A DNA stretch of 64,000 nucleotides, taken from NCBI GenBank assembly GCA_022414725.1, contig CM039467.1, forward strand, positions 16,629,966-16,693,965. The letters run 5' to 3'. A program made the translations under genes and the position numbers. Origin of the DNA: Microglena sp. YARC (Eukaryota > Chlorophyta > Chlorophyceae > Chlamydomonadales > Chlamydomonadaceae). Positions 1 through 64,000 of this stretch are shown here, in pieces. The stretch's first letter is position 1; every line of letters begins with the position of its first letter. A model generated the notes under the pieces. The model was given only the letters and a program-made list of their open reading frames with translations, did no database searches and was not told where the DNA came from.

Positions 1-510
1 GAGAATACCGAAGATCTCTCGAGCAGGGGAGCTACAAGATCTGTATACCAGGTTGCGAAGACATCGTAACCACCCTTACCATCGTATGGAGCTCGTCGCA
101 TCGTGGAGGCTTTGGTTGAGGCAGGAGAACTGCGGATGTGACGAATCTGGCAAGGGAGCGGAGAAGTCTTGGGTAGGAGGAAATGGAGATCTTCTACAGG
201 AAGTAGTTGACGGGAAGTAGACAGGAAGGTAGTAGGGAGGGGGGGGGGGGGGGGGCGGGGGGCGGGAGATTTGGCTTGCGGGGCCGACGGGGGTAAGGAG
301 ATGATGGAAGGCTGTGAGAGGGGATGGAAGGGTGTGAGAGGGGAACTGATGGGTAGACGCAGTGGGGAGTTTTTTGTTGCAGTGGCAACGGGCTGGCGGT
401 CCAGCGGGGTCTTGGGTAGACTCGGGGGGGGGGGGGGGGGGGGGGGGGGCTGGTGTTCCAGCGGGGTGCCTAGCAATCAGAGAAGATTCTGCAACTGAGA
501 TCCTTTTCCT
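1..510. other. No gene recognised; two poly-G runs
   Basis: Purine-rich sequence on the + strand with poly-G tracts at about 240-256 and 427-449. Short open frames here are low-complexity Gly or Pro strings and show no recognisable protein. The region ends just before a possible minus-strand exon. Confidence 0.6.
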
Positions 511-723
511 TCAGTTGTTGCGGCGGCAACTGTAGAAGGCACTGCAGGTGCGCGGGAGCTCGGGATCTACGGACAGGGTAACAGGCTTGATGCGCTCAAG
601 TCTGTTGCAGTGGAACACGTTGCGGCGTTGATGAGCGATAACCTTTAGCTTTCCGGAGTAATATGTCTTGAGCACTCTCACAGGGAATGGACTAGGGCGT
701 GTGCTTACAATCGTGATAGCAAG
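511..723 (-). CDS. Possible terminal exon, unrecognised protein
   Basis: On the minus strand a frame stays open from a TGA at 724-726 to a TGA at 511-513, about 70 codons. The peptide is non-repetitive and mixed in composition, with stretches reading RVLKTYYSGKLKVIAHQ and NVFHCNRLERIKPV, which looks more like real coding sequence than the surroundings. It has no ATG, so it would have to be an internal or last exon. A weak acceptor (TTGTAAG) lies near its 5' side. No family was recognised, and a decayed transposon exon is an equally good explanation. Confidence 0.22.
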   Translation of the reverse strand, partial: LAITIVSTRPSPFPVRVLKTYYSGKLKVIAHQRRNVFHCNRLERIKPVTLSVDPELPRTCSAFYSCRRNN

Positions 724-1609
724 TCAAGCGACATGGCAGGTATAAGAAGGGAAAGGCGACAGTACCTTCGGGTACTGCCGCCGGTAGGTGCCGGCCCTAA
801 CGGGCGGAGGCACTGCTATGGAAGCTTCCAGGCAGAAGGCCTGGCGCCCCAAGACACTCTAGCTGGACCGGGAGAACCGGTCTATAACAGGAGGGGCCGG
901 AGTTTGTGCCATGCAGAAAATGTAACTTCAATTTAAAAGCCAAAACTCATTGCTATTCTAAACATATGGCTATAAAGCACTTACTTGCTGCAAGAAGTGA
1001 AACATGTGCGGCCAGAACGGCCAAGATCATTTGTATCCACACCACAAAAACACTTCATAGATCGTAGCTTGTACCTCGAACTTCAGAATTTGGCCTGAGA
1101 ATTCTTACATTTTGGCCTGAGAGTCGAGAACTCTGATAATTTCTGAGAATTCTGAGAATTTAAGGAATCTCGGGCCCGAAAAAGTGGAGGTAGGAACTAC
1201 GAACTACGAGACCCAAATCCAAATCATTCGCTGAATTGCTATAACATCCAATGTCTGCTGCAGATGCAATGCAACGGGACGTGGAAGGTGTTGCATGCAA
1301 TTCCCTTGGCACAATTTGTGTTTGTTTTACATTCCTGCCGGTGAAGGCGTAGCCAAATAGGCTAAATACTGATACACACAATGCTGATAGCCATCCATCC
1401 ATCCGCCTAGGGGTACCGTGCGGTATCAAGCTGGTAAATGCGTTTCAGACTGCTGGTCTGTCTGGTGTTAATGCATCTTAGAGGGCACTGCACCCTAGGC
1501 AATTTTGAAGGGTGGAATAATGCCCTCAGACAATAAGAAGGGAAGGCGGCGCATACGATATCTATCTGAGCGAGATACTGATAGAAGAATTAACTATTGT
1601 TTGATTAAA
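724..1609. other. No gene recognised
   Basis: Mixed sequence with a short repeat-A fragment in reverse orientation near 1340-1370 (GTAGCCAAATAGGCTAA). The small GC-rich hairpin around 765-810 (ccttcgggtactgccgccgg) shows nothing gene-like. Confidence 0.5.
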
Positions 1610-2660
1610 TTCATCCCTACTTGCGCAACGTCCAGATCTAGGGCCGTAACATTCCTAACTCCTTGCTACTCAGCTAACGAGTTACAGATCGTAGCAATCC
1701 ACTCAGCCAAGATGATCCAAAGTTCAATTCCGAGATTAAAGTGCTAATGTTACAATGAGGGGAAGACCGTGAAAACAATTGAACAGTCTGGTGGTACTTA
1801 GCAGTACATCGGCGACGCTGCCCCATGATAGGGCAGTGTTGTCGAGGGCTGCAAGCTAAGCAGTCCTGCAAACCAGATGGCAGGACTTGGGAGGGCACAG
1901 CACTAGGGCAATGCCGGGCGGTGCCGGTACGTAGCCCTAGCTGGCCTGGGTCAACGGACTTGGCAGTAAGTTACTGCTGCGGTGCTGCCAGTCGTAGAAC
2001 TAAGGGCAGGACGGAACCAAAAGGTGATAGAAAGTGAAAACAAGGTGGTACTGGCAGTACATCGGCGAGCTGCCCAGTATAGCAGTGGAGTCGAGGGTCG
2101 CCTGGGTACCTTAGAAAACCAGGACTCTACAGTGGTACTTGGCAGTATATCGGCGAGCTGCCCGATAGAGCAGTGTTGTCGAGGGCAACCAAGATACCCC
2201 CGGCGAATTCCGAGATTATTGTTAGTCGTGGAATAGATACAGCGAGAGGAGGGAGGAAACAATGAGGTACGTGGCAACAAGGAGGTACATGGCAATACAT
2301 CGGCGAGCTGCCCGATGGAGCAGTGGGGTCGAGAATTACCGGGTACCTTAGGGGAGCAGGGGTAGAACATATATGGCAGTAAGATTATTGTTAGTTTACA
2401 CACAGGTACAAACTTTGCCACAGCAGTATTTTGACAGCTACGGACCTTTCAGGTTTTGACTACTATTTAGACAGCTACGGACCACTTTCAAATACCGAGA
2501 GAGACACTCTTCAGGCATTGCTTGTAAAAACAAAATCTCGGAAGTGAACCTTGTATCATCTTGGCTGAGTGGATTGTTTCAATCTGTAACTCGTTAGGTA
2601 AGTAGCAATGAATTAGGAATGGTACGGCCCTTGGTCGGGACTGTGCGCAAGTAGGGGAAA
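1610..2660. repeat. Fold-back element: ~120 bp inverted arms around a 4-copy repeat
   Basis: The arm at about 1613-1738 and the reverse complement of about 2535-2660 match at roughly 80% by eye (shared block ACTCAGCCAAGATGAT). Between them are four degenerate copies of a motif centred on ACATCGGCGAGCTGCCC at about 1800, 2055, 2145 and 2295. Both arms, read outward-in, give similar peptides sharing NELQI and IHSAKMIQ, which may be a relic of a coding exon. The element is unclassified. Confidence 0.6.
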
Positions 2661-3504
2661 AAACAGATAGGTAGTTGCCGAGTTCGCACTTGAGTTGTTC
2701 AACCCGTTGCGCTTCACGTCTCGAAGGCTCAAGCGCAGATTTGAGAGCGATATTGAAAATAGTCGCGTCGCAAAACGCAGATTTTGTAGGACCCTTGAAC
2801 AACCCGGTGGCAAAAGCCAAACGACAACAGGATTGGCTGATAATTTCCCCCTGTAGAGTCACCTACAGAACAGAAGGCAGTCTGGCAATTGACAAGAAGA
2901 AAGTCTGGTAAGTGGAACATTGGCTGAGAAGATTCCCCTGTAGAGTCCCCTGTAGAGTCACCAACAGAACAGAAGACAGTCTGGTAAGTGGCTCTAGACA
3001 GATAGACGAACCGGATTTCTGCTTAATGGTTGAAGACTTTTTTAGATAATGCTGAGGTAAAAAAAATGTGAAAGGTATTTCAACCCAGGAGGTGGGTCTC
3101 ACAACACAAACCAGCTGCACCGAGGATTCAGTTCGAATAGTGTTGCCATGCCACGAACAGGATTGAATGCTTTCTGTCCGCCACTATTTTGCTGAAAATA
3201 CGAAGCAAGAAATTAATTGAAATTGCATCGCGTATCTGCGTCCACTTTCCATTCAATCCTCTTGCTTGCCATCAGTATCTCACGTCACGTCGAGGCACAG
3301 CACCGAAAATTAAGTAAGTAGGACGCGAGAAGACCCCGACGAATAACGGTACGTCAGAAACAATGCGGTGGTCAATCCCTCGACTGTCCCGCCGATCACA
3401 TCGACAAGATCCTCGAGTCTAGGGCTTGCGCTCGGAGACCCACCATTTAAGGAGAAAATACTTTTTCTAAAAAGAAAATCCCTCACTGGTGTATAACCCC
3501 TGGT
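2661..3504. other. No gene; duplicated donor-like segment and a repeat-C copy
   Basis: A segment with CCTGTAGAGTCACC and ending in GTCTGGTAAGTGG occurs twice at about 2848-2912 and 2938-2992; each copy ends in a good GTAAGTGG donor-like string. A repeat-C copy (GGTGGGTCTC...CACCGAGGATTCAGTTCGAA) lies at about 3070-3155. No protein was recognised. Confidence 0.5.
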
Positions 3505-3735
3505 ATGAAGCTCCTTCCAGGGATTTTTCGCTATATGTAGCGATCGCTACTTTTGACCCCGTTATGGCACAAATTTATGGCACAAATTATCGCTATAAAA
3601 ATATGTTTTTGCCCTAAATGGCCCTGAAAAACTAAACAAGCTACTTCAGCTTTAAAACGCTGTCCCTCGAGGAGCCCTAGAACCACAAAGCCATAAAAAC
3701 CCATTTTAAGATTTGAAAAAACAACTGGCCCCTTC
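3505..3735. repeat. Dispersed repeat H
   Basis: This family recurs in the window near 8243-8420, 13350-13460, 46195-46375 and 47873-48100. Shared marks in order are TAGCGATCGCTACTTTTGACCCC, ATCGCTATAAA, CTAAATGGCCCT, GCTGTCCCTGGAGGAG and AAAACCCACTTT. It is about 200-230 bp with no open reading frame, so it is a non-autonomous transposable element or SINE of unknown origin. Confidence 0.8.
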
Positions 3736-4123
3736 CTTTGCTTCATTGCCTGTACCCTATGATTTTGAGGATGCTTGGACCCCCTTCCCCCCCACCCCTT
3801 CTCCCCCGAGGGCTATTATTTTCAGCTACAAGCAGTAGCCTCTGGGCAGCTCCTTGGGCCAGCCACTGAATTGAGTCAAGGCCCTGCAACACACTGCCCC
3901 CCAACCTAGGTCCCTAGCAACACACACCTGCCCATGCTCCTGTCCTAACACCCCCCCCCACCCCACCCCACCCCACCCCGCCCTAGCACCCCACCCCACC
4001 CCACCCCACCCCCCACACACACACCACCCCACCCCCATTCCATCTAACTATCCCAGCCTCATCACATGACTGACACCACCACAAATTCATCTCCCTCTGC
4101 CCAAGAAACAGTACGACACAATC
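3736..4123 (+). promoter_or_regulatory. C-rich upstream region of the four-helix membrane protein gene
   Basis: It begins with a repeat-B fragment (3823-3860), followed by a strongly strand-asymmetric CCCCACC tract at 3948-4037 and a short A/C-rich leader up to the start codon. No TATA box was identified. The promoter role is inferred from position only. Confidence 0.3.
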
Positions 4124-4951
4124 ATGGGTCTTCACTTCGATTGCCGTGAAGGAGGCGGATGCCAACGCAAGGTTGCCGTTGGGGCGCTCATTCTTTCCTT
4201 GGCTGCATGGTGCTTGCAGCTGAGCGGTGTGGCCAGCCTCCAGGCTGCGTGTCATGAAAACTTTAACATGGAGGATAACGACCTGACTCTCATTGGGGAA
4301 TTCCTGGAGGTAGCCAAGGCGAACGGCGTCAGGTATGACAAGGCCTTGGCTGACATTGCAAAGCTACCGGCTGCAATGCAAACTGCAGGAATGGCCATGC
4401 TGGACAAGGAAACCCAAGCCACCATGATAACCGACTATCCCAACCTGCTGCGGTCCATGGCGACCCTGGCGCACCGCTCTGCCGCAGGTGTCTTCACCCT
4501 CACTCCAGATCAGAATTGCAACGATTACTACCGCTACCAGTGGCTCAACGTCTTCTTCCAGCTCGTAATGTTGGTGGTAGCTTTTGCTTCCCTCTTCACG
4601 GGCATCCTGCACGTGGCGCGCGTGGCCATCTGCTGCTTCCTGTCTATCGCCACCATGTTATCCCTGGAGAACGTCCACACCTTCTTCTACCTTAAGAACT
4701 ACTATGCCCCAGAGCCTTCCCTCACCCGCGGAAGGGTATTCCTTGTCGGCTGCATTATCACCGTGATTGCAAATGTCATCCTGACCATCGTTCTCGGGGT
4801 CCATAATGAGATGGCCCCAATGCGGGACGAGCCCTACCCCTTCCCTATTGCGCCTATGAAGGTAGCTGATGCACCCAAGGATGGTGAGGTGTCCAACGAC
4901 TCTTCTTCCTGTGATAGGGACACTGCCCCAAATTCTACCCTCCCTGTCTAA
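4124..4951 (+). CDS. Four-helix membrane protein, unknown function
   Basis: A single uninterrupted 275-codon frame starting at an ATG in a reasonable context (AATCATGG). Four hydrophobic segments are visible at about residues 17-38, 141-162, 166-188 and 205-226. A long loop of about 100 residues separates the first and second; it begins and ends with cysteines (C43, C132) and is probably lumenal or extracellular. The third helix ends in the distinctive string LENVHTFFYLKNYY. The tail after residue 227 is hydrophilic and Ser/Asp rich. No family is recognised; I would expect homologues in other algae. It has no introns, unlike the other five genes here. The last ~31 codons are duplicated three more times directly downstream, so the C-terminus lies inside a tandem array. 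Confidence 0.85.
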   Translation: MGLHFDCREGGGCQRKVAVGALILSLAAWCLQLSGVASLQAACHENFNMEDNDLTLIGEFLEVAKANGVRYDKALADIAKLPAAMQTAGMAMLDKETQATMITDYPNLLRSMATLAHRSAAGVFTLTPDQNCNDYYRYQWLNVFFQLVMLVVAFASLFTGILHVARVAICCFLSIATMLSLENVHTFFYLKNYYAPEPSLTRGRVFLVGCIITVIANVILTIVLGVHNEMAPMRDEPYPFPIAPMKVADAPKDGEVSNDSSSCDRDTAPNSTLPV

Positions 4952-4984
4952 GCTTAAGACGCATGATCCCCCTTGATGTCCAAT

Positions 4985-5336
4985 TGTCCATGAAAGCAGC
5001 TGATGCTCCCAAGGATGGCAAGAGTTCCAGAGACTCTTCTTCATGTGATAGGGACACTGCCCCAAATTCTACCCTCCCTGTCTAAGCTGAAGATGCATGA
5101 TCCCCCTTCATGTCCATGAAGGTAGCTGATGCTCCCAAGGATGGCAAGAGGTCCAGAAACTCTTCTTCATGTGATAGGGACACTGCCCCAAATTCTACCC
5201 TCCCTGTCTAAGCTGAAGATGCATGATCCCCCTTGATGTCCATGAAAGCAGCTGATGCTTGCAAGGATGGCGAGAGGTCCAACGAAATTCTACCCTCCCT
5301 GTCTAAGCTGAAGATGCATGAGCCCCCTTGATGCAG
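4985..5336 (+). pseudogene. Three tandem copies of the C-terminal coding end of the 4124 gene
   Basis: After the TAA at 4949-4951 the segment encoding residues ~245-275 plus its stop and 3' flank recurs starting near 4991, 5116 and 5240. Period is about 125-135 bp. The first two copies keep the ATGAAxGxAGCTGATGC start and the CCTCCCTGTCTAAGC stop context; the third has lost an internal block. More decayed ends (CCCTCCCTGTCTAA-like) appear near 5660 and 5735. They have no upstream gene body and are not independent genes. Confidence 0.9.
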
Positions 5337-5756
5337 TTGATGCTGCTGATAAGCTGTTGCTTGAACATGTATGTCACGTGAAGGCTTGCAATTGCTGTGC
5401 TGCATTTTGACCCCGAAGGTATAAAGTCCTGGTTAGAAACCAGCGCTTGAAACCAATGGGGCCAGGGTACTTCAGGAGGACCTCCAGATATGCTGCCTGA
5501 GACGCATCCAATTGCATAGCCTGCGTCCTGCGACGGTCCCTTCCTCTGGTCAACGGACCCCCCCAAATTGCATCCTGCAACGCAACAGAACCTTCGACGA
5601 TGCGTCTGGAACGGAGGACGCAGCGTCCTGAACAACCCTGCTTGACGCTGCACAGAAGTTTGCCCTCCCTGTCTAATCTGAAGATTAGGGACACTGTAGC
5701 AACTAGGGCTTGGAACCGATTGGACACTGCACAGAAGTATGCCCTCCCTATTTTCC
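5337..5756. repeat. Dispersed repeat E copy
   Basis: Contains GCGTCCTGCGACG, a GCAACGAACC-like block and GGAACGGAGGACGCAGCGTCC. These are shared with 34460-34650 and, in shorter form, 35640-35755, 37220-37400 and 44210-44460. It has no open reading frame. Confidence 0.6.
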
Positions 5757-6535
5757 ACCAAAATGTGTTTTGATGATGGACACGTGGATAAGTTGATTGT
5801 TGTTTTCTGCTCTTCTTGCTCCTAGTACCGGTCTAGGCATGCCGGGATGAAAATTTGAGATATGTTGGGTAAAAGATCTGTGGAATCTGGTGGAATTTGT
5901 ATAAATGTGTCTAGATCGTGGATACTTCAACATGTTGATTGTGTCCTAGCATAGTTCTGTTTACTGCTCTCCTTGCTCCAAGTTCCGGTATATGCCTGCC
6001 GGGATGAAAATTTGAGGTATGCTGGGTCTAATTTAATTAAATTAATCTAATTTAATTAAATTTATTTAATTTAAGGTCTGTGGAATCTGGTGGAATGTGT
6101 ATACATGTGTCTAGATCGTGGATACTTCAGCATGGTGATTTTTTTCTAGCATACTTTGGTTTTTTGCTCTCCTTGCTTCTAGTACCGGTATATGCAAGCC
6201 GGGATAAAAATATAAGATATGTTGGTTTAAATGTCTGTGGAATGTGTATAAATGTTATCAGGTGATGGACACCTTAACAAGTTCATCGTATCCCAGCATC
6301 CCTCTGTTGTTCTTTAAGGGTCTGTTGAATATGTTCTGGTGATGGATAAAGTAACAAGTTGATAAGTGTCCTAGCTGCCCACTTTTGGTGATGGATAAAG
6401 TAACACGTTGATAGTGTCCTAGCTGCCCACTTTTGGTGATGGATAAAGTAACACGTTGATAGTGTCCTAGCTGCCCACTTTTGGTGATGGATAAAGTAAC
6501 AAGTTGATAGTGTCCTAGCTGCCCACTTTTGGTTA
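5757..6535. repeat. Two adjoining tandem arrays (~180 bp x3, ~48 bp x4)
   Basis: About 5757-6300 holds three diverged units of about 180 bp, recognised by GCCGGGATGAAAATTTGAG and GTCTAGATCGTGGATACTTC. An AATTTAATTAAA tract separates units two and three. About 6336-6535 holds four near-identical 48-bp units (TGGTGATGGATAAAGTAACA...TCCTAGCTGCCCAC). There is no coding signal. Confidence 0.8.
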
Positions 6536-6544
6536 GTAGTGACT

Positions 6545-6720
6545 GGTAGTGAAAGGATTTTCACCCCAGGTGGTGGGTCTCCCGACACAAACCAGCGACA
6601 CCGAGGATTCAGTTCGAATGGCGTTGCCGCTCCAAGAAAAGAGTAGGCGCGCTTCGGGGTCGCAGGGAGATATTGACCCTTGACCAAACGAACATTCAAC
6701 ACTACCCCTATTGACCACGG
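6545..6720. repeat. Dispersed repeat C copy
   Basis: Contains TTCACCCCAGGTGGTGGGTC, a GACACAAACCAGCGACACCG-like block and ATTCAGTTCGAATGGCGTTG. The family also occurs at about 3070, 36345 (reverse), 40200 and 40480. The AGTTCGAATGG string resembles a pol III B box, so a tRNA-related SINE is possible. Confidence 0.65.
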
Positions 6721-7199
6721 CAGATGAAGCCGTGACGTATAGCAGGATTTGAGATTTTAGTGCAAGTTGTTGATGGAAGGCTTGTCTTGATCCTACTTGG
6801 CAATCACTGGCTGGATTTGCAAAAATACAATGTTAGGATTGTAACAGGTAATGTTGTATGTCTGCAACATTCCAGGGGTAGGCCAAACAGGCTAAAGTGA
6901 CTTGTCCAACCGTGATAGGAAGGGCTAAAAAGAAAAAGCATTGATGAACTGAACCTTAAACAATCGTTTTACCGACGGCGGCCCTGCACTGTTTCTTTTT
7001 TGGGCTACGCATGGTAGCTTCCGGCCAGCTCCACTATCCAGCCACTGGGCCAAGCCCCAAGCTTGCAGCTACATTGGCATGCCTTTCATGTCGGCTTTCA
7101 GATGCACTAGCTAGCACCAGTTTTGGCCAAAGGACACGGAATATGAGCTGAATAGAAGCTGCTACGCATAGCCCCCAAAAGAAACAATGCGGCCCTGAG
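6721..7199. repeat. Repeat A (reverse) followed by a repeat-B MITE
   Basis: A reverse copy of SINE-like repeat A lies at about 6868-6955. A complete repeat-B element lies at about 6998-7183, bounded by GGGCTACGCATGGTAGCTTC and its inverse GAAGCTGCTACGCATAGCCC. Its size of about 180 bp with terminal inverted repeats and no frame is MITE-like. Confidence 0.7.
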
Positions 7200-7715
7200 C
7201 CCTGACTTCGTGCTGAGTGAGATGTTGAGGAAGCAATTGGCTGACCCTAGACTGTAATGCTGACTGTAATGCTGACTGTAATTTGCTTACTGGATGATGA
7301 GGAAGCAATTGGCTGACCCTAGACTGTAATGCTGACTGTAATTTGCTTACTGGATGTTGAGGAAGCAATTGGCTGACCCTTGACTGTAATGCACACTTGC
7401 TTACCCCTGAAGTAACTCCTTGAAATCTAGAGGTGGTCTTGTTCGTTTTAGGTTGGGCCAGTCCCCAAAACCAAAGAGGCCACCCCTAGACTGTAACACA
7501 CATTCGTATACCTCAATTAACTACTCCTGTAAGTCTAGAGGTGGTCTTGCTTGTTTGATCTTGGGCCAGTCCCCTTAGCCAAAGAGTGAGGCCACCCCTA
7601 GACTGTAACACACATTTGCTTATTCCTCAATTAACTACTCCTGTAAATCTTGAGGTGGTCTTGCTTGTTTGATCTTGGGCTAGTCCCTTTAGCCAAAGAG
7701 GCTTCCCCTGGACTG
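7200..7715. repeat. Two short tandem arrays related to repeat A
   Basis: Three ~60-bp units with GAGGAAGCAATTGGCTGACC occupy about 7205-7385. Three ~115-bp units with GAGGTGGTCTTG and CCCTAGACTGTAACACACAT occupy about 7410-7715. The second set carries the GGGCCAGTCCCNTTAGCC core of repeat A. Confidence 0.75.
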
Positions 7716-7767
7716 TAACATACATACATACTAAATACATAGGTTTAGGAATAATGTCGTGGGGAGT

Positions 7768-8010
7768 GCATTGTACATGGTTTTGGTGTTGTACAACATC
7801 TTATGTAATGCGCTGTACAACATCGTATGTAATGCATTGTACAACATCTTATGTAATGCGCTGTACAACATCGTATGTAACGCGCTGTACAACATCGTAT
7901 GTAATGCATTGTACAACATCTTATGTAATGCACTGTACAACATCGTATGTAATGCGCTGTACAACATCGTATGTATTGCATTGTACAACATCTTATGTAA
8001 CACGTTGTAC
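7768..8010. repeat. 24-bp minisatellite
   Basis: About ten head-to-tail units of the type GTACAACATCKTATGTAATGC, with neighbours alternating between TTATG and GTATG variants (a 48-bp higher-order unit). It has no spacers and no coding role. Confidence 0.9.
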
Positions 8011-8242
8011 ATACACAAGTTGTCCTGGTCCTGCTCCTGCTCCTTTCAAACACTGTTTTGCCTTGGACAATGTCTGGCCTTAGACTAAGCAGTTCAATAA
8101 TAAGCCAAGCCAGCCCTGCATATAAGTATATTGTATATGGTCACAGACCTATTTATCATGTAGATGTCCCACCTCCGGTGAAACACATGATGTCGGATGC
8201 ACCCTCAGCTGGGACCCCCCCACACCACCCCCACCACCCCTT

Positions 8243-8420
8243 GCTTTATATAGTGATGGTTACTCGTAACCCCGTTTTTGCCCGAATTCGCGCTATAAAA
8301 AAGAGAAAAAAACGTTTTGGCTCTAAATGGCCCTTAAAAGCTGTACAGCACTGTCCCTGGAGGAGGCCTAAATCCATGAAGCTCGAAAAAACCACTTTCA
8401 TATTTAAACAAAAATCCTTG
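8243..8420. repeat. Dispersed repeat H
   Basis: Diverged copy of the family described at 3505: GATGGTTACTCGTAACCCCG, a CGCTATAAAA block, CTAAATGGCCCTTAAAAGC and CACTGTCCCTGGAGGAGG are present in the family order. Confidence 0.75.
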
Positions 8421-8839
8421 TCGCTCAGAGCGGCTTTACCCCGGCCCCAGTCAGTCCAAAAGATCCCTAGTCGGAAGCTGCAAATATTTCAACCAACGCA
8501 ATCGGAGATGGCGTGCTTCTGAAGCAGTACACTGCGTGCAAGGGGGTGTTTGTGAGTCGACGCAGAAGTAAAAGCACAGAAATATTGCGCTGTGTATAAG
8601 CCATCATACAAGTGCAAAACAGGTTATACACACCCTGGTGGAACACTGGATGCGCGGGTTTGCGAAATCTGAACCAATTAGTTTAACTTATCTAACTCTC
8701 CTGCCTCCCGCCTGGAGGGTGACACTTACTATGTCCGCCATGGTGACTTTCCCCAGCTGCGGCATACGGGAGGGTCCCCTTAACACAACGCCCCTCCAAT
8801 TTTTTTTTTTTAATCTAACTCTGGGCTAATTCCCTACCG
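8421..8839. other. No gene; fragment related to 15532-15640
   Basis: About 8710-8795 (GTGACTTTCCCCAGCTGCGG, then GGGAGGGTCCCCTTAACAC) is the reverse complement of a block at 15540-15625, so it is a dispersed repeat. The rest shows nothing recognisable. Confidence 0.5.
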
Positions 8840-10070
8840 TCACGGGGCAGGTGCACTTGAGCTACTCCCCTATCACAGAATATAATCACTCATGGTACAA
8901 CCTCATGAAAGGGTCTGTAATTCAGCTACTGCCTTGTCACAGTGACTATAATTCAGGTACTCCCCTTGCATAGGTCATATTAACTCTAGGCACTACCTCA
9001 TCAAAGGGTCTGCAATTCATTTACTGCAATGTCACCGGGTGTATAATTCAGCTACTCCCCTGCTGTCACGGGGCAGAGGCACTTCAGCCACTCCCCTGCT
9101 GTCACGGGGCAGAGGCACTTCAGCTACTCCCATGCTGTCACGGGGCAGAGGCACTTAAGCTACTCCCCTATCACTAGATGTATTCACTTCTGGCAATACC
9201 CTAACTGAGGGTCCGCAATGCAGCTACTGCCTTATCACAGGGTCTATAATTCAGCTACTCCCCTGCTGCCATTGGGCAGATGCGCTTCAGCTTCTCCCCT
9301 ATCACAGGATATACTAAATTCAGGTACTAACCTAATCAAACAGTCTGCAATTCAGCTACTGCCTTGTCACTGGGCGTAACTTCAGCTACTCCCCTATCAT
9401 TGGATATATTCACATCAGGCAATACCCTAACTGAGGGTATGCAATTCAGCTACTGCCTTCTCACAGGGTCTATAATTCAGCTACTCCCCCATCACATGAT
9501 GTATTCACTTCAGGTACAACTTCATCAAACGGTCTGCAATTCAGCTACTGCCTTGTCACTGGGCGTTACTTCAGCTACTCCCCTATCACTGGATATATTT
9601 ACTTCAGGCAATACTCTATCAAAGGGTCTGCAACTCAGCTAAGGCTGTGTTCTCACAGGGTCTATATTTAAGCTACTCCCCTATCACGTGATATATTCAC
9701 TTCAGGTACAACATCATCAAAGGGTCTGCAACTCAGATACTGCCTAGTCACAGGGTGCAACTTCAGAGACTCCCCTATCACAGGATACGGTATATTCACT
9801 TGAGATACTTCCTCATCAAAGGGTCTGCAACTCAGATACTGCCTTGACACGGGGCGTAACTTCAGCTGCTCCCTTATCACAGGATATTTTCACTTAAATC
9901 ACTATTCTATCAGAGGTTATGAAGTTCAACTACTGCCTTGTTACAGGGTCCCATTCAGTGATTCAGCTACTGCCTTGCAGGGAAGGCTAATTTCAGATAA
10001 AACCTTATCAAAGGGTCGGCATTTCAATTTTTCAGCTACTTTCCTGCTGTTAGGGGGGCATAAGCACTTC
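8840..10070. repeat. Degenerate array with core TTCAGCTACTCCCCTATCAC
   Basis: More than 15 imperfect units of about 60-90 bp mix the cores TTCAGCTACTCCCCTATCACAGG and GGGTCTGCAATTCAGCTACTGCC. The array at 20800-22065 uses an obviously related core. Each unit contains a pyrimidine stretch followed by ACAGG, resembling an intron 3' end. By analogy with the arrays identified below this may be a decayed exon-edge array, but no parent exon was found. Confidence 0.75.
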
Positions 10071-10946
10071 AGCACGGTTGTCATCCTCCTGGCATGGAGC
10101 CAGGGTATCAAGCCGTACGGAGTGAATAACTGAATACCGGTAGAATGTATTAATATATGGGTTGTTCAGCACATCATCATAGGGGCTTCAACTTCCTGTT
10201 TGCGATAGCGACAAAGTCACACAGTGTGCCACTGTAGATAGCTGATTCAGATGTCTATATGCCCACATTGCGTGATTATATCCCTATCGCTGACACTACC
10301 CTGGTGAAGTGGTGAATATTTTGTGAAATACAATCAAAAATATCATGAAAGATAGAGGATAAATAGGATAGCCACCCGATGACCTGAGTAACCACGGGTA
10401 CTTCAAAATCGGCTGTTCATGAGCCACACCTGCATTGCACAAGCGAAATCTACGTCGGCCAACAAATTGACCTTCCCATATCTGCATTTGAGACGTAAAC
10501 CGTAACGTTTTTAAAAACCTTGCCTAGAACTACCTACTGGAACTACCTACTAGACCTGGCTTTCTGATATCTACAACTACATCACCGCTATTACATGTTC
10601 TATCAATATCAGCCTGCAGACGGCTCATCGTCCGTAGGTGGAGTAACCATGGGTAGTATATGTATTCTAGAAACTCCTGATTCGCATTAGGGTATTCCTC
10701 TGATTCACATGCATGTAGTCCCCGCCCCCCGCCCCAGTGTTGTCCGAGGACCACCGTCCGAGGACCCCCTGTATAGTCTCCTCAAGCCACGCCAACGTGG
10801 CTTATTACTCTCTTTCTCTCTGGTCCGATTCGAACAATCATACGGAATTCTACGTAATCCTTTGCCCATCGCTGCCGCATATACAACCATCTCGTACTTT
10901 CTGTAATCTTGATTCCTGCGTAGCTTCTTTTCCCATCTAGCTAGTG
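10071..10946. other. Upstream region of PRP3
   Basis: Contains a repeat-J copy at about 10605-10660 (TATCAGCCTGCAGACGGCTC...GGTGGAGTAACCATGGG). No other feature is recognised. The last ~150 bp, pyrimidine-rich and free of repeats, presumably include the promoter and 5' leader of PRP3. Confidence 0.4.
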
Positions 10947-13696
10947 ATGGTTGAGAAGAGGGCAAACGATCCCGATGAAACGGGATCGGATGCCAAAAAG
11001 CCTCGCGTTGATGCTGGAGCTTCTGCACCAGCGGCGACAAGGCCAGGGCTGTCCCTTGCAGCCTTGGAGAAAGCCAAGAAAGCACTTCAGCTTCAGAAGC
11101 AACTGAAGGAAAAGATGAAGAACTTGCCCCAGCTGCAGAAGGCTGCTGGTGCAGCTGCTAGCACACCTGTGTCGGTATTAGAAGCAGCAAAGAAGGCTGC
11201 AGAGATTGCATCCAAGATCACAAACGCTCCGGTGGTTGCACCTCCTATCCTGCAGCAACAGCCGGCAGCCCTCACTTCGTCTGTTGTCACGGCCCTATCT
11301 GGTATACCGGCAGCTGCATCCTCCTTCAAGGCCCCAGTCTTAAGACTGGACAGCCAGGGACGGGAGGTGGATGAGCATGGGAAGCCAATCCAGCGACAGG
11401 TTCAGGTGGTGAGCACACTGAAGGTCAACCAGCAACATGTGAAGGGGGCTCCTGCCCCTGCGCCTGCTAAGACAAGCTTCCTAGACCTCTACGCCCCTCC
11501 TGAGAATGAGGAGAGCGAATTCCACGACCCGCGCATGAGCGCTGGTGGGAAGAAGATGGACAGGAGGAAGCGCTCTGGCTTTGAGTTCGTGCAGGAGGGG
11601 CAGTTCCAAAAGCAAGCTGAGATGCTCAGGCTGAAGGCACAGTATGGAGAGGGCGCCATGAGGAGGGGGCCTGTACTGCCTAAGGGCCCCATCGGCCCTG
11701 GCTTGAAACCTAACGATGTACCCATTGGGGGGGGCCCACCTGGAAGCATGGATCCTAATTTGGTCCCTGTAAAACCTAGGACGTTCACCGCTGCCAGTGA
11801 TGAAGAAGAAAAAAGCGACGAGGAGACAGCTTCGACTGATAGTGAGGAGCTTGATGCGTTGGTCGATGTCATAGAGCCACCGCAGCCTGTGCCTGATGTA
11901 GAATGGTGGGACCGGCACCTGCTGGCTACAGGATCCTATGAGGAGGACATTGGCTTGGGGGAGGATGGGGAACCCAAAGATGGACTGGTGTCTATTAAAG
12001 AGACTAAGATCACCATTTATATTGAGCATCCTGTTCCGATCGAGCCTCCGGCCGAGGCCCCCCCTCCGCCCCCCCAGCCGCTCAAGTTGACGAAGAAAGA
12101 ACTGAAGAAGTTGAGGACGCAACGACGCAATGCTAGAGAGAAGGAGAAGCAAGAACTTATCAGGTGTGTGGGGGGTTGGAAGATTCTGGTCAATTAGACG
12201 TGCCATTTGAATCTGACAGGGATACCTCTTGTTCTTATATAATTTTCAGGTGCTGTGATATGATTGTTGATGGTAGAAGATGAAATGCATTTTATGTTAG
12301 AATGGCCTGAATACTCAGAAGATAGGAAATTGCTTTTTGAGAAACTTAGAATTTGTCAAAAATTGGCTGTTAAAAACTAGCATGAGGTTGGTCCTGAATC
12401 CTGAATCTTTTGAAGTCTGAAAGTATCTTCAAAAATGTATCAATAATTGTGATGAGAATCGCAAAATGATATAGTCTCTGTCAGTGCCGCTTTGGTTGAA
12501 AAAAACTTTGGACCCCTCTAACTTATGTACAACTTTATTTTGGGCTCAAAAAAACACTTGTTTTTAATATAGTTTGAAGATAGGCTCTATCCAAAGCGAA
12601 GGTGCGGTGCGGCAGCTTTTTTCTTGCCCCTCCCTCGGTCTCTGTCGAATATAGTCTCTGGTCTCTGTAGCATAAAGCCAGGGCCTAACGTCCGTGAGAC
12701 GATTTGTTGGGGGGCAGTTCATCAGTGCTTGTTTCCCCTTAATCCCCTCCTGGTATAGAGGTCGGGCAAGTCCCTTCAGCCTATTTGGCTACCCCTGGAC
12801 TGTGACATACGTACATACATACATACATACATACATACATACATACATACATACATACATACATGCATACATGCACATACCATTTGGATAGGCCGTTTGA
12901 ACATTAAACCAATTTGAACGTGATCAAAATTGAGCATTTGACCAATTGTATGTACCAATTTTGTATACCAAATTTATTTGAACACTATCCAGGTTGAACA
13001 CAATACTAATTTTATATACCAAATTTCATATATTAAATTTCTCGTTAAATTTAATTGAATATGATCAAATTTGAACACATTAGGTCATTTTGATGAAGTT
13101 CAAATCGCTGACTTCTAATGTAAGTTACATTCAGGAGCAAAGGCAGCTAACCTGCGCCGAGTGTTTCTAGGGCTAAAATGTCAGAATTCTCAGGCCAGAT
13201 TCTCAAGTGTAAAGTACAAATTACTAACTGCGAAGTGTTTAGAAAACCCAAATCCAAATAATCTGCTGAATGTCTGTAAGGTGGCTGACCTGAGACCGTC
13301 TGTCCACACTGCGCATGAAAGATGTGGTAAATCAAATGTAAATCAAATCAGGGATTTTCCCCCGCTATATATAGCGATTGCTACTTTTGACCCCCTTTTG
13401 GTTCACGCTTTACAAATTAACACAAAAGCTGTTTCCACTAAATGGCCTTAAAAGCGGTAAAAGCTGTGTCCACACTGTTAATGAAATATGTGGTAAATCA
13501 AATGTTAATCGAAGGCAAATCAAATGTAAATCAAATGTACAGCAAAGGTAAATCAAAGGTACATCAAAGGGAAATCAAAGGGAAATAAACTTGTATTATT
13601 TTTTAGTGTGATGCTAACTCGTAGGTTCCCCTTGACACCGTCAAGCCGCAGGCACGTTTGTAGTCAAGTAGGTTACCAGGATAATGTAACCACCAT

Positions 13697-13728
<32 letters not shown>

Positions 13729-14485
13729 CCATCATCGCCACTACCACTATCATCATCACAACGACCATCATCATCACCATCACCACCACCACCATTATCA
13801 TCATTGCAGGCAAGGACTGTTGGAACCCCCCAAGCCCAAGATTAAGATCGCCAACCTGTACCGAGTGCTGGGTGAGCAAGCAGTGGCCGACCCTACCGCC
13901 ATGGAGCAGGAGACAAGGAAGCAGATGGCCGAACGCCAGAACGCGCACGATGACCGTAACCTGGCTCGTCAGTTGACCCCAGCTGAGAAACGTGACAAGA
14001 AGATGAAGAAGCTGTTCGATGATAACCAGGTCGACCTCCAGTCAGCAGTATACAAGGTAACCCGCCTCAATGGGCAGCAAAAATTCAAGGTAGACATTAA
14101 TGCCAAGGAGAATCACCTCAAGGGAGCCCTGATCATGAGTCCCGACTTCTGCCTGGTGGCCGTCGAGGGTTGCAACAAGTCGATCAAAAGATACAATAAG
14201 CTTATGTTGAGGCGCATCGACTGGTCCGCGGAGCTGGAGAACCACAAGATATCCAGCGCCATGGACGAGGATGGAGACGAAGAGGAGAAGGAGGAGCCAT
14301 CGCCCAACACGTGTTCTTTGGTGTGGCATGGCTTGCTGAAGGAGAGCACCTTCAAGGACTTCCGGGTGTATACTGACAGCTCAGTCGAAGCGGCATGTGC
14401 CGTTCTGGAAAAGCACAGGGTCCGTCATTACTGGGACCTGGTTAAGAACTTCAACCCAGATGAAGCACCAGAGTTCGAGCTCTAG
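10947..14485 (+). CDS. PRP3: U4/U6 small nuclear ribonucleoprotein Prp3
   Basis: Prp3 helps hold the U4/U6 snRNA duplex in the spliceosomal tri-snRNP, in the nucleus. Exons are 10947-12163 and 13810-14485; splicing CAG|GTGTGT to TTGCAG|GCAAGG gives a continuous 630-aa protein. The N-terminus is lysine/alanine-rich with a helical stretch. At about residues 190-235 comes the Prp3 block (DPRMS, RRKRSGFEF, KQAEMLRLKAQYG), then VEWWDRHLL near 315. The junction reads LIRQGLLEPPKPKIKIANLY, the family signature, followed by RVLG and the C-terminal DUF1115-type domain (CNKSIKRYNKLMLRRIDW). Human PRPF3 is somewhat longer because it begins with a PWI domain, which is not seen here. The start is the ATG at 10947; the GTG before it is not used. 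The last ~40 codons are copied in tandem after the stop. Confidence 0.94.
12164..13809 (+). other. PRP3 intron 1 and its repeat content
   Basis: The 1646-bp intron contains repeat I (about 12490-12620; its inverse is at 25095-25245), repeat A with an (ACAT)n tail (12755-12865) and AT-rich degenerate repeats with ACCAAATTT (12900-13080). It also contains a short repeat-H copy (13350-13460), a 12-bp AAATCAAATGTA array (13490-13590) and an ATC/ACC trinucleotide tract (13692-13803) running into the acceptor. No exon copy is evident in this intron. Confidence 0.75.
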
Positions 14486-15408
14486 GCAGCACAAAGACTG
14501 ATCCTTTTCAGGCCTATGCTGACAGCTTAGTTGAAGTGGCATGTGCCTTTCTGGAAAAGCACAGGGTCTGGCATTTCCGGGATCCAGCCAAGAAAGGGAC
14601 CTGGGAGCATGCCAAGAACTTCAACCCAGACGAAGCATCAGAGTTAGAGCTCTAGGCAGCACAAAGACTGAACCTTTCCAGGCCCATGCTTACAGCTCAG
14701 TCGAAGCGGCATGTGCCGTTCTGGAAAAGCACAGGGTCCGGCATTACTAGGACCTGGTTAAGAACTTCAACCCAGATGAAACACCAGAGTTCGAGCTCTA
14801 GGCAGCACAAAGACTAAACCTTTTCAGGCATATGCTGACAGCTTAGATGAAGAGGCATGTGCCGTTCTGTAAAAGCACAGGGTCTGGCATTTCCGGGATC
14901 CAGCCAAGAAAGGGACCTGGGAGCATGCCAAGAACTTCGACCCAGACGAAGCATCAGAGTTAGAGCTCTAGGCAGCACAAAGACTGAACCTTTCCAGGCC
15001 TTTGCTTACAGCTCACTTGAACAGGCATGTGCCGTTCTTGAGAAGCATAGGGTTCACCATTACTGGGACCTGGCCAAGAACTTCAACTTAGACGGAGCAC
15101 CAGATTTAGAGCAATAGGCTGCACAAAAACTTAACCTTTCCAGGCCTATGCTAACAGCAAAATCAAACAGGCATGTGCACCATAGGTTGAGCTCTAGTCT
15201 GCTTAGCATCTTAGCAAGTAGCCCCTCCTGGTATAAAGAGTTGATCTTGATTATTCGAGGTTGGGCAAGTGCTCTCTTCCCTTTTAGCTACCCCTGGAAT
15301 GGAACATGCATACAATACAACCAGTAATTTTCTTTTCAGCTACGAGTTGCAGCTTCTAGGCAGGCCAAGAATTTCAACCTAGACGAAGCACCAGAGGTCG
15401 AGCTCTAG
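14486..15408 (+). pseudogene. Tandem partial copies of the last PRP3 exon
   Basis: Four copies of the C-terminal coding end follow the stop, ending at 14655, 14801, 14971 and 15117, with spacings alternating 170 and 146 bp. They are a higher-order dimer: copies one and three share an insertion (AAGAAAGGGACCTGGGAGC), while two and four resemble the true end. Each copy is preceded by a pyrimidine-rich string ending in CAGG (CCTTTCCAGGC), so each resembles a terminal exon with its own acceptor. Copies one and four are open to a stop; two and three carry early stops. Fragments remain near 15140-15196 and 15363-15408. Confidence 0.9.
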
Positions 15409-15660
15409 TCTGCTTAACATCTTGGCAATTAGCCCCTCCTGTTATCTAGAGTTGATTTTGATTATTCGAGTTTGGGCAAGTCCCTTCAGCCTGTTTAGTT
15501 ACCCCTGGACTGGAACAACAAAAAAAGATAACATCTGGAGAGGCGTGGTGTTAAGGGGACCCTCCCGTACGCCGCAGCTGGGGAAAGTCACCAACGCATA
15601 CATAGTAATTGTCACCTTCCAGGTGGTAGGGACTCCTTCATGCGACATGTGGCAAGAATG
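15232..15660 (+). repeat. Two repeat-A copies and a block shared with 8710-8795
   Basis: SINE-like repeat A occurs at about 15232-15315 and 15430-15515 (GGTTGGGCAAGTCCCTTCAG, TACCCCTGGACTGGAAC). The block at 15540-15625 is the inverse of the one near 8710. A PRP3-end fragment lies between the two A copies. Confidence 0.7.
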
Positions 15661-15789
15661 CTGGTGCAGGAGGCAATAGATTCTCTGTGCAGGTTAGGGA
15701 TGCGTTTTTCTGTGTGTTCACGACTGATCCCTTAGGTGGAGAGATTGGTAACAGTTGTCTGGACTGGAACATACATACAAAACAATCAG

Positions 15790-15985
15790 TACTTTTCTTT
15801 TCAGCTACGGGTAGCAGCTTCTAGGCAGCTCCTTATGATTGCCACGGGGTAAACCCAAAGATTCCAGGAGCACTAGGTTGCTGAAGGTTTGGATGAAGAG
15901 AGATCCTGAGGAGCTTCATAGAAGCTGCTGCTCGTAGCTGCCTAGAAGCTGCACGGGGAGCTGCCTAGAAGTTGCTGCTCATAGC
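15790..15985. repeat. Repeat-B MITE
   Basis: Ends are TTTTCAGCTACGGGTAGCAG with TTCTAGGCAGCTCC and the inverse AGCTGCCTAGAAG with CATAGCTGAAAATA. The right terminus is itself duplicated. No frame is present. Confidence 0.75.
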
Positions 15986-16029
15986 TGAAAATAAAATCTA
16001 TGAATACAGCACCTGGCTTGCTCCCTGGA

Positions 16030-16900
16030 AAACTCCTACGTGCAGCGTCTGTCAAGGTCAAGGTCTTGGCTGTCAAGGTCATGGTCATGGTCTTGGCTAT
16101 CAAGGACAAGGTCTGACTGGCTGTCAAGGGTAAGGTCAAGTTCTTGGCTGTCAAGGTCAAGGTCATGGTCTTGGCTATCAAGGACAATGTCTCACTGGCT
16201 GTCAAGGGTAAGGTCAAGGTCTGGGCTGTCAAGGTCATGGTCTTGGCTATCAAGGTCAAGGTCTGACTGGCTGTCAATGGTAAGGTCAAGGTCTTGGCTG
16301 TCAAGGTCATGGTCATGGTCTTGGCTATCAAGGTCAAGGTCAAGGTCTGACTGGCTGTCAAGGTCAAGGTCAAGGTCTTGGCTGTCAAGGTCATGGTCTT
16401 GGCTATCAAGGTCAAGGTCAAGGTCTGACTGGCTGTCAAGGTCAAGGTCAAGGTCTTGGATGTCAAGATCATGGTCTTGGCTATCAAGGTCAAGGTCTGA
16501 CTGGCTGTCAAGGTCAAGGTCAAGGTCTTGGATGTCAAGGTCATGGTCTTGGCTATCAAGGTCAAGGTCTGACTGGCTGTCAAGGTCAAGGTCAAGGTCT
16601 TGGCTGTCAAGGTCATGGTCTTGGCTATCAAGGTCAAGGTCAAGGTCTGACTGGCTGTCAAGGTCAAGGTCAAGGTCTTCGCTGTCAAGGTCATGGTCTT
16701 GGCTATCAAGGTCAAGGTCAAGGTCTTGGCTGTCAAGGTCATGGTCTTGGCTATCAAGGTCAAGGTCAAGGTCTTGGCTGTCATAGTCAAGTCTGTCAAG
16801 GTCATGGTCTTGGCTGTCAAGGTCAAGACTGGCTGTCTGTCAAGGTCAAGGTCTAGCTGCCTGTGTCAAGGTCAAGGACTGGCTGCCAAAGTCAAGTCTG
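16030..16900. repeat. AAGGTC-based minisatellite
   Basis: A dense array built from the hexamer AAGGTC arranged in higher-order units: CTGGCTGTCAAGGTCAAGG, then TCTTGGCTGTCAAGGTCATG, then GTCTTGGCTATCAAGG. Both strands stay open for over 240 codons only because the repeat is nearly stop-free. The resulting peptides are simple Ser-Arg or Thr-Leu strings. Confidence 0.92.
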
Positions 16901-17689
16901 TCGAGATCATGGTCTTGCCTATCCCCTATGTCCACTGTCTTTTTTTCCGACGTCGCCTCGCCATTCCATAGCCATTCCTTTGCTGCATAGTGACGCGTGG
17001 GTCTGGCCAAACAAGTCAGAGATGGCCCCCCTAAACCCATCAGGCTCCGCGCTTCGCCCTCCATGGGGTTTGGGGGGCAGTGTGTTTCACTGGGGTCCCA
17101 CCGAGTCGCTCAATTTGCGATGTGTCGTACGGAAACAAAAGTGACCCCATGACATCATGACCATGACAAGCTTGATGGTGGACAGTGTTTTTGTTTTAGG
17201 TAAAAGCAGCAGCTTCTAGGCAGCTCCCCTGAACAAAAACAGCGACCCCTATGTTTCATGTGGCTCGGAGCTCTGGGATTTGGGCTATGTACTATGTATG
17301 TAGTTTTGCAGCCCAAGGATGTATGTAGTACAGTACACTACTGTATGTACTGTACTGTATGTAGTTCTGCAGTCCCGGGGTAGCCAAATAGGCTAAAGTA
17401 ATGATGACGCCTGGTAGGGCGTGGTATTAAGGGAGCCCCTTCTTACGGTGGTAGGGAACGAGCTGCTACTTTACCTGGACAAAGCTACCATGGCGCTTGA
17501 CCGAGACCGCTAACACTAAAGCGCATCCGTAGGGATTCAAACCCCGCACCTTCTTGTTTCAACGAGCAAATAGGCTGAGGGGACTTGCCCAACCGTAAAA
17601 CAGGAAAGGCCTGTACTGTTGAGGAATGCTGTTTACGAAATGAAATTGTGTTGTATGTAGAGGTGTGGAGCACTTCGAGTATTAAGTTT
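16901..17689. repeat. Dispersed repeat fragments including a tRNA-derived SINE (G)
   Basis: A repeat-B half lies near 17190-17230. TGTATGTAGTACAGTAC-type short repeats lie near 17295-17370. Repeat A (reverse) lies near 17375 and 17570. A minus-strand SINE G occupies 17418-17560, with the GGGATTCAAACCC remnant of a pol III B box. No gene was recognised. Confidence 0.6.
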
Positions 17690-18295
17690 TGCACTGCTGC
17701 TCCTCAAGCATGTCCTATCTGGGACATCCTGCCATGTAGTGGACGCTAGGTTCTGTGGGTGGAGAGAGCTCGTTACAAGCTCCAGTTCGTGTCAGTGCTA
17801 CAAGATTCACACTGGCACTGCTGCTCATCAAGCACAACTTGTCCAGAAAATCCTGCTCTATATTTTTGCACTAGCTTCTGTGGGTGAAGAGCTTTCACCA
17901 CCTGCACTGGATCAAAGCTGAAGGGAGCAAGATGCTCTGTAGTGAGCACTAGGTTTTGTAGGTGGAGAGATTTCGTTACAAGCTCCAGTTTGTGTCAGTG
18001 CTACAAGATTGAAACGGCACTAACTTGATACTGACACTGCTGCTCATCAAGCGTGTCTTATCCGCTATGTGGAGTTGTGCAGCACCTCGAATATTCAGTT
18101 GTGTATAAACATGTTTTGCGATGGACCATCTGCAAGTGCGGAAACCAGCGGGTATGAGTATTGGTCTCCCAAGTTGCTGCCAGTAACCCAGCTCACTAGC
18201 AGGTCCAACACTCTGTCTGCAGAGAAGCCAAGCCAACCCTCACCCTTGAGTATTCAGTTGTACATAAACATGTCATCTAGGTCAAGAGGCTGAGA
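17690..18295. repeat. Large-unit tandem repeat
   Basis: About two and a half diverged units share GGAGAGAGCTCGTTACAAGCTCC, GTGTCAGTGCTACAAGATT and CACTGCTGCTCATCAAGC. A GTATTCAGTTGTRYATAAACATG element recurs at about 18088 and 18248. No parent exon was recognised. Confidence 0.65.
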
Positions 18296-18299
18296 AATT

Positions 18300-18800
18300 T
18301 CCTCTGTGCTGTCACGCGGTAGTAGTAGTCCGTAGTTCCTCTGTGCTAGTTACTTCAAGTTCACACCCTGAGGCAGAGGTGTTCATGAAGACCGCCACAT
18401 CATTCTTTGAGCTGTTAATGACCAATATGTCATCCATGATGTCGGTGGTGATGCTGTGCGGTGGTAGTGGTGGTGGTGATGATGCTGAAGTGTGTGGTGG
18501 TGGTGGTGGTGACGGTGATGCTGTGGGGTGGGGGTGGTGGGAGGGTAGTGGTGGTTTGGGTTTGGCCGGGACAATTTCCTGTTTGGTCATCTAGGTCAGG
18601 CCATGTCAGTGTTTTTCTTTAGCGGCAGCTTCTATGCAGCTCCTCAGACTGGCTATTCAGCCTAACCTGACGCAACGTACTGCACCGTCAAGCTGACACA
18701 CTCAGCTGCCCTGAACTGCTAAAAAAGAGCAGCAGAGCCCAGCGCCTGACTCAGGGAGCTGTCTAGAAGCTGCTAAGAAAAGCCAAAAAGAAAAACCCTT
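18300..18800. repeat. GGTGGT microsatellite followed by a repeat-B MITE
   Basis: A GGT/GAT-rich tract spans about 18440-18560. A MITE spans about 18612-18800, with TTTCTTTAGCGGCAGCTTC at the left end and GAAGCTGCTAAGAAAAGCC at the right. Confidence 0.75.
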
Positions 18801-20799
18801 CGCCTGGACTTGGTTATGGGCTGTCACAATGTTGCTGACTTCCTTTTACATTGCCGAGGGCAGGAAATTGCTCATCTACGTCAAGCCAACACCACAGCAT
18901 CCGGGTAGGGTCTTCAACCTCTCCTTTAATAGTTTAAAGCAACAGGCAGTGTCACTATGGTATATATGTAGTATTGGTGGTTGGCCCCAGCGCAAGCGAA
19001 CGGGCTGGCCCCCTCAACCTCACGCCTTGTCAGGTTTATTAATTCATATACTTGCTAGTTTAAAAGGTCGTCCGCTTAGAACAATGCTCAGCCATGGACT
19101 TTGCAAGTACTTCGTTTAATGAACCATAATGCCGCTAGCCATAGCAATATAATATCGGTTGAGTAGATGTCCCATCTTTGATTACATTCTTTTATAAGGA
19201 GTGTGTTGTAGCAGGGGACTTCCACTGACCAAATTGGTCAGTGCTTTTTAGTGCAAAATTGGTCAGTGCTTTTTAGCGCACAAACGTCAAATTAGTGCAA
19301 AAAGCGCAAAAACTGCGCGTTGCACCCACAGGGGGTTGAAAAAACTGCGCGAAACGCGGTGGGGCTCAATAAAGCAGCGCGCCAGCCCGCATAAGTGCGC
19401 GCTTTGAAGTACCCTGTGGTGGAGTAGTGTTTAACTGTTTATGTTACCAATGTCTACTCCGCCTGCAGACGAGTAGCAGCCTTAAGGCTGACATGCCATG
19501 TAATCAGACCAATCCAATTCAAAGAAATTTGACGTCTTATGACGAGGCCAGGGTTGTTGAGAACGCTGCGTCTTGCGTAGGCAGGGTCTGTTGTGTCGCA
19601 GACGCAGATTGGGGGGGGGGGGGTCCAAGTCCTTAAACTGTCTCATCCGCTGAGTTTGCTCTCTGGTTTCTGTGATACCGGTAGTAACCTCGTGTGTATT
19701 TGTATTTCGGTAATTATATAAATACATGTGATTCCGGGCTAACGCTTGGTGGTCTAGTCGTTTCTGCCTGTCGCCTGATTTTTCTTAACAACCAGCTGGC
19801 TTCCTGACGCCTCAACCTTTTCGATTAGCATATGCCTTGCCCAATCCGTCCTGTGCGCACTTCCGACCCTCCAAGAATCCCAATTCGCTATTGTGATCTT
19901 CCTTCCGCATCGGAATGCCTGTAAGAAATGTCAAGTAGTTTTCAGTGGTCGACTTGTGTGGGTGGGGGGTGGGTGGGGGGGGGCATATAAGGGCGTTACC
20001 CATTAAAACGGTGGGAGTGGGAGGATGGCCAACGGTCTGCATCTCAAGAAGCAGCTTTTGAGACAGGCTGCAGACAATCCTGGATGAGGCGTGAGGTTGA
20101 GGGGGACAGCCCTTCCGCTTCCGCTGGGGCCAAAAACCAACTTTAATAGATGTCTCAACTCTCAAGGCCGTTGATCCACACGTTTACATGCTTCTCGCGG
20201 TGTGCGCATGAAAAACATGTCATGCCGACTTGTGCTAACTCTTGATTCACACGGCGAACAGCCAAATCAATGGCTGGAGCCATGTAACCAAGTTCAAGTT
20301 CTTGATATATATACACAACATAGCTGAAACAAATGTTTACTTCCGATGAGGCGATGATCAACAAACCTTAACTTCAGCTAACTAACCTGCATCTCTTGCC
20401 TCGTAAATACGCAAGTACTCAGCCCATCACGATCTCACCTAAAAAAAAGCCTACGGGACCGTATTACGGTAAACAAACTCAAGTTCAAATTCAACTTCAA
20501 GTATTACGGCCAGGGTACAAAATGACGTGCGCTATTGCGCGGTAGTGTGCAAGGTTTTGGAGCCCAAACGGCGATTGACGCAAATTTGTATAACCCCCCA
20601 AGGCGAAAGGTGTAGATTTCCGTTTTCAGTTGAGTCAAAAGCGCAACCCAAAGGAGGCAGTTGCGTCAAAAGCGCAACCCAAAATGACAAAATGTAGTAC
20701 CCTGATTACGGTACAAATCAACTCTAAGCCCAACTCTAAATCAACTCGAAACCCCTAAGAGTCACTAGGGTTGTTCTACACGCTGCGTGTTGCGTGACT
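18801..20799. other. No gene recognised; scattered repeats
   Basis: Repeat-D copies lie at about 18970-19030 and, in reverse, 20080-20145 (CCCCCTCAACCTCACGCCT). A short unit GGTCAGTGCTTTTTAGNGCA is duplicated near 19225-19285. Two blocks rich in GCGC words (19270-19420 and 20530-20700) share the AAAAGCGCAA theme. The 38-codon start of the frame at 18829 looks protein-like, but no family could be assigned. Confidence 0.45.
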
Positions 20800-22065
20800 C
20801 ACACAGATCATAGGGCATATGTAATTCAGCCACACCCATGTCACATACAGGGCATACACACTTCAGCTACACCCCTGCTACGTACAGGGCAAGCAATTCA
20901 GCTACACACCTATCCCGTACAGGGCATGCAATTCAGCTACACACCTGTCAAGTTCAGGGCATGCAATTCAGGTACACCCCTGCAACGTACAGCGCATACA
21001 CCCTTAAGCAACACTTATCACAGGGCATACAACCTGAAGTCACTGCCAGAGGGCATTCGCAATTCAGCTACACCCCTGTGACAGGGCATTCGGAATTCAG
21101 CTACACGCCTGTCACAGGGCATACAACCTTAAGCCACTCCCCCATCAGAGGGCGTTCGCAATTCAGCTACACCCCTATCAGAGGGCATTCGCAATTCAGC
21201 TACACCCCTATCAGAGGGCATACGCAATTAGCTACACGCCTGTCACAGGGCATACAATTCAGCTACACCCCTACCAGAGGGCATACGCAATCAGCTACAC
21301 GCCTGTCACAGGGCATTCAATTCAGCTACACACCTGCCACAGGACATACACAATCAGCTACAACCCCGTCACGAACAGCACATACACCCTTAAGCAACCC
21401 TCATCACATATACAGGGCATACAACCTTAAGCAGCTCCCCTATCAGAGGGCATTAGCAATTCAGCTACACCCCTATCAGAGAGCGTTCGCAATTCAGCTA
21501 CACCCTTATCAGAGAGCATTCGCAATTCAGCTACACCCCTATCAGAAGGCATTCGCAATTCAGCTACACCCCTGTCAGAGAGCAAACCCAATCAGCTACA
21601 CGCCTGTCACAGGGCATATGCAATCAGCTACACAACTGTCACAGGGCATTCACAATTCAGCTACACACCTGTCACAGGGTATATGCAATCAGCTACACAC
21701 TTGTCACAGGGCATATGCAATCAGCTACACACCTGTCACAGGGTATTCACAATTCAGCTACACACCTGTCACAGGGCATATGCAATCAGCTACACACCTG
21801 TCACAGGGCACACACAATTCAGCTACACACCTGACACAGGCCATATAATTCAGGTACACCGCTATCAGAGGACCTTCGCGATTCAGCTACACCCCTATCA
21901 GAGGGTATTCACGATTCAGCTACACCCCTATCAGAGGGCATTCACCATTCAGCTACACTCCTATCAGAGGGCATTCACGATTCAGCTACACCCCTGTCCA
22001 AGGACATTCACAATTAAGCTACACTCCTGTCACAGGGCATACGAATCAGCTACACACCTGTCATG
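20800..22065. repeat. Degenerate array with core TTCAGCTACACNCCTGTCAC
   Basis: Over 30 units of about 30-45 bp of the form ATTCAGCTACACCCCTATCAGAGGGCATTCGCA. Two variants (CTATCAGAGGGC and CTGTCACAGGGC) are arranged in blocks. It abuts the tail array of the methyltransferase gene and is related to the array at 8840-10070. Its origin is unknown. Confidence 0.85.
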
Positions 22066-22074
22066 TTGCAGGGA

Positions 22075-23050
22075 CGCCCTTCATCTGTGTGCCATAGCTA
22101 GAAAGAGGCCCTACAGATGTTGGCCGCAGCTGCGTAGGTAACCACAGGTACCTAGGGCCGCTTCCTTCGAGGGCCATAGGTAGATCGATGCCCTTCATAT
22201 ATAGGGCACAGCTATTGTGGGCCACTTCATATGTGGGCCATAGCTAGATCAATGCCCCCCCAGATGCAGGGCACAGCTTATTTGAGCCCATTGATATGCG
22301 GTCCATAGCTAGGTAGGTGCCTCTCAGATGTAGGCCGCAGCTCATTTGAGCCAATTCATTTGTGAGACATTTCATATGTGGTCCATAGCTAGGTAGGTGC
22401 CTCTCAGATGTAGGCCGCAGCTCATTTGAGCCAATTCATATGTGAGACATTTCATATGTGGTCCATAGCTAGGTAGGTGCCTCTCAGATGTAGGCCGCAG
22501 CTCATTTGAGCCAATTCATATGTGAGACATTTCATATGTGGTCCATAGCTAGGTAGGTGCCTCTCAGATGTAGGCCGCAGCTCATTTGAGCCAATTCATA
22601 TGTGAGACATTTCATATGTGGTTCATAGCTAGATAGGCATCCTTCAGATGTGGGGCACGGCTCATTTGAGCCATTTCAAATGTAGGCCACAGCTATTAGA
22701 ACTTCATATGTGACCACTTCATACGAGGTCATAGCTAAATAGGTACCCCCCCTCAGAAGTAGGCCACAGCTCAGTTGAGCCATTACATATACGGGTCGTA
22801 GCTACATAGGTGCCCTTCAGATGCAGGGCACAGCTCATTTGAGCCACTTCAGAAGTAGGCCACAGCTCAGTTGAGCCATTACAGATGTAGGCCACAGCCA
22901 TTGTGAGTCACTTCATTTGTGAGCCCCTTCATATGTGGGCCATAGCTGCCCTCCATATGTAGGCCACAGCTATTGTGAGCTACTTCATATGTGAGCCCCT
23001 TCATATGTGGGCCATACCTGCCCTCCATATGTAGGCCACAGCTATTGTGA
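22075..23050 (-). repeat. Array of duplicated 3' coding ends of the methyltransferase gene
   Basis: Read on the minus strand, each unit carries a degenerate form of the final codons and stop of the gene ending at 23057 (parent CATAGCGATGGCCCACAAATGA; copies like CTAGCTATGGACCACATATGA). Four nearly identical ~94-bp units lie at about 22320-22625, and shorter, older ones on both sides. This places the array directly after the stop codon of its parent. Confidence 0.8.
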
Positions 23051-23056
23051 GTCACT

Positions 23057-26000
23057 TCATTTGTGGGCCATCGCTATGTAAAGGCAACTGCTCAGATCCA
23101 CATCAAACTGGTTCTCTAGCTCGCCAGGTAGGATCAGCTTTCCCTTCCACCCAGCTTCTATGATCTGGTCCAAAATCACACCTGTGTAGTTATTAGGGAA
23201 CGGCAACTAATATTAGTGTTTGAAAAAGTAATAATAACTAATGTTATTACAGTGTCACAATAATATTAGTTGTTCAAATAAATTCGAAATTCTGGTGAGA
23301 CGGCTCGTCCGACTAATATTATATAATAATATTTAATAATATTTATTCACTAATATTATACAACATAGCCGACCCCTAGTAGTTATCGAGTGTCAGGTGT
23401 AAGTCACTAAGGGAGAGTTTTGTTTCAGTTCAGAAAGTGGGTTACCTGGTAGCTTCATTGGTTTAGGCCTCCTCTAGGGACAGAGTCCTTGAACACCCCA
23501 GGGCGGCCCTACTAAAGCTACCAGGACTCTGCCACTGGAGAGGGGCAGCGCCCCCCGAGAGCTGGGGGGGCTGGGGGTCTCAGGTAGCGAGCATTTCAGC
23601 CAAAACGGGGTGTCAGGTAGCGATCGGGATAGGTATCGGAACAAATCCCTGGTGTAAGGTATATAGTAAGTAGTCAATCGATCAATTTGGTAGCTCACCA
23701 GGGGGCTCATAGTCCTCTAAGCGTTCTGTGCATGAATTCATCAAGTAAATACAAGACAGGGCACCTTATACAAATACAGCACCGTTATTATTTGTATATA
23801 TTTACTGTCCATTCAATTAATCATATATTTACTGTTCATTCAATTAATCATATATTTACTGTTCATTCATTCATTCAATCAATCAATCAATCAATCGATC
23901 AATTATTACGTGTATATTCAGTTAATCAAGCCATGTGCCAGCTCACCAGGGGGCTCATAGTCTTCTAAGCGTTTTGTGCATGTATTCATCAATTCAATAC
24001 ACGACAGGGTACCTTCAACAAATACAACAACATTATTATCATATATTTCATGTTCAATTCATTAATCATTTACATGTATATTCACTTAATAAATCCATGT
24101 GCCAGCTCACCAGGGGGCTCGTAGTCCCCTAAGCGTTCTGTGCATGAATTCATCAATTAAAAACAAGACAGGTCAACTTATACAAATACAACAACATTAG
24201 TATCATGTACTTCAATAATAAATGTGCAATCAATTAATAATTTACTTATGTATTTAGTGATACAAGCCATGTGGCAGCTCACCAGGGGGCTCTTGGTCCT
24301 CCACGTGTTCTGAGCATGTATTCATAAATTAAATACTAGACAGGGTACCTTAAACAAATACAAATACATTATTTTGATTATTATTATAATTATGATTATT
24401 AAAATTATGATTACTATAATTATTATAATACTAATCATTATTATAATAATAATAATTCTTATTATAACAATAAAAAAAAAAAAAAAAAAATATTATTATT
24501 ATTATTATTATTTTATATTTCCTGTTCATTCAAATCATTTTTGTTCAATCAATCAATACATCATTTATATTCAGTTAATCAAGCCATGTGGCAGCTCACC
24601 AGGGGGCTCGTATTCCCCTACGATTTCTGTGAATGTATGGACCGATTAAATACGAGACAGGCCAAGACAGGGTTTAATACATATTGCATACATATAATAA
24701 TATAAATATCCTGAGGCACATTATTATGTAGATCTGCAGTTTGCTAGCCTTGCTCTTGGCGCTGCTTTGGCAGAAGGCACGCACATGCCTTTGCCTTTGC
24801 AAGGGATTTTTGTAATCTTTTTTTGGCGACGCCGTGGAAATCCTTTTTGAGCAAGAAAGCTTAGGGCTCAAAAATAGTCCAGACAGCTAAGCAGGGGGCT
24901 CGTAATAAAATAAAATAAATCCTGAGACCTGCTGAGACACATTAATACGCAGTTCTGCAGTACTCGAAAGCTTAGGGCTCAAACAGAGTCCAGGCAGCTA
25001 AATAGAGGGCTCGTAGGCCTCCCAGAGTTCTGTGCATGTATTCATCAATTAAATACAAGACAGGGTACGCTATACAAATACAAAAACACGAGGGGGGGGC
25101 AAAAAAAAGCTGCCGTACCGCACCTTCGCTTTGGATAGAGCCTATCCTCAAACTATATAAAAAAAAAAGTTTTTTTTTTTGAGCCAAAAATAAAGTTGTA
25201 CAAAAGTTAGAGGGGTCCAAAGTTTTTTTCAACCAAAGCGGCCCAAATCTTAACTTCGCGATAAATCACGTTTGGGTAACCCGATGAAAGATGTAAGAGC
25301 ATAACTGAAATGGGCTTTAAAAGATCTTTCGAATGACCCCCATTTTAGGGGGGGTAGGGTGAGGTAATTGGGTTTTAGGAGGGGGGGGGGGGGGGGGTAA
25401 AAAAACTTTTAGCCAACTTTATTTATTCCCTCTTTTTGTTTGAAACGTCCACAATTCCAACTCCCATCTGAATCGGACACCATATCGAAGGTGCGGTCCA
25501 AAATCTGTCTTTCTGCCCCCCCCCCTGCAAAAACATTATTATTTTATATTTCCTGTTCATTTAATTAATAATTCCTGTTCATTCAATAAAGCACTCCTGG
25601 TCATTCAATTAATCAGTCCTGGTCATTCAATTAATCAGTCCTGGTCATTCAATTAATCAGTCCTGGTCATTCAATTAATCAGTCCTGGTCATTCAATTAA
25701 TCATTTATGTGTATATTCAGTTAACCAAGTCATGTGCCAGCTCACCAGGGGGCTCGTAGTCCTCTAAGCTTCATGTGCATGTATTCATCAACTCAATACA
25801 AGACAGGGTAAGTTATATAAATACAACACCATTCTGATTATATATTTACTGTTCATTTAATTAATAATTTACGTGTATATTCAGTTAATCAAGCCATGCG
25901 CCAGCTCACCAGGGGGCTCGTAGTCCTCAGAGACTTCTGTGGTGTAGTGTCGAAGTAGCACCCTTAGTTTGGGGCTAGACAAGGTCACTACCATATGGCT

Positions 26001-29000
26001 TCCCGCAGCACAAGCTCCAGCTAGGGCCAGGAACAGGTCAGGCGACGCCGATGGTAACAGATGCTCCATCACATCCTCTATGATCTGCATCAGGATTTGG
26101 GGTAAGGGTTTAGGATGCTCTGACATTTAGGGTGCTCTAACATTTAAGGTAAGGGTTTAGGATGCTCCATCACATCCTCTATGATCTGCATCAGAGTTTA
26201 GGGTAAGGGTTTAGGATGCTCTAACATTTAGGGTACGAGTTTAGGATGCTCCGTCACATCCTCTATGATCTGCATCAGGGTTTAGGGTAAGGTTCTTAGG
26301 GTTTAGGATGCTCCATCACATCCTCTATGATCTGCAGCAGGGTTTAGGGAAAAGGTCTTAGGGTTTAGGATGCTCTAACACATCCTCTATGATCTGCAGC
26401 AGGGTTTAGGAGAAGGGGTTTGGGGTTTAGGATGCTCCAACACATCCTTTAAGATCTGTATGAGGGTTTAGGGCAAGGGTTTTAGGGTTTAGATGCTCCA
26501 TCACATCCAGTATGATCAGCAGCGGGGTTTAGGGTAAAGGTTTAGGGTGCTATGACACATCCTCTATGATCTGCAGCATGCTTTAGGAGAAGGGATTTTT
26601 GGTATGGGGTTTAGGATGCTTTAACACACCCTACATGATCTTCAGCAGGGTTTAGGGTAAGGGGGTTAGGGAAAGGGTTTTAGGGTTTTGGATACTCCAA
26701 GACATCCTCTATGATCCGCAGCAGGGTTTAGGGTAAGGGTTTTGGGGTTTAGGATGCTCCAACACATCCTCTATGATCTGCAGCAGGGTTTAGAGCAAGG
26801 GTTTTAGGGTTTAGGATGCTCCATCACATCCTCTATGATCTGCAGCAGGGTTTAAAAGGAAAGTAAAGGTTTAGGGTGCTATGACACATCCTCTATGATC
26901 TGCAGCATGCTTTAGGAGAAGGGATTTTTGGTATGGGGTTTAGGATGCTTCAACACATCCTACATGATCTTCAGCAGGGTTTAGGGTAAGGGGTTTAGAG
27001 TACGGGTTTGGGGGTTTTGGATGCTCCAAGACATCCTCTATGATCCGCAGCAGGGTTTAGGGTAAGGGTTTTGGGGGTTAGGATGCTCCAACACATCCTC
27101 TATGATCTGCTGTAGGGTTTAGCAGAGGGAGGGTCATAGTAAGAGGTTTGGGGTATGGGATGGAAGCTTTAACACTGGTGGAGAGTATTTGCTATCGGAG
27201 CGACAGGTGGCACCGGAATAGAGTGCAGCAGGTCAAAGCCACGGTCTACGACAGGGCCAGGGGCCAGTATGAAGGAGCTGCCTAGAAGCCGCTACTAAAA
27301 GCCGAAAAGAAAGACCCTGGTACAGTTAGGGCTTTTAGATCTAGCAAAGCCGCCAGGCACACCCACCACAACTGTTGGCTTGCTGGAATCAAAACCAATG
27401 GATATCAAACGATTGAACTTGCCTTCAGGGTTGTGCGCGCCGCAGATAGCCACAAGCCCGGAACAGTAAGTGTTGTGGCTGTTAATGATAGCTGATGGGG
27501 CTAGTCGCGGTCGGGGCAACTAATGGTTCATACCTGAGATTGTGTCCAGTCTGAACTGGTCTGATCTGAGAAACAGTACCCCCAGATCTGATATGAGATG
27601 TAGTACCCCCAGATCTGGTCTGAGATATTGTACCCCCTGATCTGAGATATAGTACACCCATGTGCGTGTTGCCACGTGGTGCCAAGGGAGGAGTGTTGTG
27701 GCAGCTAAGATGATAGCTGAGGGGTCCAGTTGTGGGTCCCTCCCTTGGCACCAACTGGCATCACGCACGTGGGTGTCTGGTAGCCATTCAGCTCCTAAGC
27801 TGCTTCCCAGCTACTTATGCACTGGCATCCTGAAGAGACTATCCTGTTGCTATCTCGTAATGATAACGCCTGGTGGGGCGTGGTATTAAGGGAGTCCTGT
27901 CTTACGGCGGTAGGGAACGGGCTGCTACTTTACCTGGACAAAGCTACCATGGCGGTTGACAGCGACCGCGAACACTCAAGCGCACCCGTGGGGATTCGAA
28001 CCCGGCACCTACATTGTTCAAGTAGCTCTGCCATTGAGCCATTAGTTGAACGGGGATTGCTATCTTGTAACTAGTTCACTGTTCTTATCTATGCTCCAAC
28101 AGCAAGGGCTTTTAGAGGGGTGGGGTACGGGGGATGGTAACATAATGGTGCCCCACTGAACTCTATCAGTGGGAACAACTTGACGGCGTCGTGCGGGACT
28201 CATGGACACACAAAAAGAAAAAAGAAACGTAGTCACAACTATTGGCTTGCTGGGGTCTTAACCAATGGATATCAAACGGTCAAACATGCTCTCAGGGTTG
28301 TGCACATCGCCGATAGCCGCATGACCAGTACAGTTAGGGCGTTTGGACCTCCCCAAGCCCCCATACACACTCACCACTATTGTTGGCTTGCTGAAGTTGA
28401 AACCAATGGATATCAAACAGTCAAACATGCCCTCAGGGCGGGGCACATCTCCAATAGCCGCATGCCCAGTACAGTTAAGGATTTTAGACCTCCCAAGCCC
28501 CCATACGCACTCACCACTATTGTTGGCTTGCTTGAGTCGAAACCAATGGTTTTCAAACGGTCAAACATGCTCTCGGGGTTGTGCACATCGCCGATAGCTA
28601 CATGCCGAGTACAGTTAGGGCTTAGATCTCCTAAAGCCTGCATCTTCTGTGGTTCAGCACAGCCAAGTGGGCAAGTTAATTCAGTTTGCTGATCACCTTA
28701 TGTAATTCATTGCAATTCGGTGCATACAGTTCAGTCTTAGATCTCCCAAAGCATCCATCGTCTGCATTGTATAACAGCGAAGTGAGGTGAGTTAATTCAG
28801 TTCGCTGACCACCTTTTGCAATTCATTGCAATTGAGTGCATACTGTGCAGGCTTTGATCTCCCGAAGCATCCATCTTCTGAAGTGTAGAACAGCCAAGTG
28901 ATGTGACATAATAAATAAATAAATAAATAAATAAGTAGCACGCCTTACTACAAGGCGTGAGGTTGAGGGGGCCAATCTGTTTGCTTGCACTGGGGCCAAC

Positions 29001-29302
29001 CACGAAAGGCGAGTTAATTCAGTTGGCTGATCACCTTTCGTACTATTTTGCAATTCAGTGCATACAGTTCAGGCTTAGATCTCCCAAAGTATCCATCTTC
29101 TTAAGTGTAGAACAGCCAAGCGGGTAAGTTAATTCAGTTTGCTGATCACCTTATGTAATTCATAGCACTTCGGTGCATACAGTTTAGTCTTAGATCTCCC
29201 GAAGCATCCATCTTCTGCAGTGTAGAACAGCCAAGCGATGTGACTGAATTCAGTTTTTTTGTGTTTGGCCCCAGTGCAAGTTAATGGCTGCCCCCCCCCC
29301 CC

Positions 29303-29352
<50 letters not shown>

Positions 29353-32300
29353 GACACCCCTGGCCACTTTATTCACCATGTACAAGTTTGTAGGCTTCGG
29401 AGGTTAGGGCTAACCTCGAACAAAATTAGCCCTATTAGGGCTACTAGCTAAATTAGCCCTAATAGTAACAATTAATAGAGCCAAACTTAGCCAAAACAAC
29501 CCAGAAAAGTGCCATGTGTGTAAAAGAGTGTTGTTATGCATCCTACTGACCTTTGTGGCAATTCTGTATGATCTGACCGTCATGAGTTCATGATGAAGTA
29601 GCTCATAACTGCGGGAGCGAACAAAGAGCGCCGTATTATTATATCAACACGTTACATTGGAGGAAAATATGTAAGTACATAACAGAATATGGCAAAAATC
29701 CTAGATGGGTCTGTCCAAACTATTAAGCACCGTTTATTTTTGGGGCTACGCAGGCTACGGACGACGGGCTACGACGGGCTACGTAGGGAACGAATGTAGG
29801 GCTACGTAGGGCTACGTAGGGTACGTAAGTCGGCCTATGTAGGGCTGCGTACGTAGGGCTACGTAGGGCACATACGACGGGAAAGGTAAGGCTACATACG
29901 ACGACATGCTATTTCTCTTCTCTTCACCTCTACTTAGCGCTAAAAATCCGGGATGTAATTTAGCCCTAATAGCGCTATTAGCGCTAAGGAGCTACGACCC
30001 CCCCTCCGAACCCTACAAGTTTGTATTCTTATAACATTATAGATAAATCGTATATTAGACGTATATGATGTATGTTATATGTAGTATAACATTATAGTAT
30101 AATGGTGTATTAGTCGTATATGATATATGTTATATTTATATTAAAACATTATAGTATAATTGTGTATTATTCATATATGATATATGTTATAAATATATAG
30201 TATAACATTCTAGTATAATCGTGTATTAGTCTTATATGATATAAGTTATGTATACATTATAACAGTATAGTATAATCGTGTATAGTCTAATATGATTTAT
30301 GTTATATATATTATAACACTATAGTATAATCGTATATTAGTCGTATATGATATATGTTATATATTATAACAGTGTAGTACAACTGTGCATGGTCTTATAT
30401 GATATATGTTATATCTATTATTACATTATAGTATAATCGTACATTAGTCATATATGATCAAGATGTATATAATATAACAGTATAGTATAACTGTGCATGG
30501 TCTTATATGATATATGCTACACATATTATAACATTTTAGTAAAAAAACATGCATAGTCTTATATGTAGGGTTGGGCCGACGTATGAACGTATACTCATAC
30601 GTTTATAAGCTCATACATATATCTACGCCGTATATTGTTTCTCGGAACGTATAAAAACGTATGAGTTGTACTTCGAAACGTTCCCGGCACTTCACTTTCT
30701 TGGTTTTCATTAAGTTCATCATTTAGATAGCTCATCGGAAAGCTGTTGACCTCCTTTATCACAATCTGCAATACAATTAACCTTCACATGTACTATTTTG
30801 TTTAAATGTGACCTACAGTTTAATTTAGATAACCAGGATGGCACACATATCAGAGCGCCACCTAGCCTTCCATTCCGCAAGATGTGTTCCTACGTGGGCT
30901 TGAAGGATTGATGGTGCAAGCCTAGTGCAATGTGAAGATGGACGATATTGCTAAACAGTTATATACTTATATTATTATAACCTGTAGCTGACTCACAGAG
31001 CTGCCTAGAAGCTGCTGCACACTTGGTCTGAAACCTGTAGCTGACTCACAGAGCTGCCTAGAAGCTGCAGCATACTTGGTCTGAAACCAGTAGCTGACTT
31101 AGGGGGCTGCGTGTAAATAATGATGTGACCATGGACAATATCAATACATTATTGGCATTGAATGGATCCCTAAGATTGGCACCGCACTTCTTGGTCGACG
31201 CGCTTTCTGGCCGTGATTTCTTTTTCTGAGATTTGGACAACCTGAGACCATGGACGAGTCCACCTACAAAAACAAAAACCAATCGTTGTTGTATACTGCA
31301 GTACAGTGCAATACACTGCAGTCCACTATCTTTATCAAGACCTGCCTGTGCTGAGACCATGGCCGAGTCCACCTACAAAAACAAAAACCAATCGTTGTTG
31401 TATACTGCAGTACAGTGCAGTACACTGCAGTACACTATCTTTATCAAGACCTGCCTGTGCTGAGACCATGGCCGAGTCCACCTACAAAAACAAAAACCAA
31501 TCGTTGTTGTATACTGCAGTACAGTGCAGGACATTGCAGTACACTGCAGTACACTATCTTTATCAAGACCTGCCTGCGCTGAGACCATGGCCGAGTCCAC
31601 CTCAAACACAGATGTCCCTTTTGGCCACCTTATCCGCCACGCCCGCGTATCAAAGCCTGAATTCAGAATGAGAACCTGTCGGACCCCGTCGTTCTTTGCC
31701 CATCCCAGGACGTGTTCGTCAATGACCACGGTGCGGCATGCCACGACATTTTGTAACAAAGTGTCCAGGGGTTGTGACAGCAACTGCTCCTCGAGCTCCT
31801 TGGGCAGGATGCGGTCTAGCACCAGACGGATGTAGGGGTCCTGTGGCGATGGTGAAAAAGATATGGAATCTAAAAACAAATGGGGAAAAAATGGGAATCC
31901 GACACTTGATGTGTTTGTCAATGACCATGGTGCGGCATGCGACGACATTTTGAAACGTGTCCAGAGGTTATGACAGCAACTGCTCCTTGAGCTCCTTGGG
32001 TATGATGCGGTCTAGCACTAGACGAATGTAGGGGTCCTGTGGTGGTGGTGAATTTGATCTGGAATCCGATGGAATCTAAAAAAATGTTTAAATCTTAATT
32101 TAGGGTGATTTGTTTTTTGTGTATTCTATTTTAAGTGGAAATCCCACACTTGATGTGCTCATCATCCCAAGCTCCAGCTCCTTGGGTAGGATGTAGGGGT
32201 CCTTTGGTGGTGGTGAATTGATATGGAATCTCAAAATTGTTTGAAATCTTAGTTTTTTTTATCCCACACTTGATGCGGCCTGGCACCAGATGGATGGTCA

Positions 32301-33130
32301 TTCCCCACCCGCTCAGTCACTCACACCCACACCCATGCACCTACAGGCACTGGCCCACACCCACGACCACCACCACACGACCACCACTTCCCGCTGGTGC
32401 TAGGCAGCACCCTGCTCCAACAACCATCCGGATGTAGGAGGCTTGTGGAGGTGGTGAATTTGATATTAATTCTTAAATTGTGTGAACTAAACAAATTGAG
32501 GTTAAAATCTCCCTCTTCATGTGTTTGGTAGGGGTCCTGTGGTGGTGGCAGTTGTGGTGGCTAAAGGTTCAGGGTTTAGTCAAACTGTGGTGGTTCTGAT
32601 ATCGAATTGAAATTTCACTTTTAATCATAACTAATATCACAGATTTGATTAAAATCTCGGAATTTGTAGAAAATCTAAATAGTTGTATGTTGGGGCAGGG
32701 TGCTGCCTAGCACTAGCGGAGATTGGTGGTCGTGTGGTGGTGGTGGTGGATGTGGGTCAGTGCCTGTGGGGGTGTGGGGGTGGGTGTGAGTGGGTGGGGA
32801 GGGGTTTATCATGTCTATCCCTTACCTTGAAGGCATGTGATCACCACATTACCCTCTCTCCCCTATCCCACCTCTCATGATTTCACACATAAACACCCTC
32901 CCTCCCCCTCCTACAAGTTCCCTCCCACCCTCCTCCCTCCTCTACCCCCAACCCCACCCCCACCCTCACATCTTCACACCTTCACTCTCAGACCTGCATC
33001 TGCAAAGGTGGCCCCCAGCAGTTCCTCCCCTCCCCCCCCCCCCTCCCCCACACACTTTCACACCTTCACAACTCCACCTTAGGACCACACCTGCACCACT
33101 CCGCCACAGGCAGCCCACATGCTCACCATG

Positions 33131-33181
<51 letters not shown>

Positions 33182-33440
33182 CCCACACATACTCCCCTGC
33201 ATCATAGACCACATGCTCATCATGCTGGTACTCCCCTCCCTCCACCCTTCTCCCTAACACCATCACACCTTCACCCTAGAACCACACCTGCACAGAGGGC
33301 CCCCTGCAGTCTGGCTGCCGCTTGTCGAGCAGGCTAAAGCTCGCGTGCCATCGTCTGAACGCATTTATCGCAGCTTCCGCCTCGACGGTGCTGAAGTCGT
33401 TCCACACGCCATCGGCTGCGTGCGCGTGCGGCAAGGGCAT
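23057..33440 (-). CDS. LCMT/Ppm1-family SAM-dependent methyltransferase
   Basis: Six minus-strand exons: 33440-33288, 31840-31570, 31225-31183, 28620-28515, 26084-25910 and 23181-23057. Lengths 153, 271, 43, 106, 175 and 125 nt sum to 873, so all phases close on a 290-aa protein ending YIAMAHK. Family signatures appear in the expected order: DPYIRLVL (residue 52), CRTVVIDEHV, the SAM motif RQVLILNSGFDTRAWRI (105-121) and the acidic strand VFEVD. These are followed by CTRHVAIGDV, GFDSSKPTIVIIEDVMEHL (spanning exons 4-5), ACAAGSHMVV and the C-terminal IIEAGWKGKL. The family methylates carboxylates such as the PP2A C-terminal leucine, or other small-molecule acids; the substrate here is unknown. 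The start is the first ATG in exon 1, and no transit peptide is obvious. The acceptor of exon 4 (CTAAG) is weak but is supported by upstream copies of the same junction. Nearly every exon edge is flanked by duplicates. Confidence 0.9.
23220..23365. repeat. AT-rich palindromic insertion
   Basis: Rich in ACTAATATTA and its inverse, with a central GGTGAGACGGCTCGTCCGAC. It lies in the last intron of the methyltransferase gene. It may be a small fold-back element. Confidence 0.5.
23366..23689. other. Intronic sequence, no feature assigned
   Basis: Lies in the last intron of the methyltransferase gene between the AT-rich insertion and the donor-side array. Contains GGTGTCAGGTAGCGA-type short duplications near 23575-23625. 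Nothing coding was recognised. Confidence 0.4.
23690..25905 (-). repeat. Donor-side copies of methyltransferase exon 5
   Basis: Exon 5 ends on the minus strand with GACTACGAGCCCCCTG|GTGAGC. Copies of this end plus the first intron bases (GGTGAGCTGGCACATGGC, then AT-rich sequence ending in TACCCTGTCTTGT) start near 25755, 24615, 24298, 24123, 23955 and 23715. Weaker relics lie near 25015 and 24900. Spacing is 160-320 bp where uninterrupted. Inserted sequences include repeat I, an A/T microsatellite (24375-24525) and a TCAATTAATCAGTCCTGGTCAT array (25590-25700). Confidence 0.85.
25095..25250. repeat. Repeat I, inverted relative to 12490-12620
   Basis: Shares TATCCTCAAACTATATAAAA, then GAGCCAAAAATAAAGTTGTAC, then AGAGGGGTCCAAAG and CCAAAGCGGC with the reverse complement of the PRP3-intron copy. 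The following 25251-25520 is unassigned and includes a poly-G run. Confidence 0.8.
26085..27125 (-). repeat. Acceptor-side copies of methyltransferase exon 5, with TTTAGGG-like spacers
   Basis: The true junction is CTGATGCAG|ATCATAGAGGATGTGATGGA. About 13 copies of this junction follow upstream in transcription order, each keeping a TGCAG acceptor and about 25-30 coding bases (ATCATAGAGGATGTGNTGGA). The intron part of each unit is made of CCCTAAACCCTTACCC, so the + strand reads GGGTTTAGGGTAAGGGTTTAGG. These are interstitial telomere-like words used as a polypyrimidine tract, not a chromosome end. Confidence 0.9.
27126..27314. repeat. Repeat F and repeat B fragments
   Basis: GAGAGTATTTGCTATCGGAGCGACAGGTGGC matches one end of repeat F. 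GAGCTGCCTAGAAGCCGCTACTAAAAGCCG is a repeat-B terminus. Both lie within an intron of the methyltransferase gene. Confidence 0.6.
27654..27780. repeat. Short fold-back
   Basis: ACACCCATGTGCGTGTTGCC with TGGTGCCAAGGGAGG at the left and the inverse CCTCCCTTGGCACCA with CACGCACGTGGGTGT at the right, around a loop of about 35 bp. The loop (GATGATAGCTGAGGGG) is also similar to 27484-27505. Three CCCCCAGATCTG-type units lie just upstream (27555-27655). Confidence 0.65.
27862..28060 (-). repeat. tRNA-derived SINE (repeat G)
   Basis: On the minus strand the head contains a good pol III A box (TGGCTCAATGG, 28041-28031) and a perfect B box (GGTTCGAATCC, 28002-27992). D-arm and T-arm stems are recognisable, but the acceptor stem does not pair, so it is not a functional tRNA. 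The body (GGTAGCTTTGTCCAGG...TACCACGCCCCACC) is shared with 17418-17560; a partial relative lies at 60425-60520. Confidence 0.8.
28621..29235 (-). repeat. Acceptor-side copies of methyltransferase exon 4
   Basis: Four units carry GGGAGATCTAAG followed by CTGAACTGTATGC (positions near 28735, 28860, 29080 and 29195). They correspond to the exon 4 junction GGAGATCTAAG|CCCTAACTGTAC. Their presence supports that non-pyrimidine-rich junction as the real acceptor. A reverse repeat-D element with an (ATAA)n tail is inserted at about 28905-29000. Confidence 0.75.
29236..30984. repeat. Intronic simple and tandem repeats
   Basis: (CA)n at about 29305-29350; GGGCTACGTAGG words at 29745-29880; TAGCCCTAATAG words at 29400-29470 and 29955-29985. 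An AT-rich ~60-bp array of about nine units (TATATGATATATGTTATAT, AACATTATAGTATAATCGT) runs from 30040 to 30580. An ACGTATGA/TCATACGT palindromic patch lies at 30585-30675. No exon was recognised in 29236-30984. Confidence 0.7.
30985..31110. repeat. Triplicated repeat-B terminus
   Basis: CTGTAGCTGACTCACAGAGC with TGCCTAGAAGCTGC occurs twice in full and once truncated, at about 30984, 31034 and 31086. It is a tandem-duplicated MITE end. Confidence 0.75.
31228..31569 (-). repeat. Donor-side array of methyltransferase exon 2 with microexon-like units
   Basis: Exon 2 ends GTGGACTCGGCCATGGTC...CAGGCAG|GTCTTG. Three further copies of this end follow at 109-119 bp spacing (ACCATGG blocks near 31467, 31358 and 31249). 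In the copies the coding segment is preceded by TTTTTGTAG, so each has an acceptor-like and a donor-like site around a ~31-nt microexon. The copy nearest exon 3 has lost the donor side and leads into the exon 3 acceptor (AAATCTCAG). Confidence 0.85.
31900..32560 (-). pseudogene. Acceptor-side copies of methyltransferase exon 2
   Basis: A long copy at about 32053-31905 repeats exon 2 codons from the CCACAG|GACCCCTACAT junction through the VIDEH region, with indels that break the frame. Shorter relics of the junction (TAGGGGTCCTNTGGTGGTGG on the + strand) occur near 32185, 32290, 32435 and 32530, increasingly decayed with distance from the true exon. Confidence 0.85.
32320..32805. repeat. ~95-bp inverted pair in methyltransferase intron 1
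   Basis: The segment at about 32325-32420 (CAGGCACTGGCCCACACCCA...GGTGCTAGGCAGCACCCTGC) is repeated inverted at about 32693-32790. It overlaps the exon-edge copies of this intron and could form a hairpin in the pre-mRNA. Confidence 0.75.
32806..33287 (-). repeat. Donor-side copies of methyltransferase exon 1 and a long poly-C run
   Basis: Exon 1 ends CTGCAGGGGGCCCTCTGTGCAG|GTGTGG. Similar ends lie near 33090 (GTGGTGCAGGTGTGG) and 33015 (GGGGGCCACCTTTGCAG), each followed by the same GAAGGTGTGA intron start. A C-tract of about 50 bases at 33134-33178 separates two of them. Confidence 0.75.
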
Positions 33441-33702
33441 GGAGGCGCGAGGGCTAGTCTTGGGGCTGAAAACTTGCTCCCTGGTTTCTAAGATTCTCGG
33501 AAGTGGGGAGTAAAAAAAACGCAGACGGTCAGCAGTCCAGAGTTGTCTGATCAAACTCGCAACAATTGTGCTTCTTGTTATTCTGCGGGTTAAATTGACC
33601 AGTCGGGGGACGATGCAATGGATGGAATCGGGAACGACAGAGGGGGCTAGATGAGAGGACGCGTGGCGTGGCTGAAGGAATAGGGCAGTTTCCTTCAGAA
33701 AA
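33441..33702. promoter_or_regulatory. Upstream region of the methyltransferase gene
   Basis: The 5' flank of the minus-strand methyltransferase gene and possibly of a plus-strand frame at 33703. It is repeat-free and GC-balanced, unlike its surroundings, which fits a promoter. No specific element was identified. Confidence 0.35.
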
Positions 33703-33897
33703 GTGGAGGGAATCAAGGAATTTCAGAGGAATCCGTTGTATCCAGGTGAGGGGCCGAAGGTTGCAGGTTGCATCAAGTTGGACGAACTTGAGTTGGGTGA
33801 GATTATACCCTATCCTGACGGCGTGGAGTTCACGTCAGGCGTATCTCATTTCTCATTCGCCCAAGTCCTCACCTTCCTGCCTGGGAGCTACATGTAG
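33703..33897 (+). CDS. Possible exon of an unrecognised protein
   Basis: A 64-codon frame without an ATG start whose composition is protein-like (KVAGCIKLDELELGEIIPYP, then FAQVLTFLPGSY). It ends at TAG 33895-33897. A pyrimidine-rich acceptor-like TTCCTTCAG precedes it. The following sequence degenerates into GTTGTAGCAG repeats. It could be the last exon of a gene or a chance frame. Confidence 0.22.
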   Translation: MEGIKEFQRNPLYPGEGPKVAGCIKLDELELGEIIPYPDGVEFTSGVSHFSFAQVLTFLPGSYM

Positions 33898-34336
33898 CCA
33901 GGGTTGTAGCAGGTTGTAGCAGAGCTAGGTGTAGCCCTGGTTGTAGCAGACGCGGAGCTATATATATTTACTTGACATGCATACAGTGAGCATATTTAAT
34001 ATCAGACCACATTTACTTGCAGACTGTGCAAGACCATATGATCTCGCGGACATTCTTTAGGCTGCTAATAGGCTATTTAATAACATCATCTGAACATGTT
34101 TTGTTGTAGTCCCAGTTCAGTTCAGTTCATCAATGCCTTTTCTTTTCAAGCCCCTCCTATCACAGTTGGGCAAGTCCCTTTAGCCTACTTGGCCTACCCC
34201 CCTTGACTGTCACCTACATACATACCACATGACCCCCTCAACATCATACATGGTACATCACTATATCAGCCTCCAGGCTGCTCACTGTCTGCGGGCGGAG
34301 TAAACATCGGTATGATTAACACTGAAGCAGTCCCCC

Positions 34337-34404
<68 letters not shown>

Positions 34405-34459
34405 CATATTATCTGATCACAGGGCTACAGACAGTTGCAAGGCTTGTGCGGGTGAGAAT
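33898..34459. repeat. Repeats A and J, poly-C and (CA)n
   Basis: TTGTAGCAGG repeats lie at 33905-33950. Repeat A lies at about 34128-34220 (AGTTGGGCAAGTCCCTTTAG...ACATACATAC). Repeat J lies at 34262-34315 (TATCAGCCTCCAGGCTGCTC...GGCGGAGTAAACAT). A C-run passes into (CA)n at 34328-34400. No gene. Confidence 0.7.
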
Positions 34460-34740
34460 CAGGATACTTCAGGAGGACCCCCAGCTCGGCCGTCGGAGAC
34501 GCAACCAATTGTATAGCCTGCGTCCTGCGACGCAACGAACCCTTACTTCTGGTCAACAAACCCTCCCCACGTTGCGTCCTGCGACGCAACGGACTCTGCG
34601 ACGTTGCGTTTGGGACGGAGGACGCTGCGTCCTAAACAACAATGGTGAGAATGCTGGCATCCGGGAGCTTTGGTACGGTAGTGAAGAACAAGAGTACATG
34701 ATTACATTACATTACATTACATTACATTACATTACATGTT
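34460..34740. repeat. Repeat E copy and an ATTAC pentamer tract
   Basis: GACGCAACCAATTGTATAGC, then GCGTCCTGCGACGCAACG twice, then GGACGGAGGACGCTGCGTCC match 5495-5630. The region ends with (ACATT)n at 34702-34738. Confidence 0.75.
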
Positions 34741-35900
34741 AAAGTCTACTTGACACCGCGAGGGTGCATGAGACTCTGTGCTTTAAACAAAAAGAAAAAG
34801 CACCCACAAAGTAAAAAAAACCATTACATCAGGGGTGTGTCGAGGACAAACAACATGATTGTTACATGTTTACACTCGCCTTGAGGCGTCCCACCGGTCG
34901 CACTCTATATATCTTAGTTTGCTATGAATAATACATCCCAATCCCGGATCCCCTGAACACTACGGCCCTCATGGCATTTTTTACATTGCAGCCATACATA
35001 TAGGAAAAGCACTCAACAGTTCGTACCTCCGTACAGTACCCAAAGGAAATTAGGAACCAAGGTTGTTGCAGACGTTTCTATTCACGTCTCAAACGCAGAT
35101 TGTGGAAGGGTAGTTCCGTTGCTATTTTGCTTACATAGATTTTTGCTCTAGAGACTTACATTTTGGCTCGTCATACATAGATTTTCAGAACAGTTGCGTT
35201 TAGAAACGGAGATTTTGAAGAACCATTGCAGATCTGGCTGCGTGTGTATATGAATGTATAGTTCTAATGGTTCCAAGGTAGAGTGACCAACTGCATGCAC
35301 CATACATAAAGTCACTCTTCATGCACCATAGTATTACCGTTATCAAACAACCAACGATGAGTGGACAATGTGTAGGCTTGTGGCAGAAAAGAGCCAGCAA
35401 ACTGAATAGAGCATACAAAACAGAAGAACAGTAGAAAGAGGAGCAAGCTGGGTTTGAATGTTTGGATTTTTGAAACTCGTCTACTTATCCTTCTGGCTGC
35501 CATGTATATTGTATTTTGCATTTTTCCTGGTAATTTATTTTTGTACTGCCGAAACGCCGAGCGGCCAAATTGCTGACTGAACCTATGTAACCAAGATCAA
35601 GTTCAAGTTCAAGTATCATGTATACGCAAGCCAGGTTTCCGTCTCGGGACGCAGGTTATCCAATTGGTTGCGTCTCAGGAAAGAGTCTATAAAATCGGCT
35701 CCGTCTCAGGAAGGAGAGCTGAGGGTCCTCCTGAATAACCCTGACGCAAACCTGAGCTCCTGAAGCTATCAATATATGCATGAAGATCCAAAAGCCATCG
35801 ATCTACATGAGGAACAGATGAAAGCGGCACAACAGGCATTAGGCTCTCACACGCATCAGGCTAGCATGAACTCAGGGCCCCGTCGGTAAAACGATTGCTT
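34741..35900. other. Intergenic, no gene recognised
   Basis: Short repeat-E fragments lie near 35065-35105, 35190-35220 and 35630-35755 (GTTGCGTCTCAGGAA). Otherwise it is unique-looking sequence without a supported frame. Confidence 0.5.
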
Positions 35901-36440
35901 GGGGTTCAGTTCATCAGTACCTTTTCTGTTTAAGCCCTTTCTACACGGTTGGGCAAGTCCTTTTAGCCTATTTGGCCTGACCCTGGACTGCAACATACAT
36001 GCATACAGGCATCAGGCTCGGCCTCTCGACCATGGCAGTCCAGCAGCAGCAGGTCCACCAGCTACAGCAGGTCCAGCCACAGCTAGAGCAGCAGCAACAA
36101 CACCAAAGCTTGACAACAGCAGCTGCAGCAACGACCACTACAACAGCTGCAGCAAGGCAGCCAACAACTGCACCTGATTTCTGCCCCGCTCGAATCTCGA
36201 ATCTGGGCGAGTGACATGTCTCCTCAGCTCTGCCTCTAACGACCATGGCAGGGAGCTTGTCTGCCGTGGGCAACAGGGGTAGTGGTGAATGTCCCTTTGG
36301 TCGAGGGTCAATTTCTCCCACCGACCCCTAAGTGCACCTGATAAAGGAGAGCCAACGCTATTCAAACTGAATCCCCTGTGTCACTGTTTTGTGTCGGGAC
36401 ACCCACCTCCTGGAGTGAAATTCCTTTCATGTGCAACTAA
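35901..36440. repeat. Repeat A, CAG-rich tract and repeat C (reverse)
   Basis: Repeat A lies at 35905-36010, including its left part GGTTCAGTTCATCAGTACC. A CAGCAG/CAACAA-rich low-complexity tract lies at 36030-36170. A reverse repeat-C copy lies at 36350-36428 (TCAAACTGAATCCCC...CACCTCCTGGAGTGAAATTC). Confidence 0.65.
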
Positions 36441-36493
36441 AAAAACTAGTGGTGCAATTGGGTGCAACTAAAAAAAAGAAGACACACCAGTGT

Positions 36494-37103
36494 TTTTGGC
36501 GGAGCCCCCCCTTCTGGGGGGCGGGAGCCCCCAGGGTCACCGCTTTGATGTGTCTGTCTATCTGTCTTTCTGTGTCCGTCACATTCCAACCCTGTGCCAC
36601 ATAAACCCACTCTCCACCCTTCCGAACCTCGAACAGCTCGAACCTCGCCAATTTCGAACCCACCCCCCCGCCAATTTTCTGCGTCACTTACAATGCGCAT
36701 AGAACTTGTTATTTTCAGGTACGAGCAGCAGCTTCTAGGCAGCTCCACTACCTGGCTATCCAATCAAACTTGGCGCAACCTCAAGCACCTTCAAGCTGAT
36801 ATAATCAAATTTCCAGAACTGCTGAAATAGTTCGGTGCAGCCCAGTGGTCGGCTCAGGAAGCTACCTAGAAGCTACTACGAGAAGCCGGAGAGAAAAAGT
36901 CCTAGGCGGCGTCGCAAGCGAGTCGGAAAATTGGCGGAGAGTGTTGGCTATTGGATCAACAGGTGGCAGCGGACTGAAGCCAGGGTTTACGAGACACTTA
37001 GTTGAGACATTTGACTTTGTTTGGTTGGACGGACAGTCGGACAACCGGACAACGGGGTGACCCTGGGGGCTCACGCCCCCCAGAAGGGGGGGCTCCGCCC
37101 AAA
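36494..37103. mobile_element. ~610-bp element with long terminal inverted repeats (repeat F) around a nested MITE
   Basis: The ends are TTTTTGGCGGAGCCCCCCCT on the left and the inverse AGGGGGGGCTCCGCCCAAAAA on the right, continuing inward through GGGGGGCG and CCCCCAGGGTCACC. Inner parts of the arms also pair (CCAATTTTCTGCG with GGAAAATTGGCGG). The centre, 36708-36902, is a full repeat-B MITE with its own inverted ends. It has no transposase frame, so it is non-autonomous. Single repeat-F arms occur at 39565-39780, 45798-46015 and 60528-60600. Confidence 0.75.
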
Positions 37104-37404
37104 AATACGTATGACAAACAAGATGCTCAGATCTCAAGACCCATAATTGCTGGCAAAAACAATCAAATACAAAAAAATAGTGTCGTTACTAGTTACACTA
37201 ATCGTGCATTTCAGTGTTGTTCAGTCTTCAGGCTTGTGTCGCAGACGCAATGTGGGGACGGATCATTGTGTTTCAATCGCTGATTTTGGAGTGTCTGTTG
37301 CGTCTCGGAGGTGTGGGTGCGTCACAGATACAGATTTTGAAACCGGTTGCGTCTCAAGAAGCAGATAGTGAAACAGGCTGCGTCTCCCCCACGACAGGCT
37401 AGCC
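37104..37404. repeat. Repeat E fragments
   Basis: CGCAGACGCAATGTGGGGAC, GTTGCGTCTCGGAGG and GTTGCGTCTCAAGAAGCAGA repeat the family-E core three times with about 60-bp spacing. It lies 3' of the lipocalin gene. Confidence 0.6.
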
Positions 37405-37780
37405 ACCCCCACGACTCAAACCTGCACACACCCCTCATATATCTGTAGCCAAACTGGAGAACCACCACCAGCTTGGGTGTATCCAACCCCAGGCTCTGTG
37501 CTACACGGGTCATGGTAGCAGTAGCAGCAGCATCATCATCAGATGCAGCAGCAGCATCATCAGCAGTAGCATCAGCATCAGCATCAGATGCAGCAGGAGC
37601 AGCAGCAGCAGAAGTATCACAAGCAGCAGCAGCAGTATAAGCATCAGCAGCATAGCAGCAGCATCAGCAGTATCAGCAGCAGAAGCAGCACGGGTTTCTG
37701 TGGGATTCCTAGAGAACAGCTTCAGGCCAACCTTGTGGGACCAGCAGGACAGGGCCTTGCTAGTTTGCAACTTGTCTCAC
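37405..37780 (-). pseudogene. Copy of the lipocalin C-terminal coding end, plus a CAG/CAT tract
   Basis: On the minus strand about 37515-37410 repeats the end of the lipocalin gene: MTRVAQSLGLDTPKLVVV against MTQIAQELGLDTSKLVDV in the parent, then a degenerate FGYRY. It is preceded by a trinucleotide tract of CAGCAG/CATCAG at about 37518-37695. It lies downstream of the parent stop (37781), as for the other C-terminal copies in this window. Confidence 0.85.
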
Positions 37781-38282
37781 TCAAATCTGCACTGCCCCCT
37801 CATATCTGCAACCCAACTGGGGAACATCCACGAGCTTGGATGTATCCAACCCCAGTTCTTGCGCAATCTGGGTCATGGCAAAAGCAGCAGCAGGGTCGAC
37901 AGGGGTCCTAGAGAACAGCCACAGACCCCGCTGTAGGAGTAGCGGGACAGATCCTTGCCAAAGATCCTGGAGTGTGTGTTGGGGCTGCAGAGGCCGTTGG
38001 CATCGTAGTCTGGCTCACCGCCAACGATGATGGCCCAGTCATAGCCCTCGTCCGACTCAAGGACGCCTGTGAGAGGAGCAGGGGGGGGAGGGGAGAAAAG
38101 GGTCAGATACAGAAGTGATTCTGAGTGTCAGGCTTGCCGCCAACAATGATGGCTCAGTTGTAGCCCTCGTCTGAATCAAGGACGCCTGCATGAGGAAGGA
38201 AGGATACCAGGGAATCTCTCTCTCTCTCTCTCCCTCTCTCTCTAGTTAACGGTGTTACACAATTTAATTGCGGTCCAGCCAC

Positions 38283-38331
<49 letters not shown>

Positions 38332-41300
38332 AGTATGTTCGCTGTTACCCTTCACCCTCTCTGTATCGTCAGCTTGCTTACCAGCAGCAGCAATCCAGTA
38401 GGAAGAGTAGGCAGCCTTGATCTCGCCTAAGATACCAGGGAACTGAGGCCCAACCTTGAGCTTGCTAGCAGCCGTTGGGCTGGTGCTGTTTGGATCCTCT
38501 GGGATCGCCACGGTGGGGATCTCAACTCCGCTAAATAGCAGGGGGAATAGGGGAAGGGGGGGGGGGGGGGGGGGGGGGGCAGTATACTCATTGGACAGAC
38601 TTATGCCAATGTTTATTTTGTGTGCGACGCGTGGTTAGGCTGGTGCTGTCTGGATGCTCCGGGAGCGCCACGAGGGGTATCTCAACTCCGCTGAAAATCA
38701 GGGGGCGAATAGGGGGGAGGGGGTCAGTTACGAATGGCATGGGTTGATTACGGGACAGTGCGGTACTGTTCAGTGGTTGGGCTGGTGCTGCCTGGATGCT
38801 CCGGGAGTGCACCGGTGGGGATCTCGACTCCGCTGAATAGCAGGGGGAATAGGGGGTGTGGTGGGTGGGGGGGGGTCAGTATACTCATCAGACAGCCTTA
38901 TGCCACTGTTTGTTTTGTGTGCGACGCGTCGCTGGGCTGGTGCTGCCTGGATGCTCCGGGAGTGCACCGGTGGGGATCTCGACTCCACTGAATAGCAGGG
39001 GGAATAGGGGGTGTGGTGGTGGGGGGGGGTCAGTATACTCATCAGACAGCCTTATGCCACTGTTTGTTTTGTGTGCGACTCGTCGCTGGGCTGGTGCTGC
39101 CTGGATGCTCCGGGAGTGCACCGGTGGGGATCTCGACTCCGCTGAATAGCAGGGGGAATAGGGGGGGGGTGGGTAGGGGGGGGTCAGTATACTCATCGGA
39201 CAGCCTTATGCCACTGTTTGTTTTGTGTGCGACGCGTCGCTGGGCTGGTGCTGCCTGGATGCTCCGGGAGTGCACCGGTGGGGATCTCGACTCCACTGAA
39301 AAGCAGAGGGAATAGAGGGGAGGGGGGCAGGATACTCAGTGGACAGAATTATGCCACTGTTTGTTTTGTGCGAAGCGTTGTTGGGCTGGTGCTGTCCGGA
39401 TGCTCCGGGAGTGCACCAGTGGGGATCTCAACTCTGCTGAAAAGCAGGGGGAATAAGGGGGAGGGGGTCAGTATTCTCATCAGATAGAATCGTGCCACAG
39501 CTTTTTTGTGGACACATGCAGCGACGGAATGGTGACGAGTCGCACGAAATAAAATGGTATAAAGAACAAGTCCTAGGCAGCGTCGCAAGCGACAAACAAA
39601 TTGGCAGAAAGTGTTGGCAACGGAATCGAGCGGACCGAAGCCAGTTCGGTACGAAACACTTAACTGACGTATCAGGCTTCGTCCTGGGTGGGGGGGTGGG
39701 GGGTGGGGGGGGGCACAGACGGACAACGGGGTGACCCTGGGGGTGCCCGCCCCCCAGAAGGGGGGGCTCCGCCACACAATTGATGAATTGGCCTCCATTT
39801 TGTTGTCCGATAAGACTAGTAAATAGTTTTGATTTTTAATTTTTGAAACATACTTTAATAATTTAAATTAAACATACTGTTTTTCCGAACAAACTATAAA
39901 AAAGTTGTTAGATCCAGTGCCAAGTCCATCGATCTCTCCCTTGTTGGCATAGCTGTGCAGTACCCCAACCCTGAACCTTAAACCCTTTATTTATATGACT
40001 AAAGAAACACCCTGGGTTGTTCCGTTCGCAGGGGAGTGGTGGTGGTGTTGGTAATGGTGGGTTGGGTTGGGTTGGGGGTTGGGGGGTGGGGTGTGGGTGG
40101 GTGGGTAGGTGTTGGTGTGGATGCTCTGATGAACTGGGTTGTTTCCGTGCGCTGGAGAGAGGCTCATCCGAGGAAACACTTTTTCTTTTTAGTTGTGACA
40201 GGAATTTCACCCCAGGCGGTTTTCACCCAAGGCGGCCCGACACACACCAGCGACACCGAGAGTTCGGTTTGAATAGTGTTGCCACTTTGTGCATTGGTCC
40301 CAAACTAACAAGAAATGGATAGCTCCAGTATCAGGTCCTTTGACCTCTCCCTCGTTGGCATAACTGTACACTACCTTAAAACTTAAACCCTTAGTGTATA
40401 TGACTAAAGAAACAATCTGGGTTTTTCCCGTGCACAGGAGAGGCTAGACTGAAGAAACAATGTTTTCAGTTGTGAAAAGAATTTCATCCCAGGAGGTGGG
40501 TCTCCCGGCACAAACCAGCAACACCGAGGATTCAGTTCGAATGGCGCTGCCACTTGGTGCATTGGTCCCAAACTTACGAGACATTGATAGCGCCAGTGCT
40601 ACGTCTGTTGACCTTTCCATCGTTAGCATGGTGTAGGGAATCTTGGTGTGTTAAAATGCGTCAAGGGACCGATTTTCAAAAGAAGAAAAAAAGTCCGAGT
40701 TATTTTTGAACCCCCGACCTCGAGATTTTGTTTTGGCCATGCAGTTGAGCTCCCTCTGCGTGCTTATTATAGCTAAGTTCCCAAGGTTTTTTTCCGTGCG
40801 CAAGAGAGGCAGATTGGAAGAAACACTTGGTGTATTGTTTGGGGTTCAGTTCACCAATGCTTTTTCTTTTTAGCCCTTCCTATCACGGCTGGGCACGTCC
40901 CTTAAGCCTATTTGGCCTCCCCCTGGACTGCAACATACATACATTCATACATAGGTCCCAAACTTACAAGAATTTAAAGCGCCTGTGCTCGGACCTTGCC
41001 CTAGTTGACATAGTTGAACACGCGCAAGCCCTAAAAGCCCTTTATTTATACAACTTAAGAAACACTCAGGGTTTTTCCGTGTGCAGTAGAGGCTAATCTG
41101 AAGAAATACTTGGTCCCAAACTTATAAGAAATTGATAGCCCCCGAGCTAGGCCTGCTGTCCATTCCCTCGTCAGCACGGAAGTGGTGAATATTCGTTTGG
41201 TCGAGGGTCGGTATCCCTCACCGACCCTAAGTGCGCCAACTGGACTGCAACATACATACATACATACATAGGTCCTCAACTTACAAGAAATTGATAGCGC

Positions 41301-42863
41301 CTGTGCTAGGTCCGTTGACCTTTCCCTTGTTGGCATAGTTGAACACACGCAAGCCGTCCTTAGGGTTGTCCTTCAGGGGCCTATATAGGCTCCTCACACA
41401 AAACAGGGAATCTTCCATCTGGTAGATGAGGGGCTCCTGCTTCTGGACGTACCAAGGTGCTCTGATGAACTCCTCAACCTGTGAGGTGGTGGTGATGGTA
41501 TGGGGGAGGGGTTGGGTTGGATTGGGGTTGGGGTTGGGGTTGGGGTTGGGTTGGGGTTGGGGTTGGGGTTGGGGTTGGGGTGGGGTGGGGTGGAATGGTG
41601 GTGGTGGTGGTGGTGGTCAGTGGTGGGTGTGGGTGCTCTGATGAACTCCTCAACCTGTGAGGTGGTGGTGGTGGTGGGTGTGGGTGGCCCATATAGGCTC
41701 CTCACACAGAACAGGGAATCTTCCATCTGGTAGATGAGGGGCTCCTGCTTCTGGACGTACAAGGGGCTCTGACGAACTCCTCAGCTTGTGAGGTGGTGGG
41801 TGTGGGTGGGGGGGGGGGGGAGGTTGAATGGTGGTGGTGGTAGGTGTGGGTGTGGGTGCTCACAAGTTTTCGGAGTTCATCATCGGTGGTGGTGGGGGGT
41901 TCGGGGGGTTTGGGGGGGGGGAGGTTGAATGATTGGAGGTGGTGATAGTTATCGGTGTGGTTGCTCTGATGAACTCCTCAACCTGTGTGGTGGGGGGGGG
42001 AGGTTGGGGTTGGGTTTGAGGGGGGGGGGGGGGGGGCAGGGGGAGCGGAGGTTTAATGGTGGTGGTTTGGTTTGGTTTGGTCTGGTTTGGTTTGGTTTGG
42101 TTTGGGGTTCAATGGTGGTGGTGGTGGTGGTGGTCGTGGAGGTGGTGGTTGGTGTGGGTGTGGGATGTATTTCTTGTGTTTTATGTGCGATAGTGGGAAG
42201 GTTATCTGTGGGTGTGGCCAAGGTGCTTTACAGAAAGTGAAGTGAAGTATGGGTGCGTATGAGTTTAGGTGTGGGCGTGGGGGTGGGGGTTGGGAGTTGG
42301 GGGTGGGGGTTTAGGGTTTAGGGTAGGTGTGGGCGTTGAGGGGGATGGTTGTAGTGTGTGTGTGTGGTTGTGGGGGAGCATGCACGCTTAGTGAGGTAAG
42401 GATGGTAAGAAGGTCCTTATTAGCAGAGTAAACTCACATCAAAATTAGCCTGAGTGTCAAAGTTGGGAGGGGGGCAGTAGTCGGAGGAATCTACAGCCTT
42501 GTCCACGGCATCACCAACATTATCCTTTAGGTTGTCCCCAGCATCCGAGGCCGCGTCCTTAAGTTTATCCCGAAGATCCGAGGCAGCGTCCTTGATTTTG
42601 TCCCGAATGTCTGAGGAGGCGTCGCCGATATTGTTTGCTGCGTCTTTGACGCTATCGCCTATATCCGAGGCTGAGTCTCGGATTTGGTCCCCTGCGTCAG
42701 AGGCTGCATCCTTCACGCCTTCAAATGTGTCTTTGATTTTGTCTTTGAAATCGTCGAACCAGCCCGACAGCGAGCGCGGTCTGGCATCGGCCACGTTGAA
42801 AGTGGACGAGGCGAGCAGACAGGCGCCCAGAAGCAGGGCGAGGGTGGCAGTGGAGGAGCGCAT
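37781..42863 (-). CDS. Secreted lipocalin with an N-terminal amphipathic (LEA-like) domain
   Basis: Four minus-strand exons: 42863-42438, 41478-41285, 38530-38382 and 38066-37781. Residues 1-26 form a signal peptide (LALLLGACLLASS...VADA). Residues 45-125 are ~11-residue amphipathic repeats (KDAASDAGDQIRD, DKLKDAASDAGDNLKD) as in LEA-3 or apolipoprotein helices. A lipocalin domain follows: CPPPNFDTQANFD, then PWYVQ (the GxW element), LFCVRSLY, VFNYANKGKVNGP, SSYWIAAAG, YDWAIIVGG, then LWLFSRTPVDP and a C-terminal LGLDTSKLVDVPQLGCRYEG. Lipocalins bind small hydrophobic ligands; this one should be secreted or vacuolar. The coding sum is one base short of a multiple of three: in a GGGG run at 37926-37929 one more G restores the frame, probably an assembly error. 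With it the protein is about 351 aa. No conserved GDYEWA-type loss is seen. Confidence 0.88.
38070..38381 (-). repeat. Acceptor-side copy of lipocalin exon 4 and a (CT)n tract
   Basis: About 38190-38118 repeats the start of exon 4 in mutated form (GCGTCCTTGATTCAGACGAG, then a TGA in place of the DW codons). CT dinucleotide tracts lie at 38215-38245 and 38287-38330. Confidence 0.8.
38531..39495 (-). repeat. Acceptor-side array of lipocalin exon 3
   Basis: Exon 3 begins TTTAG|CGGAGTTGAGATCCCCACC. Six further copies of this junction and ~55-60 coding bases lie at about 145-150-bp spacing, with GTGGGGATCTCGACTCC near 38675, 38820, 38972, 39125, 39283 and 39425. The coding part reads VEIPTGALPEHPGSTSP in several copies and is well conserved. 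Spacers contain GGGGGG runs and GTCAGTATACTCATC. Each copy has a CTATTCAG- or TTTTCAG-like acceptor. Confidence 0.92.
39496..39879. repeat. Repeat F arm
   Basis: About 39565-39780 matches the right arm of the 36494-37103 element: GTCGCAAGCGACAAACAAATTGGC, then GTGACCCTGGGGGTGCCCGC and CCCCCAGAAGGGGGGGCTCC. It lies inside a lipocalin intron. Confidence 0.75.
39880..41284 (-). repeat. Donor-side copies of lipocalin exon 2
   Basis: Exon 2 ends AGCACAGGCGCTATCAATTTCTT|GTAAGT. Decaying copies of the last ~50-90 coding bases plus donor appear near 41110-41180, 40955-41050, 40565-40640, 40300-40390 and 39885-39985 (+ strand core CTTACAAGAAATTGATAGC...GTTGACCT.TCCCT.GTTGGCATAG). Repeat C occurs at 40200-40290 and 40478-40560, and repeat A at 40845-40955, between them. 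Confidence 0.85.
41479..42437 (-). repeat. Acceptor-side copies of lipocalin exon 2 and G-rich tract
   Basis: Exon 2 begins CTCACAG|GTTGAGGAGTTCATC. A long copy at about 41790-41640 repeats codons through FCVRSLY. Short junction copies lie near 41655, 41870 and 41975. Around them the + strand is made of GGGTTG, GGTGGT and GGTTTG runs (41510-42330) with strong G-quadruplex potential. The first ~40 bp after the exon 1 donor are unique. Confidence 0.8.
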
Positions 42864-43186
42864 GGTTCGAAATGGGCGAACAGATAGAGAGGGGGGGAAA
42901 CCTTGTAGGAGGCCAGAGACCACGGCCGGCAGTTGGAGAGAAACTTCGATTGTTGACAGGTGGTTGACGCTTGGCAGCTCTGCTTGACAGTTCCGTATGG
43001 GGAAACGATCTCTCGACGCTATAATAAGCCCGTCGGAGTGTGTAAGCTTTCGCACTGCGGATGGACCCAGCGAAAATAAGCGACTACGCAATTGAATGGA
43101 TGACTGCAGGTTGAAGGCCCTTAACTATTGCTGCCATCTGCATTGCAGGTTACACTATCTACTTGCTCAGAACGTTCGCGCCAACT
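42864..43186. promoter_or_regulatory. Upstream region of the lipocalin gene
   Basis: Repeat-poor 5' flank with a CT/AG-rich patch at 42883-42895. An in-frame upstream extension of the lipocalin frame to 43091 lacks protein-like features, and the signal peptide starts at 42863, so the latter is taken as the start. Confidence 0.4.
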
Positions 43187-43420
43187 ATGAGCTCCGCGCC
43201 ACCTGCGTTGGCAGCCCCGCCACCAGCTCAGCACCAGCTAGGTGGATGTAGCAGCCTAGCAGCTGCCCTGTACAAATCATGGGTGCAATACTCCGAGCGA
43301 TGGAGCAGGCTCGCGATGGACTATGGCAATTTTTCATTGCCAGGCACAGACCAGTGCTTGCCAAGGAAAGCAACAGCGGCTCTTGAAGGAAGAAAAATGC
43401 CCCTTGGTCGGACGTGCTGA
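43187..43420 (+). CDS. Possible short coding region, unrecognised
   Basis: From an ATG at 43187 a 77-codon frame runs to TGA, with an Ala/Pro-rich start (SSAPPALAAPPPAQHQ) and a tail reading LYKSWVQYSERWSRLAMDYG. A pyrimidine-containing TTGCAG at 43144-43149 could be an acceptor. The adjacent frame in the middle (AMEQARDGLWQFFIARHRPV) is equally protein-like, so a frameshift or intron may be present. It could be a gene divergent from the lipocalin. Confidence 0.25.
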   Translation: MSSAPPALAAPPPAQHQLGGCSSLAAALYKSWVQYSERWSRLAMDYGNFSLPGTDQCLPRKATAALEGRKMPLGRTC

Positions 43421-43935
43421 AGTAACACAAATCGACTCTCTCTATCTCTCGACTTTTTCTTGTGCTGCGCTGGATAGCTTCCAGCTAGATCCATTAGCTA
43501 GCCACTGGGTCGAGATCAAAGCTTTCAGCTGCATTGGAATGCCCGTCATGTTTGCTTTCATAGCACTAGCAAGCTTTGAGTATGGCCCAAAGACAGGGAA
43601 AGCGAGCTGCCTAGAAGCTGCTTCATGTAGACTCTGCCATTCATATTCTATTTCCTTTTTGAGCTTTATGACGGTACATAAACTGCTTGACTGTCTAGCC
43701 AGTGAAGGCGTAGCCAAGTAGGCCCAATATACCTGCCCAACCTCAATATTAGGAGGGGATGAATACAAAACAAGCACTGGTGAACCGAACCCAAACAAAT
43801 TGGGCCCCAGAGTTCGTGCTATGTAGAGCTATGTCTGTTACAGTTCAGGGGTAGGCCAAGTAGGCTATACGGACTTGTCCACCAGTGACAGGAGGGGCTT
43901 AAAACGAAGAAAAAATAATAACTGAACAATTGGTT
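43421..43935. repeat. Repeat-B MITE and two reverse repeat-A copies
   Basis: The MITE spans about 43465-43660 (TGGATAGCTTCCAGCTAGATCC, inverse end GAGCTGCCTAGAAGCTGC). Repeat A in reverse lies at 43700-43795 (GGCGTAGCCAAGTAGGC) and 43845-43930 (GGGGTAGGCCAAGTAGGC). Confidence 0.65.
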
Positions 43936-44580
43936 GCATCTCAGGCAGCAGAGCTAGGGGTCCTCCTGCAGTACCCTAGTTCAGTTACATTGCAAGTGTA
44001 GATTTTGTCACACGAATCATAGCATATGTTTTGAATGCACTTACATCTGAATAACAAGTAGATTCTGAATTACCCTTGCTCGGTACGTGTGCCAGGAGAA
44101 ACACTTCCCCAGGTTTGAATCCCCTCCCTCTCCTACAGACTGCCCCTGTCAACCTCTCGCCTCGTAATAAGGCGTACTACCGGTATTGTTTTTTTATTTA
44201 CCCCCTTCCTCCGTAAAAACTAGCAGTACAGGCAGATCGCAGACGCAGATTTGTAACGCTAAAACAACCAATAAACTCACTAAAGTATTTTCTGGTTCAA
44301 AAAGAGAAAACAATCATGTCATAGGAGAGACATCGTAATAAGACGTACTGTTTATTTATTTTATTTATCCCCTCCCTCAGCCTCCCTCCGTAAAAACTAT
44401 CGGTACAGGCTAGTCGCAGACGCGGATGTCGGAGTGCCCCGGAACAACCCTGCTGGGGCTCTGCAACCAAATTCAAGTTCAAGAAGACAAGAGCTTTGCT
44501 TTGGTGGTTGCCCCCAGTGAAAGCAAGCGGATTGGCCCCCTCAACCCCACGCCTCGTAATAAGGCGTACTATTGATTCAT
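43936..44580. repeat. Repeat E and D fragments
   Basis: GTTGCATCTCAGGCAGCAGAGC lies near 43932. CGCAGACGCAGATTTG lies near 44238. Repeat-D ends (ACGCCTCGTAATAAGGCGTACT) lie at 44155, 44330 and 44505-44575. No gene other than the end of the MoCF gene, at 44581. Confidence 0.6.
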
Positions 44581-47500
44581 CTAGAGCTTGGCTTCAACCA
44601 TCTCAAAAGTGCCGGTGATCCCCTCTTGTATTGCCTTAATGGCCTCATGTACTGCAATGGGATCTCGCGAAGTCACTTGGAGCTTTACCTTGAACCTCGA
44701 GTCCAGCTCGTCCACATTGGGGTAGGAGCCAATGTTGACCTGATAGGTGGCGGGGGTTTAAATGGGTGGTGGGGGCTGATATAGGTCGTGGGGGTTGAGA
44801 TGGGTGGTGAGGGCTGGCTTAGCTTCGCTTGGCGTGGAAAGGCATTGGTTGGGTGATGTATAAATCAATATAATTGTCCACATTGGGGTAGTAGCCAATG
44901 TTGACCTGATAGGTGGCGGGGGTTTAAATGGGTGGTGAAGGTTGAGATGGGTGGTGGGGGTTGAGATGGGTGGTGGGGGTTGAGATGGGTGGTAAGGGTT
45001 GAGATGGGTGGTGGGGGTTGAGATGGGTGGTAAGAGTTCAGATTGGTGGTGAGGCTTGGGGCTGGTTTGGCTTGGCTTGGACAGGCATAGGTCAGATGAT
45101 GTATAAATCAATATTCTCGTCCACAATGGAGTAGGACCCTATGTTGGCCTGATAGGTGGCGGGGGGTGGGGCTGGCTTGGCTTGGCTTGGACAGGCATAG
45201 GTCAGCTGATGTATAAATCAATATTCCCGTCCACATTGGGGTAGGACCCTATGTTGGCCTGATAGGTGGCGGGGGGATGGGGCTGGCTTGGCTTGGCTTG
45301 GCTTGGAAAGGTACAGGTCGGGTGATGTATAAGACAATATTATCGCCCACATTGGGGTAGGAAACTATGTTGACCTGATAGGTGGTTGGGGCTGGCTTGG
45401 CTCGGCTTGGAAAGGCATAGGTCATGTGGTGTATAAAACAATATCCTCGTCCACATTGGGGTCGAACCCTATGTTTGGCCTGATAGGTGGGTAGGGGTGA
45501 GATGGGTGGTGGGGGTTGATATAGGTGGTGGGAGTTGAGATGGGTGGTGAGGGTTGGAGCTGGTCTGGCTTGGAAAGGCATAGGTCAGGTGATGTATAAG
45601 ACAATATTCTCATCCACATTGGGGTAATGGGGTAGCCGGGTAGGATCCTATGTTGAACAGATAGGTGGTGGGGGTTGAGGTGGGTGTTGATGGTTGGGGC
45701 TGGCCTAGATCGGGTGATGTATAAGACAATATTCTCATCCACATAAGTCCCCCCTGACTCCGTCAAGCCAAGGGCACATTTAGAGTTCAGTAGGGCACCA
45801 GGAAAAAGTTCTATGCAGCGTCGCAAGCGAGCTTTGCTAAAATATGGCGGTCAGAGTTTTTTGCAACGGAGCGACAGCCAACAGGTGGCAACGGAAGCCA
45901 TTAGTTATTAGACCGTTGGCTTGACGTGGACAGGCTTCGTCTCGGTCAGACGGTCACACAGACGGGAAATGGGTAACCTGGGGGGGCCCTTGAAGAGGGG
46001 GCTCCGCTTTAATGTAATCATCATCACACAGGGTAGGCTCCATAATATTGAAATAAATGTGAATATGCTAGTCATGGTGTGGGCCCTAGTGATAAGCAAA
46101 CGGGCTGGCCCCCTCAACCTCACGCCTCGTAATAAGGCGTACTATTATTTATTTATGCTAGCCATGAATTCACTGGGACACTAACCTTGGGGTGAGCCTT
46201 TCACGACTTTTGACGACGCCCGTTTTGGGCCCAAATCATCGCTATAAAGAACCCCAATATGATGTGCACACTAAATGGCCCCCTAAAAGCTATAAAAAGC
46301 TATGGCACTGTCCAACATGGAGGAGGCCCACACCCATATAGCTATAAAAACCCACTTTCTGAACTGAATACAAATCCCTAGGGACAATAACCTTGGGGTG
46401 AGCCTTGGCAATGTCTGCCAATTCCTTCGCCGGATCACCCTCTCCTAGGTGGGTGTACAGGACATGGAACTGAAAAAAATCCATGGGGGACACTAACCTT
46501 GGGATGAGCCTTGGCAATGTCTGTCAATGCCTTCGCCAGGTCACCCTCGCCTAGGTGGGTGTACAGGACATGGCTTACATAGGAACCTCCGGTGAATCTC
46601 TCCTGCATTCATAAGTATGACATATTCATATGTGTGTACTATTTAGGCCAGGGCGCCAGGGCGCCAGGGCGCCAGGTCACCCTCACCTAGGTGGGTGTAC
46701 AGGACATGGCCATTCACACATGGTGGCCATTTATACATATTCATATGTGTGGTATTTGGTTGGGTGGTATTTAGATTATAGGTATTTAGTAGAGGGACCA
46801 TCACATACGGGCATATCATATCATGTAGACCAGAGGCGAGCATGATATCATATGATACCATACACACAGCATTATATGATATAGTATTATAAGGGTAACT
46901 TTTAAGCCTAGTCACTAATCAAGATTGATAATACGTATGTCTGTTATGTTAATGAAATATCAGATATGATAATATATATGTCTGTATGTTAGCAGTCCGA
47001 GGGCAGCCAAATAAAGCCTTAGGGACCTTGCCCATCCTCGAAAATAATCAAGATTACGGACGCAACAACCAACAAACCAACTAACTTACCAGTTAGGCTA
47101 CAGGGACTTGCCCATTCCTCAATAATCAAAATGATTGTAGAACTGTCCAGAGGAAGTACAAACTGTAACTTCATCACAACCCAGTCTGGCACGCTTGTAC
47201 ATCCCCAAGCCAATATAATAAAACGATTCTAGACTATCCCGAGGAAAGTAACAAAACTGTACTTCATCACACCCAGTCTGCACGCTGTACACCCCCAGCC
47301 AAACAGCAAATCCTTAGAATGGGCTGGCCCCCTCAACCTCACGCCTCATAACAAGGCGTACTATTTATTTATGTATCCTTAGTGCTTTTATTTTTTTTGG
47401 AGTCCCTTCCTATAACAGTTGGGCAAGTCCCCTTAAGCTTATTTGACCTACCCCCTGGACCTGTAACATACATACATCCGTAGAATGGAGTTTTACCTGA

Positions 47501-50500
47501 TCACACTGTTTGTCCCTAATACAACTGTACAATACTATACATACATACATACACACATACATACATACATAATACATACATAACATACCTGTAACAAATC
47601 CTCAGAAAACTGCAATTATCTCAACTCACATCCTCATTACAAGGCATACTATGTTTGTTGCTTATTTGTGAACACATGCATGTCCCCACCCTTGTAGATT
47701 AACACACGCAATAAGCAACACCACCCACCAGGCCACTTACTACCACGCACCTGGAAGGGAGTTTACGCTGATGAGCAGTGGATCATCGATTTGAAAAGCT
47801 TGGAATCCTGCAAGGTTTACGGGGGTGGCTTAAGAAACAGAAATATGAATAATAGGCAACATACAGGCATCATGCAAGGGATTGTTTCCCACTATAATAT
47901 AAGCGATCGCTAGTTTTGACCCCGTTTTAAGCGAAATTATCGCTATTCTAAAAGTCTAAATATGTTTTTTTTGGGCCTTTAATGCCACCAAAAAAGCTAC
48001 CAAAAAGCATAAAACCTAAAAACAAAACACTAAAAACGCTGTCCCTGGAGAGGCTCAAAACCAAAAGCTAGAAAAAACCACTTTCCAGAATTTTGACAGA
48101 AAAATCAACATTACACAAACATATATACACGCATACACACACAGAGTAAAAAATTCACCCTGTTCCCCCCCTTTAAACAACACGCCAGGTAAGATGTACA
48201 CGCCCTTGCAAGGTACCAGGTTGAAGATAAACCTAAGCCCCCCCCCCCCCCACCCACCCCCCCCCCACCACTCCCAGCACAACCACACAACTCACCGAGG
48301 TCTGACATTCACCCCCAAGACCAGCCGAGGACAACCCTTAAACCACCAGAAATGTAGACCCTTTCAGGTACCAGGGATAAGAAAACATAGCCCCCATTAC
48401 CCCCTCCCCCCACCCCCGAACCCCCACCGCAACCGACAACTCAACCCAGGTTGCCGTTCACCTCCAGACACCCATTCACTCACGCTAGCCCCCTCCTTGA
48501 CTCACCCAGTTAGGATGTAACACCCCTTGCAGGTTGAACCAGAGGTACCTAAGTAACAGGGGTGAAGAGAACCAGCCCCTCTCCATTACCCCCCCCCCCC
48601 CCCCCCTCACACACACACAACTCACCTAGGTCCACATCACTCCCAGGCCACCCAACGACATCCATTCACTCAGCCAGCCGCACAGTCCCCCCCTTGAACT
48701 CACCCAGGTAGAATGTACACCCCTTGCAAGGTTGACCAGAGGCACCAGTCCCCACCTGACTCACCCAGTCCGCACCCCTTGATCACCCAGGTAGAAAGTA
48801 CACCCCTGCAGGTTGACCAGCAGGCACCCAGGTCCCCCTTGACTGCACCAGCCCCCCCTTGACTCACCAGGCTAGATATGTACACCTTGCAGGTTGACCA
48901 AAGCACCCAGGTCCCCCTTGACTCACCCAGCCCCCTTGGATTCAACCAGTTAGAATGTTCACACCCTTGCAGGTTGACAGAGGACCCAGGTCGCCCCCTT
49001 TGAGCTCACGTCCCCTTGACTTCACCAGGTAGAATGTACACCCCCTTGCAGGTTGACCAGAGGCACCCAGTCCCCCCTTGACTCACCCAGCCCGCCCCTT
49101 GACTCACTCAGGTAGAATGTACACCCTTTGCAGGTTGACCAGAGCACCAGGTCCCCCCTTTGACTCACCCACCCCCCTTGATCACCCAGGTAGAATGTAC
49201 AGTCCCTTGCAGGTTGACGCAGAGGCACCCAGGTCCCCCTTGACTCGCCCAGCCCCCCTTGACTCACGCCGGTAGATGTGATACCTTCAGGTTTGGACCA
49301 GAGCACCCAGGTCCCCCCTTGACTCACCCAGCCCCCCCTGACGTCACCAGGTAGAATGTAACCCCTTGCAGTTGACCAGAGGGCACCCAGGTCTCCCCCT
49401 TGTCACCCAGCCCCCTTGACTCACTAGCCAGGTAGAATGTACACCCCTTGCAGGTTGACCAGAGGCACCCAGGTCCCCCTTGACTCACCCAGCCCCCTTG
49501 ACTCACCCAGGTAGAATGTACACCCTTGCAGGTTGACGGCAGAGGCACCCAGGTCCCCCTTGACTCGCCCAGAGCCCCACCTTGACTCACCCAGGTCGAA
49601 TGTACAGCCCTTGCAGGTTGACCAAGAGGCACCCCGGTCCCCCTTTGACTCACACCAGGCCCCCCCTTGACCACCCACGGTCCCGAATGTACAACCCCTT
49701 TGCAAGTGTTGACCAGAGGCACCCAGGTCCCCCTTGACTCACCAGCCTCCCCCCTTGAACTCATCCCAGGTAGAATGACACCCCTTGCAGGTTGACCGGC
49801 GAGGCCCCCAGGTCCCCTTGAACTCACCCAGCACCCCCCTTGACTCACCCAGGTAGAATGTACACCCCTTGCAGGTTGCACCAGAGGCCCCACCCAGGTC
49901 CCCTTGACTTCGCCCAGCCCCCTTCACTCACCCCAGGTAGATACTGTACACCCCTTGCAGTTGACAGAGGCACCCAGTCCCCCCTTGACTCACCCAGCCC
50001 CCCCCTTTGACTAACCAGGTAGAATGTAACCCCTTGCAGGTTGACCAGAGCCACCCCAGGTCCCCTTGACTCACCCAGCCCCCCTTGACTCACCCAGGGT
50101 AGATGTACACCCCTTGCAGGTTGACCAGAGGCACCGACCAGGTCCCCCTTGACTCACCAGCCCCCCCGGTTGACTCAACCAGGTAGAATGTTTCACCCTT
50201 GCAGGTTGACAGAGGCACCCAGGTCCCCCCTTGAACTCACCCAAGTCCCCCCCTTGACTCACCCAGAGTATGAATGTACACGCCCTTGCAGGTTGGACCA
50301 GAGCACCCAGGTCCCCCTTGACTCACTTACCCCCCCCTTGACTCACCGCAGGTAGAATGTACACACCCCCTTGCAGGTTGCCCAGAGGCACCAGGTCCCC
50401 CCTTGACTCACCAGCACCCCCTTGCAGACTCACCCAGGTTAAATGTAACACCCCCTTGCAGGTNNNNNNNNNNNNNNNNNNNNNNNNNNNNNNNNNNNNN

Positions 50501-53500
50501 NNNNNNNNNNNNNNNNNNNNNNNNNNNNNNNNNNNNNNNNNNNNNNNNNNNNNNNNNNNNNNNNNNNNNNNNNNNNNNNNNNNNNNNNNNNNNNNNNNNN
50601 NNNNNNNNNNNNNNNNNNNNNNNNNNNNNNNNNNNNNNNNNNNNNNNNNNNNNNNNNNNNNNNNNNNNNNNNNNNNNNNNNNNNNNNNNNNNNNNNNNNN
50701 NNNNNNNNNNNNNNNNNNNNNNNNNNNNNNNNNNNNNNNNNNNNNNNNNNNNNNNNNNNNNNNNNNNNNNNNNNNNNNNNNNNNNNNNNNNNNNNNNNNN
50801 NNNNNNNNNNNNNNNNNNNNNNNNNNNNNNNNNNNNNNNNNNNNNNNNNNNNNNNNNNNNNNNNNNNNNNNNNNNNNNNNNNNNNNNNNNNNNNNNNNNN
50901 NNNNNNNNNNNNNNNNNNNNNNNNNNNNNNNNNNNNNNNNNNNNNNNNNNNNNNNNNNNNNNNNNNNNNNNNNNNNNNNNNNNNNNNNNNNNNNNNNNNN
51001 NNNNNNNNNNNNNNNNNNNNNNNNNNNNNNNNNNNNNNNNNNNNNNNNNNNNNNNNNNNNNNNNNNNNNNNNNNNNNNNNNNNNNNNNNNNNNNNNNNNN
51101 NNNNNNNNNNNNNNNNNNNNNNNNNNNNNNNNNNNNNNNNNNNNNNNNNNNNNNNNNNNNNNNNNNNNNNNNNNNNNNNNNNNNNNNNNNNNNNNNNNNN
51201 NNNNNNNNNNNNNNNNNNNNNNNNNNNNNNNNNNNNNNNNNNNNNNNNNNNNNNNNNNNNNNNNNNNNNNNNNNNNNNNNNNNNNNNNNNNNNNNNNNNN
51301 NNNNNNNNNNNNNNNNNNNNNNNNNNNNNNNNNNNNNNNNNNNNNNNNNNNNNNNNNNNNNNNNNNNNNNNNNNNNNNNNNNNNNNNNNNNNNNNNNNNN
51401 NNNNNNNNNNNNNNNNNNNNNNNNNNNNNNNNNNNNNNNNNNNNNNNNNNNNNNNNNNNNNNNCCCCGTAGACTTAACCAGGTGTGTGTTGTTAGAGAGA
51501 GAGAAAGAGAGGGAGAAATTTCACGCAACGTCATGATATGGGGCTTAGTATGAGTGAATGGCCTTTTGTAGCATGTGAGTGTATGCGCATGAGACTGTGT
51601 GACTGTGTTTCTGTATGTGACTGTGTGTGCCTTGTTTTAGTGTTTGTGTGAGAGTGACTGTGTTTGTGTGTGTTTGTGAGCCTGTGTGCTTATGTGTGTG
51701 TTTGTTTTGTGTCTTTGTGTATTTTTGTACGTTTAACTGTGTGTGTTTGCATGGACTGCGTCAGTGTTCTTTTGTGTGTGACTCTTGCTGTGTGAGTGTG
51801 ATTGTGTTGTATTGTGTTGTGATGTGGTATTTGTTGATGTGTCTGTATTGCGAGGGTTGTTGAGGTGGGTGTGTACTGTGTGTCACCAGAATCTAATCCG
51901 TATGACAACAGATCCTTCACCATGAATATTAAAAAACAAACTCATTTGCATCACACCTGCCAAAATCCATTTCCAATGACCCACCACCACACCATCACGA
52001 CAATCACCACCACACAAGTTATCGTACATGCCAAATCTATTGCAACGACGCACCACTGCTCACCAACGAATGACGACCGCAGACCACCACACCGTTATAA
52101 TTTCATACCTGCGGCCTGAATTCTCGTCACCGTAATGACGCCCCCCCCCCCCCGCCCCCCCCCCCCCCCCCCCACCACACACACACCAACCACCCCGTCA
52201 CCACGTGCTACCACCACACCCGTGTTATCGCACCTGCCCAAATCTCAACACAAATGACCACCCCCACCCCCACCACATGCGACCAGCTCACCACACACCG
52301 TTAATCGTACCTGCCTAAATTCTCATACTTCCCAAAGACCCCGCGCGCCCCCCCTCATCCGCGCGCGGCACTCACGCGCCATCCACGTTGTCACCCATGA
52401 CCAACCCCACAATAATTCATCACCACAAGCGACCCCATGCACCAACCACCACCACCACCCCACCATCACACCCGTTTATCCGTACCTGCAAAACTCTCAT
52501 TCCATGACCCACCCCCACCAATCACCACAAGCACCCCAGTACCCACCACCACCACCACAATGACCATGCACACCCGTTTATCGCAACATGCCAAAATCTC
52601 ATCACCAATAACCACCCCACCCCACCATCACCACAGCACCCCATTGTGCCATCACCTACCACCACCACGTGCGCCGAGCTATCACCACAACCCGTTTATC
52701 GCCCTGCCCCCAAAATCTCATCACCAAAAACCACGCCCCACATCACCACGAAGGACCCCATGTACCATTCCACCACCACCACCACCAGTGGCCCGAGCTA
52801 TGACACACCTGTTTATCGGCACTGCCAAAATTCTCATCTCAATGACCACCCCACCACCACCACCACCACCACACCCAGTTATCATACCTGCCAGACTCAT
52901 CCACCAATGACCACCCCCACCACCCACAACAAGCACAAGCACCCCATGTACCACCACCACCAACACCAGCTATCGTAACTGCCTGAGTCTCATCGACCAA
53001 CGACACCCCCACCCCCACCATCACCACCCATGTACCACCAACCACACATTTTTTTATAGTACCTGCCAGAATCTCATCACCAATGACCACCCCCACCATC
53101 ACCACGAGCACCCCATGTGCCACCACCACCACCACCACGACAATCACACCCGTTTAATCGTACCTGCCAAAATCTCATCACCAATGACCATGATAGCTGC
53201 CCTGGGGAAGGTATCAGGGATCCGCAGCGCACTCACATGATTTGCCGGCGGGTGAGGCTCTGGGTTTAGGAGGCACGTTTGAGGTAGATTAGTTTTGTGT
53301 TAATGGTTGTTTGTTGAGGTTGTTTGTTGTTGGTTGATGATTCGGTTTTGGTGTTGTATGTGTCATGTGTGTATGTAGTAGGTATCTGGGCGATGCCACA
53401 GACGCACTCACATGGGTTGTGCAGCGGGTGAGGCTCTTGGGGATACGGCAGGCAGACTCCCGGTGTGTGGAGGTTAGTTTAGTTTTGTTTATGTGTTTGT

Positions 53501-56500
53501 TTGAGTTGTTATGTCTGTTTGGCGTTGATGATTTGGTTTTGGTTGGGTGTGTGTGTCATGTAGGTCAGGTCTCTGGGGATGCCACAGACGCACTTACATG
53601 GTTGCGCGGGTGAGGCTCGGGTTTAGGAGGCACAGTTTTAAGGTTAGATTTAGGTGCTTTAATGTTGTTTGTTGAGTTGCTTGTTGTTGGGTTGATGCTT
53701 TGGTTTTAATGTGGTGTGGGTGTGTAGTGAATGGCGGGAAGGTATCGGGGGGTGCCACGCGGACGCACTCACATGGTTGGCGTGGGTTGAGGCTCTTGGG
53801 GTTAGGTGTGGTGTGTAATGTGGGGTGGTGGTGGGTGGTCACGGAGTATGGTGTGGTGGCGTTGGAGATGGTGGTAGTGGAGATAGTCGTGGTGGAACGG
53901 CGGTAGTGGAGATGCGGTAGGGATGGTGGTGGTTTAGTATGGGTGGTGGTGGAGATGGTGGTGGTGGTGGTTTGAGATGAGTCTTGGTAAGGTGATAGCG
54001 CATGTTGGTGGGATGCGCACAGATCGCACTCACATGAGTTGCGCGTTGGGGTCTGAGGTAAGGTGATTAGTGTGGTGGTGGTGGTGTGGTCATGGAATCT
54101 AGTCTTGGTAGGTGAGATATGTGTGTAGGTAGAGGGGGGTGCTTGTGGAATGGCGATGGTGGTGGTGGTACACGTGGGTGCTAGTCGATGAATTGGTGAT
54201 GGTGGGTGGTGGTAACATGGGGTGCTTGTGGTGATGTTTGTGATGGTTTGGTGCATGTGGGCCTCTGCCGTAAGGAGGTACGCTTGGAGGTTAGTTTTGT
54301 TTCGGGTCGATGATTTGGTTTGGAGGTTAGTTTTGTTTCGGGTCGATGATTTGGTTTGATTGACGTTAGTGTGCGTATGGTGGACGTGTGTGTTCGATGG
54401 TATGTGTTTGTATATGTGTGTGTGAGATAAGAGAGTGTGCTCATATACATGTAGTCATTTGTGTTTGTGTATATGTGTTTGTGTGCTATATGTGTTTGTA
54501 CATATGAGTTTGGTATGATGAGTTTTTTATATATGTGTTTGAACATATCATATATGTGTTTGCATATACATGCTCGTATATACATGTTCGTATATATGTG
54601 TTTGCATATACGTGTTCGTATGTACATGTTCGTATATATGTGTTTGCATATACGTGTTTGTATATGCATGTTCGTATATATGTGTTTGCATATACGTGTT
54701 CGTATATACATGTTCGTATATATGTGTTTGCATATACGCTGGTTTGTATATACATGTGGTATTATGGTTCTGCATATACGTGTCTTTTAGTACATGTTCG
54801 TGTATATATGTGTTTTGCATATTGTACGTGTTTTATAGTCTATGAAAACAATGTTCGTCTATATATGTGTTTGCATATACGGGTTGTGATATACATGGTT
54901 CGTAATGAGTATCGTGTTCGATATATGGTGTTTCGTATATAGCAGATATGCATCTTCATATAAACATGGTAGTACGTATTGTGTTTTGTATGTACATGTT
55001 TGTAAATGGGGAAGATTCAGGGGATTGCCACGGATGCACTCACATGGGCCCTAATCCACTCTCGCCAACACCACCCCCAATATCACGACAGACAGCTATA
55101 TATATGTATTTGGTATAACAAATTGAGTATATACATTTTAGTATGATTGTGGGCGTGTTTCTGCCCTGGGGTAGGTATCAGGGGATGCCACGGAAGCATT
55201 TACATGGCCCTAATCACTCTCATCAACACCCCCATCTATCACCACAAACACCCTCCCTCACCATAAACCCCAAACAGAAACCTCTCTGCCCATCACCCTT
55301 ACACCCACCAGAGCATCCCACTCTCTCACAACCACCCCATCTCTCTCTCACCCTGTATCACCTCAGACACCCTCCTTCACCATTCCCCTTATCACCCACC
55401 CGATACCAACCCGATATCACCATCACGCTATGTCAGCTCAGATGCCTCCCCTACCATCACCCCATCACCAGAGAGCATCCACACTCTCTGACAAATCGCC
55501 CCATGTCACTCTCCCCATCACCCCATGCCACACAGACACCCTCACTCAGTCCCAATCACCCCTTCACTCACCTGAGCATTGCACTCTCTTACGACCACCC
55601 CATCTCAATCTGACAATCACCCCATCTCACCACATGCACCCTCCTTCACCATTCCCCCCATCTCTCACCCAATATGAACCCGATATCACCATCAAGCTAT
55701 GGCATCACATAAACCTCTCTGCTCATCACCCCTTCACTCACCAGAGCATCGCACTCTCTAACAACCACCCCATCTCTCTCTCACCATCACCCCGTCTCAC
55801 CACAGACACCCTCCTTCACCATTCCCCCCATCACCCACCCGATATGGACCCAATATCACCATCACGCTATGGCATCACAGACACCTCTCTGCTAAACACC
55901 CTACACTCACCAGAGCATCACACTCTCTTACAACCACCCCATCTCACTATCACTATCACCACGCATCACCACATACACCCTCCTTCACCATCCCCCCATC
56001 TTTCACTCAATATCAACGTGATGATTTCACCATCCGCTATGTCAGCACAAATGCCTCCCCCACCATCACCCCTTTGCTTATCAGAGCATCCATCCCTCTT
56101 TTACCTGCCCCATCTCACTCTCACCAACACCCCATATCACCACAGACACCCTCCATCACCATTCCCCCTTCACCCCACCCCCCCCTTCACCAGAGCATCA
56201 CACTCTCTGACAATCCCCTTATGTCACTCTCCACATCACCACATGCACACCAGACACCTCGCTCACTCCCCATCACCCCTCCACTCAATAGAGCATCACA
56301 CTCTCTTACAACCACCCCATCTCAATCTCACCGCCACCCTGTCTCACCACAGACAACCTCCTTCACCATTCCCCCCATCTCTCACCCAACATCAACTGGA
56401 TATCACCATCACGCTATGTCAGCACAGATTCCTCCCCCCCCCACCGTCACCTCTTGTCTTATATCAGAGCATCCAACCCCCTTTTACACTCTAAATCCCC

Positions 56501-57523
56501 CATCCCACTCTCAACATCACCCATTATCTCACCACATGCACATCCCGTCCCACATCACCCCACCTCCCATCAATCCAAGCCCCCACCACCCTCCACCTCT
56601 CCACCCCCACCTCCCACCCATCCCAAAGCCCACCCCATTGCACAAGACAGGCAACCCTACCATTGAGTTCATGAACGACGTTAACCTGTCGAGCCTCAGA
56701 ACCCCCCTCAGATTATCTTGATTATCCGAGGTTGGGCAATTCCTCTTAGCCTCCTTGACTTCCCTTGGACTTGAACACACAGACATAACACTCTAACCAT
56801 TACCCTATGGCTATGTAGATGCCTTCATCACAACATCACCCCTCCTCTTAGCACATACAACAACACTCTAACCATTACCCCTTATGGCTATGTAGATGCC
56901 TTTCATCACAACATCACCCCTCCTCTTAGCACATACACAACACTCTAACCATTACCCTATAACTATGTAGATGCCTTCATCACAATATCACCCCTTCTCT
57001 TAACACATACACAACACTTCTAACCCATTTACCCTATGGCTATGTAGATGCCTTCATCACAATATTCCCCCTTCTCTTAACACATACATTGCACTGTAAC
57101 CATTACCCTATGACTACGCATATTCCTTCATCACAGGATCATCCCCTTCTCTAACACATACATAACACACTCTAACCAGTCAACTTATGACTGTGCAGGT
57201 GCCTTCATCACAATGTCACTCCTTCTCTCACCGGAAGCGCTCTCCTCCCCCTCCTACCAATCACTCCATCTAACTTATTTTCCCCCCCCCCCCCCCCACA
57301 CCCCCACCCCCCCCCACACACACACACCTCCTGTCCCCTTCACTCACCCCCTATCAGTCCTATAATACCATCACCCTTTGTCAACACAGATGCCTCCCCT
57401 AACCTCCCTCCCGATGTCACGATCCCTCACCATCCCCCCTTTACTCACGGCTGACATGAGGCCACTCAAGCGTTTCCAGTGCTGCTGATGTGGGCTAACC
57501 ACGCCTCGCGAAAACGATAGCAT
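44581..57523 (-). CDS. MoCF-domain (molybdopterin-binding, FAD-synthase/CinA-like) protein
   Basis: Recognised minus-strand exons: 57523-57449 (MLSFSRGVVSPHQQHWK..., resembling an organelle-targeting sequence), 53257-53164, 47807-47751, 46602-46498 and 44739-44581. Exons 1-2 join in phase and reach AAIMVIGDEILAG, the MoCF signature. The array beside the gap carries an exon end reading PLVNLQGVYILPG (usual VYxLPGVP). The 47807 exon should continue it (IPxLFKSMI) but is one base short. The last two join in phase: RFTGGSYVSHVLYTHLGEGD, then KVNIGSYPNVDE and FKVKLQVTSRDP, ending MVEAKL. The family includes the N-terminal domain of eukaryotic FAD synthases and CinA; the activity here is uncertain. 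The middle of the domain, including the usual SGGxGPTxDD region, is not found and probably lies in the N gap. No PAPS-reductase-like domain follows. Confidence 0.75.
44740..45797 (-). repeat. Acceptor-side array of the last MoCF exon
   Basis: The last exon begins CACCTATCAG|GTCAACATTGGCTCC. Six copies of this junction with ~40 coding bases (+ strand GTCCACATTGGGGTAGNACC..ATGTTGACCTGATAGG) lie near 44880-44925, 45120-45160, 45230-45270, 45345-45390, 45450-45490 and 45615-45665. Spacers are GAGATGGGTGGTGGGGGTT repeats. Confidence 0.9.
45798..46379. repeat. Repeats F, D and H in a MoCF intron
   Basis: A repeat F arm lies at about 45798-46015 (GTCGCAAGCGAG...AACCTGGGGGGGCCC). Repeat D lies at 46075-46160 (GCAAACGGGCTGGCCCCCTC...GGCGTACTATTATTTATTTA). 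Repeat H lies at 46195-46375. Confidence 0.75.
46380..46880 (-). pseudogene. Copies of the MoCF exon encoding LYTHLGEGD
   Basis: The exon at 46602-46498 has one copy on each side. Downstream, 46475-46381 is nearly complete and open (HVLYTHLGEGDPAKELADIA). Upstream, about 46715-46640 keeps VLYTHLGEGD and then breaks into a GGCGCCAGG triplication. The rest of 46720-46880 is an ATATCATATGATA-type palindromic patch. Confidence 0.85.
46881..47750. repeat. Repeats A and D in a MoCF intron
   Basis: Reverse repeat A lies near 46985-47045 and 47085-47120. A ~90-bp unit (TGTACTTCATCACACCCAGTCTG) is duplicated at 47130-47215 and 47225-47300. Repeat D lies at 47318-47375. Forward repeat A lies at 47395-47480. 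(ACAT)n lies at 47535-47590. Confidence 0.65.
47808..48179. repeat. Repeat H in a MoCF intron
   Basis: Copy at about 47873-48100: TATAAGCGATCGCTAGTTTTGACCCCG, then ATCGCTATTCTAAAA, CGCTGTCCCTGGAGAGGC and AAAACCACTTTC. Confidence 0.7.
48180..50463 (-). repeat. Donor-side array of a MoCF exon (LVNLQGVYILPG), >30 units
   Basis: Minus-strand units of about 65-75 bp: CTGGTCAACCTGCAAGGGGTG, then TACATTCTACCTGG|GTGAGTC, then a short intronic spacer AAGGGGG-CTGGGTGAGTCAAGGGGG-ACCTGGGTGCCT. Units near the gap are dense and carry many one-base indels, typical of poorly corrected long reads. Those near 48200-48600 are more decayed. The array runs into the N gap, so copy number is unknown. Confidence 0.9.
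50464..51463. other. Assembly gap (1000 N)
   Basis: Exactly 1000 N, a conventional placeholder rather than a measured length. It interrupts the MoCF gene and its donor-side array. Frames spanning the gap are artefacts. Confidence 0.99.
51464..51949. repeat. TG-rich simple sequence
   Basis: GTGTGACTGTGTTTGTG-type dinucleotide-rich sequence at about 51550-51870. No exon was recognised between the gap and the next array. Confidence 0.6.
51950..53163 (-). repeat. Donor-side array of the MoCF signature exon
   Basis: The exon ends GTCATTGGTGATGAGATTTTGGCAG|GTACGAT. At least twelve copies of about 60-90 bp follow downstream (+ strand ATCGTACCTGCCAAAATCTCATCACCAATGACC with CCACCACC spacers), from about 53060 back to 51950. 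The coding part VIGDEILAG is still readable in several. A poly-C run lies at 52141-52173. Confidence 0.9.
53258..55215 (-). repeat. Acceptor-side copies of the MoCF signature exon, with an internal ATATGTGTTTGC minisatellite
   Basis: Copies of AGAGCCTCACCCG...AACCATGTGAGTGCG..GTGGCATCCCC lie near 53390-53450, 53570-53625, 53745-53800, 54000-54040, 55015-55050 and 55165-55215. They repeat the exon start (parent PHPPANHVSALRIPDT). Between them 54390-54960 is a ~60-bp minisatellite of GTTCGTATATATGTGTTTGC. Confidence 0.75.
55216..56714. repeat. CA/CT-rich tandem array in MoCF intron 1
   Basis: Units of about 100-130 bp with CTCTCACCATCACCCCATCTC, ACAGACACCCTCCTTCACCATTCCCCCC and GATATCACCATCACGCTATG. 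The + strand has long open frames only because it is poor in stop words. The motif TATGTCAGCACAGATGCCTCC resembles the end of exon 1 read inverted (CTCATGTCAGCC), so this may be a decayed donor-side array. Confidence 0.7.
56715..57448. repeat. Repeat A fragment and ~85-bp array in MoCF intron 1
   Basis: Repeat A lies at 56715-56785 (CGAGGTTGGGCAATTCCTCTTAG). Five units of CTCTAACCATTACCCTATGGC with TATGTAGATGCCTTCATCACAA lie at about 56790-57225. C-runs lie at 57283-57315. Short unique sequence lies before the exon 1 donor at 57448. Confidence 0.75.
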
Positions 57524-58035
57524 TTAAGACAGCTGTGGTCAACACAAGATCAACGCAGCTCTGGGGTCACGGATACACGATAGGGTGAAATTGACTCGAA
57601 CCTTGGACTCGGAGCACAGTTTGTGGAAATTTGTCAGAGCCTCACGCGCGCACGGTGTGACACGGTGTAGTTAGATCCTGAGTTTGACCGGTGCGCGCAC
57701 ATGTTCGACCGGTGCGTTGTACATCTTCCAGGCCAGGCTGACGCTGACGCTGCCAGATGTACCACCAAGCCACGCCACTTGTGCTCGCAGACTGGGCCCT
57801 CTTTCGGCGTCCAAGTGGTTCAGTCGTCGCTTCCGCCGAGTTGTTTCTTCTCTCCGTTGGATAATAGTTCGAGGGTTTCTAGCTTCGCCCCGTTGCTTTA
57901 GCTTAGGGCTATAAAATACGTGATCCCTCGCGCGTTCATTAGCTTCTGCTTGCTGAACTTGCCTGAATTTCCCGGTTCCAGCCCCACCGGCTTTCGAATT
58001 GTGTAGTTTGTCAGGCAGATACAGAAGATTGCACC
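57524..58035. promoter_or_regulatory. Shared upstream region of the MoCF gene (-) and UBC13 (+)
   Basis: The 512 bp between two divergent start codons is free of dispersed repeats and tandem arrays, unlike almost everything around it. A TATAAAA string (57911-57917) lies about 120 bp before the UBC13 ATG. It is probably a bidirectional promoter; that is inferred from layout. Confidence 0.5.
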
Positions 58036-59139
58036 ATGGGCGAGTTACCCCGTCGCATCATTAAGGTGAGGACATGGCACCAGATAAATAACTCAGAGGG
58101 GTGGGGGGTCTTTGGAGGATGGGGATGAGTTGGGGGGTCGATTTCGGTCTGTCTGTTTGGTGACATGGTCTATCAGCCTGCAGGCCGCTCACCGTCTGCA
58201 AGTAGTTATGGAATGAATACGATTATCAGCTCCGCTGCTCCACGCTCCTAGGTGCAGAGTGCAATCACCTAGTGGTTGGGGGCTCACAGATCCGTCTGAG
58301 CGGTGGTTCCGTAGTTGTTGAAACGAAGAGCCCCCGAGTGCCGCAGCAAGCGCTTGTCCAAAGACTGCGTTGGCCTGGTCATGCTTTGGCTTATTTTGGC
58401 TACATTGTCTATCAGCTCACTGTCTGCGCGCGGAGGATACATGGGTTGTACTTGCTTTCCCCTAGTTTTGTGCACTTGGTTTGTTTGGTAACTCCAGTTT
58501 TGATGGCGTCGTCTATCAGCCTTCATGCTGATCACCGGCGGAGTAAACATGGGGAACGAGGCTCGTCAAAGAACTCGATTTGCCTGCTCATGGCTCAGTC
58601 GAGAATGATGGCAAGGATAGTCAGACAATCCGATCAAAATCTCGATGCACGCGCCATGATCTAATCCCCTCTCTCAATCCGCCCTATGTGTTGCAGGAGA
58701 CGCAAAAGCTTCTGAGCGAGCCAGGTAAGGATACGTTGTAGGCACTAAGCAGTGATTACATCGGGCAGACCAGCGAGTAAAACCAAGACTAGCCCACACC
58801 ACAACTTCAGTCGGGGGGCGGGGGGGGCGGGGGGGGGGGGGGGGGGGGGGGTTCATTCAGCTAATTCCTTTCAATCAGCAAAAATGTAGATATATATAGA
58901 GGTATAGGAAACACACAACGTAGGCTATATGCTTAAGCGAATAGCAGGGTTGTTCTACCCCACCCGTGCAACACACATCCTGCAAGTACCTCCCAAAGAC
59001 CCACCTGTAGACCTACCCTTCCAGCATACCTGCATGCGCGTATGCGCATTTGCACACTCACACACACACATGCACTGACGCACCTGCGCACTCATACACA
59101 CACTCACACACACGTCTGCCCCCCCCCCCCCCCCCCCCG

Positions 59140-59175
<36 letters not shown>

Positions 59176-62100
59176 ACACACACCACACACACACCACCTG
59201 CACACACACCTGCACGCACTCCTACTTATGCCACCTGCATCTGCTCTGTGCACATCGCTCCCACACACCTGCACACACACACGCACACACACATGCACAT
59301 CAGCAAGTACCTGCACACACCACACACACATGCGTGCACACAACAGCAAAGACCTGCACACACACCACACACATCAGCAAAGACCTTCACACACACCACA
59401 CACACACCTACTTACGCCATCTGCACCTACTCTGTTCCCAGCACCCGGGATCTCAGCCTCCCCCAGTGAAGACAACTTGAGATATTTTAATGTCATGATC
59501 CTTGGACCCACACAATCACCATATGAAGGTGGGTGGGTATGGGTGCTGGGTCTGATACATGTAGGCGTGATGGGGTTTGGTGTGTACATGTGCGTATTCA
59601 TCCCCTCCTGTGACAACAGTTTCGAAATATTTTAATGTCATTATCCTTCGACCCACACAATCACCATATGATGGTGGGTGGGTATGGTGATGGAGTTCGG
59701 GTGTTGGGGTGCTGTGGTGGGTGTGCACCATGTGAATTTGTGTAGGGTGTTCATATGGGTGGGTGGATGGGTGGAAGTGGTGCATGTGTGAGTTTGTTTT
59801 TCTCCCTTTGTGAAGATAACCTGGAAGTATCTGGTGCAGATGTTGTGGATTTGTGTGATGTGCGTTTTTGTGGGTGGGTGGGTGAGTCGGGGGGGGGGGG
59901 GGACAGGCATATGGATCAAAAATAGTCTTTTCGTGATACTTCTTTATGATCTTGTTCATGAGTGAATGGCAATATGATATCAAGTCATCATATGATGCTG
60001 GCAGTCTGACTAGGCTAAAGATACCATTTATATACAATATCATGTGATGCAATTTGATCAATTCCCGTCCCACCTATTGCTCTGATAGCCAACACTCTCC
60101 GCCAATTTTCTGCGTTGATTGCGACGCTCCTAGGACTCCTAGGTCATCTATTAAGCCACTCCATATTAAAACAGATTAATAAAGAAGTACGGTATCCAGA
60201 CAATCATGAATAGGGACCGGCATATCATATGATGTTGACAAAAGGCGAGTATGATATCATATGATATCATACAAATGGCATCATATGCTATTGTATATAA
60301 ATTGCAACTTTAACCTAGTCCGACTGCCGGCATCATATGATGACACGATATCATATGATATCATACTGCTGTTCCCTACCCATGCGTGCCTCCATAAAAT
60401 CCAGGTTGAGTGTTTAAGCTGGAGCTCTTTGTGTCTGAACACTTAAGCGCACACATAGGGATTCAAACTCAGCACCTTCTTCAGTCCAGCAAAATAGCCA
60501 ACCATTAAACCATTCACCGAACCAGGGTGAACGTGTGGACAGATAATCAGACAACAAGGTGACTCTGGGGGCTCTCACCCCCCACAATCTGCAAAACATA
60601 TGAAACCTTGTCCAATTCACCCATGCGTTCCTCCATGAAACACAGGTGGAGTGTTTAAGCTGGAGCTTTTCTTGCCTGAGGACTACCCCATGGCGCCCCC
60701 CAAGGTAGGTGTGTAGTGCAGATTTGCTTACCTTAGCATAGTATAGTCAAGTAGAATCGAGTAGGGTAGAGTGTACGTAGGTGTGTAGTGCAGATTTGTT
60801 TAGCTTAGCATAGTATAGTCAAGGAGAATCGAGTAGGTTACAGTAGAGTGTAGGTAGGTGTGTAGTGCAGATTTGTTGAGCTTAGCATAATGTAGTCAAG
60901 TATAATCGAGTAGGATACAGAAAGGTGGAGATTTTATATCAGAGCATAACGTAGTGAAGTATAATTGTTTGTTCGCGTGTTTGATGAGCTGCTGCAGTTT
61001 TGCTTCTTGACAAAAGCTACCATCCCAACATACATGGGATGTTGTGCTACTGCAGGTTCGCTTCTTGACGAAAATCTACCACCCCAACATTGACAAGTTG
61101 ACCCGTATTTGGCTACCCATGGACTGTGACATATATAATCTGCGTTATATGTATCCCCACACCCTGCTGCACCTCATCCTGTCACACCCTACACCCTGCT
61201 ACACCTCTCCCTGCTACACCCTACTCCATCTCATATCTGGGTGGTATTTTGATGCTGCAGGTTTGCTTCTTGACAAAAATCTACCACCCCAACATTGACA
61301 AGTTGGCCCGTATTTGGCTACCCATGGACTGTAACATGCAACTTATGTGCCACATGTATCCTCACACCCTGTTACATTCTACACCCTGCTACATCTGATA
61401 CATGTGTGATGTGCTGCTGCTGCTGCAGGTTTCCTTCTTGACAAAACATCTACCACCCCAACATTGACAAGTTGGCCCGTATTTGGCTACTCATACCCAA
61501 ACATTGACAAGCTGGCCCGTATTTGGCTACCCATGGACTGTAACATACAACATCTGTGTCATGTATCCCCACACCCAGTTGCACCCTACGCTCTGCTAGA
61601 TCTGATACATGAGTGATGTGCTGCTGCTGCAGGTTCCCTTCTTGACAAAAATCTACCACCCAAACATTGACAAGCTGGGCCATATTTGGCTTCTCATACC
61701 CAAACATTGACAAGCTGGGCCATATTTGGCTTCTCATACCCAAACATTGACAAGCTGGGCCATATTTGGCTACCCATGGACTGTAACATACAACATCTGT
61801 GTCATGTATCCACACACCCTACACCCTGCTACATCTCATACATGTGTGATGTGCTGCTGCAGGTTCGCTTCTTGACGAAACATCTACCACCCCAACATAC
61901 GTGTGATGTTGTGCTATTGCAGGTTCGCTTCTTGACAAAAATCTACCACCCCAACATTGACAAGTTGGGCCGTATTTGCTTGGACATCCTGAAAGACAAA
62001 TGGAGCCCAGCCTTGCAGATCCGTACTGTCCTCCTCAGGTAAATACACCCGTGTACATGTATGAACCGCCCATGTATGTGTACCTTGCAGATTCGTACTG

Positions 62101-64000
62101 TCCTCCTCAGGTAAATACACACATGTGTATGTATGAACCGCCCATGTGTGTGTACCATGCAGATCCGTACTGTCCTCCTCAGGTAAATACACACATGTGT
62201 ATGTACGAACCGCCCATGTGTGTGTACCTTGCAGATCCGTCCTGTCCTCCTCAGGTAAATACTCACATGTGTATGTACGTACTGCCTGTGTGTGTGTACC
62301 TTGCAGAGCCGTACTGTCCTCCTCAGGTAAATACACACATGTGTATGTACGTACTGCCTGTGTGTGTGTACCTTGCAGATCCGTACTGTCCTCCTCAGGT
62401 AAATACACACATGTGTATGTACATACTGTCCATGTATGTGTGCCTTGCAGATCCGTACTGTCCTCCTCAGGTAAATACACACATGTGTATGTGCGTACTG
62501 CCTGTGTGTGTGTACCTTGCAGATCCGTACTGTCCTCCTCAGGTAAATACACACATGTGTATGTATGAACCGCCCATGTGTGTGTACCTTGCTGATCCGT
62601 ACTGTCCTGCTCAGGTAAATACACACATGTGTATGTGCGTACTGCCTGTGTGTGTGTACCTTGCAGATCCGTACTGTCCTCCTCAGGTAAATACACACAT
62701 GTGTATGTACGTACTGCCTGTGTGTGTGTACCTTGCAGATCCGTACTGTCCTCCTCAGGTAAATACACACATGTGTATGTACGTACTGTCCATGTGTGTG
62801 TGCCTTGCAGATCCGTACTGTCCTCCTCAGGTAAATATACCCATGTGTATGTACGTACTGTCCATGTATGTGTGCCTTGCAGATCCGTACTGTCCTCCTC
62901 AGGTAAATACACCCATGTGTATGTACGTACTGTCCATGTATGTGTGCCTTGCAGATCCGTACTGTCCTCCTCAGGTAAATACACCCATGTGTATGTACGT
63001 ACTGTCCATGTATGTGTGCCTTGCAGATCCGTACTGTCCTCCTCAGGTAAATACACCCATGTGTATGTACGTACTGTCCATGTATGTGTGCCTTGCAGAT
63101 CCGTACTGTCCTCCTCAGGTAAATACACACATGTGTATGTACTTTTCATTTTTATGTACCCCCCATGAGTACGTGCCACTAATATTTATTCATCGTGCAG
63201 ATCCATACTGTCCTCTTCAGGTATTTGCTTAGCCATATGTACTTTGCATTGCTATTTGTGATGTGCTGCTCTTCAGGCAGTCATAACCCCTATGTGTGTG
63301 CCTCCGCTTTTTATGCCTGTTGCAGTTCAGTACTGTCCTCCTCCTTACAACTACCCTCCCTACCCCCCCCCCCCCCCCCCCCACACACACATCTCCTGCA
63401 GTATACAAGCACTGCTCAGCTCACCTAACCCCGATGACCCCCTGCGGAAGACATTGCCAAGGCCTGGAGGACTAACGAGTCTGCTGCTATAGCCACAGGT
63501 GGGATTGGCAATCTAGGCTAGGAAGTAGTTGTAAGGCTGTGTTGGGGGAGGGGGGGGGGGGGGGGGTAAAAGGGGGGAGGGGAGGATAACATTAGGTCAG
63601 ACGGCACTGACAGATTACAAGACTGTTGCTATGCTGCAGGTGGATTGGGTTGTGGTCAGTAAGGCGGGGGGAGGGGGGGGGGAGTACAGGGTGGAGGGGG
63701 AGATAACATTAAGTCAGACGGCACTGTCAGATTACGAGTTTGCTGCTATGGCCACATGCGGGATTGGCAATATAGGGCTGGGGAACTAGTTGTAAGGCTG
63801 TGTGTGTGGAGGGTGGAGGGGGGGGATAACATTAAGTCAGACGCCACTTACAGATTACAAGACTGATGCTATGATGCAGGTAGGATTGGGTTTTGGTTAT
63901 AAGGCAGGGGGGGGTATAGGGTGGAGGGGGGGATAACATTAGGTCAGGCAGCACTGACAGATTACAAGACTGTTGCTATGCTGCAGGTCGTATTGGGTTG
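58036..64000 (+). CDS. UBC13: Ubiquitin-conjugating enzyme E2, Ubc13/UBE2N type (3' end beyond window)
   Basis: Ubc13, paired with a UEV partner, makes Lys63-linked ubiquitin chains for DNA-damage tolerance and signalling. Exons: 58036-58065, 58697-58724, 59442-59528, 60646-60704, 61923-62038 and 63402-63498. Joined they read [56 protein letters not shown], then [19 protein letters not shown] with the catalytic cysteine at position 87 as in human UBE2[12 protein letters not shown], and [12 protein letters not shown]. Phases match at every junction. In exon 6 one base is missing after CTG at 63444: the frame resumes as [11 protein letters not shown], so an assembly error or a real frameshift is present there. 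The last ~12 codons lie beyond 64000; 63499 onward is intron with repeat copies of the exon 6 end. All exons from 3 on are accompanied by decayed copies. Confidence 0.95.
58066..58696 (+). repeat. UBC13 intron 1 with three repeat-J copies
   Basis: GTCTATCAGCCTGCAGGCCGC, TCTATCAGCTCACTGTCTGC and TCTATCAGCCTTCATGCTGATC lie at about 58168, 58406 and 58510. Each is followed by a GGCGGAG-AACATGGG-like block. The same element occurs at 10605 and 34262. Confidence 0.6.
58725..59441 (+). repeat. UBC13 intron 2: poly-G, poly-C and (CA)n
   Basis: A G-run lies at about 58812-58850, C-runs at about 59118-59173, and CACACA-rich sequence from 59050 to 59400 with several CAGCAAAGACCTNCACACAC units. ATCTGCNCCTNCTCTGTNCNCA near 59227 and 59420 suggests a copy of the exon 3 acceptor region. 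Confidence 0.65.
59529..60060 (+). pseudogene. Decayed copies of UBC13 exon 3
   Basis: About 59603-59690 repeats exon 3 and its donor: GAAATATTTTAATGTCATTA, then CGACCCACACAATCACCATA and GGTGGGTGGGTATGG. A more decayed copy starts near 59810 (TGTGAAGATAACCTGGAAGTA). Neither is open in the right frame across the exon. The rest of the stretch is GTGGGTGGG-rich with a G-run at 59890-59902. Confidence 0.85.
60061..60645 (+). repeat. UBC13 exon 4 acceptor copy with SINE G and repeat F insertions
   Basis: About 60381-60430 copies the exon 4 junction (CATGCGTGCCTCCATAAAATCCAGG, then TTGAGTGTTTAAGCTGGAGCT). It is cut by a SINE-G fragment (60430-60520, GGGATTCAAACTC) and a repeat-F end (60528-60600, GTGACTCTGGGGGCTCTCAC). 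ATCATATGATATCAT palindromes lie at 60220-60275 and 60328-60370. Confidence 0.8.
60705..60990 (+). repeat. Donor-side array after UBC13 exon 4
   Basis: The intron start GTAGGTGTGTAGTGCAGATTTG is repeated at 60705, 60777 and 60856, with the following GCTTAGCATAGTATAGTCAAG. Period is about 70-80 bp. Only intron sequence and the splice donor are duplicated here. Confidence 0.85.
60991..61922 (+). pseudogene. Acceptor-side copies of UBC13 exon 5 fused to repeat A ends
   Basis: Copies of the junction GCTGCAG|GTTCGCTTCTTGAC with 30-55 coding bases lie at about 61003, 61055, 61260, 61429, 61634 and 61864. In most the codons for [10 protein letters not shown] continue into ATTTGGCTACCCATGGACTG and TAACATACA, which is the 3' part of repeat A. 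Secondary copies of the CCCAAACATTGACAAGCTGG piece follow at 61495, 61698 and 61738. The true exon at 61923 is the only one continuing into GRICLDIL. Confidence 0.92.
62039..63401 (+). repeat. 72-bp array of UBC13 exon 5 ends: 15 microexon-like copies
   Basis: After the exon 5 donor (TCCTCCTCAG|GTAAATAC at 62038) a 72-bp unit repeats with constant period to about 63125. Each unit is ATCCGTACTGTCCTCCTCAG, then GTAAATACACACATGTGTATG, TACGTACTG and TGTGTGTGTACCTTGCAG. So every unit has an acceptor (CCTTGCAG), a 20-nt coding segment and a donor. The CCTTGCAG is itself exon 5 coding sequence in the parent. Two older copies lie near 63198 and 63325. A C-run lies at 63363-63382. Confidence 0.95.
63499..64000 (+). 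repeat. Donor-side array of UBC13 exon 6
   Basis: Exon 6 ends AACGAGTCTGCTGCTATAGC then CACAG|GTGGGATTGG. Copies lie at about 63615-63650, 63730-63775, 63850-63890 and 63960-64000 (AGATTACAAGACTGTTGCTATG, CTGCAGGTGGATTGGG), alternating two variants at ~115-120 bp. G-rich spacers and GATAACATTAGGTCAGACGGC lie between. The array leaves the window. Confidence 0.9.

Follow-up and report, generated by a model that had tools for sequence, protein, structure and literature searches.

In a 64,000-nucleotide stretch of the Microglena sp. YARC genome (568 Mb; assembly GCA_022414725.1, contig CM039467.1; hereafter the window), many exon edges lie beside tandem copies of themselves. This pattern is probably the outcome of pervasive, generic local tandem duplication on which selection at exons acts as a filter. 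Such duplication would be genome-wide and not directed at exons. A modest edge bias on top of the generic duplication is possible.

Six genes were modelled in the window. On the forward strand, a single-exon ORF (4124-4951), predicted from its sequence to encode a membrane protein, corresponds to an identical 275-aa protein (P0001), and its coding end and 3' flank form an array at 4856-5333 with a unit of about 126 bases. PRPF3, on the same strand, consists of exon 1 (10947-12163; PF08572, P0003) and exon 2 with the stop (13810-14485; PF06544/PF08572, P0003), with an array of its coding end and 3' flank at 14360-15363. The locus of the LCM-type methyltransferase, on the reverse strand, is a single gene of five exons: exon 1 with the ATG (33288-33440; P0123), exon 2 with a GC donor (31574-31840; PF04072, P0123), exon 3 (28515-28645), which was set by the organism's own EukProt model P0123, exon 4 (25910-26084; P0123) and exon 5 with the stop (23057-23181), which is absent from P0123 and has a counterpart in the relatives P0124-P0128. 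An exon candidate at 29551-29608 was dropped in the light of P0123, and a Pfam scan of the minus-strand frames at 22.9-30.7 kb gave no match. The arrays of this gene comprise decayed acceptor-side copies (31841-32486) and a donor-side array with a 109-base unit (31242-31573) for exon 2, an acceptor-side array (28646-29256) and donor-side copies (27320-28514) for exon 3, 15 acceptor-side copies (26085-27161) and seven donor-side copies (23672-25909) for exon 4, and an array with the stop and 3' flank (22171-23056).

The lipocalin-like gene, also on the reverse strand, has exon 1 at 42438-42863, followed by exons 2 (41285-41478), 3 (38382-38530) and 4 (37781-38066), the frame of the last being broken once in the assembly. 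Acceptor-side copies of exon 2 lie at 41479-42051 and donor-side copies at 39890-41284; exon 3 has an acceptor-side array with a unit of about 154 bases (38531-39510) and exon 4 a single acceptor-side copy (38127-38196). For the FLAD1-like FAD synthase (reverse strand), exons were placed at 47751-47807 (tentative), 46498-46602 and 44581-44739, the last exon (PF24102); FLAD1_M was the sole match above the family cut-off in a Pfam scan of the minus-strand frames at 37.3-47.2 kb. The segment 53164-53201 is, by similarity, a probable early exon of this gene. Its donor-side copies (51957-53163) lie in noisy assembly, exon 46498-46602 has a donor-side copy at 46361-46497, and the last exon has an acceptor-side array at 44740-45744. 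An array of about 21 copies (48553-50463, same strand) looks by eye like a donor-side exon end of the FAD synthase and was left out of the counts. Much of 48-54 kb appears noisy by eye and contains a gap of 1000 N, so that copy numbers there are unreliable. UBE2N, on the forward strand, has exons at 59441-59528 (PF00179, below the family cut-off), 60646-60704, 61923-62038 and 63402-63498, the frame of the last being broken once. One donor-side copy of the first (59604-59687) and one acceptor-side copy of the second (60378-60438) were found; the third is flanked by six acceptor-side copies (60978-61922) and by 17 donor-side copies with a 72-base unit (62039-63142), and donor-side copies of the fourth occupy 63499-64000.

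The window set contained 36 edges (16 acceptors, 15 donors and five stops), the four start-codon edges being left out. With a junction criterion (query of at most 60 bases, outward same-strand copy within 4 kb, at least 10 exonic bases), 22 of the 36 had copies; these numbered 107, and 101 of them span the junction or stop. Under a self-BLAST criterion that asked for 15 bases either side of the edge within 3 kb (E-value cut-off 0.01 in the window and 0.002 in the 10-kb loci described below), the count was 20 of 36, made up of 8/16 acceptors, 9/15 donors and 3/5 stops; by this measure none of the four start codons in the window had a copy. The initial annotation had reported edge copies in all six genes and at no fewer than fifteen boundaries, and both statements hold, each gene having at least one exon with adjoining copies. 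Its extension to nearly every exon does not, as 14 of the 36 window edges and 40 of 64 edges in a second gene sample are without copies. The arrays were also said to consist of the adjoining exon's own boundary, which fails in the PRPF3 intron, where microsatellite-like arrays contain no exon copy by either criterion. Coding ends are repeated after the stops at 4951, 14485 and 23057, as described there; the fourth case, 37781, is a single copy, incomplete and not spanning the stop. No copy follows the FAD synthase stop (44581).

The copies lie head to tail on the same strand and are not inverted, as in minisatellite-like tandem duplication: no local inverted copy was found for any of the 36 window edges, and direct local repeats account for 42% of window bases versus 2.7% for inverted ones. 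Identities of 66 to 98% indicate mixed ages. The exonic reach of the aligned copies varies widely, from about 13 to 180 bases, and includes the entire exon in LCM exon 3; breakpoints are thus not fixed relative to the splice site. The proposed decay of copies with distance from the parent was not borne out, the trend being negative in only 8 of the 13 edges having at least four copies (median rho -0.23). Splice-site look-alikes are indeed multiplied, as the suggestion of decoy sites had it: GT is retained in 37 of 43 donor copies crossing the junction and AG in 39 of 45 acceptor copies.

A sample of CCT chaperonin genes extended the analysis to other large contigs, where the same pattern is present. 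Among the 64 matches listed, 37 fell within the seven loci examined, which were picked for fitting into 10 kb; removal of one match with unclear edges, one exon-tail copy and one merged match left 34 exons. Of the 68 edges of these exons, four were too unclear to use, and 64 remained. The edges came from a motif script, with seven set by hand after viewing the sequence, two of them stops (L029 3485, 6463, 8832 and 9026; L030 2573; L031 8781; L034 8433), which may bias the count. Qualifying copies were found at 24 of the 64 edges, with outward ones present in all 24; neither of the two stops had copies, and no local inverted copies were seen at the 64 edges. Pooling both sets, about 44 of 100 splice and stop edges adjoin copies of themselves (20/36 and 24/64). 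The view of a pattern wider than the window and of mixed age is supported by this recurrence and by the spread of identities.

Local duplication is, however, not confined to edges. Direct local repeats cover 56% of window introns and 40% of window intergenic DNA, and on average 36.6% of 20 random 10-kb stretches of the genome (range 0-84%). With a stricter, junction-type measure the values are 52% for window introns, 35-36% for window intergenic DNA, 52% for CCT introns and 33% for the random stretches (collapsed coverage 0.126). Introns and intergenic DNA also contain many arrays that include no exon sequence. The window profile slopes mildly, from 0.66 over the last 20 exonic bases and 0.69 over the first 20 flanking bases to 0.57 at 200-400 and 0.50 at 400-800 bases, and has no sharp peak at the edge; neither has the CCT profile, which stands at 0.39 for the final exonic bases and at 0.48-0.57 for introns. 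Few points within exons, when 60 bases or more from an edge, carry copies: 10 of 167 in the window and 20 of 197 in the CCT set. Such scarcity is what selection predicts.

Random intron points lie in local repeats as often as edges do (51.5% versus 20/36, P=0.37), and a process aimed at exon edges, as originally put, is not supported. We did not accept this comparison as sole evidence, since arrays inflate the intron and present-day intron points are thus a size-biased control. Intergenic points in the window carried local copies less often than edges (79/190 versus 23/40), and the 20 matched edges exceed the 12.9 of 36 expected from intergenic points (35.8%, P=0.0125). In a collapsed control every position was weighted by 1/(copy number); matched intron DNA then came to 19% (window) and 23% (CCT genes), with edges at 56% and 38%. 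The pooled ratio of edges to collapsed introns was 1.72, with a 95% interval of 1.3-2.5 from a gene bootstrap over 99 edges, the membrane-protein ORF (1/1 matched) being left out as intronless. A count of repeat families by connected components (131) was discarded because edge families were over-split; the figure of 0.14 "without edge families" rests on that count and is rough. The excess over intergenic points and over collapsed introns counts against a purely generic reading, and a residual of 1.7-fold over collapsed DNA makes a weaker form of the edge idea possible. The initial annotation had named equal local copy number in exon interiors and intergenic segments as the mark of generic duplication. 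Half of this expectation stands, in that introns match at least as often as edges, whereas exon interiors are copy-poor and intergenic DNA lies below edges.

Neutral simulations were compared with the observed 20 of 36 edges. Plain duplication (300 runs) gave a mean of 6.9 in 101 coverage-matched runs, with a maximum of 14. Identity-dependent array growth (191 runs) gave a mean of 8.0 over its 66 matched runs, where the highest value was 15 (18 across all runs). With insertion/deletion turnover added (144 runs), the mean of the 56 matched runs rose to 11.4 and the highest value was 18. No simulated neutral run, smaller pilot sets included, reached 20/36. Extrapolated fits of the three models predict about 22, 27 and 37 matched edges among the 99 pooled, versus 43 observed, and therefore only the turnover model comes near; for the CCT genes it predicts 35%, and 38% was observed. 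A conserved parent by itself, simulated as a cause of the excess, proved too weak.

Another explanation is that edges are preferred templates, at which duplication is started or fixed more often, and that they seed many intron arrays; transcription, R-loops coupled to splicing or barriers formed by nucleosomes are examples of what might cause this. The 1.72-fold ratio, the difference from window intergenic points, the excess over every neutral run and the LCM gene, in which eight of nine edges are matched, all speak for it. The absence of a sharp coverage peak, the variable exonic reach, the exon-free arrays and the matching of stop codons speak against it, as does the smaller excess beyond the window, where the turnover model nearly suffices. 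We consider this explanation rather unlikely. A related proposition, in which duplication begins preferentially at exon boundaries and stops, that is, at any end of a constrained transcribed segment, with exons as permanent seeds of copies, is slightly less doubtful.

Generic duplication under an exon filter, the reading we prefer, would operate as follows. Slippage or unequal exchange would duplicate DNA locally and in tandem throughout the nuclear genome, the spacing between successive copies usually being about 50-300 bases; arrays would then grow while point mutations erode the copies. Breakpoints would be placed with little regard to genes, as the random stretches and the missing edge peak suggest and the 1.72-fold ratio disputes. 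Duplications within exons would disrupt the protein and be lost. When a duplication crosses an acceptor, donor or stop, an intact functional copy would stay at the exon and the second would land in the 3' flank or the intron and be tolerated there, presumably as a neutral sequence ignored by splicing. Outward polarity would be forced, because protein-preserving splicing requires the functional copy to adjoin the exon. Such selection, which probably also underlies the start-codon pattern, would alone yield the edge copies and their outward direction, and would keep exon interiors poor in copies and start codons free of them.

It is very unlikely that the arrays are by-products of continuing intron gain under the Rogers model, in which AGGT-containing exon segments are duplicated in tandem and give rise to introns; the link to such intron birth, drawn in the initial annotation, now looks weak. 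Many copies do retain AG or GT, and the intron at 3714-5395 of the CCT paralogue L033, which holds acceptor-side copies, corresponds to continuous exon in L032; loss in L032 accounts equally well for this difference. The model calls for a unit inside coding sequence that supplies both splice sites, whereas 101 of the 107 copies cross a junction or stop and carry flanking intron or 3' sequence, and therefore arose later than the intron itself. Stop edges are duplicated as well, and the reach varies. Selection on the copies, which might serve as decoys or regulators of splicing, is still harder to credit: GT and AG are undepleted, and tandem repeats of green algae increase in density toward the ends of introns (PMC3887541), but splice dinucleotides match the parent hardly better than neighbouring positions (donors 0.92 versus 0.90, acceptors 0.93 versus 0.86), so that they are not clearly more conserved, and array patterns differ between two CCT paralogues with exons 70-83% identical. 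Arrays made or multiplied by unpolished long reads or gap filling, as the noisy 48-54 kb with its gap and the broken frames in UBE2N and lipocalin exons might suggest, are just as improbable given the divergence of the copies and their recurrence on other large contigs.

With nearly half of the edges beside their own copies, the system offers a test bed for spliceosome choice among near-identical sites and is suited to the study of intron growth and of new exons or introns from junction-crossing duplications. The arrays may also mislead gene prediction; P0123 continues beyond one donor into intron sequence and misses the last exon. Wherever arrays inflate introns, present-day intron positions are a biased control for edges. 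If edges do seed arrays, this would help drive intron growth in a genome of this size and maintain in introns a lasting supply of acceptor and donor sites ready for use.

No report of exon-edge arrays at comparable scale was found in the open-licence literature, as represented by listings, abstract starts and some passages. In Chlamydomonas reinhardtii and Volvox carteri, tandem repeats are densest in introns, toward intron-exon junctions (PMC3887541), a likeness to the present case. That survey covers units of 1-50 bases (42,059 bp/Mbp in C. reinhardtii), whereas here Tandem Repeats Finder (TRF) arrays with units of up to 500 bases cover 28% of the 20 random stretches, the two measures not being identical, and units adjoining exons contain exon sequence. 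In the potato RdRp gene, a tandem duplication across an intron 3' end and exon start made a new intron (PMC4974935). The duplicated segment likewise crosses an intron-exon boundary, but that was a single event, compared with about a hundred copies at 22 edges here, seen in sequence only. In Drosophila, intron gain through the duplication of coding segments that contain a proto-splice site (PMC2891723; Rogers model) is also local tandem duplication of exonic sequence; there it lies inside coding sequence, here it mostly straddles an existing junction or stop. Introners, transposable elements that insert copies of themselves across many genes (PMC9860276), similarly place repeated DNA inside the introns of many genes. 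Their unit is an element without host exon sequence, whereas the copies described here hold the bases of the neighbouring exon, carrying the host gene's own edge and adjoining that edge.

Exon-edge arrays were plain by eye in the window. The initial annotation held that exon boundaries are serially copied into the adjoining intron or 3' flank, and the copies themselves were confirmed: with junction queries of up to 60 bases, outward copies within 4 kb carrying at least 10 exonic bases lay at 22 of the 36 acceptor, donor and stop boundaries (107 copies, 101 of which span the junction). Self-BLAST matches with 15 bases on each side, within 3 kb, were found at 20/36 edges, and local inverted copies at 0/36. 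The proposed decay of similarity with distance did not hold generally, a fall being seen at just 8 of 13 testable edges. After UBE2N position 62038, 17 units lie in 62039-63142; as the majority contain AG, 20 exonic bases and GT, each such unit could in principle be used as a 20-base mini-exon. On the acceptor side of UBE2N (61057-61790), copies pass, by eye, from exon sequence to the terminal part of a dispersed repeat that recurs near 12790 and 15490. The change falls on a brief word common to both and may mark a template switch.

These edges belong to six modelled genes in the window, which occupies positions 16629966-16693965 of its contig in an assembly of 568 Mb and 2390 contigs: a single-exon membrane ORF (4124-4951); PRPF3 (two exons); an LCM-type methyltransferase (33440-23057, minus strand, five exons); a presumed lipocalin-like gene, named by resemblance (42863-37781, minus, four exons); a presumed FLAD1-like FAD synthase, likewise named by resemblance apart from a PF24102 match (53201-44581, minus, four exons placed, some missing); and UBE2N (59441-63498, plus, four exons placed). 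The methyltransferase matched the EukProt protein P0123, and its first species-named match was Haematococcus lacustris. P0123, a model from the same organism, implies a GC rather than GT donor at 31574. In the 23057-25910 region it continues beyond the 25910 donor and is missing the final exon, a counterpart of which is present in the relatives P0124-P0128; arrays may mislead gene prediction in such cases. PRPF3 matched EukProt protein P0003 at 100%, and its top-scoring named relative was Chlamydomonas eustigma (48%). Going by these protein matches, the source is probably a chlorophycean green alga. The clade of C. eustigma includes Chlamydomonas sp. ICE-L, with a genome of 532 Mb according to PMC11228838. 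Indel-rich, noisy sequence at 48000-54000, including a 1000-N gap, and single frame interruptions in UBE2N exon 63402-63498 and lipocalin exon 37781-38066 suggest assembly errors. A segment of about 195 bases (20511-20708) is possibly a mobile element; of the 46 genome matches listed for it, 39 share 83-87% identity and are spread over several large contigs.

Local direct repeats were widespread in the window. Local copies were detected for 23/40 edge probes of 40 bases, start codons included, 13/86 in exon interiors, 94/150 in introns and 79/190 in intergenic DNA. Across edges, repeat coverage showed no sharp peak: it stood at 0.66 in the final 20 exonic bases and 0.69 in the 20 flanking bases next to them, with 0.57 between 200 and 400 bases out and 0.50 between 400 and 800. 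The 20/36 edges compare with 18.5 expected at random intron points (P=0.37), 15.4 over all noncoding points (P=0.08) and 12.9 at intergenic points (P=0.0125). None of the four start codons (4124, 10947, 33440, 42863) was spanned by local direct repeats, and the 400 bases upstream had no local-repeat coverage, unlike 3' flanks, probably reflecting selection on start codons and promoters.

Because present-day introns are inflated by arrays while each junction is counted once, a fairer control weights every position by 1/(copy number). Coverage thus collapsed was 0.19 in window introns (roughly 0.14 without edge families, relying on a family count that over-split them) and 0.11 in intergenic DNA. 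On this scale, edges in the window were enriched about 2.9-fold. Neutral tandem duplication was simulated in gene-like sequence under the sole constraint that exons and start codons stay intact, and the results went through the BLAST pipeline used for the real edges. In runs matched to the observed intron coverage, the plain model gave a mean of 6.9 (sd 2.8; maximum 14/36; 101 of 300 runs), identity-dependent growth 8.0 (maximum 15/36, rising to 18/36 when unmatched runs are included; 66 of 191) and insertion and deletion turnover 11.4 (sd 2.9; maximum 18/36; 56 of 144). No simulated run attained the observed 20/36, and neither did any run of two pilot sets (24 and 23 runs). The models are crude, above all as to the share of recently inserted DNA; dispersed repeats made up 19% of random stretches, with only 264 kb compared.

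To escape a window picked for its pattern, the CCT chaperonin family was searched genome-wide and seven multi-exon loci were fetched. Junction-spanning copies lay at 24/64 edges (acceptors 13/33, donors 11/29, stops 0/2), outward at 24/24 copy-bearing edges. Compared with the plain model, the binomial P was 0.0012; with identity-dependent growth it was 0.017, and with turnover 0.40. Coverage of CCT introns was 0.52, or 0.23 collapsed, and that of the last exonic bases (0.39) was below the 0.48-0.57 of introns. Pooling 12 intron-bearing genes gave 43/99 edges against 25.0 expected from collapsed and 53.6 from present-day coverage, a ratio over collapsed coverage of 1.72 (gene bootstrap 1.3-2.5). 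The pattern is therefore also present outside the window, but weaker there and near the output of the turnover model. That two CCT paralogues with exons 70-83% identical bear arrays at differing edges of one exon (L032 acceptor 1680, L033 donor 2029) is a sign of repeated births. An in-frame intron with acceptor-side copies in L033 (3714-5395) faces continuous exon in L032 (around 3852-3875), a difference that could be gain or loss, in either direction.

Most exon-edge copies include flanking intron or 3' sequence and so do not stem from intron birth. A tandem duplication over an acceptor, donor or stop would yield two copies, and the protein would be kept only if the exon-contiguous copy were used, leaving the other outward; outward polarity is thus no evidence for a special process. 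Given this, the flanking sequence in most copies, their widely varying exonic reach and the signs of repeated births, the reading we prefer is local duplication of a generic kind, occurring very often and with selection as the filter, possibly with a modest edge preference.

Related observations exist elsewhere. Tandem repeats are reported to be concentrated near intron ends in two green algae (PMC3887541), and a single boundary-crossing duplication is reported to have created an intron in potato (PMC4974935). Set beside the open-licence literature, to which our search was confined, what seems new is the scale: TRF arrays occupy 28% of 20 random 10-kb stretches, and among the 100 edges tested in the window and CCT genes, 44 have exon-edge copies.
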